Origin: Frondihabitans peucedani
Lineage (GTDB): Bacteria > Actinomycetota > Actinomycetes > Actinomycetales > Microbacteriaceae
Reading direction: 5' to 3'
Assembly (NCBI RefSeq): GCF_039537585.1
Contig: NZ_BAABAU010000012.1
Coordinates: 1 to 49,348 of the forward strand
Length of the DNA: 49,348 nucleotides
How positions within the stretch are numbered: the first letter of the stretch is position 1; every line of letters begins with the position of its first letter. A model generated the notes under the pieces. It was not told the origin of the DNA. It did not search any database and saw nothing but the letters and a program-made list of their open reading frames with translations. Below, piece after piece: positions 1 to 49,348 of the stretch. Both the position numbers and the translations under genes were made by a program.

Positions 1-427
1 CGCCGTTGTGCTCGGCGTCGCGCTCGAAGAGGCTGTACTCGGACTGGATCGCCGTGATCGGGAACGTCGCGTGCGCCCGGCGCAGGGTCTCGGCTGACGT
101 CTCGGAGACGCCGATGTAGCGGGCCTTACCGGCGGTCACAGCTTCAGCCATCGCGCCGACGGTGTCCTCGATCGGGACGTTCGGGTCCGCCCGGTGGAGG
201 TACCAGAGGTCGACGTGGTCGGTGCCGAGGTGCCTGAGGGACCGGTCGATGGCCCGTCGTGCATGCTCTGGGGAGCCGTCGAGACCGATCGGCTGGCCGT
301 CGTCGGTGAAGTCGGTGGCGAACTTAGACGCGACGACGACGCTGTCTCGATCGGAGCCGAGCACCTGGCCGAGGAGCTTCTCGTTCTCGAACGGTGTATA
401 AGCCTCCGATGAATGACGTGCGACCAT
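1..427 (-). pseudogene. Truncated aldo/keto reductase (runs off the left edge)
   Basis: The minus strand reads without stops from an ATG at 427 to the left edge and matches the aldo/keto reductase barrel. Recognisable pieces are EAYTPFENEKLLGQVL, the catalytic-Lys strand (VVVASKF), the catalytic-His strand (VDLWYLHRADP) and GKARYIGVSE. The first 45-50 residues of the family are missing. The catalytic Asp that normally lies five residues before the Tyr is His here (HSSEAY), and an in-frame stop lies about 13 codons upstream of the ATG. I infer that recombination removed the 5' end, since a degenerate recombinase begins about 85 bp away. The 3' part lies outside the window, so a functional shortened gene cannot be strictly excluded. 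Confidence 0.75.
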
Positions 428-511
428 CCTTCCGTGAGAACCGAAATCCTCACAGCGCAGGAGTCAACCAAACCGACAGCAGTCCCCATCGATAGTTCTG
501 GGACACGTGGG

Positions 512-1097
512 ATGCCTAAAGGGCAAGCCGATCGGCTACGTATGGGTCGACTGAGCAGCGGACTATGGATCGGCAGGAAGCGGACCTATTCGCTGCTGGC
601 GTTCGAAGAGATGATCCCTACGTCGATCACGGGGTGTGGGGTGCTCGAGCGTCCCCGGTCGGGCTTTCATGGGGCTCTCGAAGCCATTCGTGACGGTGAC
701 ACACTCGTCGTCACGTCATTGGAGCGGTTGGGCCGGTTGACGCAGAACATGCTCGAATTCGCAGGGGAGACTGTGGCTGCGGTCGGAGGGGCTGCAGGTG
801 TTGAACTTTGGGGGAGGGGATGTGGATACGACGAACCCCGCAGGGTCGATGGCCTCCAGGGTGATCTCAGCCTTGGCGCAGATGGAGCGCCACATCAAGA
901 GGGAGCGAACGGCTGACTCGGTCAGCAAGCGTCGACAGGTGGATGCGGATCTTGGTCGCCATCCACGAAGGATTTCCGACGGGCAGATCCGCAATGCTGC
1001 GCGACTCATGAAGGGGAGAGGCCGCGGCGGGGTTTTGTGTGATCTCGGGTCACCCCGGTCGACGTTCTACCGCCGCGCACGAGCTCTCGAGGATTGA
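512..1097 (+). pseudogene. Serine recombinase (resolvase/invertase family), frameshifted remnant
   Basis: Pieces of one Tn3-type resolvase/invertase lie in order in different frames. First comes PIGYVWVD followed by a stop. Next is a stretch with DRQEADLFAAGVRRDDPYVD and HGVWGAR. After a frameshift near 650 comes GALEAIRDGDTLVVTSLERL then GRLTQNMLEF. After another frameshift near 780 comes LNFGGGDVDTT, ALAQMERHIKRERT and a C-terminal helix-turn-helix (SPRSTFYRRA). The strand carrying the catalytic Ser (normally YxRVS) reads YVWVD, so the nucleophile is also lost. An early stop plus two frameshifts make this a dead gene. It probably marks an old integration or inversion event next to the truncated reductase. 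Confidence 0.85.
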
Positions 1098-1122
1098 TCG
1101 CCCGTGTCGTGCTGCCGAGGTC

Positions 1123-2067
1123 TCACCAGGTCAGGACTAACCTGCCGCGGGTGCCCCCTGCCTCGAGCCGGCGGTGCGCGTCAGCGGACGTCCCCGGCTC
1201 CGCCGCAGGCAGCACTTCGGAGACCCGCGGTGTGAGCACGCCGTCCTCGACGGCCTGCCGCAGCCGGTCGAGCTTGGTGTGGGAGTGGTACTCGTCGAAC
1301 ACCATCACCTGTTCGAACCGGACGCCCGGGGTCCCGTCGCCCTGCCAGCCGCGCACGGCGAGGAACACCCCGCCCTCTCGGAGCAGTGGGACGGCCTGCT
1401 CGTGGAGCAGTGCTGTGTCAGCGATCGCGTCGACCCCGTGCGGGGCGATCGCCTGCACAGCAGCCACGAACTCATCGCCTCGCGGCACGATGTGGTCCGC
1501 GCCGAGCGACTCGACGAGCGCGCGGTCCTTGTCGGCGGCATCTGCGATGACGACGATGCCCTCCTGTTCCGCCAGCTGCACCAGGTAGTTCCCGAGGAGT
1601 CCCGGGGCACCCGTCACGAGGAGCGTCTGCCCGGCCGCCAGACCCGCCTTCTCCAGGATCTGCACCGCCGTGAGGCCGTTCATCGGGATCGTGCTGGCCT
1701 CCTCGAAAGACGTGCCTGCCGGAATCCGGGCGATGGAGTCCACGGGTGCCACGAGCTCCTGGACATACGCCCCGCCGTGACCCCGGAGCGGGAGAGCGAT
1801 GGCCATGACCTCGTCGCCCTCTTTCCACTCCGTCACCCCTTCGCCGACCTCGTCGACGACGCCCGCGGCGTCCATGCCCGGCACGTACGGCGGTTCGCCA
1901 GCCTGGCTGAGATCGCGTCCGCCAGCACGGACACCGGTGTCCGTGGGGCTGACCGCGAACGCCTTCACCTCGATGCGAACCTCGCCCGGACCCGCGTGCG
2001 GCTCCTCGACCTCGTGGATGGCGAGGGCGTCGGGCCCTCCGAACTTCGTGACTCCGATGACCTTCAT
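1123..2067 (-). CDS. NADP-dependent MDR-family oxidoreductase (quinone reductase-like)
   Basis: A 314-residue medium-chain dehydrogenase/reductase of the zinc-independent quinone oxidoreductase type. The N-terminal GroES-like fold begins MKVIGVTKFGGPDALAIHEV and includes VPGMDAAGVVDEVGEGV. The Rossmann half has LLVTGAPGLLGNYLVQLA, where AxxGxxG binds NADP, followed by SLGADHIV. No structural zinc cysteines are present and the length is normal. AGAGAAGG lies just before the ATG as a good ribosome-binding site. The likely role is reduction of quinones or reactive enones; the substrate is unknown. It is divergent from the MFS gene across about 220 bp, and its 3' end abuts the recombinase remnant. 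Confidence 0.9.
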   Translation of the reverse strand: MKVIGVTKFGGPDALAIHEVEEPHAGPGEVRIEVKAFAVSPTDTGVRAGGRDLSQAGEPPYVPGMDAAGVVDEVGEGVTEWKEGDEVMAIALPLRGHGGAYVQELVAPVDSIARIPAGTSFEEASTIPMNGLTAVQILEKAGLAAGQTLLVTGAPGLLGNYLVQLAEQEGIVVIADAADKDRALVESLGADHIVPRGDEFVAAVQAIAPHGVDAIADTALLHEQAVPLLREGGVFLAVRGWQGDGTPGVRFEQVMVFDEYHSHTKLDRLRQAVEDGVLTPRVSEVLPAAEPGTSADAHRRLEAGGTRGRLVLTW

Positions 2068-2289
2068 GCCTTCTCTTTTACGCTCGCCAGCTGGCCGTCC
2101 GGCCGTTCGTTCTGCCCGGCGAGATGAGGGCGAACACGACGCACGGCTGACCGCGTCGCGTCAGGAGCGCGAGCCCGTCCTCATGCTGTACGTTTCTTGC
2201 AGAGGGAAAAATCCCGCCCGGCCTCGGTCGGCGGAAATGCGCACGCGGTCTCATGGGAGTCGCCACTTCTTCCTCGAAGGAGTGCGCCT

Positions 2290-3756
2290 GTGTCGATGCA
2301 ATCAAGAACCTCATCCCGCGTCACCGCTCCACCGGAGCGGTTGCGTGATGCGTGGGTCGCCCTGGCCGGGCTGTCGGCCGTGTTCCTGTTCGAGATGCTC
2401 GACAACTCGATCCTGAACGTCGCCCTTCCCACCATCGGCCGCGACCTGGGAGCGGCGACCGCAGCCCTGCAATGGGTGTCGGGAGCGTACTCGGCAGCCT
2501 TCGGCGGTCTGATGCTCCTTTTCGGAGCGGTGGCCGATCGCTTCGGCCGACGCCGGGTCATGCTCACCGGTCTCGTCCTCCTCGCCGCAGCCAGCATCCT
2601 GACCGTGTTCGTCACGTCGACGGAACAGCTCATCGTCGTCCGGGCGCTCATGGGAGTCGCTGCGGCGATGACGACGCCGGGAACGATGGCGCTGGCGTTC
2701 CGCTTGTTCGCGGGGCAGGATCTCCGCGTGCGGGCGCTGACCGTGATCTCCACTGCGGGGCTCGTCGGTCTGGCCATCGCACCGACTGTCGGCGGGTTCG
2801 TGCTCGCGGTCGCCCCCTGGCAGGTGCTCCTGCTGGCCACGGCTCCCATCGCAGCCCTCGCCTTCGTCGGCATCCGTGTCGGTGTCAGCACCGATCAGAA
2901 GGCCGACCTGCACCGTGATCCGATCGACGTCGTCGGCGCGGTCCTGGGCAGCGTGACCGTCGTCGGCATCCTGGTCACACCCACGCTCTTCGTCACCCAC
3001 GCCGGTGCAGGGCTGTCCTGGGGTTCAGTCTCTGTCACAGCCCTCTCGATCGCCGCCTTCGTGATCCGGGAGCGGTCGGCCCGCTCTCCCCTCCTCGACC
3101 TGCATCTCATCGCCACACCCCTGGTCTCGAGTGGCCTGGCCTACAAAGCAGCCGCGGGTCTCGCCATGGCGGGCCTGTCGTACCTGGTCACTCTGCAGCT
3201 GCAGCTCGCGTGGGGGTGGTCGCCGGCTCTCGCCGCCGTCGGCACCCTGCCCCAGGTCGTCGTCCTCCTCGCGAGCGGACGGCTCGTCGGACCGTTCGTG
3301 ACCCGGGTGGGCCTCGGCCGCGCCGCGTGGATGAGCGCCGCCTCCGTGGTCGCCGGTCTCGCCGTGTTCGCGAGCCTCGCCCGGTTCGGATACGTCTGGG
3401 TCGCCCTCGCGCTCGTCCTCGTGGCTGCAGGGATGCGGGTCGTCGGCGTCGTCGCCGGCAACAACGTCCTTCGGGGCCTGCCCGAGAACCGCACCTCGAT
3501 CGGTGCAGCCCTCATCGACACGGCGAGCGAGATCGCGACCGCGGTCGGCATCACCGCCACCGGCACCCTCCTCGCCGCCCTCGTGACCGGCAGCATCACG
3601 AGCGGGTCGTGGACACCGACGCGTGTCGACACGTTCGAGACCGCCCTCACCGTCGCCGGCCTGACGATCACCGCCCTCGCCGCAGCCCTCGTCGCGCTCG
3701 GCATCATCCGTGCCCGCCGCACCACCACCACCACCCCGGAGCCCACCCATGTCTGA
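2290..3756 (+). CDS. MFS transporter, DHA2 (EmrB/QacA-like) drug exporter
   Basis: About 488 residues with many hydrophobic segments, consistent with the 14-helix DHA2 group. The helix-1 motif LDNSILNVALPTIGRDL and the loop GAVADRFGRRRVM (motif A) are clear. It should export small hydrophobic compounds with proton antiport. A longer reading frame starts at 2197, but GAAGGAG at 2276-2282 sits seven bases before GTG 2290, with ATG 2296 as the alternative, so I use 2290. The stop overlaps the esterase start by 8 bp, which implies translational coupling and a joint role, perhaps export and hydrolysis of an ester or antibiotic. Confidence 0.88.
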   Translation: MSMQSRTSSRVTAPPERLRDAWVALAGLSAVFLFEMLDNSILNVALPTIGRDLGAATAALQWVSGAYSAAFGGLMLLFGAVADRFGRRRVMLTGLVLLAAASILTVFVTSTEQLIVVRALMGVAAAMTTPGTMALAFRLFAGQDLRVRALTVISTAGLVGLAIAPTVGGFVLAVAPWQVLLLATAPIAALAFVGIRVGVSTDQKADLHRDPIDVVGAVLGSVTVVGILVTPTLFVTHAGAGLSWGSVSVTALSIAAFVIRERSARSPLLDLHLIATPLVSSGLAYKAAAGLAMAGLSYLVTLQLQLAWGWSPALAAVGTLPQVVVLLASGRLVGPFVTRVGLGRAAWMSAASVVAGLAVFASLARFGYVWVALALVLVAAGMRVVGVVAGNNVLRGLPENRTSIGAALIDTASEIATAVGITATGTLLAALVTGSITSGSWTPTRVDTFETALTVAGLTITALAAALVALGIIRARRTTTTTPEPTHV

Positions 3757-4780
3757 CCGCAGCGTCCGCCCCCCGTTCGACCCCGAACTCCAGACGTTCC
3801 TCACCGCCCTCGAGGCTCGAGGGCCCTTCACCCTGTCGAACGAGATGCTGCCTCGCATGCGCCGACTCGACACGACCGAAGAAGAACTCGACGCACAGCT
3901 CCGCACCCGGGGCTACGAACGCCGAAGCGTCACCGTTCCCGGGCACCTGGGCGACCCCATTCAGCTGGCCGTCATCCAGCGCATCGGCCGCACCGGTTCG
4001 ACCGCCGCCGTCTACACGATCCACGGTGGCGGGATGATGTTCGGTCACCACCTCGGCAACCTCGACTCGTACGACGACTGGCTCCTCGACCACGACGTCG
4101 TCCTCCTCAGCATCGACTACCGCCTGGCCCCTGAATTTCCCAACCCGTATCCCGTCGAGGACTGCTACGCCGGTCTGGTCTGGGTCGCCGCCCACGCCGA
4201 CGAGCTCGGCATCGACCCCGACCGGATCGTGATCGCCGGTCAGAGCGCCGGCGGCGGGCTCGCCACCGGCACGGCCCTCCTCGCCCGCGACCGGAAGGGC
4301 CCGGACCTGCTGGCGCAGATCCTCGTCTCGCCCATGCTCGACGACCGCGACAACACGGTGTCGACGCTCCAGATCGACGGTGTCGGGGTCGCTGACCGGC
4401 AGATGACCCGCTTCGGCTGGGACGCCTACCTCGGCGCTCGCCGCGCCACCGACGACGTCTCCGTCTACGCCGCACCCGCCCGCGCCGGAGACCTCCAGGG
4501 TCTGCCTCGGACCTACATCGACTGCGGAAGCACCGAGGTGTTCCGCGACGAGACGGTCGCCTATGCCAGTGCCCTCTGGGCCGCAGGAGTCGACGCCGAA
4601 CTGCACGTCTGGCCAGGCGCCTTCCACGGATTCACCAGCATGATGCCCCAGGCCGTCCTCTCGAAGACCGCGACCAGAGCCCTGGGGGATTGGACGCGAC
4701 GGACTCTGGGAGCGCCCGCCCCGGGCGCGGTGCCATCGAATCCTCCTGCGGACCGTCGGGCAGGGAAGCGCCACGAGTGA
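3749..4780 (+). CDS. Alpha/beta hydrolase, hormone-sensitive lipase family esterase
   Basis: A 343-residue HSL-type esterase. The oxyanion-hole motif HGGG (IHGGGMMFGHH), the nucleophile elbow GQSAGGG, the acid (STEVFRDE) and the catalytic His (PGAFHGF) occur in the expected order and spacing. Family members hydrolyse short-chain or acetyl esters in the cytoplasm. The start ATG overlaps the last 8 bp of the exporter gene, with GGAG about 10 bp upstream, so a two-gene operon is likely. The 3' end faces the ABC ATPase gene across 13 bp. Confidence 0.92.
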   Translation: MSDRSVRPPFDPELQTFLTALEARGPFTLSNEMLPRMRRLDTTEEELDAQLRTRGYERRSVTVPGHLGDPIQLAVIQRIGRTGSTAAVYTIHGGGMMFGHHLGNLDSYDDWLLDHDVVLLSIDYRLAPEFPNPYPVEDCYAGLVWVAAHADELGIDPDRIVIAGQSAGGGLATGTALLARDRKGPDLLAQILVSPMLDDRDNTVSTLQIDGVGVADRQMTRFGWDAYLGARRATDDVSVYAAPARAGDLQGLPRTYIDCGSTEVFRDETVAYASALWAAGVDAELHVWPGAFHGFTSMMPQAVLSKTATRALGDWTRRTLGAPAPGAVPSNPPADRRAGKRHE

Positions 4781-4793
4781 CGTCCCGGCGGCG

Positions 4794-5663
4794 TCAGGGC
4801 TCGTTCGCCTCGATCTCGGAGTCGAGCGTGTGGATGGCGGACGTCATGCCGCCGAGGGCCTTGAGCTCGTGACTCAGTTCGGTGAGTTCATCGCCTCCGG
4901 CCATCTGGCGGGTCAGTTCGTCGAGTTCGACTTCATCTCGCCGCTTGTCGAGCACGGTCTGGCCGAGCTTCAGGATCGTGAAGTGATTGCCGACCATGTA
5001 GGCGTGGTGCGGGTTGTGCGTGATGAAGACGACGCCGAGCCCCGCATCACGAGCGGCCGCGGTGTACTTCAGGACGACGCCCGACTGCTTCACACCGAGA
5101 GCGGCCGTGGGCTCGTCCAGAATGAGGACCTTGGCACCGAAGTAGACGGCGCGCGCAATGGCCACGCACTGTCGTTGACCACCGGAGAGTGTGCCGATGG
5201 GCTGGTCGATGTCCTTCACGACGACACCCATCTTCCTCAGTTCCTGATCCGCGATCTCCTTCATCTCCCGGATGCGGAGGCCGGAGAACGGGATCCTGCT
5301 GCCGACGAGTTCGGCTCCGAGGAAGAAGTTGCGCCAGGTCTCCATCAGCCCCACGACGGCGAGGTCCTGATACACGGTCGCGATCCCGGCAGCGAGGGCC
5401 TCGCGGGGGGAAGAGAACGTGGTCTCCTTGCCCGAGATCAACATCGTGCCCTCGTTGTGATCGTGAAGGCCCGCCATGATCTTGATCAGGGTCGATTTGC
5501 CGGCACCGTTGTCGCCGAGGACGCACGTCACTTCTCCGGCGCGCACGGTCAGGCTGATGCCCTTGATCGCGCGAATCGCTCCGTAGGACTTTCCGACGTC
5601 GATCATCTCGATGAGCGGAACACCCGTCGCGACTCTCGATGCCGACTCGACTGTCTCTGTCAT
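4794..5663 (-). CDS. Sugar ABC transporter ATP-binding protein (single-domain, FrcA-like)
   Basis: A 289-residue ABC ATPase. Walker A is GDNGAGKST, the Q-loop is VYQD, the signature is LSGGQRQ, Walker B is VLILDEPTAAL and the H-loop is FITHN. It has one ATPase domain, like FrcA, rather than the tandem form of RbsA or XylG. The last 30 residues are acidic and helical. It powers uptake with the permease immediately upstream in the operon, which ends 3 bp away. Downstream it is convergent with the esterase gene. Confidence 0.93.
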   Translation of the reverse strand: MTETVESASRVATGVPLIEMIDVGKSYGAIRAIKGISLTVRAGEVTCVLGDNGAGKSTLIKIMAGLHDHNEGTMLISGKETTFSSPREALAAGIATVYQDLAVVGLMETWRNFFLGAELVGSRIPFSGLRIREMKEIADQELRKMGVVVKDIDQPIGTLSGGQRQCVAIARAVYFGAKVLILDEPTAALGVKQSGVVLKYTAAARDAGLGVVFITHNPHHAYMVGNHFTILKLGQTVLDKRRDEVELDELTRQMAGGDELTELSHELKALGGMTSAIHTLDSEIEANEP

Positions 5664-5666
5664 GGG

Positions 5667-6731
5667 CTAACCCACCTTCCTTGCCGTGGAGAGTCGTTTG
5701 ATGTACAGGTTCATGAGGACAGCGAGGACGAGCATCACACCGAGGAACGTCCGGAACCAGTTCGGGTCCCAGCCCGCGAAGACGATTCCGAGTGAGGTCA
5801 TCCCGAAGATGAAGGCACCGATGGCGACGCCGAGAGCGTTGCCGTAGCCCCCCGTCATCAACGTGCCGCCCACGACGGCCGCGATGATGTAGAGGAACTC
5901 GTTGCCGACCCCGTTTCCGGCCTGCAGCGTGTTGAAGCGGTAGAGGCTGTGCATTCCGACGAACCAGGCCAGGAACGACACGGTCATGAAGAGCCCGATC
6001 TTCACCCGTCGGACGGGGACGCCTACGGCACGAGCAGACGCCGCGTTGCCTCCCACCGCGTAGATCCAGTTCCCCACCTTGGTCCGGTGGAGGATCCAAC
6101 CGGAGATCGCCACGAAGACGATCCAGAAGATGACGGTGTTCCACACGGTCACGCCTCCGACGACGAAGGATCCCGCGAAGAAGGACGAGATCGGGGAGAA
6201 GCCCCCCATCTTCGAGATGTCAGGACTGGAGACGGCGCCGGAGACCAGCTTCGTCACACCCAGGTTGGCTCCCTGAAGGACGAAGAACGACCCCAGAGTG
6301 ATCAAGAAGCTGGGGATGCCCGTCCGCATGACGAGGTATCCGTTCAGGAAACCGATCGCGAGGCAGAAGACCAGCGACACGAGAGCGCCGACGATGAGAT
6401 TGACGCCGAGATAGTAGCTGAAGAGAGCGTTCACGAGTCCTGCCGTCGTGACCATGACGCCGGCCGAGAGGTCGAACTCGCCGCCGATCATGAGCATGCC
6501 GACGGCCACCGCGACGATCCCGATCGTGGACGACTGATACAGGACCGTGAAGATCGAATCGGGCGATCGAAAGGACGGTGCGATCACGAAGAAGAACAGC
6601 AGGATGATGACGGCGGCGACTGCCGCCGCGAAGTCGGGTCGGCGCAGCAGTCGATTCGACCACGTGAGCGAGACCCGGTTGGATGCGTCCGAGGTCGTGA
6701 CCGCCGGGGCCGCACTCGTTTCTTGACTCAT
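5667..6731 (-). CDS. Sugar ABC transporter permease (RbsC/FrcC family)
   Basis: A 354-residue membrane protein of the BPD_transp_2 family with about 8-10 hydrophobic segments. Family features include GIVAVAVGMLMIGGEFDLS and GFLNGYLVMRTGIPSFLITL, plus the ATPase-coupling loop near ASARAVGVPVRRVK. The first 40 residues are polar and cytoplasmic. It forms the membrane channel with the adjacent ATPase, 3 bp downstream, and the binding protein upstream. A stem-loop lies between the binding-protein gene and this one. Confidence 0.93.
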   Translation of the reverse strand: MSQETSAAPAVTTSDASNRVSLTWSNRLLRRPDFAAAVAAVIILLFFFVIAPSFRSPDSIFTVLYQSSTIGIVAVAVGMLMIGGEFDLSAGVMVTTAGLVNALFSYYLGVNLIVGALVSLVFCLAIGFLNGYLVMRTGIPSFLITLGSFFVLQGANLGVTKLVSGAVSSPDISKMGGFSPISSFFAGSFVVGGVTVWNTVIFWIVFVAISGWILHRTKVGNWIYAVGGNAASARAVGVPVRRVKIGLFMTVSFLAWFVGMHSLYRFNTLQAGNGVGNEFLYIIAAVVGGTLMTGGYGNALGVAIGAFIFGMTSLGIVFAGWDPNWFRTFLGVMLVLAVLMNLYIKRLSTARKVG

Positions 6732-6760
6732 GAATCTGTCCTTCGATCTGGAAACGGAAG

Positions 6761-6785
6761 GGGCGGCTCGTGAAGTGAGCCGCCC
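6761..6785 (-). promoter_or_regulatory. Intra-operon stem-loop after the binding-protein gene
   Basis: A 9-bp perfect inverted repeat, GGGCGGCTC / GAGCCGCCC, with a 7-nt loop lies between the binding-protein stop and the permease start. There is no T-run. By analogy with other ABC operons, such a stem usually protects or partly terminates the message so that the binding protein is made in excess. Confidence 0.55.
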
Positions 6786-6791
6786 GTCGGA

Positions 6792-7781
6792 TCAACGAGT
6801 GTTGTTCTTGGCGAAGGGAAGGATCTTCGCGATGTTCGACTTGTCGACGAAGGACGGCCCGGTCAGCACCGGGCCGCCGCCGCCGATGTCGTTGCCGTTC
6901 TTGAGGTAGAGGTAGAGCGCCGTGACGGCCATGTAGCCCTGGACGTACGGCTGCTGGTCGACGGAGAACTCGATCTTGCCGTCCTTGATGGCCTGAGCCG
7001 CATCGACGTTGAGGTCGAAGGTCACGAGCTTGGCCTTGCTGTTCGCTGCGGACATCGACTTCAGTGCGTCCATGGCGATGGGTGCGCCGAGCGTCACGAT
7101 CGCGTCGATCGAGGGGTCCTGAGTCAGTTTGGCCTGGATGCTGGACACCACGGCGGAGTCGTCCGTCCCGTTCACCTGCATGTTCTCGGTGCCCGGGTTC
7201 TTCGCCTTGACACCGGCGCAACGGGCCTCGAGGGCCACTGAACCAGCCGCCTGGATGACGCACAGGGGGTGTTTGACGCCCTGCGAGGTGAGGCGCTCGC
7301 CGACGGTCTGCCCCGCGAGGGTCTCGTCCGAGCCGAAGTACTCGAGGGCTCCGAGTTTCTTGTAGGCGTCGATGCCCGAGTTGAAGCCGACGAGGGGGAT
7401 GCCGGCATCCGTGGCAGCCTTCACGGAGCCTGCCAGTGCATCGGGGGTGACCAGGGTGGTCGCGATGCCGTCGACCTTCGAGTCGACCGCAGTCTGAATG
7501 AGCTGAGCCTGCTTGTCCGCCTGCGGGTCGGCCGAGTAGTTGAGCTTGATGCACTCGTTCTTCGCGGCTGCCTGCGCTCCGGCGCGGATCTTGTCCCAGA
7601 ACGTGTCGCCCGGCGCCTCGTGGGTGATCATCGCGATCGTGTAGGTGTTGCTCTTGCAGTCGGCGCTGGAAGCGGACTTCGTGCTCTGCGCACCCCCGGA
7701 GCTGCATGCCGAGAGTGTCAGGCCGAGCGTGGCGACGGATGCTCCGACGAGGAGCAGCCGCCGTCGTGACGTGAGATTCAT
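6792..7781 (-). CDS. Sugar ABC transporter substrate-binding lipoprotein
   Basis: A 329-residue periplasmic-binding-protein-like (ribose/fructose type) lipoprotein. An RRRLLLVG start, a hydrophobic core and the lipobox LSAC give a lipid-anchored mature protein from Cys26. The fold shows YTIAMITHEAPGDTFWDKIR, DGIATTLVTPDALAGSV, GIPLVGFNSG, IDAIVTLG and VQGYMAV. Mature Cys residues, including CKSN, ECIKL, CVIQ and ARCAG, might form disulfides. It captures a sugar or polyol for the permease-ATPase pair downstream. The dehydrogenase and isomerase genes upstream suggest an inositol-like or unusual sugar; the sequence alone does not name it. Confidence 0.92.
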   Translation of the reverse strand: MNLTSRRRLLLVGASVATLGLTLSACSSGGAQSTKSASSADCKSNTYTIAMITHEAPGDTFWDKIRAGAQAAAKNECIKLNYSADPQADKQAQLIQTAVDSKVDGIATTLVTPDALAGSVKAATDAGIPLVGFNSGIDAYKKLGALEYFGSDETLAGQTVGERLTSQGVKHPLCVIQAAGSVALEARCAGVKAKNPGTENMQVNGTDDSAVVSSIQAKLTQDPSIDAIVTLGAPIAMDALKSMSAANSKAKLVTFDLNVDAAQAIKDGKIEFSVDQQPYVQGYMAVTALYLYLKNGNDIGGGGPVLTGPSFVDKSNIAKILPFAKNNTR

Positions 7782-7939
7782 GAGTATTCCTTTTCCTCTA
7801 GGTGAAGGCGATCCGGATTCGTCTCGCTCGCTCAGAGCCTTCGGGGAAAGGAGAGTCAGTCCCGGGGGCTGGCTGTCTTTCTCGTCGGCATCGTTGCCTG
7901 GTGCTCAGACTGACTCGTCAGCCTTGTTCTGTCAATAGA

Positions 7940-7951
7940 ATGTCTAGACAT
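7940..7951. promoter_or_regulatory. Perfect 12-bp palindrome upstream of the binding-protein gene
   Basis: ATGTCTAGACAT is a perfect palindrome in the 214-bp gap before the binding-protein gene. Its core resembles the GTnTAGAC pattern bound by many GntR-family repressors. No GntR gene is in the window, and the nearby regulator is LacI-type with a different palindrome. Confidence 0.45.
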
Positions 7952-7995
7952 ACGCCGTCCTCGAGTCCTCCTGGGAGTATGAAGACGGAGGAGTG

Positions 7996-8991
7996 TCAGT
8001 ACACGACGGTCTCGGTCCGACCGCTCCCGAGCGAGGCCGTCGCGGCCTCGGCGATGGCCTGGGCTCTGAGGCCGTCCCGCAGGGGAGCGGGCGAGGGGGT
8101 CCGTGTCTCGAGCGCGGTCACGAACGCAGCGAGGGCGGCCGCATAGGTGGGGCGCACGCGTTCGAACCAGCCGGCGTAGAGCCCGGTGCTCACGATCCCG
8201 GTGCTGCTGTACTGCGAGACGTTCCCGGGGGACTGTCGGCGAGACTCGACGAGCCCGGAGGATCCCATCACCTCGATCCTCTCGTCGTATCCGTACCCGG
8301 TCCGTCGGACGCTGTCGATCTGGACGAGAGCTCCCGAGGGCAGCGTGAGCGTGGCCACGGAGGTGTCCACGTCGCCGAACCCGGTGAGAGCAGGATCGAC
8401 CAGGACCGATCCTGTGGCGGCGACCGAGACGGGATCCTGGCCCGCTATCCAGCGGCACAGGTCGAAGAAGTGGACCGTCTGGTCGCGCAGCTGCCCGCCT
8501 GACACCCGCAGGTAGTCGACAGGGGGAAGGGACGGCCCCCGCGAGCTCATCTGAACGAGCTCGATCGCGCCGATGCCGCCCTCGTCGATGATGCGCTTCA
8601 GGTGCGCGTGGTCGCGATCGAACCGGCGGTTGAAATCGACCATGGCGACGATCCCCGACGCCTCTACGTACTCCACCACCTCAGTCGCCTCGGCCAGGGT
8701 GGGCGCGAGGGGCTTCTCGCACAGTACGGCGAGACCTGCGTCGGCTGCCCTCCGCAGGTGTGCGGCATGCGTGTCGGTCGAGGATGCGACGAAGACCGCG
8801 TCCACCTCCGAGGGGTCGAATGCGTCGGACTCGTCGTCAGTCGGGCGACCGCCGAAGCGGCCGGTCAGCGCCCTCGCGCGGGAGAGGTCGACGTCGTAGA
8901 CGACGACGAGGTCGACCGAGGGATTCGCGGCGAGATTCTCGGCGTGGACGGCCCCGATGAAGCCGGCGCCGATCAGTGCGAAGCGCTGCAT
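7996..8991 (-). CDS. Gfo/Idh/MocA-family oxidoreductase
   Basis: A 331-residue NAD(P)-dependent sugar or polyol dehydrogenase. The Rossmann start is ALIGAGFIGAVHAENLA, followed by DAVFVASSTDTHAAH. The catalytic EKP motif is in VLCEKPLAPTLAEA, and the C-terminal domain has GGQLRDQTVHFFDLCRWI with the catalytic Asp and His. The whole reading frame is much longer because no stop intervenes upstream; the true ATG at 8991 overlaps the isomerase stop by one base (TGATG), which indicates coupled translation. It likely oxidises the imported sugar or inositol. The final codons are VVY then stop at 7996. Confidence 0.93.
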   Translation of the reverse strand: MQRFALIGAGFIGAVHAENLAANPSVDLVVVYDVDLSRARALTGRFGGRPTDDESDAFDPSEVDAVFVASSTDTHAAHLRRAADAGLAVLCEKPLAPTLAEATEVVEYVEASGIVAMVDFNRRFDRDHAHLKRIIDEGGIGAIELVQMSSRGPSLPPVDYLRVSGGQLRDQTVHFFDLCRWIAGQDPVSVAATGSVLVDPALTGFGDVDTSVATLTLPSGALVQIDSVRRTGYGYDERIEVMGSSGLVESRRQSPGNVSQYSSTGIVSTGLYAGWFERVRPTYAAALAAFVTALETRTPSPAPLRDGLRAQAIAEAATASLGSGRTETVVY

Positions 8992-9902
8992 CAGCCCACC
9001 AGCGTCGCGAGGAGAGTGTGCATCGCCGTCGCCATCGCCAGCGGATCCTGCTCGTTGGCCCGGGTCGAGAACATCTCGGACACCCACCAGCCGTCGTAGC
9101 CGGTCGTCTTGATCGCGTCGACCCACTGCTGCAGGGGAATCGCTCCTCCGCCGATGACGACGTCCCGGTGTCGGGTCTGGTCGGGGACGTCGTTCTGGCG
9201 ATCCAGATCGAGGCCGTCCGAGAGGTGCACAGCCTTGATGAGCTCCGCGGGAAGGGCGCGGACCTCGTCGAGCGTGTCGCCCGTGGTCCAGAAATGCCAG
9301 GTGTCGAGGGCGATCCCGACGTTGTCCCGACCCGCCTCCTCGATGAGCTGGAGGGCGTGACGGCAGCGGTTGAGGTGCGCCCAGGCGAGCGGTTCGAGGT
9401 AGATGTCGAGCCCGTAGCCGGAGGCGATGTCTGCGGCGTCCCGGACGTTGGCGCCGGCGACGCGGACGGCTGCGCGCTCGTCCAGGCCGAGAGTCGCCCG
9501 ATACCGGCCGTCGTCGTCGGTCAGGCGTCCGGCGCGGAAGTCGACGACGACCTCGCGGTCGAGCGGCCCCGTGCAGAGCTGGACGACAGGTGCTCCCACG
9601 ACGACCGCGATCTCGCACATCCGGCGCACCTCCGCCAGGAAGACGGACCGCCCTGCATCCTGACGCTCGATGTCGAGCACGGCGCCGAGGCCCGACACCT
9701 CGAGACCGTCGAGCAGGCCGGGGAGCGTCTGCATGTCGTAGCCGGCGTCGAGGTAGCGGTACAGCTTGGGGGATTGCAGTTCGACCGCTCCGAAACCGGC
9801 GGCTCGCGCATGCTGGATGTCCGTCACGACGTTCCCGTGGAAGGTCGTCGTGACGTTCATCGAGATCTTGGGCTTCGAGAGGGCCATCGGCTTCCACTTC
9901 AT
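8991..9902 (-). CDS. Sugar phosphate isomerase/epimerase-type TIM-barrel protein
   Basis: An AP-endonuclease-2-like TIM barrel of the IolE/IolI group, about 303 residues. Visible are FGAVELQSPKLYRYLDAGYD, YLEPLAWAHLN, NVGIALDTWHFWTTGD (metal-binding Asp and His) and DGWWVSEMFST (metal-binding Glu). It probably isomerises or dehydrates the product of the neighbouring dehydrogenase. An open frame extends to 9968, but that would place the LacI-type operator at 9930 inside the gene. I therefore prefer ATG 9902, with ATG 9887 as an alternative; neither has a strong ribosome-binding site. Confidence 0.85.
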   Translation of the reverse strand: MKWKPMALSKPKISMNVTTTFHGNVVTDIQHARAAGFGAVELQSPKLYRYLDAGYDMQTLPGLLDGLEVSGLGAVLDIERQDAGRSVFLAEVRRMCEIAVVVGAPVVQLCTGPLDREVVVDFRAGRLTDDDGRYRATLGLDERAAVRVAGANVRDAADIASGYGLDIYLEPLAWAHLNRCRHALQLIEEAGRDNVGIALDTWHFWTTGDTLDEVRALPAELIKAVHLSDGLDLDRQNDVPDQTRHRDVVIGGGAIPLQQWVDAIKTTGYDGWWVSEMFSTRANEQDPLAMATAMHTLLATLVG

Positions 9903-9929
9903 CGTGTTGTGCGATTGTCCCGACATGTC

Positions 9930-9941
9930 TGGACCGGTCCA
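9930..9941. promoter_or_regulatory. LacI-family operator candidate
   Basis: TGGACCGGTCCA is a perfect 12-bp palindrome with the central CCGG and flanking purine/pyrimidine pattern typical of LacI-family operators. It sits between the LacI gene and the divergent isomerase-dehydrogenase-ABC block, 43 bp before the LacI start. It could control both directions. Confidence 0.65.
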
Positions 9942-9984
9942 AGATAGCGCAGAAGCGAGACAGCGCAAGCCCTAATCTGAAGAC

Positions 9985-11031
9985 ATGGACGAGGAGCGCG
10001 GTGGCCGACGCCAGGATCGGGCCCCGACCATCCGCGACGTCGCACGCAGTGCGGACGTCTCGAAGTCGCTCGTCTCCCTCGTGCTCCGCGGAGACCCCGG
10101 GGTCAGCCCAGAGCGGAGATCCGCCGTTCACCAGGCGATGAACGAGCTCGGCTACGAGCCGAACCGCGTGGCTCGCGCGCTGGCGGGCAACGGGACAGGC
10201 GCCGTCGGCATCCTGATCAACGACATCCGCAATCCCTGGTACGTCGACCTCCTGGACGGACTGAGCACGGCATTCGAGCCGGCGGGGGTGGCACCCCTGC
10301 TCGTCGATTCGGCCAGCAACCAGAGAGTCGGGAGGTCGTCCGTCCAGATCCTCTCGCGGCAGCGCGTCGACGGCATCGTCGCTCTCGGCACCTCCGACGA
10401 GGTCGTCGATCTCGCAGCTCTCCGCGGACGCACGCCGGTGGTCCTCGCCGGCACGTACGACCCGGAAGAGCTCGGAGCGGATGTCGTCGCCAACGACGAC
10501 GTCGCAGGGGCCCGTCTCGCCACGGAGCACCTCATCACCCTCGGGCATAGACGGATCCTGTGTCTTCGCGGCCCACAGCGGGTGGGTGCCCTCCGCGAAG
10601 AGGGCTACCGGCGTGCGATGGTCGAGGCGGGGCTCGGTGCCGAGGTCGAGGTCGTAGACGCCGGGATGACGGAGGAGTCGGGATACGCGGCCACTCTGCG
10701 GGTCCTCCGGATGCGCACCGCTCCGACGGCCCTGATCGCGTACAACGACCTTCTCGCACTCGGCGCTCTGGCCGCCGCGGCCGATCTCGGGTTGTCCGTG
10801 CCTGGTGACGTGTCTCTGGTCGGCTATGACGACACCTACCTCGCGGGCATCCGGCGGGTGTCGCTGACCACGATCCAGAACGGGAGCTTTCAGATCGGGA
10901 GGAAGGCTGCGGAGTTCCTGCTGGAACGCATCGACGGCTACGCGGGGCCGGGGCGGCTCCACGAGGTGCCGACGGTTCTCGAGGTCCGGCAGACGACCGG
11001 CCCTGCACCGGCCCGACCCGCGGCCGACTGA
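9985..11031 (+). CDS. LacI-family transcriptional regulator
   Basis: A 348-residue LacI-type repressor. The N-terminal helix-turn-helix TIRDVARSADVSKSLVSLVL and hinge helix NRVARALAGNGT are intact. A periplasmic-binding-like effector domain follows (VGILINDIRNPWYVDLLDG, LGHRRILCL, ALIAYNDLLALGALAAA, VSLVGYDDTYLAG). The gene is divergent from the sugar operon, with a palindrome between them, so it most likely represses that operon until a sugar or sugar phosphate binds. The 3' end is convergent with hxlA across a strong hairpin. Confidence 0.94.
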   Translation: MDEERGGRRQDRAPTIRDVARSADVSKSLVSLVLRGDPGVSPERRSAVHQAMNELGYEPNRVARALAGNGTGAVGILINDIRNPWYVDLLDGLSTAFEPAGVAPLLVDSASNQRVGRSSVQILSRQRVDGIVALGTSDEVVDLAALRGRTPVVLAGTYDPEELGADVVANDDVAGARLATEHLITLGHRRILCLRGPQRVGALREEGYRRAMVEAGLGAEVEVVDAGMTEESGYAATLRVLRMRTAPTALIAYNDLLALGALAAAADLGLSVPGDVSLVGYDDTYLAGIRRVSLTTIQNGSFQIGRKAAEFLLERIDGYAGPGRLHEVPTVLEVRQTTGPAPARPAAD

Positions 11032-11126
11032 CCGGGGGCGGCAGTTCGCTCTCCGGCTGCACCAGTCCGGTCACGCCTTCCGAGAATGACCTGTCGCGGA
11101 GGACTGTCTCCGCGCAGAGACACGAA

Positions 11127-11153
11127 GGGCCCCGACGACACTCGCCGGGGCCC
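11127..11153. terminator. Bidirectional hairpin between lacI-type gene and hxlA
   Basis: GGGCCCCG pairs with CGGGGCCC across an 11-nt loop, between two convergent genes (stops at 11031 and 11170). No clear T-run follows, as is common in high-GC actinobacteria. Confidence 0.7.
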
Positions 11154-11169
11154 CTCGTCGCATCGCGAG

Positions 11170-11793
11170 CTACTTGATGGCGGCGCGGAGCTCCGCGGCG
11201 GCGGCAGCGACGTCGGGGGCGCCGTAGATGGCAGCGCCCGCGACCGCGACCGTGGCGCCGGAGTCCTGCACGGAGCCGATGGTGTCGACCTTCACGCCGC
11301 CGGCGACGGAGAACGGCACGCCGGAGGTCTTGCCGTCATCGAGCAGGGTGCCGAAGGTGAAGCCCTCTTCTGCCTGCTCGTCGAGACCCGCGTGCATCTC
11401 GACGAACTCGGCGCCGAGCGCGACGACCTCCTTGGCACGGGTCGACTTGTCGGCGACGCCGATGAGGTCGACGACGATGCCCTTGCCGTGCTTCTTCGCG
11501 GCCTTGACGGCCCCGACGATGGTGCTGTCGCCGGCGACGCCGAGAACGGTCACGAGGTCGGCGCCCGCCTCGAAGGCGATGTCGGCCTCGAGCTCGCCGG
11601 CGTCCATGGTCTTGAGGTCGGCGAAGACGATCTTGTCGGGGTGCGCCTTCTTGATGGCGGTGATCGCCGAGAGGCCCTCGGCCTTGATCAGCGGGGTGCC
11701 GAGCTCGATGATGTCGACGCTGGGCGCCGCGGCGGCGGCGAGCTCGAGAGCCTTCTCGGTGGTCAGGGTGTCCATGGCGAACTGCAGTTTCAT
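11170..11793 (-). CDS. hxlA: 3-hexulose-6-phosphate synthase
   Basis: A 207-residue member of the OMP-decarboxylase-like superfamily, normal length for hexulose-phosphate synthase. It starts MKLQFAMDTLTTEKALEL. It carries the metal and substrate motif FADLKTMDAGELEA (DxKxxD), VTVLGVAGDSTI, and the phosphate-binding SVAGGVK and VAGAAIYGA. The enzyme condenses formaldehyde with ribulose 5-phosphate. AGAAGGA lies a few bases before the ATG. It is followed on the plus side by hxlB (gap 48 bp), with hxlB transcribed first on the minus strand. The pair should detoxify or assimilate formaldehyde; no methanol dehydrogenase is in the window. Confidence 0.94.
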   Translation of the reverse strand: MKLQFAMDTLTTEKALELAAAAAPSVDIIELGTPLIKAEGLSAITAIKKAHPDKIVFADLKTMDAGELEADIAFEAGADLVTVLGVAGDSTIVGAVKAAKKHGKGIVVDLIGVADKSTRAKEVVALGAEFVEMHAGLDEQAEEGFTFGTLLDDGKTSGVPFSVAGGVKVDTIGSVQDSGATVAVAGAAIYGAPDVAAAAAELRAAIK

Positions 11794-11841
11794 GATGTTC
11801 CTTCTGTTGGGTGGAGAGGTCGAGGTGGTGATCCGGCAGCG

Positions 11842-12411
11842 CTATTCGATGTTCGCGTGCCGCGGCCACATGTCGTCTGCGCTCTGGCCCGATCGCTTCC
11901 AGAGGCTGTGGAACACGGCGTCGCCGACGAGGGCGACCGCCTGCTCGAAGAGGCTGCCCGCATACTGCTCGCTGGCTGATCCCGAGCGGTCGAGCTTCGC
12001 GGCCGCAGGGATGACGACCACCACGTCGGCGAGGGCCGCCAGGGTCGACTCCCGAGCGGTCGTCAGCGCGGCGATCCGAGCACCCGCCTTGCCGGCGGCT
12101 TCGGCTGCCGCGACGATCCCCGCCGTCGTGCCGGAGCCGCTGGCGACGAGCAGGATGTCGCCCGTCTCGATCGCGGGCGTCGTCGTCTCTCCGACGACGT
12201 GGACGGTCAGGCCGAGGTGCATGAGCCGCATCGCCGTCATCCGGAGCGCGATGCCGGAGCGTCCGGCGCCGTGGACGAAGACTCGGTCGGCGTCCGTCAC
12301 AGCCTGGGCGAGCTCCTCGAGCTCGGCCGACTCGAGGCGACCGAGGACGGCCTCGAGCTCGCCGACGATCAGGTGGAGGGCGCTCTGGGCGCGCGTCGGT
12401 TCATCACTCAC
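11842..12411 (-). CDS. hxlB: 6-phospho-3-hexuloisomerase
   Basis: A 189-residue SIS-domain protein. VFVHGAGRSGIALRMTAMRL and ILLVASGSGTTAGIV are the sugar-phosphate-binding loops, and the C-terminal SGSASEQYAGSLFEQA contains the family's conserved EQ pair. It converts hexulose 6-phosphate to fructose 6-phosphate, the second ribulose-monophosphate step. It is first in the operon with hxlA. Upstream lies a 100-bp divergent promoter region with a CCTACC/GGTAGG palindrome, then the regulator gene. Confidence 0.93.
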   Translation of the reverse strand: MSDEPTRAQSALHLIVGELEAVLGRLESAELEELAQAVTDADRVFVHGAGRSGIALRMTAMRLMHLGLTVHVVGETTTPAIETGDILLVASGSGTTAGIVAAAEAAGKAGARIAALTTARESTLAALADVVVVIPAAAKLDRSGSASEQYAGSLFEQAVALVGDAVFHSLWKRSGQSADDMWPRHANIE

Positions 12412-12467
12412 CCCTCGATCCTGCGGCCCTCCGCTCGTCTCTGCCGCTCCCCAATCGGACGGTTGGA

Positions 12468-12485
12468 CCTACCGGAACGGGTAGG
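12468..12485. promoter_or_regulatory. CCTACC-N6-GGTAGG palindrome in the hxl/regulator promoter
   Basis: A 6-bp perfect inverted repeat with a 6-bp spacer lies between hxlB and the divergent regulator gene. A further GGTAGG half-site occurs at 12503-12508, starting 23 bp after the second arm and just before the regulator start codon. It is a plausible operator for the LuxR-type protein. Confidence 0.5.
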
Positions 12486-12511
12486 GGGAGCGGCACGCAT
12501 AGGGTAGGGCC

Positions 12512-13339
12512 ATGTCGGCTTCGCACGCACCCACTCCGCACGCGACTCGCGAACTGCTCCTGGCGCACGCGCAGACCGTGGCGGAGCAGGCCGACCGCCA
12601 CGCCATGACCATGGAGTCGATCCTCGCTGTCCTGCGATCGACTCGTCTGACCGACCAGGCCGCTCGGGCGACGGCGATCGAGCTGGCCGCCGCCTCGCTG
12701 GTCGAGATCCGCATGGCCACCGACGCTCAACGGGAGAGCATGCTCGAACCGGTCGCCGGTGCGTTCAGCAGGCTTCGACTCGACCTCAGGCCGCTCGTGA
12801 GGTTCGGCGACCTCGACATCCAGTTCATCGAGCCCCCGGCGACGGGCCGGGCCCTGCCGGGAGAGGTCGCACACGCGGCCCGCTCCATCGTCCGGAGCGC
12901 GGTCCTCGCACTCGTCGACAGCGCCGAGAGTCGACGGGTCCGCGTGCAGTGGGACTGCGACGGGCTGAATCTCCTGATCGGGATCCGGGACGACGGTCGC
13001 GGAGAGCTCACGGTGCACGACGACTCGCTGCGCCCCATCGCCGAACGCGTGTCCGCGCTCGACGGCGAGCTCCGGGTGACGTCGACGCGGGGGTGGGGTT
13101 CGGAGGTGTCCGTCTCCCTCCCTCTCGATCCTCCGACCGACGTCGAGCACCCCCTGACCGACGTGGCGCTGAGCCCGCGAGAGAGGGAGGTCTTCCACCT
13201 GCTCGCGACCGGAGCCGCCAACAAGGACATCGCGGCAGAACTGGGCATCAGCGAGAACACCGTGAAGTTCCACATGTCCAACCTCCTTCGAAAAGCCGGG
13301 GCGCGATCGCGGGCGGCGCTCGTCGCTCAGACCCGGTAG
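12512..13339 (+). CDS. Regulator with GHKL-like ATPase domain and LuxR-type helix-turn-helix
   Basis: A 275-residue protein. Residues 1-90 are helical. About 105-210 resemble a histidine-kinase ATP-binding domain, with VAHAARSIVRSAVLALVDSA in the N-box position, IRDDGRGEL as the G1 box and STRGWGSEVSVSLPL as the G2/G3 end. Residues 215-275 form a LuxR/NarL helix-turn-helix (SPREREVFHLL, NKDIAAELGISENTVKFHMS). No phosphorylatable His box or receiver is seen, so it may act as a one-component regulator that senses through its ATPase fold. Its position divergent from hxlB suggests control of formaldehyde metabolism. Confidence 0.8.
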   Translation: MSASHAPTPHATRELLLAHAQTVAEQADRHAMTMESILAVLRSTRLTDQAARATAIELAAASLVEIRMATDAQRESMLEPVAGAFSRLRLDLRPLVRFGDLDIQFIEPPATGRALPGEVAHAARSIVRSAVLALVDSAESRRVRVQWDCDGLNLLIGIRDDGRGELTVHDDSLRPIAERVSALDGELRVTSTRGWGSEVSVSLPLDPPTDVEHPLTDVALSPREREVFHLLATGAANKDIAAELGISENTVKFHMSNLLRKAGARSRAALVAQTR

Positions 13340-13364
13340 ACGTCGGGCCTGCCACACTCGACAC

Positions 13365-14387
13365 ATGCCCGTCCACGGTTCCCCGCTGCAGCGCCTCGGT
13401 TTTCTGACGATCGGGTCCTTCGATCCTGCGGCCCCGGCGGGCGGTCACGAAGACACGCTCCGGGTGATCGAGCGGGGGGAGGAGCTGGGCCTCGACAGCG
13501 CGTGGCTGCGCCACCGGCACCTCCAGCCGGGCATCTCGTCGCCCGTGGCGATCATGGCCGCGGCCTCGCAGCGGACCAGCCGCATCGAGCTCGGCACCGC
13601 GGTCACACCCATCGGAGCCGAGAACCCGTTCCGGCTCGCCGAAGACCTCGGAACCGTCGACGTCCTGCTCGGCGGCCGCCTCAACCCCGGGTTCTCGGCG
13701 GGGACGCCGATGAACTTCGACCTGTACCGCGACGCCATCTACCCCGACACGAAAGACCAGGAGGACCTCGGCTACGACCGCCTCCTGCGGCTCCGCGACC
13801 TCGTCCGCGGCGACGTCGTCAACGAGTCGCCCGAGCGACGGGGCATCGAGGAGTTCAGCGCCATCGTCCAGCCCCACAGCCCCGGCCTCGCCGACCGGCT
13901 CTGGTGCGGGGTCGGCAGCACGCGGTCGGCGGTCTGGGCGGGGGAGAACGGGTTCCACCTGCTCGCGTCGAGCGTGACCCGCGCCGAGCAGGGCACCGAC
14001 TTCGCGACCAACCAGCGCGCCCAGATCGACGCCTACCGCGAGGCGCACCAGGATGCGGCTTCCGCACGCGTCTCGCAGGGCCTCGTCGTCGTGCCGACCG
14101 ACTCGGCGACGCCGGAGCAGCGCGCCCGCTACGCCGCGTACGCCGAGTCGCGGGCCGGTCGCGTCGGGGTGCCCCAGGGCCCGGGCAGGCTGCTCTTCGC
14201 GGCCGACCTCGTCGGGACCTCCGCCGAGATCGCGGATGCCCTGCACGCCGATCCTGCCTATCAGGCCGTCGACGAGGTCGCGTTCGCGCTGCCGTTCGCG
14301 CTCGAGTCCGACGACTACGCGCAGATCCTGACCGACCTCGCCGAGCACCTCGGCCCCGAGCTCGGCTGGACGCCGGCCGCGGCGTAG
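13365..14387 (+). CDS. LLM-class flavin-dependent monooxygenase
   Basis: A 340-residue bacterial-luciferase-like protein. The barrel begins RLGFLTIGSFDPAAP and continues VIERGEELGLDSAWLRHRHL, IELGTAVTPIGAENPFRLAE, LLGGRLNPGFSAG and LADRLWCGVGSTRSAVWAGE, as in the FMN- or F420-dependent group. It probably oxidises a small organic substrate with reduced flavin. It starts 25 bp after the regulator gene, so it may be cotranscribed with it. A GC-rich 18-bp tandem repeat starts right after the stop codon. Confidence 0.88.
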   Translation: MPVHGSPLQRLGFLTIGSFDPAAPAGGHEDTLRVIERGEELGLDSAWLRHRHLQPGISSPVAIMAAASQRTSRIELGTAVTPIGAENPFRLAEDLGTVDVLLGGRLNPGFSAGTPMNFDLYRDAIYPDTKDQEDLGYDRLLRLRDLVRGDVVNESPERRGIEEFSAIVQPHSPGLADRLWCGVGSTRSAVWAGENGFHLLASSVTRAEQGTDFATNQRAQIDAYREAHQDAASARVSQGLVVVPTDSATPEQRARYAAYAESRAGRVGVPQGPGRLLFAADLVGTSAEIADALHADPAYQAVDEVAFALPFALESDDYAQILTDLAEHLGPELGWTPAAA

Positions 14388-14390
14388 CGG

Positions 14391-14444
14391 GTGCCGCTGG
14401 CCGCGGCCGTGCCGCAGGCCGCGCTCGTGCCGCAGGCAGCGCTC
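14391..14444 (+). repeat. Three tandem copies of an 18-bp unit
   Basis: Units beginning GTGCCGC(A/T)GGC at 14391, 14409 and 14427 are each 18 bp and differ at a few positions. They lie between the monooxygenase stop and the sigma-factor start. An open frame runs through them into the sigma gene, but the extra N-terminus would be low-complexity and is probably not translated. Confidence 0.8.
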
Positions 14445-14504
14445 GAGCCGGAAAGCAGTCAGAGCAAACGTGAACTCGATCCCGCCGGACGCGCAATACA
14501 GAGT

Positions 14505-15086
14505 GTGAGCACAGACAGCGAGATCATCCGGCGGGCTCGGGACCATCCCGCGGCGTTCGCCGAGCTGTACGACCGGCATGCGGTCCGCATCCACCGGTTC
14601 GCAGCGCGGCGCCTCGGCGAGCAGACGGCCGACGATCTCCTCAGCGAGACCTTCACCGTCGCCTTCGAGCGACGCGAGGCCTTCGATGCGTCCCGAGACG
14701 ACGCCCTGCCCTGGCTGTACGGGATCGTCACGACGCTGATCAAGAGGTACCGGCGGCTGGAGGCGCAGCTGTGGCGGGCCGAGCAGCACGCCGACCGGGT
14801 CCACCTGACGACCGAGCACTCCGACGACGCCCTCGAGGCGAACCTCGCGATCAGTCGGCTGTCCGGAGCGATCCGGCGGCTCTCCGCGGCCGACCGCGAC
14901 ACGATCCTGCTCTACGCGTGGGGCGACCTCGACTACGAGGGCGTCGCTGTCGCCCTGGGCGTTCCCATCGGGACCGTCCGCTCACGAATCAATCGCGTGC
15001 GCCGCATCCTGCGGGCCGCTGCTGGTCGCTTGGCGACCGAGGAGGTGGAACATGGACGACCTGACGTTGCTCCGCAAGGTTCGTGA
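14505..15086 (+). CDS. ECF-type RNA polymerase sigma factor
   Basis: About 193 residues from GTG 14505 (VSTDSEIIRRARDHP). Region 2 is AFAELYDRHAVRIHRFAARR, then TADDLLSETFTVAFERREAF and LPWLYGIVTTLIKRYRR. Region 4 is RLSAADRDTILLYAWGD, then YEGVAVALGVPIGTVRSRI. It directs RNA polymerase to a stress or envelope regulon. The next gene overlaps by 35 bp and encodes a membrane protein of the type usually acting as its anti-sigma factor. An open frame reaches back to 14391 through the tandem repeats, but the homology starts only near 14505. Confidence 0.9.
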   Translation: MSTDSEIIRRARDHPAAFAELYDRHAVRIHRFAARRLGEQTADDLLSETFTVAFERREAFDASRDDALPWLYGIVTTLIKRYRRLEAQLWRAEQHADRVHLTTEHSDDALEANLAISRLSGAIRRLSAADRDTILLYAWGDLDYEGVAVALGVPIGTVRSRINRVRRILRAAAGRLATEEVEHGRPDVAPQGS

Positions 15087-16146
15087 CGAGCCGACGGGAC
15101 CGAGCGACACCGCCCTGATGAAGGGGCGCACCCGACTCGCCGAGCGCCTGGCGTGGGAGGCGCACTCCGAGGCCGTCGACCGCGCCGCCACCGCCCGCCG
15201 GGCGTCCACTCCGAGCCCGACCAGCAGGACGCACACCAGGATGCGCCGGGTCGGCTGGATCTCGGGCGCGGGTCTCGCGGCGGCGGGCCTCGTCGTCGCG
15301 CTCGTCGTCGGCGACGTCGTGGGCCTGGCGGGCTGGCGAGGAGGAGCCGACGCGGCCGCAGCGGGCACCCTCGACGAGGCCGCCGCCGCGGCGATCAAGA
15401 ACAGCGACCCCGTCGTCGGGCCCGGCCAGTACCTCGAGATCGCGACGCACGCGGCCTACGCCGCCTACACCCAGGCTCCCGACGGGACCGAGACGGGCTA
15501 TCTCGCCTCGCAGGACGGGCAGGTCTACGTGCCCGCCGACGAGTCGCAGGTGTGGACGTGGGTGCGCGATCCTGCGAAGCCCGTCCAGACCTTCGGGCCC
15601 GAGTCGGCGGCGGCAGCGGCAGCGGAGGCCGACAGCACGCCGGGCGAGTTCCTCCGGGCGAAGGCTGGCGCCTTCTACGGGAGCCCGGCCGATCCGTCGC
15701 CCGCGTCGATCGCCGCCCTGCCGAGAAACCCGCGGCAGCTGCTCAACCACATCTACCGCACCACGCTCGGTCAGGGTCGGTCCGGAGACGGCGAGGCTCT
15801 GGTGTGGATCGCCGACACCCTGCGGTCCGGCATCGTCCCGGCCGCTGTCCGTGCCTCTCTGTACCGTGCGGCCGCGCTGATCCCCGGGGTGACCCTGACA
15901 CCGGGCGCCGCCGATCTCGACGGACGCACCGGAGTGGCCATCGGCCGCGACGAGATCGACGGCACGCGCCAGGAGATCATCATCGACCCCGACACCGGGC
16001 TCCTCATCGGGGAGCGCGAGGTGCTCCTGAAGGGGGACGGTGCGCTGCCGACAGGGACGTCGATGGGGTGGACGTCGGTCACGACCAGCGTCGTCGATCG
16101 AGCCCCGTCCGCACCGGCGAAGGCGTCGACCACGCGCCGCAAGTGA
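15052..16146 (+). CDS. CU044_5270-family membrane protein, probable anti-sigma partner
   Basis: A 364-residue protein with a cytoplasmic N-terminus (residues 1-64), one membrane helix (ISGAGLAAAGLVVALVVGDV) and a large exported domain. The exported part contains GPGQYLEIATHAAYA, EFLRAKAGAFYG, LPRNPRQLLNHIYR and IIIDPDTGLLIGEREVLL, as in the actinobacterial CU044_5270 family. GAGGAGGTGG lies just before the ATG inside the sigma gene, and the 35-bp overlap argues for tight coupling. It probably holds the sigma factor inactive until the outer domain senses a signal. A strong terminator follows. Confidence 0.82.
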   Translation: MDDLTLLRKVRDEPTGPSDTALMKGRTRLAERLAWEAHSEAVDRAATARRASTPSPTSRTHTRMRRVGWISGAGLAAAGLVVALVVGDVVGLAGWRGGADAAAAGTLDEAAAAAIKNSDPVVGPGQYLEIATHAAYAAYTQAPDGTETGYLASQDGQVYVPADESQVWTWVRDPAKPVQTFGPESAAAAAAEADSTPGEFLRAKAGAFYGSPADPSPASIAALPRNPRQLLNHIYRTTLGQGRSGDGEALVWIADTLRSGIVPAAVRASLYRAAALIPGVTLTPGAADLDGRTGVAIGRDEIDGTRQEIIIDPDTGLLIGEREVLLKGDGALPTGTSMGWTSVTTSVVDRAPSAPAKASTTRRK

Positions 16147-16176
16147 CCCCTGCCGTGTGAGGCAGGATCGTCCGAT

Positions 16177-16204
16177 GCCCCGCTCCGGAAGCCCGGAGCG
16201 GGGC
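16177..16204 (+). terminator. Strong hairpin after the sigma/anti-sigma pair
   Basis: GCCCCGCTCCGG pairs perfectly with CCGGAGCGGGGC around a 4-nt loop, 30 bp after the anti-sigma stop codon. It separates that operon from the kinase-like gene. Confidence 0.85.
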
Positions 16205-16282
16205 GTCGCGGCCTATCCAGGAAGCGCAGAGACCCGTTCTGGGGTGTCGTCTCTCGCGGGGAGCCCCTCCTAGCGTGGCGAC

Positions 16283-18640
16283 GTGCCTCTGCAGTTCCTC
16301 CACCGGATCGTCGCCCGGACCCCGCGACTCCGCCGACCTCGCCGCCGACCTCGCCACCAGCCTCGCCGCCAGTCTCTCCGTGACCCCGCATCCGCCTCCG
16401 AGCCCCGCCGCTCGTCCGAGGTGGGTGCTCTGCGGCTGGGCGTGGAGCGGGGCATGGTCGGGACACTGGTCGTCGTCGGGCTGCTCATGGCGCTGCTCAC
16501 CCTGCCCGACTTCGGCATCGACCATCGGCCGGACCGCTTCCCCCTCCTCGTCCTGGCCCTCTGCCTGGCGGGACTCATGGTCGTGGCCCTGCCCCTGGCG
16601 ATCCTGCGCCGTCCGGGGTTCCCGTCGGCTGCAGGCCTGTGGATCCCGGTCGGCGCCTACGTCGGGCTGCTCGTGCTGGAGCCGTTCATCGTGCAGGATC
16701 CGCTGCCTTCCGGATCGACCCCGTGGCTCCTGGCGCTCTCGCTCATCGCGTTCAGCTGCACGGCGGTCGCGGAACAGGACCCGGTGCGGGCCGGAATCAT
16801 CTGCGCCGGCATCGACGTGGCCCTGGCCTGCGCCTACGCGGGCAGGATCCCGGTCAGCCACACCCTCGTGAACCTGATCGGGCTCGGCCTTCTCTCCGGC
16901 GGACTCGTCCTGGGCATGCGGGCGCTCCGCCTGAAGGCCGACCAGGCCGACCGCGACGAGCGCGAGGCGCAGCTGCTCTTTGAGGACGAGCAGCGACAGC
17001 TCGCGACCGAGGCCGAGCGCGTGCGGACCGACGCCCTGCTGCACGACACCGTGCTCGCCGCGCTCCTGGCAGCCGCGGGCAATCAGGCCCCCGAGCGCGC
17101 CACCGAGATGGCCGAGGCCGCCCTCGACATCGTCTCGGACACCACCGACCACCCGGATGCGCCGCCCCTGTCCGTGCTCCTCCAGCGCCTGTGGTCGAAG
17201 GCCGATCCGGAGCTCGCGCCCTTCCGCGACACCGTGCAGTTCGACCTCGCGGCGCTCTCGGACGTCGACCTGCCGCCCGAGGTCACCGAGGCCCTGATCT
17301 CTGCGACCGTCCAGGCGCTCACGAACAGCATCAACCACGCCGGCCCGGACGCGAAGCGGGTCGTGACGGCCACCCGCCTCGACGACGGCGGCCTTCGCAT
17401 CGTCGTCTCGGACGACGGCACCGGCTTCGACCTCGCCGCGGTCCCCGAGGCTCGGCTGGGCGTCCGGGTCTCGATCCTGGAGCGGGTCCGACAGGTCGGC
17501 GGCCTGGCCAGGATCGACTCCGCTCCAGGACGAGGCACGACCGTCACTCTCGAGTGGCCCCAGCAGGACGACGTCGCCGAGGTGCTCCGCCGCCCCGGCG
17601 AGTCGCTGTTCGACGTCCTGCCCCGCCGCAAGCTCTACCGGGCCTTCGGGGTGCTCATCGTCGTCGCCAGCGTGATCGCGACGGCGGAGGCGGTCTTCGT
17701 GACGCACGCCTACACGTCGGTCATCGCCTCGCTGCTCGGCCTGAGCATCCTGCCCGTCCTCATCCGCGGAGCGAGACGCGGCACGATGTCGAACGCGGCC
17801 GCCTGGGGGACCACCGCCGTCGGCATCCTGCTCTGCCACATCGCCACCATCGGACTCGACCCGGCCGACTTCGACGCGGCCTCCATCGCCCGCTACACCT
17901 GCGGAGTCCTGGCGGGCGTCGTCATGGCGTGGATGGCAGGACGCAGGATCACGCCGCTCATCACCGTCGGCGCCCTCGTCGCCCAGATCACCCTGTGGGC
18001 AGGCCCCAGCGGTGCCATCCGTCTCGGCCTCGCGGCGGAGATCGTCATCGTCATCGCCGGACTCCTGATCCACCGGGCCCTGCGCCGAGTCAGCGCTGCC
18101 GCCGGGACGGCTGCCACCCGGCACCGCGACCTGACGATCCGGAAGGCCGAGCTGGCCGCGTTCAACAGCGAGCGGCAGCGGCGGCTCCTCCACGCCGGGC
18201 ACGCGGCGGCCCCGATCCTGCACCGCATCATCGACACCCGGGGCCACCTCGACGAGGACGCCCGCGCGGAGTGCCGTGTGCTGGAGCAGGCGCTGCGGGA
18301 CGAGATCCGCGGACGGAACCTCCTCAACAACGCCGTGCGCCGGGTCGTCGCATCGCATCGGCGCCGGGGGAGCCTCGTGCAGATCCTCGACGACGGCGGT
18401 CTCGACGGCATGGCGCCCGCGACCCTCGACGCGCTCCTCGACCAGGTCGCCGCGCGGCTCGAGACGGTCCGGTCGAGTCGCATCGTCATGCGCACCGGCC
18501 ACGCCGAGTCGCAGACGGCGATCACCCTCGTCGCCTCCACCCCCGATGAGACGGCCGCCGCGCTCGGGCTCGATGCGGACGACGAGGTCGACCTGTGGCT
18601 GACGATCCCGCACCCGGATTCTGTGGGGCTGGCTGCCTGA
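16283..18640 (+). CDS. Orphan membrane histidine-kinase-like protein with a duplicated layout
   Basis: Up to 785 residues. An arginine-rich N-terminus is followed by about six membrane helices (residues 58-215). A coiled segment and a DesK/NarX-like box, ALLHDTVLAALLAAAG (near residue 250), lead to an ATPase domain with ATVQALTNSINHAG (N box), VVSDDGTGFD (G1) and SAPGRGTTVTLEW (G2). A second set of helices (455-600) and a C-terminal cytoplasmic domain, whose LLHAGHAAAPILHRI recalls a second H-box, follow. No response regulator adjoins it. The GTG at 16283 is uncertain; ATG 16454, preceded by GGAG and right before the first helix, may be the true start. Confidence 0.8.
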   Translation: MPLQFLHRIVARTPRLRRPRRRPRHQPRRQSLRDPASASEPRRSSEVGALRLGVERGMVGTLVVVGLLMALLTLPDFGIDHRPDRFPLLVLALCLAGLMVVALPLAILRRPGFPSAAGLWIPVGAYVGLLVLEPFIVQDPLPSGSTPWLLALSLIAFSCTAVAEQDPVRAGIICAGIDVALACAYAGRIPVSHTLVNLIGLGLLSGGLVLGMRALRLKADQADRDEREAQLLFEDEQRQLATEAERVRTDALLHDTVLAALLAAAGNQAPERATEMAEAALDIVSDTTDHPDAPPLSVLLQRLWSKADPELAPFRDTVQFDLAALSDVDLPPEVTEALISATVQALTNSINHAGPDAKRVVTATRLDDGGLRIVVSDDGTGFDLAAVPEARLGVRVSILERVRQVGGLARIDSAPGRGTTVTLEWPQQDDVAEVLRRPGESLFDVLPRRKLYRAFGVLIVVASVIATAEAVFVTHAYTSVIASLLGLSILPVLIRGARRGTMSNAAAWGTTAVGILLCHIATIGLDPADFDAASIARYTCGVLAGVVMAWMAGRRITPLITVGALVAQITLWAGPSGAIRLGLAAEIVIVIAGLLIHRALRRVSAAAGTAATRHRDLTIRKAELAAFNSERQRRLLHAGHAAAPILHRIIDTRGHLDEDARAECRVLEQALRDEIRGRNLLNNAVRRVVASHRRRGSLVQILDDGGLDGMAPATLDALLDQVAARLETVRSSRIVMRTGHAESQTAITLVASTPDETAAALGLDADDEVDLWLTIPHPDSVGLAA

Positions 18641-18843
18641 CGCGGGGTCCGCGGGCCGCCCGGCGACCGTCCGAAAAGCGAAGCAGGATCGGCGACTTCC
18701 GGGGCCTGGAGACGGGGGTTCCGCCACGCCGGATACAGCCCTGGGCGAACAACACCTGTTCCCGGCCGGACGACCCTTAGAGTTACGGCGACCGACAGAC
18801 CCCGCGGGCCGATTTTCTCCCGCGACGAGAGCAGGAGACCCCG

Positions 18844-19134
18844 ATGGCAGCCGACTACGACGCCCCCCGCAACGCCCCCGACACCGACGACAACGTCGTC
18901 TCGATCGACGCCCGCGCCACCAAGGCGACCGGCCTCGCCGCCGACCTCGACGACGGCGACTCGTCGGACGGCTTCGAGCTCGAGGCGTCGATCGTCGACG
19001 AGTCGCTCGACATCGTCGTCCTGCCGATGCAGGAGAACGAGTTCACCTGTGTCGAGTGCTTCCTGGTGCGCCCGCGCGTGCAGCTCGACCACGAGACGAA
19101 GCTCGGCCCGGTCTGCATCGAGTGCGCCTCCTAG
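18844..19134 (+). CDS. DUF4193 family protein
   Basis: A 96-residue acidic protein ending in a zinc-ribbon-like pair (CVECFLV and CIECAS), the hallmark of the actinobacterial DUF4193 family. The middle ESLDIVVLPMQENEFTC matches the family core. Its function is unknown; family members are small cytoplasmic proteins conserved across actinobacteria. AGCAGGAGACC lies just before the ATG. It is monocistronic, with about 200 bp of noncoding DNA upstream and a hairpin downstream. Confidence 0.93.
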   Translation: MAADYDAPRNAPDTDDNVVSIDARATKATGLAADLDDGDSSDGFELEASIVDESLDIVVLPMQENEFTCVECFLVRPRVQLDHETKLGPVCIECAS

Positions 19135-19142
19135 ACGCCGAC

Positions 19143-19171
19143 GGCGCTGCCGCCAGCTAGGCGACAGCGCC
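19143..19171. terminator. Bidirectional hairpin between DUF4193 and nhaA-type genes
   Basis: GGCGCTGCCGCC pairs with GGCGACAGCGCC (one mismatch) across a 5-nt loop, between two convergent genes. Confidence 0.75.
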
Positions 19172-19190
19172 TCATCGACGACAGCGAAGG

Positions 19191-21095
19191 CTAGGCCGAC
19201 GCGGCCGCCGCGACATGATCGCGAGCGGCCGCGACGGCTTTCCGCAGCGAGTCGCTGTCGTACGCGCCGTAGTGGCGCTTCCCGTTGATGAAGAACGTCG
19301 GCGTCCCCGACACGCTGCTGGCGTCCGCCGTCTGGAGGTCGTAGAGGACCCGGTCGCGATGGGTGCGTGCCGTGAGGGCCCTGCCGAACGCGTCGACGTC
19401 GAGGGCGAGCTGCTCGGCGTACCGCAGCAGATCGGCCTTCGTGAGAGCGTCCTGGTGGGTCAGCAGGAGGTCGTGCATGCTCCAGAACGCGCCCTGCACG
19501 GCCGCGGCCTCCGCGGCCTCGGCGGCCAGCTGCGCCTGCGGGTGCACGTCGACGAGCGGCAGGTGCCGCCAGACGAAGCGGATGTCCTCGTCGAGGTCGA
19601 GCGACCGGACGGCCGGCTCCGCGCGACCGCAGTAGGGGCACTGGAAGTCGCCGTACTCGACGATGGTCACGCTCGCCGTCGCAGGACCGCGGGAGTGGTC
19701 GCGTCCCTCCTCCACCGGGCAGGCCAGGTCGTCGGGCTCGCCGGTGTTCCCGAGCAGGGCGCGCGTCCGGCGGGTGGACGGCAGCAGGTCGACGATCCGG
19801 TAGACGGCCCAGGTGACGACGGATGCGAGGAGAGCAGCGGTCAGGATCCCGAGCTTGGCCTCGTCGAGGAGCACCCCCGAGAACGCGAGGGTCGCGATCA
19901 GGACGGCCACGGTGAACCCGACCCCGGCGATGGTCCCGCTGCCGAGGACCGCCGCCCAGCCGACCGGAGGCTGCAGGCGCCCCCGGCTCAGGCGGGTGAC
20001 CAGCCAGGCGGCCCCGAGGACCGCCACCGGCTTGCCGACCACGTAGGCGACGACGATCCCGATCGTCACCGGCGACGTGTACGCCTTCGCCAGGAAGCCC
20101 GGGTCGATCGGGATGCCCGTGTTCGCGAGGGCGAAGAGCGGCACGATGACGTACGTGGTCCAGGGCAGGAACAGCCCCTGCATCCGCTCGTTCGGCGACA
20201 GGGTCCGCTGCAGCTGCGCGCTCGCCGTGCGGGCGAACGCCGACGTCGGCTGCTCGCGGAACCGCCGGAACTCGCCGCTCGCCTGCTCCAGTGCGTCACG
20301 CGTCGGCGAGTAGGCCGCCGTCGAGAGGCCGATGCCGAGGCCCAGGACGACCGGGTCGACACCGCCGACGAGGAGGCCCAGCCACGAGATGACCGCGAAG
20401 GCGACGGAGACCACTGTCGGGAGGGGTCGGATCCTGCCGCCCAGGCCTGTCCGGGAGACGATGAACGCGGCGAAGGCGAGGAGCCCCACGATCAGCGGGC
20501 CGGCCTCGATGTGGCTCGAGTAGACGAGGGCGATGACGATCAGCGCCACGACGTCGTCGACGATGAAGAGGGTCACGAGGAACCCGCGCACGGCCTCGGG
20601 GAGGTGACGGCCGACGAGCGTGACGAGGCCGAGCGCCAGAGCGGTGTCGGTCGACATCGCGACGCCCCAGCCGTGAGCCGCCGGACCGCCGGCGGTGACG
20701 ATCAGGAAGATCGCGACGGGCAGCGCCATGCCGGTGATGCCCGCGACGACCGGGATGACGAGGCGTCGGCGCTCGCGGAGGCTCCCGAGGTCGATCTCGC
20801 GGCGGGCCTCGAGGCCGACCACGACGAAGAAGAGGGTCATCAAGCCGCTGCCCACCCACTCGCGCAGGTCGAGGCGGAGCGACAGGTCGCCCAGGCGGAC
20901 GGCGAGGTCCGTCGACCACACGCCCTCGTAGCTGGCCCGCCCCGTGTTGGCCCACACCAGCCCCAGGACGATCGCGACGAGGAGGACTGTCGACGAGCCC
21001 GACTCCGTGCGGAGGAACTTCGCGAGCGGCGCGCCGATCCCGAAGGTGCGGCTCGTGGAGCCGTCGTGGCTCGAGGCGGAATCGGCGTCGGTCAT
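19191..21095 (-). CDS. NhaA Na+/H+ antiporter fused to a DsbA-like thioredoxin domain
   Basis: About 634 residues. Residues 1-430 are NhaA with some 12 membrane helices; VVGLEARREIDLGSL, MSTDTALALGLVTLVG and LFIVDDVVALIVIA include the paired Asp of the ion site. After a linker, residues 455-630 form a thioredoxin fold with EYGDFQCPYCGRAEP (CPYC active site) and SSVSGTPTFFINGKRHYGAY (cis-Pro loop). This fusion is known in actinobacteria. The antiporter exchanges Na+ for H+; the fused domain may do redox work on the outer face. GGGAGA lies 8 bp before ATG 21095, which I prefer to ATG 21101. Confidence 0.93.
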   Translation of the reverse strand: MTDADSASSHDGSTSRTFGIGAPLAKFLRTESGSSTVLLVAIVLGLVWANTGRASYEGVWSTDLAVRLGDLSLRLDLREWVGSGLMTLFFVVVGLEARREIDLGSLRERRRLVIPVVAGITGMALPVAIFLIVTAGGPAAHGWGVAMSTDTALALGLVTLVGRHLPEAVRGFLVTLFIVDDVVALIVIALVYSSHIEAGPLIVGLLAFAAFIVSRTGLGGRIRPLPTVVSVAFAVISWLGLLVGGVDPVVLGLGIGLSTAAYSPTRDALEQASGEFRRFREQPTSAFARTASAQLQRTLSPNERMQGLFLPWTTYVIVPLFALANTGIPIDPGFLAKAYTSPVTIGIVVAYVVGKPVAVLGAAWLVTRLSRGRLQPPVGWAAVLGSGTIAGVGFTVAVLIATLAFSGVLLDEAKLGILTAALLASVVTWAVYRIVDLLPSTRRTRALLGNTGEPDDLACPVEEGRDHSRGPATASVTIVEYGDFQCPYCGRAEPAVRSLDLDEDIRFVWRHLPLVDVHPQAQLAAEAAEAAAVQGAFWSMHDLLLTHQDALTKADLLRYAEQLALDVDAFGRALTARTHRDRVLYDLQTADASSVSGTPTFFINGKRHYGAYDSDSLRKAVAAARDHVAAAASA

Positions 21096-21222
21096 GCGCA
21101 TATTCTCCCGGGCCGGCGGGGGCGGTGGGAACGGGGCCGGGCCGAGGCCGCGTCGACCCCGATCTGGGGTCTTTTTGCCGCTCGCGGCCCGGGGCTAGGT
21201 TTCCCTCTGCAAGCGGTATTCC

Positions 21223-21235
21223 TGAAGGACCTTCA
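21223..21235. promoter_or_regulatory. TGAAGG-A-CCTTCA palindrome before the SGNH/GAF gene
   Basis: A 6-bp perfect inverted repeat with a one-base centre ends 12 bp before the GTG at 21248. It could be an operator or a small hairpin masking the ribosome-binding site (TTGGAG). Confidence 0.4.
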
Positions 21236-21247
21236 TTGGAGATCGTC

Positions 21248-22474
21248 GTGACAACAGCATCCCTTGTCCCCATCACCCGCGTCGTGATGAACCAGAAGTA
21301 CCGGACCCTGCCGAGGCGGGCGAACTCGGTGCCGCGTCCGGTCGACGGCGCGCATCAGAGCACTCCGGCCAAGGTCAGCCACAGCATCCTCCTCCTCGGG
21401 AGCGACTACGCGATCTCGTGGGGAGTCCGCACGCACGCTCTGGCACTGCCCGGACACCTGGCCCGGGAACTCCCGACGCGCACCGGAGTCGGGGCCGACA
21501 TCGACGTCCTCTCGACCGCCGGGATGGGCATGGGCGACGTCGAGACGCTGGTGTCCGACCGCGACCTCCAGCAGTACGACGCCGTCGTCGTCCTCACCGG
21601 TGTCGGCGACGCCTTCACTCTGGCCCCGACGGACCGGTGGGAGTCACGTGTGCGGGGGCTGATCGCGACGCTCCGGTCGGAGATGACTCCCGCTGCACCG
21701 ATCCTGCTCGTCGGGACGGAGGCGCCGAGCCACGTGAAGATCTGCCGCACCCGGGAGGACGGCCTGACCGACCAGTGGGCCCACACCCTCAACGCTCTCA
21801 GCAGCAGGATCTGCGACGACACCCCCGGGGCCTTCTACACCGAGCCGACGCCGGTGCCCGCGACCGCGCTCGATCCTGTCGACCTGATCCGCTTCAAGAG
21901 CCCTGCCGCTCACAGGGCGTGGGCAGCGAGCATCGCCCGGCAGCTGAACGTGATCCTCGACCGACCACGCCCGATCTCCGCCGAGAAGGCCGAGCAGCCT
22001 CAGGACGTGTCGCAGCGCCTCACCGCGCTGAACCGGCTCGGGATCCTCTACACGGCACCCGAGGCCCGGTTCACCCGCGTCGTCCGGCGCGCGCGCGACC
22101 TGTTCGGCACCGAGGGAGCTGCGTTCTCGCTCATCACCGACCGCCACCAGTGGAACAAGGCGATGGTGGGCTTCGACCTCAGCGAGGTGTCGATCCAGGA
22201 GTCGTTCTGCGCGACCACGGTGCAGTCCGGCCGGCCCTTCGTCGTGGAGGACGCCTGGGCCGATCCGCGGATCACCTTCGACACGTTCGTGCGCTTCTAC
22301 GCCGGGTTCCCGATCATGGCTCCCGACGGGACGCGCGTCGGCGCCCTCTGCGTCTTCGACGCGAACCCCCGCAGCGCATCCACGATCGACGTCGGCTACC
22401 TCGAGGAGCTCGCGGCGGAGATCGGTCGGGAGCTCGCAGAGTCGCCGACGGTGCCGACGCCGGCCGTGGCCTGA
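21248..22474 (+). CDS. SGNH-hydrolase-like domain fused to a GAF domain
   Basis: About 408 residues from GTG 21248, with GGAG nearby. Residues 35-245 look like an SGNH/GDSL hydrolase: a first strand ILLLGSDYAISWGV, DIDVLSTAGMGMGD, VVVLTGVGDAFTLAP, ILLVGTEAPS and a last block with DLIRFKSPAAHRAWA. The key GDS(L) reads GSD and the GxND block reads GVGD, so catalysis is doubtful. Residues 265-400 form a GAF domain (RLTALNRLGILYTAPEARF, FSLITDRHQWNKAMVG, SFCATTVQSGRPFVVEDA, GTRVGALCVFD). It may be a sensor that binds a small ligand. An ATG at 21125 would add an unlikely leader. Confidence 0.78.
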   Translation: MTTASLVPITRVVMNQKYRTLPRRANSVPRPVDGAHQSTPAKVSHSILLLGSDYAISWGVRTHALALPGHLARELPTRTGVGADIDVLSTAGMGMGDVETLVSDRDLQQYDAVVVLTGVGDAFTLAPTDRWESRVRGLIATLRSEMTPAAPILLVGTEAPSHVKICRTREDGLTDQWAHTLNALSSRICDDTPGAFYTEPTPVPATALDPVDLIRFKSPAAHRAWAASIARQLNVILDRPRPISAEKAEQPQDVSQRLTALNRLGILYTAPEARFTRVVRRARDLFGTEGAAFSLITDRHQWNKAMVGFDLSEVSIQESFCATTVQSGRPFVVEDAWADPRITFDTFVRFYAGFPIMAPDGTRVGALCVFDANPRSASTIDVGYLEELAAEIGRELAESPTVPTPAVA

Positions 22475-22498
22475 CCGCGATCCTGATCGGCGACTCTC

Positions 22499-23143
22499 AT
22501 GATCACGTCACTGTCCGAGGCGCTCGCCGCCGACCGGACGCGCAGGATCGGCCTCGTGCCGCTCGCTGCGGCGTGCATCCTCGCGCTCGCCCTGCTCCTG
22601 CCGACCGCGTTCTCGTCGCCCCTGTCGCGGGCCGACGCGTTCGCGCCGTCGTCGGGCCTCGTCCTGCGCGAGACGAGCGGCGATGCCAGCTGCACCTCGG
22701 GCAGCGGGGCGGCGGCCTCCCTCGGGGCGGAGGCGTGCCCAGGCATCAACCGCCTCGGCGGCGACCACAGCATGGCGCCCGGGAAGACCATCGCGACGAC
22801 GGTCGAGATCACCAACGCCGGCACAGCGACGGCGGGGACCCTGGTGCTGTCGGCGCGGGCAGGATGCGCGGAGGTGCCTCTCGACGGGACGACCGCCCGC
22901 GGTGCTGCGCGAGACCTCTGCGACCGCATCCACGTCGACGTCGTCGCAGGATCCCGCCCCCTGTTCTCGGGCTCGGCCGCAGAGCTCGGCGGGCGACTCG
23001 CTGCGGGGCTCCGCGTCGCGGCCGGGGTCCGTCCCGAGGAGAGCGTCCCCGTCACCTTCCGCGCCACCCTCGACTCCCGCGCGGGCAACGCGTACCAGGC
23101 GCTCGCGGCGTCGGTCCCGGTCGAGTGGACCTTCACGGCCTGA
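22499..23143 (+). CDS. Secreted TasA/CalY-like protein
   Basis: A 214-residue protein with a positively charged N-terminus, a hydrophobic segment (IGLVPLAAACILALALLLPT) and a probable signal-peptidase site. The mature part has TTVEITNAGTATAGTLVLSA, RDLCDRIHVDVVAG, RVAAGVRPEESVPVTFRA and AGNAYQALAASVPVEWTFTA. This matches actinobacterial TasA/camelysin-like proteins, whose members are exported beta-sandwich proteins, some forming biofilm fibres. No dedicated SipW-like peptidase gene is nearby. It begins 24 bp after the SGNH/GAF gene and may be cotranscribed with it. Confidence 0.72.
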   Translation: MITSLSEALAADRTRRIGLVPLAAACILALALLLPTAFSSPLSRADAFAPSSGLVLRETSGDASCTSGSGAAASLGAEACPGINRLGGDHSMAPGKTIATTVEITNAGTATAGTLVLSARAGCAEVPLDGTTARGAARDLCDRIHVDVVAGSRPLFSGSAAELGGRLAAGLRVAAGVRPEESVPVTFRATLDSRAGNAYQALAASVPVEWTFTA

Positions 23144-23531
23144 CGTGGCGCGCGCCCGAGCAGTCGGAGACAGGGGAGGCGGAGTGTCCTGCGACGACCG
23201 AATCGGGTGCCGGCGCCGCAGGACTCCGCGGGTCCTCGAAGTCGTTCGTCGAGGCGCGATCCTGCCAGACCGTGCGTTCGTCAGTGGTCGATTCGGGCGA
23301 CCAGGGTCGGCCTGATTCACGCGGATGAGAGGCAGTGAACCGAGTGTAGAGGCGGGCACCGGAGGGGCACTCCCCCCTAAGGGGGGTATTGCCTCGGCGG
23401 CTCGCGATCATGACCGCTGCGCCGACGGTGCTCGTCGCTTGTCGGCTTTTGTGCCGACTAGCCGGGGCGCGGAAGGGTGGCTAGATTTCTACGTGTTCGG
23501 CTCGATTCGGGTAGCCGATAGCGAAAATCGC
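23144..23531. other. Noncoding interval with palindromes and a possible small RNA
   Basis: About 390 bp without a convincing gene; an open frame at 23325-23552 has no homology I recognise and runs into the terminator. Visible elements are a CCCCCCT-A-AGGGGGG palindrome (23372-23386), a GTCGGC-N6-GCCGAC stem near 23438-23455, a TAGATT box near 23481 and a short CGGCT/AGCCG stem before the terminator at 23532. A short transcript from about 23490 to the terminator is possible. Confidence 0.5.
23372..23386. promoter_or_regulatory. CCCCCCT-A-AGGGGGG palindrome
   Basis: A 7-bp perfect inverted repeat with a one-base centre, in noncoding DNA. It has the form of a regulator-binding site (similar C-run/G-run palindromes are used by LuxR-type regulators), but the cognate protein is unknown. 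Confidence 0.5.
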
Positions 23532-23562
23532 GGGGCCGGTGTCTTCGGGTGACACCGGCCCC
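23532..23562. terminator. Strong bidirectional intrinsic terminator
   Basis: GGGGCCGGTGTC pairs perfectly with GACACCGGCCCC around a 7-nt loop. TTCGCTTTT follows on the plus strand and GCGATTTT on the minus strand. It ends the peptidase E transcript on the minus strand and any plus-strand transcript from the noncoding interval. Confidence 0.9.
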
Positions 23563-23621
23563 TTCGCTTTTCTCCGGCCTGCGCCTCGAAATCCAGGTCA
23601 GGCCCTCGTGCTCACGCAGGA

Positions 23622-24341
23622 TCAGGCGAGCACGCGCGCGGCCAGGCGGGTCTCGACCGCGACGCCGTCGATGCGCTCCACCCGGTAGCCGGTCGGCCCG
23701 TCGCTGTCTGCGAGGACATCCGCGAGCTCCGTGCCCTCGTAGAGCAGTGCCGCGCCGTTGTCCGTCGCGAACGACAGCGGGAGCTGCCCTGATGCGACCG
23801 CTGACTGCAGGAGCGGCCGGCGGACCGGCTCGGAGTCGTAGTGAACCCCGTTCCCGAACGGCAGGAAGCCCAGACCGTCGGTGATGACGCGAAGCTCCGG
23901 GCCGAACGAGTCCGTGGGGCCGCCGGTGTGCCAGCAGAGGGATCCTGCCGACGCACCCGTGAGCACGATGCCGCTCTCCCACGCCTCGCGCAGGATGCCG
24001 TCCAGCCCGTGGAGCCGCCACAGGGCGAGGAGGCCGGCCACGGAGCCGCCGCCGACGTAGATCACATCCTGCGAGAGAAGGGTCTCGCGGAGGTCCGAGA
24101 CGTTGGGCTGCGGCAGGAGCGTCACGACCTTGACGCGCACGTCGGTGTCGGCGAAGGCGCCGTAGACGAGCGCGGCGTCTTGGATCCGGTCGCCTCTGGC
24201 TGTCCCCAGGTACGCCATCCGTGCCCGCGCGGGATGCGGGGTCAGGTCGATCGCAGCGCGGACCAGCGGGCTCGGAGTCCAGTCGCCCCGGGCATCCGTC
24301 GTGAACCCGGTCGAAGCAGCGAGGATTCTCGGAACCGGCAT
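23622..24341 (-). CDS. Peptidase E-like (S51 family) protein
   Basis: About 239 residues. The motif VLTGASAGSLCWHTGG holds the nucleophile Ser in the GASAGS elbow of S51 dipeptidase E-type class-I glutamine-amidotransferase folds. VIYVGGGSVAGLLALWR is the preceding glycine loop and FGNGVHYDSEP carries the likely catalytic His. Members cleave Asp-X dipeptides in the cytoplasm. The frame extends upstream to 24431, but homology starts at MPVPRILA (ATG 24341), 10 bp after the kinase stop. With the kinase gene it forms a minus-strand pair. Confidence 0.87.
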   Translation of the reverse strand: MPVPRILAASTGFTTDARGDWTPSPLVRAAIDLTPHPARARMAYLGTARGDRIQDAALVYGAFADTDVRVKVVTLLPQPNVSDLRETLLSQDVIYVGGGSVAGLLALWRLHGLDGILREAWESGIVLTGASAGSLCWHTGGPTDSFGPELRVITDGLGFLPFGNGVHYDSEPVRRPLLQSAVASGQLPLSFATDNGAALLYEGTELADVLADSDGPTGYRVERIDGVAVETRLAARVLA

Positions 24342-24351
24342 GGGACTCACG

Positions 24352-24921
24352 CTAACCGGAGTACAGGACGTCTGCTGCCTCGCGAGGGGCGAAGCGGTGG
24401 ACGAAATCCTGCTCGTTAGGCACCCAGACATCGCGCCAGAGGTCGTCGTGCGCTCGACCGAGGGCTCGGTCTCGTGCCAGGCCCCGTCGGGTCGCGGTGT
24501 CGAGGTGGACGTCGCACCAGATCGTGAGATCGAGGACCGGAAGGGTGTCCGGGTGGAAGAGGCCGATGAGGTCGATGATCAACACCTCAGCCTGCACCAG
24601 GGGCTCCTCCGGCCCGAGGCGACTGCTCGACCAGTCGTAGCGCTGGAACGTGCTCGGTCGCCTGTCGCGGAACGGCGAGAGGACGGTCGAGACGAGGCGG
24701 CCTCGGTCGACCCCGTCCCAGTCTGTCGAGCGCCTGTGGGATCGCGCAGGATCCAGGAAGTCGTCACCGCGCATTCTCACAGCACCGTCGACGTCGTGGA
24801 CGAGAGTCCGGGCGAGAGTGGACTTGCCCGACCCGCAGAATCCGGAGATGCCGATCACGACAGGATGCTCGCGCGCCGAGGCAGTGTCGGCAATGCGATC
24901 GAGCAACTCCTCGTCTGGCAT
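24352..24921 (-). CDS. P-loop kinase, uridine kinase-like
   Basis: A 189-residue P-loop protein. Walker A is GISGFCGSGKST. RMRGDDFLDPARSHRRSTDW resembles the substrate loop of uridine kinase/phosphoribulokinase-like enzymes, and EVLIIDLIGLFHP is the Walker B strand. RRGLARDRALGRAHDDLWRD is a typical arginine-rich lid. The substrate is probably a nucleoside or small metabolite. It precedes the peptidase E gene by 10 bp in the same direction. Confidence 0.85.
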   Translation of the reverse strand: MPDEELLDRIADTASAREHPVVIGISGFCGSGKSTLARTLVHDVDGAVRMRGDDFLDPARSHRRSTDWDGVDRGRLVSTVLSPFRDRRPSTFQRYDWSSSRLGPEEPLVQAEVLIIDLIGLFHPDTLPVLDLTIWCDVHLDTATRRGLARDRALGRAHDDLWRDVWVPNEQDFVHRFAPREAADVLYSG

Positions 24922-25047
24922 CGTCCGAGGCTAACCGAGGTCGGCCAGCGGCCGGCCCGCTCGCGCCAAGTCGCCGCGAACCGCGACCGCAGAACAGGGG
25001 CAACAGTGCCCCATGACAGCGACCGCAGGCCCTGACAGGCTCGGAGC

Positions 25048-26103
25048 ATGACGGACGAGGCCTCGGACAGGCGGGCGTGGTGGCGCCTCGGCGCATCGGC
25101 GAGGCCGTGGCTGCACGCGCTGGCGGCTGCCGCCGTGGGGGCCGGGGCCGCGAAGGCCACACAGGTCGCGGCGCTGTCGGTCTTCTTCGTGGGGCCGGCC
25201 GCCCTGATCGGCCTGCTGCTCGTCACCGTCGTCGTGGGCGCGATCCTGGCAGCCCTGGCGGTCACGGGCACGGGAGTGCGGCGGGCCGGCTGGATCGGTC
25301 TTGAGGCGGTCGTCCTCGTGCCGGCGACGCTCGCCTCAGGACTCGTCCCCGCGTTCCTCTCAGCAGCAGACGGCGGCGACGGCGACGTCGACCTGACGCT
25401 CCAGACGACGGCGTACGTCGTGGGTGCAGTCCTGGCCGGTGTCCCCGCCCTCCTGATGCACCGCGGGCCAGCCCGGGCGCTCGGTCTCGTCGCCGCGGGC
25501 GCCGGCGTGCTGCTGCTCGTCGTGGTCGCGTCGGTGCACGGGGTCCAGGCGAGGCAGGATGCGGGGCAGCGCGACCAGGAGGCGATCCTGCGCGCTCAAG
25601 CGGCGATCGGAGCCGATTTCCGCCCGGTGACCGTCTCTCCTCGCGGCTACGGGTCGATCTTCGAGGCAAACATCGAGAAGCGGCTGCCGGGCTTCCTGCA
25701 GGTCTTCTCCTCGCCGGCCTCGAAGGGGCACGCCCCCGGAACGACGAGCGGCGACGACCTGACCGTCGTCACCCTGGCGTCCTCGACCGACGTCTGCGGT
25801 CGGCCGATCGAGGGCGTCGGCACCGACGGTGCGGGGGAGCCCGAGACGTCCTGCACGGTCGGCTCGCGGATCGACCACCGCACGAGCGCGCACGGGCACG
25901 AGGCGTCCGCGGTCGTCGGCGACGTCCTCGTCGCAGTCAGCGCCCGCTCCGAGGTCGACGTGTCGGTGCTCGAGGAGGCCGTGCACTCGGCGAAGCCCAT
26001 CGGCGACGCCGCCTACCGGCACGTGCTCCTGGGCGACGGCGACGAGTACACCGACCAGCTCGACGGCAACCGGTGCCCGATCACGGGAGTCGTCTGCGGG
26101 TGA
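25048..26103 (+). CDS. Membrane protein of unknown function
   Basis: A 351-residue protein with about five hydrophobic segments in its first 180 residues (AAALSVFFVGPAALIGLLLV-like stretches) and a soluble C-terminal half. The soluble part has DFRPVTVSPRGYGSIFEANI, three or four Cys that could pair (DVCGRP, TSCTVG, NRCPITGVVCG) and no motif I recognise. The C-terminal Cys pairs suggest an extracytoplasmic location. It has its own ATG with GGAG upstream and faces an SDR gene across 66 bp. Confidence 0.75.
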   Translation: MTDEASDRRAWWRLGASARPWLHALAAAAVGAGAAKATQVAALSVFFVGPAALIGLLLVTVVVGAILAALAVTGTGVRRAGWIGLEAVVLVPATLASGLVPAFLSAADGGDGDVDLTLQTTAYVVGAVLAGVPALLMHRGPARALGLVAAGAGVLLLVVVASVHGVQARQDAGQRDQEAILRAQAAIGADFRPVTVSPRGYGSIFEANIEKRLPGFLQVFSSPASKGHAPGTTSGDDLTVVTLASSTDVCGRPIEGVGTDGAGEPETSCTVGSRIDHRTSAHGHEASAVVGDVLVAVSARSEVDVSVLEEAVHSAKPIGDAAYRHVLLGDGDEYTDQLDGNRCPITGVVCG

Positions 26104-26142
26104 CGCCGGGGTCGCGGGGGTGCGTCTCGGGGAGGAGGCGAC

Positions 26143-26156
26143 CGCAGGATCCTGCG
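26143..26156. repeat. 14-bp palindrome made of two overlapping copies of the window's octamer
   Basis: CGCAGGATCCTGCG is a perfect palindrome where GCAGGATC (26144) and GATCCTGC (26148) overlap, between two convergent genes. It could serve as a weak hairpin but is mainly notable as a double octamer. Confidence 0.85.
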
Positions 26157-26169
26157 CGGGGCCGGCTCG

Positions 26170-27267
26170 TCAGGGAATGAGCCGGTCGGCGCGATACCGG
26201 GCGAACAGGTCGGCGAAGGCCTGCTCGGTGCGCTTGAAGACGAGGAATCCCGCGTCTCGGCTCTTGCCCATGTCGGTGACGACCTCCATGTCGCGGCCGA
26301 GATCGGCGTCGGTGTGCCACCACGACGCGAGGCGCGAGATGTCGCGCTCGACGAGGCCGTGCTTCTCGGCGATCGCGGGCCAGTCGGCCTCGAGGTCTCT
26401 CATCTGCACCTCGAGCGGGCGCGGGGCGTCGACGAAACCGACCACCCTCTCTGCGGGCACACCGAGCAGGGCGGCGAGGCGCGGCCACATCCACCGCCAC
26501 CGGAACACGTCGCCGTTGACGATGTTGAACGCCTCGTCGCGGCCGGCAGGATCGGTCGCCGCCCAGACCATCTGCTCGGCCAGGACGCCCGCGTCGGTCA
26601 TGTCGGTGAGGCCGTTCCACTGCGCCTCGCTCCCCGGGAACACGAAGTCCGCGCCCCGCTCGTTCACGAGAGCCGCCTGGACGGCGAGGGTGAGGCCCAT
26701 GTTCATCGCGTTGCCGACGGCGTGGCCGATGACGGTGTGCGAGCGGTGCACCGACCAGGTGAAGCCCTGCCGCGCGGCGGCCTCGAAGAGCTCGTCCTCC
26801 TGGGCGTAGTAGAAGTTCGGGGTGTCGAGTCGGGGCTCGTCCTCGTGGAACGGGGTGTCGGGCATCTCGCCGGCCGCGTAGGCCTCGAAGGGGCCGAGGT
26901 AGTGCTTGAGCCCCGTCACCAGGGCGACGTGCTCGACCGGCGCGTGGTCGAGAGCGCTCAGCAGGTCGCGGACCATCGCGCTGTTGACCGCGATGTTCTC
27001 GGCCTCCGTCGCCCGGCGCTGCCACGCGGTGAAGAACACGTGCGTCGGGGCCTCGCCGGCGAGGGCGGCCCTGAGGCTCGCAGGATCGAGGAGGTCGGCA
27101 GCGATCCCGCGGACGCCGGCCTCCGATCTCGCGCTGCGCGACAGGGAGAGCACCTGCCAGCCGTCCGCGACGAGCTTCGTCACGAGGGCCGACCCCGTGA
27201 TCCCGGAGGCGCCGACGACGAGGGCGGTGCGGGTGCTGGCGGGTGTGGGCGTGGTGATCTCCGACAT
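26170..27267 (-). CDS. Atypical SDR, PRISE/progesterone 5-beta-reductase-like
   Basis: A 365-residue extended SDR. The Rossmann motif is ALVVGASGITGSALVTKLV, with VLSLSRSAR as the NADP-binding arginines and HVFFTAWQRRATEAENIAVN. VALVTGLKHYLGPFEAYA and TPNFYYAQEDELFEAA match the 5-beta-reductase/iridoid-synthase-like group, with Tyr in YAQED. It probably reduces an enone double bond using NADPH. The open frame extends to 27462, but ATG 27267 begins the homology (MSEITTPTPASTRTALVV). Confidence 0.88.
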   Translation of the reverse strand: MSEITTPTPASTRTALVVGASGITGSALVTKLVADGWQVLSLSRSARSEAGVRGIAADLLDPASLRAALAGEAPTHVFFTAWQRRATEAENIAVNSAMVRDLLSALDHAPVEHVALVTGLKHYLGPFEAYAAGEMPDTPFHEDEPRLDTPNFYYAQEDELFEAAARQGFTWSVHRSHTVIGHAVGNAMNMGLTLAVQAALVNERGADFVFPGSEAQWNGLTDMTDAGVLAEQMVWAATDPAGRDEAFNIVNGDVFRWRWMWPRLAALLGVPAERVVGFVDAPRPLEVQMRDLEADWPAIAEKHGLVERDISRLASWWHTDADLGRDMEVVTDMGKSRDAGFLVFKRTEQAFADLFARYRADRLIP

Positions 27268-27344
27268 GTGAAGCCCAACGGGGTGGCGGCGCGGGTATTC
27301 CGTGTGTGTGGTCGTCGGGCGCGTCTCCTGCCGCGCTGCCTGCG

Positions 27345-27388
27345 GCGCTGCGGTCGCGCTGCGGCGGCGCTGCGGTCGCGCTGCGGCG
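27345..27388. repeat. Two perfect tandem copies of a 22-bp GC-rich unit
   Basis: The unit starting GCGCTGCGGTCGCGCTGCGG occurs at 27345-27366 and 27367-27388 in the promoter gap between the divergent SDR and methyltransferase genes. Partial further copies flank it. Confidence 0.85.
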
Positions 27389-27482
27389 GCGTCGAGCGGG
27401 CCGATCTGCACACTTTCGCCCCTAGAACCGTGCGTTTCGGCCCCCTCGCCGCCCGGACGCAAGGCTGTGCCAGCCTGGGCAC

Positions 27483-28145
27483 ATGGGAAACGAGTGGAGC
27501 GCCGCCGAACAGGCCGGAGAGGGAGGGGCTCCGGACACGGTCACCGAGTCGTACTCCGAGCGCGCCGGGGAGTACATCGCGCAGCTGGGCTCGATGGCGG
27601 CCGTGCATCCGTCCGACGCGCAGCTCGTCTCGTCATGGACGGCTGAGCTGGAGGGCCCGGTCCTCGACGCCCGCTGCGGCCCGGGGCATTGGACGGCCCA
27701 CCTCGCCGCACACGGAGTCGACGTCCGCGGCGTCGACCGCGTGCCCGCCTTCATCCTGCACGCGCGGGAGGCCCACCCCGGGGTGCCGTTCTCCGTCGGC
27801 AGCCTCGACGCCCTCGACGAAGAGGCCGGCGCCTTCGGGGGAGTCCTGGCCTGGTACTCGCTCATCCACCACGCGCCCGACGCCCTTGGGACGGCTCTCG
27901 ACGAGTTCGCCCGGATCCTGCGCCCCGGCGGAGGGCTTCTCGTGGGCTTCTTCCTCGGCGACAAGCTGGATCCGTTCGACCACGCCGTCACCACCGCCTA
28001 CCGGTGGCCGGCCGACCGGATGGCGCAGGAACTGGAGGCGGCCGGCTTCGAGGTGATCGAGACGCACACGCGCACGGGCGCCGCGTCGAAGCCTCGTCCG
28101 CACGGGGCGATCCTTACCCGGCGGCGGTCGTCTACGCTCCTGTGA
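27483..28145 (+). CDS. Class I SAM-dependent methyltransferase
   Basis: A 220-residue methyltransferase. Motif I reads VLDARCGPGHWTAHLA, followed by GVDVRGVDRVPAFILHAREA (acidic loop), VLAWYSLIHHAPD (motif IV) and ARILRPGGGLLVGFF. The usual Gly at the fourth position of motif I (DxGCGxG) is Arg here, a minor change. The substrate is unknown. It is divergent from the PRISE-type reductase; a shared role in modifying a small molecule is possible but unproven. Confidence 0.9.
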   Translation: MGNEWSAAEQAGEGGAPDTVTESYSERAGEYIAQLGSMAAVHPSDAQLVSSWTAELEGPVLDARCGPGHWTAHLAAHGVDVRGVDRVPAFILHAREAHPGVPFSVGSLDALDEEAGAFGGVLAWYSLIHHAPDALGTALDEFARILRPGGGLLVGFFLGDKLDPFDHAVTTAYRWPADRMAQELEAAGFEVIETHTRTGAASKPRPHGAILTRRRSSTLL

Positions 28146-28221
28146 CCTGTCGGGGCGGTTACACACGCGTCGAGTCGCAGGAGTGCGCGGGCGACCTCCC
28201 TCCGGAGGCCGAGGGCAGTGG

Positions 28222-28632
28222 TCAGGCCGTCACGGGGAGCAGCTCGGCGAGGAGGTGCTCGACGCGGGCCCGGATGTCGTCGCGGATGGGCCGGACCTCG
28301 TCGAGGGGGCGGCCGGCCGGATCCTGCAGCTCCCAGTCCTCGTAGCGCTTGCCCGGGAAGATCGGGCACGCGTCGCCGCAGCCCATGGTGATGACGACGT
28401 CGGAGTCGCGCACCTGCTCGGTGGTCATGAGCTGCGGGACCTCGGCCGAGATGTCGATGCCGATCTCGCGCATGGCCTCGACGGCGATCGGATTGATCGA
28501 GGCGCCCGGCTCGGAACCGCCCGACCGGACCTCGACGGCGCCGCCGGAGAGCGTGCGCGCGAAGCCGGCGGCCATCTGAGAGCGCCCCGCGTTGTGGACG
28601 CAGACGAACAGGACGATGGGCTTGTCGGTCAT
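28222..28632 (-). CDS. arsC: Arsenate reductase (low-molecular-weight phosphatase fold)
   Basis: A 136-residue protein. The P-loop CVHNAGRSQMAAG (CX5R) is the arsenate/phosphate site. ITMGCGDACPIFPGKRYEDW supplies the additional Cys residues and the catalytic Asp region of arsenate reductases. It reduces arsenate to arsenite with thioredoxin or mycothiol; which one is not decided here. The long frame upstream is a shadow; ATG 28632 has AGGAGC upstream. It follows the MarR gene by 92 bp on the same strand; no arsenite exporter is nearby, so a general phosphatase role is also possible. Confidence 0.88.
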   Translation of the reverse strand: MTDKPIVLFVCVHNAGRSQMAAGFARTLSGGAVEVRSGGSEPGASINPIAVEAMREIGIDISAEVPQLMTTEQVRDSDVVITMGCGDACPIFPGKRYEDWELQDPAGRPLDEVRPIRDDIRARVEHLLAELLPVTA

Positions 28633-28688
28633 GCGGGCTCCTTGCAGTGACGGATGTCGATGGAAAAGAGTCTGTCGCACTCCATCGA

Positions 28689-28701
28689 CGGGTGTCACCC
28701 G
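28689..28701. promoter_or_regulatory. CGGGTG-T-CACCCG palindrome upstream of arsC
   Basis: A 6-bp perfect inverted repeat with a one-base centre lies between the MarR gene stop and the arsC start. It is a candidate operator. Confidence 0.4.
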
Positions 28702-28724
28702 CCCCGCGGTGCCGGAAGGGCCGG

Positions 28725-29231
28725 TCAGCCCTCGGGCGGGGTGTCGGGCAGGGCGTGACGCCCCTCGGAGCGCCGGGTCGAGCGCGTCGCGACCACGGCG
28801 GCGTTGAGCGTCGCGGTGATGGCATCGAGCTTGGGGACGATGCTCTGCCACGTGTCGGACAGGTCGGCGGCGTCCAGGAGCGTCGAATACGACGTGGCGA
28901 TGTCGCGGACGGTGTCCTCCCCGGCAGGCGTCAGGTGGACCTCGACCCCGCGCCGGTCGAGCGGGTTGGGGGCGCGCAGGACGTGCCCCGAGTCCTCGAG
29001 CCGGTCGATCACCGCGGTGGTGGCTCCGGTCGTGATGCCGAGATCCTGCCCGATCGCACCGGCGCTGAGGCCCGGCGTCCCGGCGATCACGAGGAGAGCG
29101 GTCAGCTCGGTCCCGGCGAGCTCGAAGCGGCGGGCGATCATGTTGCGGACGCGGCGGTGCGCCTCGTCGAGCTGATGCAGGGACAGCGACAGGGGGAGGA
29201 GTTCGCGCGCGCGATCGTCGTCTTCGGTCAC
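28725..29231 (-). CDS. MarR-family transcriptional regulator
   Basis: A 168-residue winged-helix protein. GTELTALLVIAGTPGLSAGA, then IGQDLGITTGATTAVIDRLE (recognition helix) and NPLDRRGVEVHLTPAGED (wing, with the conserved DRR) are diagnostic. The start is GTG. It probably represses its own operon and possibly the downstream arsC; the ligand is unknown. Upstream is a 346-bp noncoding interval with repeats and a long stem-loop, then a divergent TetR gene. Confidence 0.92.
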   Translation of the reverse strand: MTEDDDRARELLPLSLSLHQLDEAHRRVRNMIARRFELAGTELTALLVIAGTPGLSAGAIGQDLGITTGATTAVIDRLEDSGHVLRAPNPLDRRGVEVHLTPAGEDTVRDIATSYSTLLDAADLSDTWQSIVPKLDAITATLNAAVVATRSTRRSEGRHALPDTPPEG

Positions 29232-29262
29232 GGACGGATCCTTCGTTCGGCTCCGGGGCGGA

Positions 29263-29311
29263 GCGGCTGGGGTGGTGGGTGCTGGTCGGGCGGCTGGGGT
29301 GGTGGGTGCTG
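29263..29311. repeat. 22-bp direct repeat in the MarR-TetR gap
   Basis: The 22-mer beginning GCGGCTGGGGTGGTGGGTGC occurs perfectly at 29263-29284 and 29290-29311. The surrounding 346-bp interval (29232-29577) otherwise contains only a stem-loop and the TetR promoter region. Confidence 0.9.
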
Positions 29312-29322
29312 TGCCGCTGGGT

Positions 29323-29358
29323 GGTGCTCCCGTCCGTTACCACGCGGACGGGAGCACC
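29323..29358. promoter_or_regulatory. 14-bp perfect stem-loop
   Basis: GGTGCTCCCGTCCG pairs perfectly with CGGACGGGAGCACC around an 8-nt loop, with no T-run on either side. It lies about 90 bp upstream of the MarR start and 220 bp before the TetR start. It may be an attenuator, a regulator-binding palindrome or the terminator of an unannotated transcript. Confidence 0.6.
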
Positions 29359-29577
29359 AGGCGACTTCACACGGCGACGTCGCCTCGGACTGGCTCTCGG
29401 ATCAGGAAGAGTCAGACCCCCCGGTGTGGCAGAACGTGTCGTGCTTCGGCGCCTACCGGCCCCTCGGTCGGCAAGACGACTGTATTGCAAGATCGGGGCG
29501 AGAGCCAGGTCTTCTTGTGCGGTCGCCGCCCGCGGATCGCGGTCCCGTACCATCGGCTGACGACGTGAGGGCGGGAA

Positions 29578-30228
29578 GTGAATCAGAGGATCGAGCAGAA
29601 GTCGGCGAGGCGCGACGCGATCGTCGCTGCCGCCGCTGTCCAGTTCGGGCAGCACGGCTTCGAGGCGACGACGTTCGGTCGCATCGCCGACGAGCTCGGC
29701 AGACCCCGATCCTGGATCGGCTACCACCTCTTCCCGTCGAAGGAGTCGCTCGCGAGCGCCGTCGTAGCGGAGCAGCGGGCGCGCTGGGAGGACCTCTTCG
29801 AGCGGGTCGTCGCCGTGCCCGAGGGGCTCCCGCGGCTCCTGACGGCGCTGCTCGAGGCTGCCGAGGAGGCGCGCTCGTCGCCGGTGGCGGTGGCTGCGGT
29901 CCGCCTGCTCAGGGAGGCGCCCGAGCTCAGTCTGACGCTGCCGTCGCTGGCCACGTCGTGGCGCGACTTCGCGATCAGGCAGGTGCGCTTCGAGGTGGAG
30001 GAGCGCCCGCCCACGGTCGCTGTCGAGCCGGCTGCCTTCGCGACCCAGCTCCTGGCCGCGAGCTTCGGCGTCTTCGAGACGAACCGGTCGGTCTGGTCGA
30101 CGACGGACGTGTTCGAGAGTCTCGCCGGGCTGTGGACGGTGCTGCTGTCGGGCGCGGGGTTCGAGATCCCCGAGATGCTCCGCCGAGACGAGATGCTCCG
30201 CCGAGACGAGCCCGCCCCGTCGAGCTGA
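29578..30228 (+). CDS. TetR-family regulator, ArpA-like
   Basis: A 216-residue TetR protein from GTG 29578. The helix-turn-helix is AAAVQFGQHGFEATTFGRIA, then ELGRPRSWIGYHLFPSKESL. The continuation ASAVVAEQRARWEDLF resembles ArpA/ScbR-type butyrolactone receptors, as does the receptor in the afsA cassette (ANAVIAEQHRI). The ligand domain is divergent, so it may be a pseudo-receptor or respond to another ligand. The C-terminus contains a fresh duplication, MLRRDE twice. GGGCGGGAA precedes the start. No obvious target gene is adjacent apart from its own promoter. Confidence 0.85.
   Translation: MNQRIEQKSARRDAIVAAAAVQFGQHGFEATTFGRIADELGRPRSWIGYHLFPSKESLASAVVAEQRARWEDLFERVVAVPEGLPRLLTALLEAAEEARSSPVAVAAVRLLREAPELSLTLPSLATSWRDFAIRQVRFEVEERPPTVAVEPAAFATQLLAASFGVFETNRSVWSTTDVFESLAGLWTVLLSGAGFEIPEMLRRDEMLRRDEPAPSS
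30172..30207 (+). repeat. 18-bp tandem duplication inside the TetR gene
   Basis: The unit GAGATGCTCCGCCGAGAC occurs twice without change (30172-30189 and 30190-30207), duplicating six residues near the C-terminus in frame. Confidence 0.95.
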
Positions 30229-30274
30229 GCTGGCCCGTCGAACCGAGCCGCCCCGACCCTGAGGACGGACGCGA

Positions 30275-30308
30275 AGACCCCCGCAGCCTCGAGGGCTGGC
30301 GGGGGTCT
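30275..30308. terminator. Hairpin between TetR and csbD-like genes
   Basis: AGACCCCCGC pairs with GCGGGGGTCT, with an inner CAGCC/GGCTG stem, between two convergent genes. It probably terminates both. Confidence 0.85.
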
Positions 30309-30332
30309 CCGACTGATCCGGCGTGCGGCGGA

Positions 30333-30509
30333 CTACTTGCCGTCGACGGCGTCCTTGGCGTGCTCGGTGTCGAGACGCTCTTCGCTCTTGGCCTGGTCGA
30401 ACTTGCCCTGCTGCGTCAGCTCGGCGTCGTCGGTCTTCTTGCCGACGAACTCCTCGGCCTTGCCGGCGAGCTTCTGGGTCGCGTCCTTTGCCTTGTCTCC
30501 TAGCGACAT
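30333..30509 (-). CDS. CsbD-family stress protein (58 residues)
   Basis: The minus strand encodes 58 residues starting MSLGDKAKDATQKLAGKAEE, with FVGKKTDDAELTQQGKFDQA following and ending DAVDGK then TAG at 30333. This lysine/glutamate-rich helical pattern is the CsbD family, small general-stress proteins of unknown biochemical role. GGAAGGAG sits six bases before the ATG. Its codon bias (AAG, GAC, CTC) fits a well-expressed gene. It is monocistronic, ending at the hairpin before the TetR gene. Confidence 0.9.
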   Translation of the reverse strand: MSLGDKAKDATQKLAGKAEEFVGKKTDDAELTQQGKFDQAKSEERLDTEHAKDAVDGK

Positions 30510-30627
30510 CGTCGCTCCTTCCTTGGAACCTCGTGCCGGCGGACCCGGCTTCGCTGGACGCTACGCGGTGCTGCTGGGGGCTGTTCAGGAGGCGGTCAGG
30601 CGCTGCACAGGTTCGACCGGAGTGCCG

Positions 30628-30972
30628 TTACTGCTCGACGACCCGCAGGTAGCCGACCGACAGGATCGTGCCAACGGCGAGGAGGCAGCCGCCGAGAAGG
30701 CGGACAGGAGTGAGACGCGATCCGCGACCGCTGATCAGTCCGAGAACAGAACCCACGGTGTTCACTCCGAGGCCGGCCCAGAGCAGGCGATGGCTGCGAG
30801 ACCGTGCACCAGGCTCGACTGCTGGTGGGGCGTCTCGCTGGGCGAAGGAGCGACCGGCCGCCAGGGCGAGCACCCATCCGGCGACGGCGGTGCCGGCGGT
30901 CACTGCGTGCCCTGCGCGCTCGCCGGAGCTGCTCCTCCCCCGCGCGACGGCGACAACGGCGACCGCGAGCAC
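30628..30972 (-). CDS. Small membrane protein of unknown function, start unclear
   Basis: An open frame encodes three or four hydrophobic segments (VLAVAVVAVARGR, AVTAGTAVAGWVLALAAG, LLWAGLGVNTVGSVLGLISG, LLGGCLLAVGTILSVGYLRV). The coding pattern seems to begin further upstream, near 31029 (DARRAVFRRLLTIDGVGVAA), right after the preceding gene's stop, but no ATG, GTG or TTG occurs in frame there. I give the first usable codon, GTG 30972, which cuts the first helix. A CTG start near 31003 or a lost start codon is possible. Confidence 0.6.
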   Translation of the reverse strand: MLAVAVVAVARGRSSSGERAGHAVTAGTAVAGWVLALAAGRSFAQRDAPPAVEPGARSRSHRLLWAGLGVNTVGSVLGLISGRGSRLTPVRLLGGCLLAVGTILSVGYLRVVEQ

Positions 30973-31030
30973 CGCCGCGACGCCGACGCCGTCGATCGTC
31001 AGCAGGCGGCGGAAGACAGCACGGCGCGCA

Positions 31031-31375
31031 TCAGAGATCCGGCACCGTCCACCACTCGTCGTCGTAGAAGGCCTCGTCGGCGAACGGGCTCGGGTGGTTG
31101 TCGGGCTCGAGCTTGGCCGTGGCATCCTGCAGCCAGCGCAGGATGCGGTCGTCCTCGGGATCCGGCACGTCGGCGCGGACGGGCACCGAGTAGATCTGGC
31201 TCGCCGGGCCGACGAGCAGGTGCACGGACGACCGGGTCCCGTCGGTCTCCGCGTAGGGGACCGTGATGACGTCGGCCTTGCCGGCATTGCCGAGGACCCG
31301 GCAGTACTGCAGGACGCCCTGGCAGATCGAATCGGCGACCAGGAAGTGGTCGCCCGCATAGAACAGCTGTTGCAC
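31031..31375 (-). CDS. Conserved small protein of unknown function
   Basis: A 114-residue soluble protein starting MQQLFYAGDHFLVADSICQG from GTG 31375, which has GGAGG five bases upstream. It continues VLQYCRVLGNAGKADVITVP, VHLLVGPASQIYSVPV and ends EAFYDDEWWTVPDL. Strand-rich regions and the C-terminal acidic/aromatic tail suggest a compact single domain, but I recognise no family function. The membrane-protein frame begins at its stop codon, so the two are probably coupled. Confidence 0.72.
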   Translation of the reverse strand: MQQLFYAGDHFLVADSICQGVLQYCRVLGNAGKADVITVPYAETDGTRSSVHLLVGPASQIYSVPVRADVPDPEDDRILRWLQDATAKLEPDNHPSPFADEAFYDDEWWTVPDL

Positions 31376-31522
31376 AAATACCTCCACTGTGCAGCTCGGT
31401 GAAGTCGTGCCTCCAGTAAACCCGGCCGGTCGGGATGCGGTTCGCCTTTCGACAGGCCCTTGCCGGGCGGCGCCGATCCTGCCACGCTTCAGGCCCGGCC
31501 TGTCATCGATCAGGGAGCGACC

Positions 31523-31888
31523 ATGGCGACCATCTCGGAACTGCTCGACACCAACCTCCACGAGGTCTTCGCCGAGCGGGACGGCTCCGTCCGGCGAGCG
31601 GTGGTCGACCGGACCTACACCGACGACGTGTCGTTCGCGGATCCCGAGGAGATCGTCACCGGCCGCGCGGCGCTCGATGCGAAGGCGGCAGCCCTCCTCG
31701 GCGGGGCGCCGGAGACGTTCGTCTTCGCCTCCGACGGACCGAAGTACGTCGGCGAGGGCATCGGCGCCCTCCCCTGGGCGTTCGGCCCGGCGGGCGCGCC
31801 GATCCTGCACGGCATCGACGTCATCACGGTCCGTGACGGCCTGATCGCCACGGTCGCGACGTTCTTCCGCGAGGGAGACCAGCCGTAG
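31523..31888 (+). CDS. SnoaL/NTF2-like domain protein
   Basis: A 121-residue protein with the NTF2-like cone fold pattern: a helical N-terminus (ISELLDTNLHEVFAERDGSV), YTDDVSFADPEEIVTGRAAL and a final strand pair IDVITVRDGLIATVATFFRE. Such proteins act as small-molecule isomerases, hydrolases or binding domains. ATG 31523 has CAGGGAG nine bases upstream; the earlier frame from 31460 lacks homology. It stands alone between two minus-strand genes. Confidence 0.85.
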   Translation: MATISELLDTNLHEVFAERDGSVRRAVVDRTYTDDVSFADPEEIVTGRAALDAKAAALLGGAPETFVFASDGPKYVGEGIGALPWAFGPAGAPILHGIDVITVRDGLIATVATFFREGDQP

Positions 31889-31949
31889 GGCGCGGCGCCC
31901 AGCGCCTCAGCGCACGAGCGCGGCGCGCACGAGAGCGGCGCCCGCTGCC

Positions 31950-32225
31950 TCAGAAGTCGTAGTCGTCGATCGCCGGCGCGAAGTAGTCGATCGTGGCGGC
32001 CCCGGCCGTGCTGGGCTCGTCCTTCTCGTCGTGCACGTCGTCGATCACGCGGATGGCGACCTCGAGCGCGGGCGACACGAGGAGGTCCATCGCCCCGGAG
32101 CCGGTGGTGACGGTGACGAAGCCGCCGCCGTCGCGGACCAGCCCCGTGATCGTCTCGCGGAGTTCGTCGGCGGACTCCTGCACGCCGAGACGGCGGCCGC
32201 CCACGGTCAGTTCGGTTCGTCCCAC
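31950..32225 (-). CDS. Small protein of unknown function
   Basis: A 91-residue acidic protein from GTG 32225: MGRTELTVGGRRLGVQESAD, then GGGFVTVTTGSGAMDLLVSP, ALEVAIRVIDDV and an acidic end (APAIDDYDF). The small beta-rich pattern is reminiscent of actinobacterial proteins with no assigned role. No membrane segment or metal motif is present. It is divergent from the DUF2510 gene. Confidence 0.65.
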   Translation of the reverse strand: MGRTELTVGGRRLGVQESADELRETITGLVRDGGGFVTVTTGSGAMDLLVSPALEVAIRVIDDVHDEKDEPSTAGAATIDYFAPAIDDYDF

Positions 32226-32444
32226 GGTGCACCACTCTCGATCAGAGGCGCAATGCTACGCGTGCACCGACCCAGCGCCTACCCCCTTGTCGATTACCTC
32301 TAGACGGGCACCTGCTCCGCGGCCCGGGCCGACACACAACGGTGCGCAATCTGCACCGATTCCTGCCGGCACCGCCCGAGTGCCCTAGGTTCAGGCGTGA
32401 CGGGAGCACCCGAAGGCCCCCGCGACCACCCGAGGAGCACCCGC

Positions 32445-32495
32445 ATGCCTTCTTTCGACCGCGCCCGGCTCCGGGCCGCCGCCGAGATCGCCTGA
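32445..32495 (+). CDS. Possible 16-residue leader peptide before the DUF2510 gene
   Basis: ATG 32445, preceded by GAGGAG, encodes MPSFDRARLRAAAEIA and stops at 32495, six bases before the DUF2510 start. The ribosome-binding site and spacing fit translational coupling. Chance occurrence cannot be excluded for so short a frame. Confidence 0.35.
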   Translation: MPSFDRARLRAAAEIA

Positions 32496-32501
32496 CCGAC
32501 G

Positions 32502-33119
32502 ATGTCGACCAACACCCCGCAGGGGTCCGTCCCGCCCGGCTGGTACGACGACCCGTCCGGAGCCCCGGGCTCCCGCTGGTGGGACGGCACCGCCTGGACC
32601 GGCCTCACCGCGCCGCCGGTCGCCGCCGGCGCGCAGCCGGAAGCCCCCTGGGCGCAGGATCGGCCGCTGCTCGGGGAGGGCACCTCCGTCTCCACGGTGT
32701 TCATCTGGGCCATCGTCCTGCTCCCGGTCCTCGCCCTGCCCCTGTCGTTCCTCTACACGCCGTCGGTCCACGTCGAGACCGTCCGTCCGGGAGGCATCAG
32801 GACCCTCGATCCTGCGTCGATCTACACCCCCGCCTACTTCGTGAGCGTCGGCTCCTCCCTCGCGCTGTACGGACTCACCGTCGTCCTCGCATTCTTCGAC
32901 CGGCGGGAGCTCCTGCGCCGCGGCATGGTGCGACCGTTCCACTGGGCGTGGGCGTTCCTCTACACGCCCGTGTACGTCATCGGGAGGTCGGTCATCGTCC
33001 ACCGCGTCGCTCCCCGCCGCGGGCTCTGGCCGATGTGGATCTACATCGGGGTCGTGGTGATCGTGCTCGTGCTCGGCATCGTCCGGTCGACCGCGCTCTT
33101 CCACTCGCTGTCGTCCTGA
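32502..33119 (+). CDS. DUF2510 domain membrane protein
   Basis: A 205-residue protein. The N-terminal DUF2510 motif PPGWYDDPSGAPGSRWWDGT (residues 11-30) is clear. Four hydrophobic segments follow (VFIWAIVLLPVLALPLSFLY, FVSVGSSLALYGLTVVLAFF, FHWAWAFLYTPVYVIG, PMWIYIGVVVIVLVLGIV). DUF2510 is an actinobacterial surface or membrane-associated domain of unknown role. It has its own upstream region of about 275 bp, in which I see only a possible leader ORF. Confidence 0.9.
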   Translation: MSTNTPQGSVPPGWYDDPSGAPGSRWWDGTAWTGLTAPPVAAGAQPEAPWAQDRPLLGEGTSVSTVFIWAIVLLPVLALPLSFLYTPSVHVETVRPGGIRTLDPASIYTPAYFVSVGSSLALYGLTVVLAFFDRRELLRRGMVRPFHWAWAFLYTPVYVIGRSVIVHRVAPRRGLWPMWIYIGVVVIVLVLGIVRSTALFHSLSS

Positions 33120-33245
33120 TCCACCGCTCGGTGCCGAGCGGCACCTGGGGGCGCCCCGGAGGCGACTGCAAGCGCGGGCGGGTTATCGTGATCCTGCACC
33201 ACGAACCATCGTGGTCGACGGCATCCACGGCGGGGCAGAGCGCAC

Positions 33246-34097
33246 ATGACGAATCCGAACGGCACTTCGAAGAACGAGCGACGCCAGCACGCGCGCGAGC
33301 TCGCGAAGAAGCGGCAGGAGGAGGAGCGCAGGAGGCGGCTGCGCAACAGGATCTTCCTGCAGGGCGGGCTCGGTCTCGGCATCCTGGCCATCCTGGCGAT
33401 CGTCATCGTCGTGTTCGTCAACACGAACTCCGGCGGCGCCGCGAGCGTGGCCTCGGCGGCCGGGCCGAAGAACATGGCCACCAACGGCATCCAGTTCGCT
33501 GCCGAGGATGGCAAGGTGGCGCCGGTCCTGACCGCCGGGGTCGCCGCGAAGGCCACCCCCAAGCCGGTGGCCTCGAAGAACAGCGACGGCGCGACCAAGG
33601 TCGTCACCTACATCGACTGGGCCTGCCCGGTGTGCAAGCAGTTCGAGGCGAGCTACTCGCCGCAGATCCTCGACCTCGTCGCGCAGGGCAAGGCGACCCT
33701 CGAGATCCACCCGGTGTCGATCCTCGACCGCAACTACCAGAGCAGCCGCTACGCCAGCCGTGCCGCGAACGCCGCCGCCTGCGTCGCGAACTACGACCCC
33801 GACGACTTCCTGTCCGTGCAGACGCAGTTCTACGACAACCAGCCCGAGGAGGGCTCGACCGGCCTGACGAACGCCCAGATCAAGGCGCTCGTGAAGAAGG
33901 GCGGAGCCGGCGATGCGAAGATCGCCACCTGCATCGACGACGAGCGGTTCAAGGCGTGGGTGACGGCCGCGACCAACCAGACGCTCGCCGATCCTGCGCT
34001 CCAGAGCAACGGCAGCTTCGGCACGCCGACGGTCGTCATCGACGGCAAGAAGTGGGACCAGCAGACCGACCTGCTCAGTCTCATCGGGCAGGGCTAA
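33246..34097 (+). CDS. Membrane-anchored DsbA-family thioredoxin
   Basis: A 283-residue protein. A basic cytoplasmic start (RRQHARELAKKRQEEERRRR), one membrane helix (residues 37-58) and an exported thioredoxin fold follow. The active site is WACPVCKQFEASYSP (CPVC) and the cis-Pro loop is SFGTPTVVIDGKKWD. Two further Cys (AACVAN, ATCIDD) could form a structural disulfide. It should catalyse disulfide exchange outside the membrane, like actinobacterial DsbA/MdbA proteins. No VKOR partner is in the window. Confidence 0.92.
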   Translation: MTNPNGTSKNERRQHARELAKKRQEEERRRRLRNRIFLQGGLGLGILAILAIVIVVFVNTNSGGAASVASAAGPKNMATNGIQFAAEDGKVAPVLTAGVAAKATPKPVASKNSDGATKVVTYIDWACPVCKQFEASYSPQILDLVAQGKATLEIHPVSILDRNYQSSRYASRAANAAACVANYDPDDFLSVQTQFYDNQPEEGSTGLTNAQIKALVKKGGAGDAKIATCIDDERFKAWVTAATNQTLADPALQSNGSFGTPTVVIDGKKWDQQTDLLSLIGQG

Positions 34098-34131
34098 CGG
34101 CGAGCCTACGGGGGTTCCGCCGCCGGCCGGC

Positions 34132-35019
34132 TCACTTCTGGATCAGGACCGACGTCCCGAGCGGCAGCTGGTCGAGCGCCGTGATGGACGGCCCGTCGAG
34201 CCGCACGCAGCCGTGCGAGATGTTGCCGGAGTGCACGGCCTCGTAGTGGATCCCGATGAGCCCGCCGTCGTGGCCCGTGTAGGGCTCGTCGGCGGCCGTC
34301 GAGTGCAGTGACGTGAGGCCGATCGGGTACACGGTCTGATTCTGAGCAGGATCGAGGTACCTCGCCTCCATGTAGCCCATGACCCCGGTCGGCGTGGCCG
34401 TCCCGGCCGCGCCGACGCCCGCGGAGAAGGTCGACACGGCGGTGCCCTCGTCGTCGACGATCGACACCGTCTGCTTGCCGACGGAGACGACGATGTGCCG
34501 GGTCAGCGTCTGCACCCGCGTCAGGAGCGACGTGCGGATCCAGCCGGCCGACTGGGCGGGAGCGGACGGGTTCTTCGACGGCAGGGTCTGCCTCGCCGGG
34601 GTCATGACGAGGGTCCAGGATCCGTCGGTGCGGACCGGCACGATGACGCTCGCCTGGCCGAGGAAGTTCTTCGCCGCGAAGCGGGCGACGGGCTTCGTCC
34701 GGTCGGAGCCGTAGAGGGGAGCGTCGACGGCGATCTTGTCGACGGCCGACGCAGGATCGAGCCCGGCGCCGGCTGCGAGGGCGACGAGACCCGGGATGAC
34801 GGCGTTGTACTTCGCCTCCGGAAGCGCTGCGACGGCCGCTGCCGACGGGGTCGCGTACGGCGCCTGGGTCGGAGTGGGCGTCGGGGTCGGTGTCTGCGTC
34901 GCCACGGCCCGCGGCGCGGCGGGCGCGTGCTGGTTCGCCGCGACACCGACGATCACGCCGGCGACGACGACCGCCGTCGTCGCAGCGATGACGATGGTCG
35001 ACCGTCGAGAGATCTTCAC
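34132..35019 (-). CDS. L,D-transpeptidase (YkuD domain), exported
   Basis: About 295 residues from GTG 35019. The N-terminus (KISRRSTIVIAATTAVVVAG) is a signal peptide or anchor, followed by a Pro/Thr-rich linker (TQTPTPTPTPTQ). The C-terminal YkuD domain has GIHYEAVHSGNISHGCVRLD, holding the catalytic His and Cys in SHGCVR. It cross-links peptidoglycan by 3-3 linkages or anchors proteins. The frame extends to 35055, but that would run through the upstream gene's terminator, so I start at 35019. Confidence 0.9.
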   Translation of the reverse strand: MKISRRSTIVIAATTAVVVAGVIVGVAANQHAPAAPRAVATQTPTPTPTPTQAPYATPSAAAVAALPEAKYNAVIPGLVALAAGAGLDPASAVDKIAVDAPLYGSDRTKPVARFAAKNFLGQASVIVPVRTDGSWTLVMTPARQTLPSKNPSAPAQSAGWIRTSLLTRVQTLTRHIVVSVGKQTVSIVDDEGTAVSTFSAGVGAAGTATPTGVMGYMEARYLDPAQNQTVYPIGLTSLHSTAADEPYTGHDGGLIGIHYEAVHSGNISHGCVRLDGPSITALDQLPLGTSVLIQK

Positions 35020-35043
35020 GAGTGAGTCCGTTCGGAACAGGAG

Positions 35044-35075
35044 ACGGACCGGCACCCCGCGGGGCGCCGGTCCGT
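35044..35075 (-). terminator. Hairpin after the Ig-like protein gene
   Basis: ACGGACCGGC pairs with GCCGGTCCGT, and CCCC pairs with GGGG further in (one mismatch between), between the Ig-like gene stop (35096) and the transpeptidase start. It likely ends the upstream message. Confidence 0.8.
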
Positions 35076-35095
35076 CACCAGGGGCGGTGCTGAGG

Positions 35096-36268
35096 TCAGC
35101 CGCTGACCACGGGGAGCGTGCCGACCGGGCCGGTCGGAGCCGTGGTGACCGGGTCGGCCACGACGGCGAAGGTGCCGGTGGCGACGCGGGCGCTGCGCAC
35201 GCCGGTGACGGTCACCGTGTAGGTGCCGGTCCCGGCGGTGGTCGGCAGGACGACGGCGCCGATGAAGCTGCCGGTCGCCACGTCGGCGAAGAAGTGCGCG
35301 GCCGACTTCGGCAGGGCGATGGTGGCGCCGCTCGGGTCCTTGACCGCGATCGTCACCTCCTCGTCGGGGCTGAAGCCGGTGGCGGCGAACGCGACGCCCT
35401 TGGTGGTGGCCGACGAGAGGGTCGACGACTTCGGGGCGGTGGTCAGGGTCACCGGGATGAGCGGCGCCGGAGCACTGGGGAACACGAAGTTGACGCTCGT
35501 GGGCGAGGTGCCGGCGACGACCTTGCCGTTCAGCGTCTCGGTGACGATCGCGGTGCCGTCCGTCTGGCCCGGCTCGAGCAGGCTGAAGTCGGTCGGGGTC
35601 GACCAGGTGCCGGTGGCGCCGACGGTGGTCGTGGCGGCGACGAGGTTCTGTCCGGCGCGGGCGCCGTAGACGATCGTGATGGTCGCGCCGGCCTGGCCGG
35701 TGCCCGTGAACGTCGGCTTCGTCGAGGCGACGGGAGTGGTGGAGTTGCTGACCGGCGAGGTGATCGCGAACGGCTGGGCCGGCTTCGGAGCGACGGCGAG
35801 CGTGAAGGTCGTGGTGCCGGGTGCGACGTTCGGGTCGACCGCGTCGGTGGTGACGTCCTTGGCGGTGACGACGGCGGTGACCGTGACCTGGCCGACGCTG
35901 AGCTGGTCGAACGTCTCGGCTCCGGTCCAGTTGCCGGCGCCCGCATCGGTGCTGCCGCTGAAGGTCGCGTTGTGCGCGGCGCCGGTGAGGTCGGTGTAGC
36001 TCACGGAGGCGTAGTCGCCGGCGGGGACACCCGATCCTGCGAAGGCGACGACGTTCGGAGCGACCTGCGCGACGCCCGTGGCGCCGTTGGCGGGAGTCGT
36101 CACGGTGACGACCGGCAGCGGCGCAGCGTTCGCGACGCCGACTCCGATGAGAGCGGGTGCGACGGCGACGACGGCGGCGATCCCGAAGACGGCGAGCCGG
36201 GAGTGGCGGGCGCTGGAGCCCCTGCCCTCTTCGACGGTCGGTGAGCGGAAGAGGGCGTGAGGCGTCAT
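35096..36268 (-). CDS. Secreted Ig-like repeat protein
   Basis: A 390-residue exported protein. A signal peptide (RLAVFGIAAVVAVAPALIGV, cleaved near ANA-AP) is followed by several Ser/Thr/Val-rich beta domains of bacterial Ig-like type: VVTVTTPANGATGVAQVAPN, PFAITSPVSNSTTPVAS with GQAGATITIVYG, and VTLTTAPKSSTLSSATT with GTYTVTVTG. The exported part has no Cys and no sorting signal. It is probably a surface or matrix protein. AGGAGATCC lies before the ATG. It is divergent from the Tat-exported ferritin-like gene across 249 bp. Confidence 0.82.
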   Translation of the reverse strand: MTPHALFRSPTVEEGRGSSARHSRLAVFGIAAVVAVAPALIGVGVANAAPLPVVTVTTPANGATGVAQVAPNVVAFAGSGVPAGDYASVSYTDLTGAAHNATFSGSTDAGAGNWTGAETFDQLSVGQVTVTAVVTAKDVTTDAVDPNVAPGTTTFTLAVAPKPAQPFAITSPVSNSTTPVASTKPTFTGTGQAGATITIVYGARAGQNLVAATTTVGATGTWSTPTDFSLLEPGQTDGTAIVTETLNGKVVAGTSPTSVNFVFPSAPAPLIPVTLTTAPKSSTLSSATTKGVAFAATGFSPDEEVTIAVKDPSGATIALPKSAAHFFADVATGSFIGAVVLPTTAGTGTYTVTVTGVRSARVATGTFAVVADPVTTAPTGPVGTLPVVSG

Positions 36269-36517
36269 TGGATCTCCTGAGTCAGAAGCAGATGGAGATC
36301 CTGGCGAGAACTCCCAAGGGGTTGTCTAACACGGAAGGACGTGAACGCGAAGGAAAACTTTGCGGCCGATGTCGTTTTGCGGACCCGGCACAACGGGGGT
36401 CTATCTCTGGCGGGTGCTTCCACCTAGGGTCGCACTCAGCGCGACCTTCCGCGCCGACGAGGGTTGTCAGTTCTGGGTCTGCTCCCTGTCACGGCTCAAC
36501 GACTGGAGCAACGTCCA

Positions 36518-37450
36518 ATGTTCGAAGACAAGTTCATCACGACCGCCATCGCGAGAAGCGCGGAGAAGGCAGTCGACCGACGCAAGCTCCTCGGCATGGT
36601 CGGCATCGCCGGCGCCGGTGCTGCTGCAGCGACCATCGCCGGTGCCGTGCCGGCCATGGCGGCGACCTCCTCCGCCCCCAGCGACGCGTCCATCCTGAAC
36701 TTCGCGCTCAACCTCGAGTACCTCGAGGCCGAGTTCTACCTGCGTGCGGTCACCGGCTCGGGCCTCCCGGCGAACCTCGTCGGCGGTGTCGGCACGGTCG
36801 GTGCCGTCAGCGGCGGCAAGAAGGTCACCTTCGCCACCCCGAGCATCCAGAAGTACGCGGTCGAGATCGCGGCCGACGAGAAGGCGCACGTCGCCTTCCT
36901 GCGCACTGCGCTCGGCAGCGCGGCCGTCTCCCGTCCTGCCATCTCGCTCGACGCGAGCTTCACGGCCGCAGCCACGGCTGCCGGTCTGATCAAGCCGGGC
37001 CAGACCTTCGACGCGTTCGCCGACGAGACAAGCTTCCTGTTCGCCGCGTTCATCTTCGAGGACGTCGGGGTCACCGCCTACAAGGGCGCCGCCGGCCTCA
37101 TCGCCAACAAGACCTACCTGGACGCGGCCGCCGGCCTCCTCTCGGTCGAGGCCTACCACGCGGGCATCGTGCGCACGACGCTCTACGCGAAGGGCGTCGA
37201 CACGTCGAGCATCTACGGCAGCATCCAGAAGATCTCGGACGCCCGCGACAGCCTCGACGGCTCGACCGACCTCGACCAGGGCATCGGCACGGCCTCCGTG
37301 GCGAACCTCGTCCCGACGGACGCGAACGCGCTCACCTACAGCCGCACCCCCGGTCAGGTCCTGAACATCGCCTACCTGAACCCGAACGCCGTCAAGAAGG
37401 GCGGCTTCTACCCGAACGGCGTCAACGGAGTCATCAACACCAGCGCCTGA
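36518..37450 (+). CDS. Tat-exported ferritin-like domain protein
   Basis: A 310-residue protein. A twin-arginine signal (DRRKLLGMVGIAGAGAAAAT, cleaved near AMAA) is followed by a ferritin-like four-helix domain: LNFALNLEYLEAEFYLRA (first Glu/helix) and AVEIAADEKAHVAFLRTAL (ExxH), then FIFEDVGVTAYKGAAG and LLSVEAYHAGIVRTTLY (ExxxH). Members relate to desiccation- or oxidative-stress proteins and may bind a di-iron centre. GGAG lies 11 bp before ATG 36518; an upstream frame from 36464 lacks homology. A strong terminator follows. Confidence 0.92.
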   Translation: MFEDKFITTAIARSAEKAVDRRKLLGMVGIAGAGAAAATIAGAVPAMAATSSAPSDASILNFALNLEYLEAEFYLRAVTGSGLPANLVGGVGTVGAVSGGKKVTFATPSIQKYAVEIAADEKAHVAFLRTALGSAAVSRPAISLDASFTAAATAAGLIKPGQTFDAFADETSFLFAAFIFEDVGVTAYKGAAGLIANKTYLDAAAGLLSVEAYHAGIVRTTLYAKGVDTSSIYGSIQKISDARDSLDGSTDLDQGIGTASVANLVPTDANALTYSRTPGQVLNIAYLNPNAVKKGGFYPNGVNGVINTSA

Positions 37451-37473
37451 TCCCTCTCGCGCTCGCGCGGGCA

Positions 37474-37508
37474 GCGGCCACGGACTCCCCCCGGGGGTCC
37501 GTGGCCGC
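37474..37508 (+). terminator. Strong hairpin after the ferritin-like gene
   Basis: GCGGCCACGGAC pairs perfectly with GTCCGTGGCCGC, with further C/G pairing in the loop, 24 bp after the stop codon. Confidence 0.9.
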
Positions 37509-37560
37509 TCGTCTGTCGCGGGCCGCTCCTCGCCCGACGGCGCGAGGTAGGTTGAGCACC

Positions 37561-37773
37561 ATGACAAGCAGAAGCGGTCGTCTCGCCGCCCTCCTCATCG
37601 GCGTGATCGTCGTCATCATCGGCGCCGTCTTCGCGGGGCAGGGCCTGAACCTCATCCCCGGGAGCTCCATGACCGGTGAGCGGATGTGGTTCTACATCGG
37701 CGGCGTGATGGTGATCGTCGGGCTGATCCTGGTGTGGCTCGGCGTCCGTCGGGTGCCCGGCGGTCGGAGCTAG
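37561..37773 (+). CDS. Small two-helix membrane protein
   Basis: A 70-residue protein: MTSRSGRLAALLIGVIVVII begins the first helix, a short loop (NLIPGSSMTGERM) follows, then a second helix (IGGVMVIVGLILVWLGVRRV) and a basic tail. It resembles small actinobacterial membrane proteins of unknown function. It has an ATG start with GAGGTAGG upstream, and the first REP-like repeat begins 28 bp after its stop. Confidence 0.78.
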   Translation: MTSRSGRLAALLIGVIVVIIGAVFAGQGLNLIPGSSMTGERMWFYIGGVMVIVGLILVWLGVRRVPGGRS

Positions 37774-37800
37774 CCCTCGTCGGCGTCGTCCTGACGGGGC

Positions 37801-37872
37801 GCCGGGCCTCGAGGCACGCATTCCGGCCGCAGGCACGCGTTGTGCTGCGTGACTCGGGCCGGAATGCGTGTC
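37801..37872. repeat. REP-like 72-bp element, copy 1
   Basis: A 72-bp sequence starting GCCGGGCCTCGAGGCACGC. Its arms CACGCATTCCGGCC and GGCCGGAATGCGTG form a perfect 14-bp stem, with an inner CACGC/GCGTG stem. It is 70/72 identical to copy 2 at 39345, in the same orientation, and lies between convergent genes. Confidence 0.92.
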
Positions 37873-37893
37873 GGCTCCGCCGGGACGGTTGCC

Positions 37894-38646
37894 TCAGACG
37901 GCGATGCGACCGCCGTCGACCGGCAGGATCGCGCCATGCACGAAGCTGGCCGAGTCGGTCGCGAGGAAGACGATCGCATCGGCGATCTCGTCGGCTGTCC
38001 CCGGGCGTCCGGCCGGCCCACCGGCAGCGAGAGCGTCGAGACTGTCGCCCATGGCCGCTGTGCCCTCGGTGCGCGTCGGGCCGGGGCTCACAGCGTTGAC
38101 GCGGACGCCCGACGGCCCGAATTCCGCGGCCCACGACTTCGTCAGCAGGACGAGCGCAGCCTTGCTGGACCCGTAGAGGCCCATGCCCGCCGCGCCGAAC
38201 TCGGCGACCATCGTCGTGACGTTGACGATGGCTCCATGTCCGCGGTCTGCCATCGCGGGTGCGAGCGCGGCGACGAGGAAGTACGGCGCTTTGACATTGA
38301 TCGCGTAGACCTCGTCGAACGACTCCTCGGTCGTCTCGGCCGTCGGGCCGAAGGGGAAGACGCCGGCGCTGGTGACCAGGATGTCGACGTGGCCGTCTCC
38401 GAGACGCGTCGCCTCCTCTGCCACCTGCTTCGCCCCCCGCTCGTCACGCAGGTCGGCTCGCACGAAGTCGGCTCGCCCGCCGTCGGCGACGATGGCGTCG
38501 ACAGCGGCCCTCCCCCGGTCCTCGTCCCGTCCGGTGATGATCACGTGGATGCCCCGTGCAGCCAGCTTTGCCGCGGTCGCGCGGCCGATGCCGCTGGTTC
38601 CCCCCGTCACGAGGGCTGTCTGGGGTGTGCCTGCGATGTCGTTCAT
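37894..38646 (-). CDS. Short-chain dehydrogenase/reductase
   Basis: A 250-residue classical SDR. TGGTSGIGRATAAKLA is the NADP motif, LVTSAGVFPFGP matches NNAG, the catalytic Ser lies near VAEFG, and GLYGSSKAALVLLTKSWAAE contains YxxxK. VRVNAVSPGPTRTEGTA and the C-terminal GAILPVDGG are typical. It is divergent from a TetR gene with a paired operator between them, a usual arrangement for inducible detoxification. Both genes lie between two copies of a REP-like repeat. Confidence 0.94.
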   Translation of the reverse strand: MNDIAGTPQTALVTGGTSGIGRATAAKLAARGIHVIITGRDEDRGRAAVDAIVADGGRADFVRADLRDERGAKQVAEEATRLGDGHVDILVTSAGVFPFGPTAETTEESFDEVYAINVKAPYFLVAALAPAMADRGHGAIVNVTTMVAEFGAAGMGLYGSSKAALVLLTKSWAAEFGPSGVRVNAVSPGPTRTEGTAAMGDSLDALAAGGPAGRPGTADEIADAIVFLATDSASFVHGAILPVDGGRIAV

Positions 38647-38661
38647 GAGAGTCCTTATCTG

Positions 38662-38703
38662 AACCGATCTGTTCGATTACTTTCGTAACTATACAGATCG
38701 GTT
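38662..38703. promoter_or_regulatory. Paired TetR operator between divergent SDR and TetR genes
   Basis: AACCGATCTGT (38662-38672) is repeated in perfect inverted orientation as ACAGATCGGTT (38693-38703), 20 bp apart, in an AT-rich promoter segment. The left half also forms GAAC-N6-GTTC. It is well placed to control both genes. Confidence 0.75.
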
Positions 38704-38718
38704 TACTATTGTCAAACC

Positions 38719-39345
38719 ATGTCGTCCGCAGTCGCTCCGTCCGCCTCACCTGCTGTCCCGTCTCGCCCGCGCCGCCGGCCGGCGCTCGAACGGGCCGTCC
38801 GCACGGCGAACCGTCTGTTCTACGAGGAGGGCATACAGGCCGTCGGAGTGGATCGCATCGCGGCCGAGGCTGACATCTCGAAGGCGACCCTCTACTCGCA
38901 CTTCCGGACGAAGGACGACCTGGTCGTGAACTACCTCCGCGACAGGAGCACCGAGTGGCAGGCGTTCGTGCGCGACGAGCTCCCGAAGCGCACCGACGAT
39001 CCGGCCGAGCGCATCCTGGCCGTGTTCGATCTGCTCGGCGACTGGTTCGTCACACCGGGTTATCGCGGGTGCCCCTTCGTCAATGCCGAGGCCGAGTACG
39101 GTTCCGAGCATCCCGCTCATGTCGTGACCCTCGAGCACCGCGCATGGGTGCGCGCCCTCTTCGTCGATCTCCTGCGCGAGCTCGACGGCTCGTGCGAGCA
39201 GTCGGTGATCGACTTCCTCGCCCTGCAGATCGGGCTGCTCTACGACGGGTCGATGGTCAGCGCTCAAGCCGATCCGACGCGGCCCTGGGCCAGGGCTGCG
39301 CGAGCAGCCGCGGCTGCAGTGCTGTCGTCCCGTTCGGACTCGTAG
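38719..39345 (+). CDS. TetR-family transcriptional regulator
   Basis: A 208-residue TetR protein. The DNA-binding part is ANRLFYEEGIQAVGVDRIAA and EADISKATLYSHFRTKDDLV, and the ligand domain has FVTPGYRGCPFVNAEAEY, a motif of the TetR subfamily that controls dehydrogenases. It probably represses itself and the divergent SDR gene through the operator pair at 38662-38703. The 3' end touches copy 2 of the REP-like repeat: the repeat begins on the last base of the stop codon. Confidence 0.93.
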   Translation: MSSAVAPSASPAVPSRPRRRPALERAVRTANRLFYEEGIQAVGVDRIAAEADISKATLYSHFRTKDDLVVNYLRDRSTEWQAFVRDELPKRTDDPAERILAVFDLLGDWFVTPGYRGCPFVNAEAEYGSEHPAHVVTLEHRAWVRALFVDLLRELDGSCEQSVIDFLALQIGLLYDGSMVSAQADPTRPWARAARAAAAAVLSSRSDS

Positions 39346-39416
39346 CCGGGCCTCGAGACACGCATCCCGGCCGCAGGCACGCGTTGTGCTGCGTGACTCG
39401 GGCCGGAATGCGTGTC
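39345..39416. repeat. REP-like 72-bp element, copy 2
   Basis: 70/72 identical to copy 1 and in the same orientation. The arms pair over 16 bp with one mismatch. It lies between the convergent TetR and YeiH-type genes, so it may also act as a terminator. Confidence 0.92.
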
Positions 39417-39447
39417 ACGACGCGGGCCGCCGACGCCGGAACCCGCC

Positions 39448-40539
39448 TCAGGCGAGCCCGAACGCGAACTGCAGCCCCAGGCTCGCCAGCGACACGACGA
39501 TCCAGAGCGCGCCGCCCAGGATCAGCGGTCGCGGCCCGGCCTTCCGGAAGCCCGCGAGATCGGTCGACAGGCCGATCGCACCGAGGGCGACCGTGATCAG
39601 GAACACCGACACCGCGCTCAGCGGCACGTGGGTGGCGGTCGGGATCAGCCCGATCGAGTTGGCGGCCGCGACGACGACGAAGCCGATCAGGAACCACGGA
39701 ACGAGCCGGAAGACGTTCACCCGGCTGCGGGCGGGCGCAGGATCTGCACCCGCCTCGGCCGCCGCGATCCTGCGCCCCGCCCAGGCCGACAGCACGAGCG
39801 CGATCGGGATGATCATGAGGGTCCGCACGAGCTTCACGACGACGGCGAACTGCGTCGCCGCGGGCCCGTACGTGGTGGCGGTGGCGACGACCGACGACAT
39901 GTCGTTGACGGCGGTGCCGGCGAACAGCCCGAAGGCGTGCTGGCTCATGCCCAGGGCGTGGCCGACGACCGGGAACAGCAGGACGGCCGTCACATTGAAC
40001 AGGAAGATCGTCGAGATCGCGTAGGCGACGTCGATGCTGACGGCGCCGATGACCGGTGTCACGGCGGCGATCGCGGAGGCACCGCAGATGCCGGTGCCCA
40101 CGCCGATCAGGGTGCGCAGGTCGCCGACGATGCCGAGCGCCCGGCCGATCAGGTAGGCGGCGACGAGGCAGATCACGAGCGTCCCGAGCATCACGGGGAG
40201 CGACTCCACGCCGACGCGCGCGATCTGCGCAAGCGAGAGCTGCGATCCGAGCACGACCACCGACAGCTGGAGCACGAACCGACTGGCTGTCTTGATGCCG
40301 GGCGTGAACCGGGCCGACGGCCGACGGAGGGTCGCCAGGATCAGGCCGATCACGATCGCGGTCACCGGAGCTCCGATGAGCGGCACGAACCGGCCGACGA
40401 TCGTCGCGACGACGGCGATGCCGACGGCCAGGGCGAGCCCGGGCACCCGGTCGAGCACGGAGGGCCCGGAGTCGGAGGGCCCGGAGTCGGCGCGCCCGGA
40501 GTCGGCGGCGGGAGCGTTCGGCGGAGGAGGAGAGGTCAC
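39448..40539 (-). CDS. YeiH/UPF0324-family membrane transporter
   Basis: About 363 residues from GTG 40539 with some ten membrane helices. Family motifs include VVVLGSQLSLAQIARVG, LIGVGTGICGASAIAAVTPV and FGLFAGTAVNDMSSVVATAT. The family is annotated as putative sulfate exporters. The N-terminus carries DSG repeats encoded by three 15-bp tandem units. The open frame continues to 40638 without homology. Upstream, a 330-bp noncoding interval (40540-40869) separates it from the divergent afsA homologue; it holds the two operator-like sites. Confidence 0.9.
   Translation of the reverse strand: MTSPPPPNAPAADSGRADSGPSDSGPSVLDRVPGLALAVGIAVVATIVGRFVPLIGAPVTAIVIGLILATLRRPSARFTPGIKTASRFVLQLSVVVLGSQLSLAQIARVGVESLPVMLGTLVICLVAAYLIGRALGIVGDLRTLIGVGTGICGASAIAAVTPVIGAVSIDVAYAISTIFLFNVTAVLLFPVVGHALGMSQHAFGLFAGTAVNDMSSVVATATTYGPAATQFAVVVKLVRTLMIIPIALVLSAWAGRRIAAAEAGADPAPARSRVNVFRLVPWFLIGFVVVAAANSIGLIPTATHVPLSAVSVFLITVALGAIGLSTDLAGFRKAGPRPLILGGALWIVVSLASLGLQFAFGLA
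40462..40506 (-). repeat. Three 15-bp tandem units in the YeiH-type gene
   Basis: Units of the form G(G/C)GCCCGGAGTCGG(A/C) at 40462, 40477 and 40492 encode repeated Asp-Ser-Gly in the cytoplasmic N-terminus. Confidence 0.9.
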
Positions 40540-40730
40540 GAGACCATGGTGGCCCTGATCGCGAGGCCGCGACGACGCGGCGGTGAGGTACGTCCGTAGC
40601 GAGGCTGACCCTCCCGCGCTACAGACGCCCTGATCCACCGCCCGCCGGATATCGGAAGATGCGAGCTCGAGGCTGCGATCTGGGTCAGCATCGTGGCGTC
40701 ACGGTGATCCTACGTCGCGCTCGCACGCCG

Positions 40731-40751
40731 AACAAGCTGTCCGGCCTGTTT
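40731..40751. promoter_or_regulatory. Operator-like element 1 upstream of the afsA homologue
   Basis: AACAAG-N8-CCTGTTT, with CCGG in the spacer. The halves are imperfect inverted repeats (AACAAG versus AACAGG). It is repeated with identical spacing 76 bp downstream. It resembles the autoregulatory elements bound by ArpA/ScbR-type receptors in size (about 22 bp) and semipalindromic form. Confidence 0.55.
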
Positions 40752-40806
40752 TGCACCACGTGAACGAATCCAGGCCCAGACATGGAGCAATCCTTCGGCG
40801 TGTCAA

Positions 40807-40827
40807 AACAAGGAGGTGAGCCTGTTT
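40807..40827. promoter_or_regulatory. Operator-like element 2 upstream of the afsA homologue
   Basis: AACAAG-N8-CCTGTTT, the same half-sites and spacing as element 1, ending 42 bp before the afsA-type start. It overlaps an AAGGAGGTG stretch that looks like a ribosome-binding site but has no good start at the right distance. Confidence 0.55.
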
Positions 40828-40869
40828 GCGGTCAGATGAGCCTCAGCGCGCTGGGCGCGGGGAGACGGA

Positions 40870-41784
40870 GTGGCGAACATGCTTCGAGAACAGTCTGTGG
40901 CGGCACCCCTGTCGTTCGAGCGGCTCGTGTCGGGTCGGCTGGTGCATCGACGGCAGCTGAGCGACGTGCTCGTGACCGACGCGAGGCCCCTCGGCGGCGA
41001 CCGCTTCGAGAGCGCGGTGCAGTGGCCCCGGAACCACGTGCTCCTCGGCCGCTCGGGCCGGGTCGACTCCGCCCTCGTCGCCGAGACCGTGCGGCAGGTC
41101 ACGACCTACATCGCCCACACGCTCTACGACGTCCCCCTGGGCAACCAGTTCCTGATGTCCAGGCTCCGCACCCGCGTGATCCTGCCCCCGCCGTCGGCGC
41201 TCGCCGGCTCCGACCTCGTCGTGGAGGTGCTCTTCACCGACGTGCGGCGGGGCGCCTCGGGCCCGACGGCGTTCGTGTCGCATCTCCGGATCACGCAGGA
41301 CGGTCGGGAGATCGCGAGCGGCGAGGGCTTCGCGAGGGTCGTCACCCCCGAGGCGTACCGCCGCGTGCGGGCCGGGATCGCGCAGGACGACGGCCCGCCG
41401 ATCCGGCGGCACCCGGTCGAGGCCGTCTCCCCGGCGGTCGCGGGCGTGGCGCACTCGGGACTGGTCGTGATCGGCCGGTCCGCTCCCCCGGCCGGGTTCG
41501 CGCTGCTCGTCGATCCGCTGAGCCCGGCCTTCTTCGACCACGATCTCGATCACGTCCCCGGGATGCTCGTCGTCGAGGGCCTGCGGCAGACGGCCCGCGC
41601 CGTGCTCGGCGATCCTGCTGTCGACTTCGCGACCCTCGATCTCTCGTTCGACCGGATGATCGAGCTCTCCGACGACCCCGAGATCCGGGTCACGGGCCTC
41701 GGCGACTCGCCGGCGCTGCCGGCCACCGCAGAGATCGTGCGCGAGGGCGTCGTCCTCGCTCACGGGTCGTTCGTCGTGACGTGA
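40870..41784 (+). CDS. AfsA/ScbA-family gamma-butyrolactone synthase homologue
   Basis: A 304-residue protein with two AfsA hot-dog repeats. The first holds RLVHRRQLSDVLVTDARPL, QWPRNHVLLG and AETVRQ; the second holds FFDHDLDHVPGMLVVEGLRQ. The pairs Glu72/Arg75 and Glu236/Arg239 match the Glu/Arg pairs known to be needed in ScbA (78/81 and 240/243). The family joins a beta-ketoacyl-ACP to dihydroxyacetone phosphate, the first step to butyrolactone signals. It is convergent with the receptor gene, 5 bp apart. The start is GTG 40870, with ATG 40879 as the alternative. Confidence 0.88.
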   Translation: MANMLREQSVAAPLSFERLVSGRLVHRRQLSDVLVTDARPLGGDRFESAVQWPRNHVLLGRSGRVDSALVAETVRQVTTYIAHTLYDVPLGNQFLMSRLRTRVILPPPSALAGSDLVVEVLFTDVRRGASGPTAFVSHLRITQDGREIASGEGFARVVTPEAYRRVRAGIAQDDGPPIRRHPVEAVSPAVAGVAHSGLVVIGRSAPPAGFALLVDPLSPAFFDHDLDHVPGMLVVEGLRQTARAVLGDPAVDFATLDLSFDRMIELSDDPEIRVTGLGDSPALPATAEIVREGVVLAHGSFVVT

Positions 41785-41789
41785 CCGGG

Positions 41790-42422
41790 TCAGCGCTTGA
41801 TGAGCTCCAGGTGCCGGCGGTTCGCGTCGATCCTGTCGGGCCGGACGAGCCCCGGGATCAGCAGCTCCCACATGTCGCGGACCCGCTCGAACAGGTCGGC
41901 CCTGCCGTGCAGGGTGTCGGAGACCAGCTGCACGCCCGTGTAGGCGGGGATGATGAACTTCGCGACGCGCTCGGGATCGACGGTCTCGAGGAAGTCGCCC
42001 TCGTCTCTCGCCATGCTCGTGAGGTTCTCGAACGTCCGCATCCAGTCCTCGTACGGGTCGGTGGCCGACAGGATCGACGCGGAGCCGTCGGTCGTGAGGC
42101 GGATGCCCGCGCTGACGACGACCTCGGAGACGAGCTGGTGGGCCAGGCCGTCGCACATCCGGATCATGCCCTCGAACGCGGAGCCGGCGGCCGACAGCGC
42201 CTGCTCGGCGTACTGCCGGGAGATCCGGTGCTGCTCGGCGATCACCGCGTTGGCGAGGTCGTCCTTCGACCGGAAGTGGAAGTACAGGGCTCCCCGGGTC
42301 ACCCCCGCCTCGTCGGCGATGAGGTCGAGCGAGGCGCTGACGAACCCCTTCACGTTGAAGACGGCTGCGGCGCCGACGATGATCGACGCGCGGGTCGCGT
42401 GGGCTCGTTCCTGCTGAGGCAC
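41790..42422 (-). CDS. ArpA/ScbR-type gamma-butyrolactone receptor (TetR family)
   Basis: A 210-residue receptor. The DNA-binding domain reads ATRASIIVGAAAVFNVKGF, then DEAGVTRGALYFHFRSKDDL. The ligand domain has SAGIRLTTDGSA, DPYEDWMRTFENLTSMARDE and FIIPAYTGVQLVSDTLHGRA, all closely following ScbR/ArpA receptors, including the Trp in the ligand pocket. In streptomycetes such receptors repress the synthase gene and others until the butyrolactone binds. Convergence with afsA and divergence from the epimerase gene reproduce the usual gene grouping. Confidence 0.9.
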   Translation of the reverse strand: MPQQERAHATRASIIVGAAAVFNVKGFVSASLDLIADEAGVTRGALYFHFRSKDDLANAVIAEQHRISRQYAEQALSAAGSAFEGMIRMCDGLAHQLVSEVVVSAGIRLTTDGSASILSATDPYEDWMRTFENLTSMARDEGDFLETVDPERVAKFIIPAYTGVQLVSDTLHGRADLFERVRDMWELLIPGLVRPDRIDANRRHLELIKR

Positions 42423-42592
42423 AGGTCGCCTTTCTCGCTTGTCTCGTCACGGGCGGCACCCTGGGAAGGATCCGGGCGTGTGGGCCTCGGCGGCGCGGGG
42501 GGTCGTCGCCGCCGGACCTCGACAGATAGGGCCCACTTTACCCAGACGGTCTCGGCCTCCCCCGACACCCTCGCGCAGGACGGACTCTGCGA

Positions 42593-43504
42593 GTGACCCG
42601 GCTGGTCGTCGTCGGATCGACCGGGTTCATCGGCAGCCGGGTCGTCGAGGCGGCCCGTCTCGGCGGGCTCGACGTCGTCGGGGTGTCGCGGAGCGCCCCC
42701 GACCGGCCGCCCGTCTCCCGCCCGGTCGACCTCTCCGACACGGCGACGCTCCGGGACGTCTTCGCGGGTGCCGACGCGGTCGTCCTGTCGGCGGCGTATG
42801 TCGGGACCGACGAGCAGGAGGCTCGGCGCACCAACGCGGACGGCGTCCGGTCGGCCGTGACCGCGGCCCTGCACGCCGGGGTGCCGCGGCTCGTCTCCGT
42901 GAGCACCGCGTCCGTGGTCGGGCCGGGCCCGCACCGCGATGCGGCCGCGCGCACCGACGGCCTCGCGCCGCAGTCGGCGGCGAGCCGGACCCGGGCCGAG
43001 GCGGAGAGCATCGTGCTCGGCGCGGGCGGGGTCGTCCTCCGCCCGAACCTCGTCTACGGAGCCGGCGACCGGTGGGTCGTCCCGGGTCTCGCGCGGCTGA
43101 TCGCGGCAGGCGACGAGGCAGGCCGCTCGTCGGCCCTCGTCTCGACGATCCACGTCCGGGACCTCGCCCGCGCCGTCGTCGGGGCGGCCGAGCCGTGGCC
43201 GCCGGGCCTGGCGGGGACCGTCCGCAACGCCAACGCCCCCGATCCGGACCGGATGTCCGCCGTCGTCGCGACGCTCCGGTGGGTGCTCGGGCTCGACCGG
43301 GTGACGTCGGACGCCGGGGCGGGGCGCGAGGGCCGCCACGGCGCAGCAGGCCTCACGCCGCATCAGCGCTCGCTGATCCTGGTCGACAACTGGTTCGAGT
43401 CGGCGAGCCTGTGGCGCGACCTCGGCCTGCCTGCACCGCGGGGCTTCTCGCTCGACGCTGCCGACACGGAGTGGTACCGGCGACATCTGCTCGACCGGAT
43501 CTGA
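42593..43504 (+). CDS. NAD-dependent epimerase-like protein in the butyrolactone cassette
   Basis: A 303-residue extended SDR from GTG 42593. LVVVGSTGFIGSRVVEAARL binds the cofactor, and RLVSVSTASVVGPGPH and VVLRPNLVYGAG are typical of the group. The usual YxxxK is replaced: SRTRAEAES stands where Y..TKAEAE normally lies, so Tyr is Ser and Lys is Arg. Epimerase-like genes of this type (ScbC-like) adjoin many afsA/receptor pairs and probably modify the signal molecule. It shares a 170-bp promoter region with the receptor gene. Confidence 0.82.
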   Translation: MTRLVVVGSTGFIGSRVVEAARLGGLDVVGVSRSAPDRPPVSRPVDLSDTATLRDVFAGADAVVLSAAYVGTDEQEARRTNADGVRSAVTAALHAGVPRLVSVSTASVVGPGPHRDAAARTDGLAPQSAASRTRAEAESIVLGAGGVVLRPNLVYGAGDRWVVPGLARLIAAGDEAGRSSALVSTIHVRDLARAVVGAAEPWPPGLAGTVRNANAPDPDRMSAVVATLRWVLGLDRVTSDAGAGREGRHGAAGLTPHQRSLILVDNWFESASLWRDLGLPAPRGFSLDAADTEWYRRHLLDRI

Positions 43505-43535
43505 ACCATCCGGCCCGCCGCCTCGTGTCCTGGGT

Positions 43536-44291
43536 ATGACTGAGAATCGCGAACGCCGTCCCCGCCGCCTCACCCGGGGGCTCCTCATCGGCAGCGCCGT
43601 CGCCGTGGTGGTGATCGGCGTCGGCGTGATCGTCGGCCCGCGCCTCTACGCCCAGCAGGTCAACGGCTCCGCGGCCGCTGCGCCCACCCTCAGCTCGGGT
43701 GCCCGGAGCGGCAGCACGGCTGGCAGCGGCTCGGGCGGCAGTGCGGGCACCGGGCGGCTCACCTCCGCCGAGTCGACCGGATCGTGGGCCGCCACCGGGT
43801 CGTCGTTCGCCGGCTACCGCGTGCACGAGGTCCTGCAGGGCCAGAATGTGAACGTGGTGGGCCGGACGAAGAAGGTGTCCGCCGACGTCGCCCTCGACGC
43901 CGGCCGGCTCTCGTCGGGCACGGTGACCGTGCAGGTCGGCGACATCTCCACCCCGGAGTCGGCCCGAGACGCCTACTTCCGCGGCACCGCGCTGCAGACC
44001 CAGAAGTTCCCCGAGGCCACGTTCGTCGTCACCAAGCCGGTCGACCTGAGCGCCGCGCTCGCCGGCAGCTCGACCACGGTCGCGGTGCCCGGCAGGCTCA
44101 CCCTGCACGGGGTCACCCGCGCCGAGACCTTCGAGGCGCAGGTCGGCGTCGACGGCGACGACCTCCAGGTCGTGGGCTCGATCCCCATCGCCTTCGCGGA
44201 CTTCGGGGTGTCGGCGCCCTCGCTCGGCTTCGTGACCGTCGACGACCACGGGGCCGTCGAGGTCTCGCTCTCGCTCAAGAAGGGGTCGTGA
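43536..44291 (+). CDS. YceI-family protein, membrane-anchored
   Basis: A 251-residue protein. A basic start and one helix (RGLLIGSAVAVVVIGVGVIV) anchor it, a Gly/Ser-rich linker follows, and residues 85-250 form the YceI lipocalin-like fold: GYRVHEVLQGQNVNVVGRT, SADVALDAGRLSSG, RDAYFRGTALQTQKFPEATF and LTLHGVTRAETFE. YceI proteins bind isoprenoid-type lipids. Its stop overlaps the sigma-factor GTG (GTGA), so it is first in a three-gene operon with the sigma/anti-sigma pair. Confidence 0.92.
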   Translation: MTENRERRPRRLTRGLLIGSAVAVVVIGVGVIVGPRLYAQQVNGSAAAAPTLSSGARSGSTAGSGSGGSAGTGRLTSAESTGSWAATGSSFAGYRVHEVLQGQNVNVVGRTKKVSADVALDAGRLSSGTVTVQVGDISTPESARDAYFRGTALQTQKFPEATFVVTKPVDLSAALAGSSTTVAVPGRLTLHGVTRAETFEAQVGVDGDDLQVVGSIPIAFADFGVSAPSLGFVTVDDHGAVEVSLSLKKGS

Positions 44292-44797
44292 CCCGGCCGG
44301 CGGACGACAAGATCCTGACCGCCCTCGAGCGGCGTCACGGTCCTGCTCTCCGCCGCTACGTGCAGCACCTGACCCGCGACGGCGACCTCGCCGAGGACGT
44401 CGTGCAGGAGACGATGGTGCGCGCCTGGCAGCGCCCGGCCGTGCTCGAGCGCGACGACGACGGCGCCCGCGCCTGGCTCTTCACGGTCGCCCGCAACCTG
44501 GTCGTCGACGACGCCCGCAGCGCCCGCAAGCGGCGCGAGGTCGACGGCGAGACGACCACCGAGGCCGCCGTCGCCGACCGGAGCGACGCGGTGCTCGACA
44601 GCATCCTGGTGGCCGACGCCCTCGCCACCCTGTCGGCCGACCACCGCGTCGTGGTGGTCGACGCCTACTGGCTCGGCCACACCGTCCCCGAGATCGCCCG
44701 GCGGCACGCCATCCCCGAAGGGACCGTGAAGTCGCGGCTCCACTACGGCCTGCGCGCCCTCCGACTCGCACTGCAAGAGAGAGGGGTCACCCGATGA
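44288..44797 (+). CDS. ECF sigma factor (SigK/SigL-like)
   Basis: A 169-residue sigma factor from GTG 44288. Region 2 is LRRYVQHLTRDGDLAEDVVQ, then ETMVRAWQRPAVL and WLFTVARNLVVDDAR. Region 4 is STLSADHRVVVVDAYWLGHT-like, then VPEIARRHAIPEGTVKSRLH. It overlaps the YceI stop by 4 bp and the anti-sigma start by 4 bp (ATGA), so the three are co-translated. It probably drives envelope or redox stress genes. Confidence 0.93.
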   Translation: MTRPADDKILTALERRHGPALRRYVQHLTRDGDLAEDVVQETMVRAWQRPAVLERDDDGARAWLFTVARNLVVDDARSARKRREVDGETTTEAAVADRSDAVLDSILVADALATLSADHRVVVVDAYWLGHTVPEIARRHAIPEGTVKSRLHYGLRALRLALQERGVTR

Positions 44798-45573
44798 ACG
44801 ACACCCCCGGGTCCCGTGACGACCGGCGCGACGACCGGCGTGACGACCGGCGCGACGAGCGCCTCGACGACCGGTACCGCGACTGGGACGCCTCGTATGT
44901 CCTCGGCGCGCTGCCCGCGGACGAGCGCCTCGAGTACGAGAGGCACCTGGCCGGCTGCCCCGCGTGCCGGGAGAGCGTCGCCGAACTGGCCGGCATGCCC
45001 GGGATCCTCGCCCGGCTCTCGACCGAGGACGCGCTCACGGTCCGCGCCGACGAGGTCGACGCCCCTCGCGCCGACGCGGAGCAGCAGGGCGCCGACCTCC
45101 GGCGCCTCGCCCACCTGGCCACCCGTCGTCGCAGGCGCCGCCGCGGGCTCGTCACGGCGCTCGCCGCCGCAGCCGCGGTGGTCGCCCTCGTCGGAGGCGT
45201 CGCTCTCGGCGGCTCCCGCCTCTCCCCCTTCGCCGGCGACACGGGCCGGACGACCGCGGCCACGGCGATGTCGCCGGTCGGCGGCGAGACCCGCCTCGCA
45301 GCCGACCTCCGGATCACCGGGAAGCCCTGGGGCACGCGCTTCGACTGGAACTGCTCGTACGGCTCCGGCCTCTGGAGCAGAGGGCCGGCAGCCCGCTACG
45401 ACCTCGTGGTCACCGACGACGACGGGCGGACCTCGACCGTCGCCACCTGGGCACTGACGCAGGATCGCGCCGCCGGGCTCTCCGCGTCCACCGAGATCGA
45501 CCTCGCGAGCATCCGCACCGTCTCGATCCGGCTGCACGGGAGCGACCGGGACCTCGTGGCGACGCGCGTCTGA
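44794..45573 (+). CDS. Anti-sigma factor with zinc-finger N-terminus (RskA/RslA-like)
   Basis: A 259-residue membrane protein. The N-terminus has DDRR repeats from three 12-bp units, then the anti-sigma domain YVLGALPADERLEYERHLAG and CPACRESVAEL (zinc-type HxxxCxxC). A single helix near residues 125-147 (GLVTALAAAAAVVALVGGVA) leads to an exported domain with WNCSYGSGLWSRG and DLVVTDDDGRTS. It should bind the sigma factor encoded just before it and release it on a signal, as RslA does for SigL. Confidence 0.9.
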   Translation: MNDTPGSRDDRRDDRRDDRRDERLDDRYRDWDASYVLGALPADERLEYERHLAGCPACRESVAELAGMPGILARLSTEDALTVRADEVDAPRADAEQQGADLRRLAHLATRRRRRRRGLVTALAAAAAVVALVGGVALGGSRLSPFAGDTGRTTAATAMSPVGGETRLAADLRITGKPWGTRFDWNCSYGSGLWSRGPAARYDLVVTDDDGRTSTVATWALTQDRAAGLSASTEIDLASIRTVSIRLHGSDRDLVATRV

Positions 45574-45673
45574 CAGCCCGCCCCGCGTCGCTGGGCGGCT
45601 GGCCGGCCCGGCCGCCCCGCGTCGCTTTGCGGCTGAGGCCCGTCGCGGAGGCCGACGGCACCGAACCCCCCGC

Positions 45674-45979
45674 ATGAGGGCCCCCGAAGCCGACGACGCG
45701 CCCGCCGGGAGTGCGCCGACCGACCCGCCCCGGACGACCGCCGGCCCCGACCCCGACAGCTCCTACGAGCGCGCCGCCTTCGTGGCTCCGGCGTCGATCG
45801 AGCGCTACGCCCCGCCCGGCTCGAAGACCCCCGAAGGAGCAGGATCGCGACGACCCGCCGAGCCCTACATGACCGTCGACTGGGAGAAGGCGGGCCCGAC
45901 CTACGACCAGCTGATCGCCGAGGCCCAGGCCGCCCTCGCGAGGAGGCCGCCGAAGCGGGCTACCGCTCCCCCCGCATGA
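45674..45979 (+). CDS. Small disordered protein of unknown function
   Basis: A 101-residue Pro/Ala-rich protein, mostly disordered, with a short ordered patch near the end (AEPYMTVDWEKAGPTYDQLI, then AEAQAALARRPPKRA). It overlaps the GH2 gene by 20 bp in convergent orientation. The upstream 100 bp contain two imperfect copies of a CCCCGCGTCGCT unit. The coding pattern is plausible but I recognise no family. Confidence 0.55.
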   Translation: MRAPEADDAPAGSAPTDPPRTTAGPDPDSSYERAAFVAPASIERYAPPGSKTPEGAGSRRPAEPYMTVDWEKAGPTYDQLIAEAQAALARRPPKRATAPPA

Positions 45980-47822
45980 GCTCGGCGATCCGTTCGGCCG
46001 GCAGCTTCGGCACGCGATCGGCGCCGACCAGCCCGTTCACCTCGAGCCCCGTGTCGGTCAGCTGCGTGTAGCAGTAGCCGACGAGCATCCTGCTGTCGTG
46101 GACGGCCCGCATGATGTCGGCGAGGCGCGCGTCGAAGTCGTCGGCGTCGGCGGCCTGCGAGTAGCCCCAGCCGTCGTCGTCGGCGGGGGTCACCGAGAAC
46201 TTCACTCCCCCGAACTCCGTCAGCATGACGGGCTGGCCGGCGTCGGCGACCCCGTCGAGCAGGATCCGTCGCCCGGCCGGCCCGAAGCCCTCGAGGAGCG
46301 CTCCCCGCACGGTCTCGTCGCGGTAGCGCTGCCGGAGCACCTCCCCGCTCGGCTCGTAGTCGTGGATCGACAGGATGTCGCTGTCCTGGTGCTCCCAGCC
46401 GTCGTTCGAGATCACGGGGCGGTCGGGATCGAGGGCGCGGGTGAGCTCGACGAGCGCGCGCGAGAACGCCTGCTGAGCAGGATCGTGCGCGATGTGCTGG
46501 ACGCCCCAGCTCTCGTTCACGGGCACCCAGGTCATGATCGAGGGGTGCGAGACGTCCCGCTCGACGACGTCCACCCACTCCTTCGCGAGCCGCGACACCG
46601 CGGTGGGCGAGAACTCGTAGGCGCCGGCGACCTCGCCCCAGACGAGCAGGCCGAGCCGGTCGGCCCAGTACAGGAAGCGCGGGTCCTCCACCTTCTGGTG
46701 CACCCGGGTGGCGTTGAAGCCGAGGCGCTTGATCAGTTCGACCTCGTCTCGGAGCGCCTGGACGCTGGGGGCCGCGAGGTGCGACTCCGGCCAGTAGCCC
46801 TGGTTCAGGACCGAGCGCACGTAGTACGGGCGGTCGTTCAGCAGGAACGCGCCGCGGGCCGCCTCGACCGAGCGGAGGCCGAGGTACGACTCGACCGAGT
46901 CGACGACGACGCCTCCCTGCTCGAGCTCGACGGTCGCGTCGAGCAGCGTCGGGTTCTCGGGGCTCCAGAGGAGGTCCTCGTAGGCCTGGCCGTTGAGCTG
47001 GTGGGGCAGGGCCACGGTCGCGGTCGGCCGGCCGGAGGTCACCGGCACCCGCACGCTGCCGAGCTCGCGCTCACCGATCCGGAGGGAGACGCTGAGCACG
47101 GTGTCCGCGCCGACATGCCCGCGCAGGATCACGCCCGCCTCGACCGTGCCCCGGGTAACCGACGGCGTCCAGCGCAGGCTCTCCACCGACAGCGTCGGGA
47201 CGGCCTCGAGCCAGACCGGCTGCCAGATCCCGGTGGTGCGGTGGTACCAGATCTTGTGCTGGTCGAGGTGCCAGTCCTGCTTCCCGCGGGGCTGGGCGAC
47301 GTCGGCAGGATCGTCCTCGGCCCGGACCACGACGACGTGCGGCCCCTCCCCCGACACGGCGGTGGTCACGTCGAAGACGAACGGTGTCTGTCCGCCCTCG
47401 TGGTGGCCGATTAGGTGGCCGTCGATCCAGACGCTGGCGCGGTAGTCGACGGCGCCGAAGTGCAGCAGGATGCGCGGGGAGCCCTCACCGAGACCGGCGT
47501 CGACGAGGTCGTCGCGGAAGACCGACCGCTGGTACCAGACGACCGGGTGGAAACCCGGGTCGCCGATCCCGGACGCGGGGGACTCGGGCGGGAACGGCAC
47601 CACGATGCGCATCCCGGTGTCGAGGCCGGCCGCCCAGCCGGCGTCGAGCCCCTCGTCGGAGTCGTCGTACCGGAAGTCCCACTCGCCCGACAGGTCGTGC
47701 CAGCCGGGGCGGAGGAGCTGGGGTCGCGGGTGGTCGCCTGCCTGCAGGCTCGCCGCCGGTCGTGGGCGGTCCGAGCCGGGGACGGGCGTGGTCGTCGTGA
47801 TGCCGTTGCTCATGCTGGTCAT
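45960..47822 (-). CDS. Glycoside hydrolase family 2 enzyme
   Basis: A 620-residue intracellular-looking GH2 protein (no signal peptide). The N-terminal sugar-binding domain has LSGEWDFRYDDSDEGL, RILLHFGAVDYRASVWIDGH and GIWQPVWLEAVP; the Ig-like middle has LLWSPENPTLLDATVELE. The catalytic TIM barrel has GFNATRVHQKVEDPRFLYWA, TWVPVNESWGV (NE, acid/base Glu) and PVMLTEFGG (nucleophile Glu). Family activities include beta-galactosidase and beta-glucuronidase; the substrate is not certain. It is divergent from a secreted GH43 enzyme with a LacI-like site between. Confidence 0.92.
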   Translation of the reverse strand: MTSMSNGITTTTPVPGSDRPRPAASLQAGDHPRPQLLRPGWHDLSGEWDFRYDDSDEGLDAGWAAGLDTGMRIVVPFPPESPASGIGDPGFHPVVWYQRSVFRDDLVDAGLGEGSPRILLHFGAVDYRASVWIDGHLIGHHEGGQTPFVFDVTTAVSGEGPHVVVVRAEDDPADVAQPRGKQDWHLDQHKIWYHRTTGIWQPVWLEAVPTLSVESLRWTPSVTRGTVEAGVILRGHVGADTVLSVSLRIGERELGSVRVPVTSGRPTATVALPHQLNGQAYEDLLWSPENPTLLDATVELEQGGVVVDSVESYLGLRSVEAARGAFLLNDRPYYVRSVLNQGYWPESHLAAPSVQALRDEVELIKRLGFNATRVHQKVEDPRFLYWADRLGLLVWGEVAGAYEFSPTAVSRLAKEWVDVVERDVSHPSIMTWVPVNESWGVQHIAHDPAQQAFSRALVELTRALDPDRPVISNDGWEHQDSDILSIHDYEPSGEVLRQRYRDETVRGALLEGFGPAGRRILLDGVADAGQPVMLTEFGGVKFSVTPADDDGWGYSQAADADDFDARLADIMRAVHDSRMLVGYCYTQLTDTGLEVNGLVGADRVPKLPAERIAELMRGER

Positions 47823-47901
47823 AGTGCCGAACTTTCGACGAGAGCGGGGGAGTGTCGGCGGTACGTCGCGACGACTTCCGAGCAGGGGCTTCTCAGATCC
47901 A

Positions 47902-47915
47902 TTACATCGTTGTAG
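47902..47915. promoter_or_regulatory. LacI-operator-like site between GH2 and GH43 genes
   Basis: TTACATCGTTGTAG has a central CG and near-symmetric arms (compare CTACAACGTTGTAG), the form of many LacI-family operators for sugar genes. It lies in the 170-bp divergent promoter region. Confidence 0.45.
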
Positions 47916-47992
47916 CGTCGCACTGTCGCTCGGGCGGGACCGCAGCGGCGGAGCGCGATCTCACCGTCGAGCCGCGCTCGGGGAGGTTTCGA

Positions 47993-49348
47993 ATGATCAC
48001 CAGACTCTCTCGCAGGGTGCGCGTCCTCGGCGTCCTGATCGGAGCGCTCGCCCTCGGGGCCACGTCCCTGCCGGTGGCGGCGACTGCCGCTGCCGCTCCG
48101 GTCGGGGCCGCCGCCTCGGCCGCGTCGTCCGTCGCCGTCGCGTCGTCCGTCGCCGTCGCGTCCGGCCACCGCGCCGACGACCCCGTGGCTCACGACCCCA
48201 CCATGGTGAAGGAGGGCGGCTGGTACTACCTCGCCATCACCGGCGACGCCGGGAAGGCCGACACGTTCCTCCCGCTCAAGCGCTCGCGCGACCTCGTCCA
48301 CTGGGAGGACCTCGCTCCCGTGTTCACGATCCTGCCCTCCTGGATCGCCCCGGCGCTCGGCGTCGACGCGGCCTCGGCCCCGAAGGACCTCTGGGCGCCC
48401 GACCTCAGCTACTCGCACGGCGAGTGGCGGCTGTACTACGCCGCCAGCATCTTCGGGAAGAACACCTCCGTGATCGGTTTGGCCACGACGAAGACGCTCG
48501 ACCCGCGGAGTCGCGACTTCGGCTGGCACGACCGGGGTCAGGTCGTGAAGTCCACCGACTACCAGCAGCCCGGCGGCACCAGCTTCAACGCGATCGACCC
48601 CAGCATCACGGTCGACCGCTCCGGCCAGACCTGGCTCTCGTTCGGCTCCTTCTTCTCGGGCATCTGGCTGCACCGCATCGACGGAGCCACCGGCAGGGTC
48701 CCGGCCGGCGACGTCGCCGTCCACCTCGCCGAGCGGGCCGCTCCCGACGCGGAGGAGAACTCGACCATCGTCTACCGGAACGGCTCCTACTACCTGTTCC
48801 TCTCCTTCGACTACTGCTGCCGCGGCATCGACAGCGACTACCGCACCGTCGTCGGCAGGGCGTCGAGCATCACGGGACCGTACGTCGACGCGTCGGGGGC
48901 GCCGATGCTGAACGGCACGGGCGGCACGGAGGTGATGCGCGGCTACAACGAGTTCGTCGGAGCCGGGGGAGCGGACATCCTGCTGGGCTCCGGCGCGCAG
49001 CCCGACCTCGTCGTCAACCACTACTACGACGCGACCGACGGCGCCGTCCCGAAGCTCAGCATCCGCACGCTCACCTGGAGCTCCGGCGGCTGGCCCCGGG
49101 TGAGTCCGCCGCTCAACCCCAGCCGCTCCGTGGGCCACGGAGACGCGTACGTCACCATCTCGCCGCGCGCCGCCGACACGGTCGTGGAGAACGCAGAATG
49201 CGGGTACGAGGGGGCGAACATCGGCCTCGGCGACGATGCGGGCACGGCCTGCCAGGAGTGGCAGCTCAGCGACCGCGGCTCGGGCACGCGCCTCACGAAC
49301 CGCTTCAGCAACGACGTCGCCGAAGACGCAGGATGCGTGAACACCGAC
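47993..49348 (+). CDS. Secreted GH43 arabinanase-like enzyme (cut by the right edge)
   Basis: At least 452 residues without a stop. A signal peptide (RVLGVLIGALALGATSLPVA) is followed by an Ala/Ser/Val stretch from an 18-bp tandem repeat, then a GH43 five-bladed propeller. AHDPTMVKEGGWYYL has the base Asp, NAIDPSITVD the second Asp and AEENSTIVYRNGSYYLFLSF the acid Glu. DYCCRGIDSDYRTVVGRASS is typical of endo-1,5-alpha-arabinanases (GH43_5). The C-terminal end (AECGYEGANIGLG, ACQEWQLSDRGSGTRLTNRF) begins a ricin-type lectin domain. GGGGAGG precedes the ATG. It should degrade plant arabinan outside the cell. Confidence 0.92.
   Translation, partial: MITRLSRRVRVLGVLIGALALGATSLPVAATAAAAPVGAAASAASSVAVASSVAVASGHRADDPVAHDPTMVKEGGWYYLAITGDAGKADTFLPLKRSRDLVHWEDLAPVFTILPSWIAPALGVDAASAPKDLWAPDLSYSHGEWRLYYAASIFGKNTSVIGLATTKTLDPRSRDFGWHDRGQVVKSTDYQQPGGTSFNAIDPSITVDRSGQTWLSFGSFFSGIWLHRIDGATGRVPAGDVAVHLAERAAPDAEENSTIVYRNGSYYLFLSFDYCCRGIDSDYRTVVGRASSITGPYVDASGAPMLNGTGGTEVMRGYNEFVGAGGADILLGSGAQPDLVVNHYYDATDGAVPKLSIRTLTWSSGGWPRVSPPLNPSRSVGHGDAYVTISPRAADTVVENAECGYEGANIGLGDDAGTACQEWQLSDRGSGTRLTNRFSNDVAEDAGCVNTD

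Follow-up and report, generated by a model that had tools for sequence, protein, structure and literature searches.

Short, over-represented DNA words that mark a genome as self are known from the DNA uptake sequences (DUS) of Neisseriaceae, for which almost 1,500 (PMC2346458) to thousands of copies (PMC3630211) have been reported. These occur as dialects with a conserved core within one family, where they act as transformation barriers (PMC3630211), and show an atypical distribution in mobile elements (PMC7371117). The uptake signal sequences (USS) of Pasteurellaceae form a family-wide word with two lineage variants, AAGTGCGGT and ACAAGCGGT, which arose by mutation rather than copying and are flanked by A+T-rich repeats (PMC1626085). 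HIP1 and the alternate HIPs (highly iterated palindromes) of cyanobacteria occur at about one copy per kb, have associated methylases and are replaced by alternatives in some relatives (PMC4390886), while known Chi words differ between species (PMC8022716). To our knowledge, uptake-type words with dialects are known only in Neisseriaceae and Pasteurellaceae. Here, we describe an octamer, GCAGGATC, that occurs over three thousand times in the genome of a bacterium of the genus Frondihabitans (Microbacteriaceae) but rarely on the plasmid-like contigs examined, and of which related species carry spelling variants; our searches showed no published description of it. Its properties are consistent with a self-recognition mark such as a DNA uptake sequence, although this assignment remains tentative.

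Results

An octamer in large excess on both strands

In the window, i.e. the whole stretch of 49,348 bases that was analysed, GCAGGATC is found exactly 54 times, 26 times on the + strand and 28 times on the - strand, whereas dinucleotide shuffles give a mean of 2.90 copies and at most 7 in 100 shuffles. This confirms the observation of the earlier note. The copies are located as follows:

2715..2722 (+), GCAGGATC copy
5292..5299 (-), GCAGGATC copy
8390..8397 (+), GCAGGATC copy
9044..9051 (-), GCAGGATC copy
12417..12424 (-), GCAGGATC copy
13422..13429 (-), GCAGGATC copy
14250..14257 (-), GCAGGATC copy
14903..14910 (-), GCAGGATC copy
15568..15575 (-), GCAGGATC copy
16162..16169 (+), GCAGGATC copy
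16600..16607 (-), GCAGGATC copy
16693..16700 (+), GCAGGATC copy
16842..16849 (+), GCAGGATC copy
17943..17950 (+), GCAGGATC copy
18214..18221 (-), GCAGGATC copy
18683..18690 (+), GCAGGATC copy
20430..20437 (-), GCAGGATC copy
21700..21707 (-), GCAGGATC copy
21804..21811 (+), GCAGGATC copy
22542..22549 (+), GCAGGATC copy
22946..22953 (+), GCAGGATC copy
23258..23265 (-), GCAGGATC copy
23616..23623 (+), GCAGGATC copy
23941..23948 (-), GCAGGATC copy
24746..24753 (+), GCAGGATC copy
25584..25591 (-), GCAGGATC copy
26144..26151 (+), GCAGGATC copy, overlapping the next one as the palindrome GCAGGATCCTGC
26148..26155 (-), GCAGGATC copy, overlapping the previous one
26546..26553 (+), GCAGGATC copy
27080..27087 (+), GCAGGATC copy
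27914..27921 (-), GCAGGATC copy
28320..28327 (-), GCAGGATC copy
29042..29049 (-), GCAGGATC copy
31475..31482 (-), GCAGGATC copy
31801..31808 (-), GCAGGATC copy
32654..32661 (+), GCAGGATC copy
32808..32815 (-), GCAGGATC copy
33190..33197 (-), GCAGGATC copy
33990..33997 (-), GCAGGATC copy
34346..34353 (+), GCAGGATC copy
34751..34758 (+), GCAGGATC copy
36033..36040 (-), GCAGGATC copy
37923..37930 (+), GCAGGATC copy
39737..39744 (+), GCAGGATC copy
39766..39773 (-), GCAGGATC copy
41178..41185 (-), GCAGGATC copy
41611..41618 (-), GCAGGATC copy
45459..45466 (+), GCAGGATC copy
45839..45846 (+), GCAGGATC copy
46259..46266 (+), GCAGGATC copy
46477..46484 (+), GCAGGATC copy
47123..47130 (+), GCAGGATC copy
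47305..47312 (+), GCAGGATC copy
48328..48335 (-), GCAGGATC copy

The excess extends to the whole 3.69-Mb genome, which has 3208 copies (1579 + 1629), a density of 0.87 per kb that is similar to the copy numbers reported for neisserial DUS. In G000 (Frondihabitans genomes are referred to as G000 to G006), the word is equally dense between genes (0.90 per kb) and within genes (0.88 per kb). Gap variation lies within the random range in every block listed but that of G006, and no significant orientation-dependent position bias within genes was found (p = 0.12).

Codon usage does not explain the excess

Codon-pair or context-dependent mutation bias could in principle generate such a word without any selection on DNA. 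In the predicted genes of the window, identified with our own codon-usage gene caller (39,252 coding bases), there are 42 copies against 5.10 +/- 2.11 after synonymous-codon shuffling (largest 12 in 500 shuffles), and against 9.21 +/- 2.55 when codon-junction dinucleotides are also kept (largest 15 in 100). In 380 kb of coding sequence of the genome, window included, GCAGGATC ranks first of all octamers against codon shuffling (329 against 41.7). The codon junctions being kept as well, the excess is still 4.5-fold (315 against 69.5). The codon frames named in the earlier note are real: in the 380 kb, GAT-CCT-GC is seen 71 times against 1.45 and GCA-GGA-TC 39 times against 0.45; five of six frames are enriched, and the sixth has 1 copy against 0.05. 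Some of the excess is nevertheless context, as the junction-preserving null is 1.6 times higher than the plain one (69.5 against 42.8 in the same genes). High-order Markov models of the same sequence also give higher expectations, because they contain the sub-words of the motif itself: in 449 kb, 384 copies are found against 71 (order 3), 126 (order 4) and 271 (order 5), the last leaving only a 1.4-fold excess, and in the window alone GCAGGATC is not among the words listed at the top of such models. However, the equal density between genes in G000, two plasmid-like contigs in the same hosts that are at their codon null, and the sharp species-specific dialects described below also speak against a pure bias, which we consider very unlikely.

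Species dialects and conservation of sites

Relatives carry sharp, single-letter dialects of the word: GCAGGAKCC, GCAGGAWC, GAAGGATCC, and, in many other genera, GCGGCATCC. The ninth base in G000 is enriched in the order G, C, A, T. The GATC inside the octamer is not the common theme, because the dialects GCAGGAGC, GCAGGAAC and GCGGCATCC lack it. Density varies about fourfold between species of one genus, and not every genome examined carries a strong word: G073 shows no clear one, and G345 only a weak one (20 against 7.1 with codon shuffling; not in the top list when codon junctions are kept).

Within Frondihabitans, sites are kept more often than same-phase neighbouring octamers in 27 of 30 ordered pairs among G000, G001, G002, G003, G004 and G006 (ratio 0.81 to 2.34; for example 21 of 39 against 0.23 from G006 to G000), but less often in 5 of 6 comparisons toward G005, whose dialect differs (0.32 to 0.68, one 1.03). 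Site conservation is absent toward G004 from three of five species and nearly absent from G000 to G001 and to G003 (ratios 1.04 and 1.02). At the GAAGGATC sites of G005, the homologue is GCAGGATC in 5 of 16 (G000), 4 of 16 (G002) and 4 of 17 (G004), where the word occurs about 0.3 to 0.7 times per kb in the aligned genes. Between genera there is no conservation: 0 of 19 sites are kept from G000 to G075, and GCGGCATCC sites of G007 hold GCAGGATC in 0 of 16 to 18 in each Frondihabitans. Flanks of shared sites are somewhat more alike than flanks of unshared sites in most pairs, but out to 480 bases as well, so no local recombination footprint is shown.

Scarcity on plasmid-like contigs

The word is rare on the contigs tested that appear to be plasmids, an assignment that is itself inferred. 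Contig C2 of G000, which carries a TraG/TraD-type coupling protein, has 6 copies in 94 kb, and contig C2 of G006 has 1 in the 80 kb read of its 450 kb. Contigs C2 to C4 of G002 have 0.12 to 0.20 per kb, slightly above their codon null (4 against 1.5, 5 against 2.2).

Candidate machineries

RecC was not found in any of the 40 genomes searched, with Escherichia coli as a positive control, so a Chi site of RecBCD is unlikely. A Chi-like regulatory site of another helicase-nuclease, for example AdnAB, which would protect or recombine self DNA at breaks, would fit a short, non-palindromic word that occurs about once per kb and is scarce on plasmid-like contigs. However, a leading-strand bias would probably be expected for Chi, whereas the orientation of the word is balanced: 129:137 in 300 kb of one contig and similarly even in the other blocks listed, and in the five GCAGGATC blocks tested a 3:1 skew is excluded (p from 1e-5 to 1e-16), although origin and terminus were not mapped, so that a block could straddle one. 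We therefore regard this alternative as unlikely, even though AdnAB itself was not searched for. With the same restriction, these counts disagree with the polar orientation toward the terminus that would probably be expected for KOPS, in line with the earlier note, which had excluded a KOPS-type motif.

A HIP1-like by-product of methylation and mismatch repair, in which methylated words survive repair and pile up, would agree with the similar density of HIP1 and with a CcrM/RsrI-like adenine methylase that is conserved in 16 of 16 genomes searched. But C5-methylases were not found in G000, G002, G003, G005, G006 and G075, making cytosine methylation unlikely, and the adenine methylase is 68 to 81 % identical to that of G007 across dialects, without comparison of its recognition region, and is also present in G073 (77 %), which has no clear word. 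In addition, the dialects share no palindrome, and one-off states at sites lacking the word in a sister species are of many types, mostly transversions, rather than one mutation class. This explanation thus appears improbable, with the restriction that the methylase classes PF02384, PF02086 and PF07669 were not searched.

Of the competence machinery, ComEC is present in 36 of 36 genomes, but as these include G073, it does not discriminate. A PilB-type ATPase was found in all 7 Frondihabitans and in G075, but is missing in six genomes dense in GCGGCATCC (G085, G088, G133, G169, G240, G252), so type IV pili do not appear to be necessary; by our count, 95 of the other 213 genomes have PilB.

Discussion

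The earlier note proposed that the excess points to selection on DNA, comparable with HIP1, uptake sequences or recombination hotspots. The data presented here support this view: codon shuffling, enrichment in both orientations and in five of six frames, equal density within and between genes in G000, site conservation in most Frondihabitans pairs and scarcity on plasmid-like contigs all agree with an effect on double-stranded DNA, with the refinements that a RecBCD-type hotspot is unlikely and that GATC is not the common theme, although whether the force is selection or molecular drive is not settled.

The explanation we favour, if only tentatively and at somewhat less than even odds, is that GCAGGATC is a genome-wide recognition word for double-stranded DNA, most likely an uptake-type (DUS/USS-like) sequence, read by one lineage-specific protein, not yet identified, whose specificity drifts between species. 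Fragments that carry the word would be preferentially taken up, or preferentially recombined, from dead relatives, and the word would then accumulate on the chromosome by biased replacement (molecular drive), with or without direct selection; when the specificity of the reader shifts, the genome follows and a dialect arises. That a single protein reads the word, that the process is DNA uptake through ComEC with some pilus, and that drive rather than direct selection builds it up are inferences. Flp-pilus-dependent natural transformation is known in Actinobacteria, in Micrococcus luteus (PMC4322843, PMC6370729), but no transformation data for Microbacteriaceae were found in the part of the literature that we surveyed.

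Alternatively, an abundant chromosomal DNA-binding protein, be it a nucleoid, segregation or replication factor or a marker of chromosome as self, could need the word about once per kilobase, with direct selection keeping the sites and plasmids lacking it because they are not organised by that factor. The sharp, protein-like position preferences, the scarcity on plasmid-like contigs, the conservation of sites and the symmetric orientation would all fit. However, thousands of strict 8 to 9 bp sites with random spacing appear unusual for nucleoid or segregation factors, and the variable density within one genus, together with the missing or weak words of G073 and G345, is odd for a core function. 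We consider this the strongest of the alternatives, but still unlikely.

A broader speculation is possible but not the more probable case: Microbacteriaceae could use a family-wide DNA self-recognition code, variants of a GC-R-G-S-A-N-C-C frame with sharp species dialects, that marks the chromosome as self and sets barriers to gene exchange between species. This would be the first uptake-type sequence system in Actinomycetota and, as far as we know, in any Gram-positive group. A third, independent case in a large actinobacterial family, with several dialects in one genus, would show how such codes arise and switch, could help to transform actinobacteria that are hard to engineer, and would allow mobile DNA to be spotted by the missing word. 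If it is not uptake, the word still calls for an unknown reader of chromosomal DNA.

Finally, we would like to compare the word with the described systems. With the DUS of Neisseriaceae, it shares a short non-palindromic word in thousands of copies and dialects within one family, while word, phylum and cell envelope differ. With the USS of Pasteurellaceae, it shares a family-wide word with lineage variants; the flanking A+T-rich repeats of USS, however, are not seen within 8 bases of GCAGGATC. Like HIP1 and the alternate HIPs of cyanobacteria, it is over-represented at about one per kb and replaced by alternatives in some relatives, but HIPs are palindromes tied to methylases, whereas GCAGGATC is not a palindrome and no methylase among the classes searched tracks it in all lineages. 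Like Chi sites, it is short, asymmetric, over-represented and species-specific, but it occurs without RecC being found in the genomes searched and without strand skew in the blocks tested.

Abundance of the octamer and its independence of codon usage

Fifty-four copies of GCAGGATC, 26 and 28 by strand, are present in the window, as the earlier note had claimed, whereas dinucleotide shuffles give 2.9. With our own gene calls, 42 copies lie in the window's genes against 5.1 +/- 2.1 when synonymous codons are shuffled within genes (largest in 500: 12) and against 9.2 +/- 2.6 when codon-junction dinucleotides are also kept (largest in 100: 15). The window looks like ordinary chromosome in the 20 proteins scanned, which include sensor-kinase-like, NhaA, glycosidase-like, regulator and transporter genes, with five proteins lacking a match. 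Two of its genes were noted for their domain content:

19191-21101: NhaA sodium/proton antiporter fused to a DsbA-like thioredoxin domain
40870-41784: gene with an A-factor (AfsA) hotdog domain

Codon usage does not explain the excess. In 380 kb of coding sequence of G000, the genome from which the window comes, 329 copies stand against 41.7 +/- 5.9 (20 shuffles, largest 60), which places the word first of all octamers. By frame, GAT-CCT-GC is seen 71 times against 1.45, GCA-GGA-TC 39 against 0.45 and G-ATC-CTG-C 119 against 31; the two other GCAGGATC frames are seen 56 against 5.0 and 43 against 3.6, and the last GATCCTGC frame 1 against 0.05. With codon junctions kept, 315 copies stand against 69.5, so that neither codon usage nor codon pairs reproduce the count. 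High-order Markov models of the sequence are contaminated by the motif's own sub-words and were not used as the test; for orders 3 to 5 they predict 71, 126 and 271 copies against 384 seen in 449 kb, and in the window alone the word is not at the top. The 380-kb and 449-kb sets include two sequence stretches (L024 and L028) that are absent from the junction-preserving counts, the dialect comparison and the arrangement analysis described below. Interestingly, GGGGGAG / CTCCCCC words also exceed the junction-preserving null in most of the 13 genomes compared.

Distribution within the genus and the family

The whole genome of the host, taken to be a Frondihabitans (Microbacteriaceae), comprises 3.69 Mb in 12 contigs and has 3208 copies; the reversed word has 22, although this control is weak because the reversed word contains CTAG. 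The six other genomes of the genus (G001 to G006) have 844 to 2980 copies, or 0.22 to 0.63 per kb by division of rounded sizes. One of them, G006, has a contig of 4,230,729 bases, the length of the Frondihabitans sucicola chromosome NZ_AP027732.1, with dnaE at matching coordinates; this dnaE (G006:C1:2508807-2512293) lies in three pieces in different frames, perhaps owing to sequencing errors. Among 398 genomes of the family, the only genome of another genus that we find above 0.3 per kb is G075 (1559 copies in 2.9 Mb); G345 has 1012 in 3.4 Mb, and most others lie below 0.2 per kb. DnaE of G075 is 76 % identical to that of G000, below the 80 % of G007 and G008, two genomes that are not rich in GCAGGATC, so G075 reached the same word separately or kept it.

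Arrangement on the chromosome and on plasmid-like contigs

In contiguous blocks the two orientations are balanced: 129:137 in 300 kb of G000, and 54:47, 50:53, 47:52 and 41:48 in 160 to 200 kb of G001, G002, G006 and G075, with a 3:1 skew excluded in each of these five. The smaller counts of the other dialects are balanced too. Even spacing is not seen; gap variation is within the random range except in G006, which is over-dispersed, with a 10-kb stretch without copies. Intergenic and genic densities per kb are 0.90 and 0.88 in G000, 0.72 and 0.47 in G001, 0.47 and 0.52 in G002, 0.45 and 0.66 in G006, and 0.86 and 0.40 in G075. A position bias within genes, as in USS, is not significant. Core and non-orthologous genes in the comparable 125-kb region show no clear difference, with 0.70 per kb (89 genes) against 0.61 (18 genes).

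Contigs that resemble plasmids are poor in the word. The 94-kb contig C2 of G000, which has a lower G+C (0.64) and a TraG/TraD-type coupling protein and is a probable conjugative plasmid or element, has 6 copies, or 0.06 per kb, and its genes have 4 against 2.9 expected. The first 80 kb of the 450-kb second contig of G006 has 1 copy against 2.9. Contigs C2 to C4 of G002 (80 kb read in all) have 0.12 to 0.20 per kb, with 4 against 1.5 and 5 against 2.2 in genes. That these poor contigs are plasmids is inferred from size, composition and, for one, the coupling protein. By contrast, the first 20 kb of contigs C3 to C7 of G000 have 0.50 to 1.05 per kb.

Dialects

Against codon shuffling, the leading motif-like words are CGCAGGATC(G) in G000, GCAGGATC in G006, GCAGGATCC in G002, GCAGGATCC and GCAGGAGCC in G001, the same two and GCAGGATGC in G004, GCAGGAAC and, more weakly, GCAGGATC in G003, GAAGGATCC(G) in G005, and GCAGGATCC in G075. 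With junctions kept the same words remain in the lists, though GGGGGAG words rise above them in G003 and G004, and GCAGGATC itself drops out of the ten best octamers of G003 while GCAGGATCC stays at 12 against 1.3. Single-letter profiles are sharp: in G005, position 2 accepts A (21 against 1.9) or C (12 against 3.6), and otherwise only 3 copies against 0.1 with C first stand out; in G001, position 7 accepts T (32 against 4.2) or G (34 against 5.9).

Outside Frondihabitans, the word of G007, from another genus, is GCGGCATCC (46 against 7.5), and G169 has GCGGCATCC (34 against 4.9) and GCGACATCC (20 against 3.9). GCGGCATCC is dense in many genera of the family (for example G169, G129, G088, G007, G133 and G240; 29 of 249 genomes at 0.30 per kb or more by our division, with up to 2858 copies in G169) but not in Frondihabitans (97 to 240 in six genomes). 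It changes sharply within genera (1436 in G133, 138 in G190) and may be the commonest dialect. G062, of a different genus, has an excess centred on the palindrome GGATCC (GCGGATCC 60 against 16, GACGGATCC 15 against 1, in stretches L209-L213); G073 shows no clear word and G345 at most a weak GCAGGATC (20 against 7.1 with codon shuffling, and not in the top list with junctions kept), in about 85 kb of coding sequence each. Most of these words fit the frame GCRGSATCC with one further change; that they descend from one ancestral word is inferred.

Conservation of sites

In codon alignments of 109 genes with their orthologues, GCAGGATC sites are kept whole more often than same-phase octamers within 60 bases in 27 of 30 ordered pairs of G000, G001, G002, G003, G004 and G006 (ratio 0.81 to 2.34). 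The best cases are 21 of 39 against 0.23 (G006 to G000), 16 of 32 against 0.24 (G001 to G002) and 13 of 22 against 0.30 (G003 to G000). However, the three exceptions all point to G004, G000 to G001 and to G003 are near 1, and the pairs share history, so they are not independent. Toward G005, whose dialect differs, the ratio is below 1 in 5 of 6 comparisons (0.32 to 0.68; 1.03 from G004), and between genera there is no conservation (0 of 19 from G000 to G075; 1 of 13 from G006 to G075). Codons inside the word are kept more often than the same codons elsewhere (z 2.5 to 6.5 in nine of eleven comparisons; 1.5 for G005 and 0.0 for G007), while amino-acid identity at motif codons is similar to that of flanks (0.71 to 0.85 against 0.75 to 0.82).

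What happens where the dialects differ? At the GAAGGATC sites of G005, the homologue is GCAGGATC in 5 of 16 (G000), 4 of 16 (G002), 4 of 17 (G004), 1 of 10 (G006), 1 of 13 (G001) and 0 of 16 (G003, with GCAGGAAC in 2). At GCAGGAGC and GCAGGAAC sites a switch to GCAGGATC is rare (0 to 3 per 16 to 40 sites), whereas at GCAGGATG sites of G004 it is commoner (4 of 26, 4 of 25 and 6 of 26 in G000, G006 and G002). The GCGGCATCC sites of G007 never hold GCAGGATC in Frondihabitans (0 of 16 to 18 each). One-off states are of many kinds, mostly transversions, which fits selection or replacement of a word better than one mutational process. A local recombination footprint was not shown.

Candidate readers of the word

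RecC was found in 0 of 40 genomes, and a RecBCD Chi is therefore rejected. A C5-methylase was found in 11 of 26 genomes, but not in G000, G002, G003, G005, G006 and G075; repair of 5-methylcytosine is accordingly rejected for G000, although Vsr itself was not searched for. A PF01555 methylase is present in 20 of 20 genomes. One conserved CcrM/RsrI-like adenine methylase (minus strand, 1471-2370 of stretch L252), next to a gene that looks like a lipoate ligase by eye, was found in 16 of 16 Microbacteriaceae genomes searched, at 68 to 81 % identity to that of G007 in the 15 others. G073 (77 %) and G345 (71 %) are among these, and this methylase does not track the word.

ComEC is present in 36 of 36 genomes. 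A PilB-type ATPase occurs in all 7 Frondihabitans, G075 and G007, and in all 7 Frondihabitans genomes searched its gene (853-2667 of stretch L257) has a second ATPase hit just downstream, perhaps PilT. In 249 genomes, 125 have a PilB match below 1e-70 by our count; of 36 motif-dense ones (the 29 dense in GCGGCATCC, plus G000 to G005 and G075) 30 have it, and of the other 213, 95 (nominal Fisher p = 2e-5, not corrected for kinship). Nevertheless, six GCGGCATCC-dense genomes lack it, and the type IV pilus is rejected as the necessary machinery. A search for PilB on plasmids was uninformative, giving only matches below 60 % identity among the 5000 records kept. No candidate therefore tracks the words in all lineages.

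Comparison with known recognition sequences

In searches restricted to open-licence papers, we saw no paper about a genomic motif GCAGGATC, none containing GATCCTGC as a whole word, none about a bacterial motif for six variants, and no description in Microbacteriaceae. The literature consulted for comparison was PMC4390886, PMC2346458, PMC3630211, PMC1626085, PMC7371117, PMC8022716, PMC2843746 and PMC4322843, in the last of which a term search found no mention of uptake sequences.

Finally, we would like to place the word beside the systems that it most resembles. Membership among the HIPs fails on palindromy, and membership among the Chi sites of RecBCD fails on RecC, not found in the 40 genomes searched, and on the lack of the skew that Chi would be expected to show. 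An uptake-type word is, tentatively, the most likely reading; as preferential uptake is untested and the evidence on competence is inconclusive, we do not classify it as a DUS, and the site-conservation data widen the evidence in both directions. Asymmetric and orientation-neutral, with strict core letters and species dialects, and scarce on plasmid-like contigs, the word behaves like the DUS of Neisseriaceae, which have dialects, a CTG core and barriers to transformation (PMC3630211), and like the USS of Pasteurellaceae, with their two lineage words (PMC1626085).
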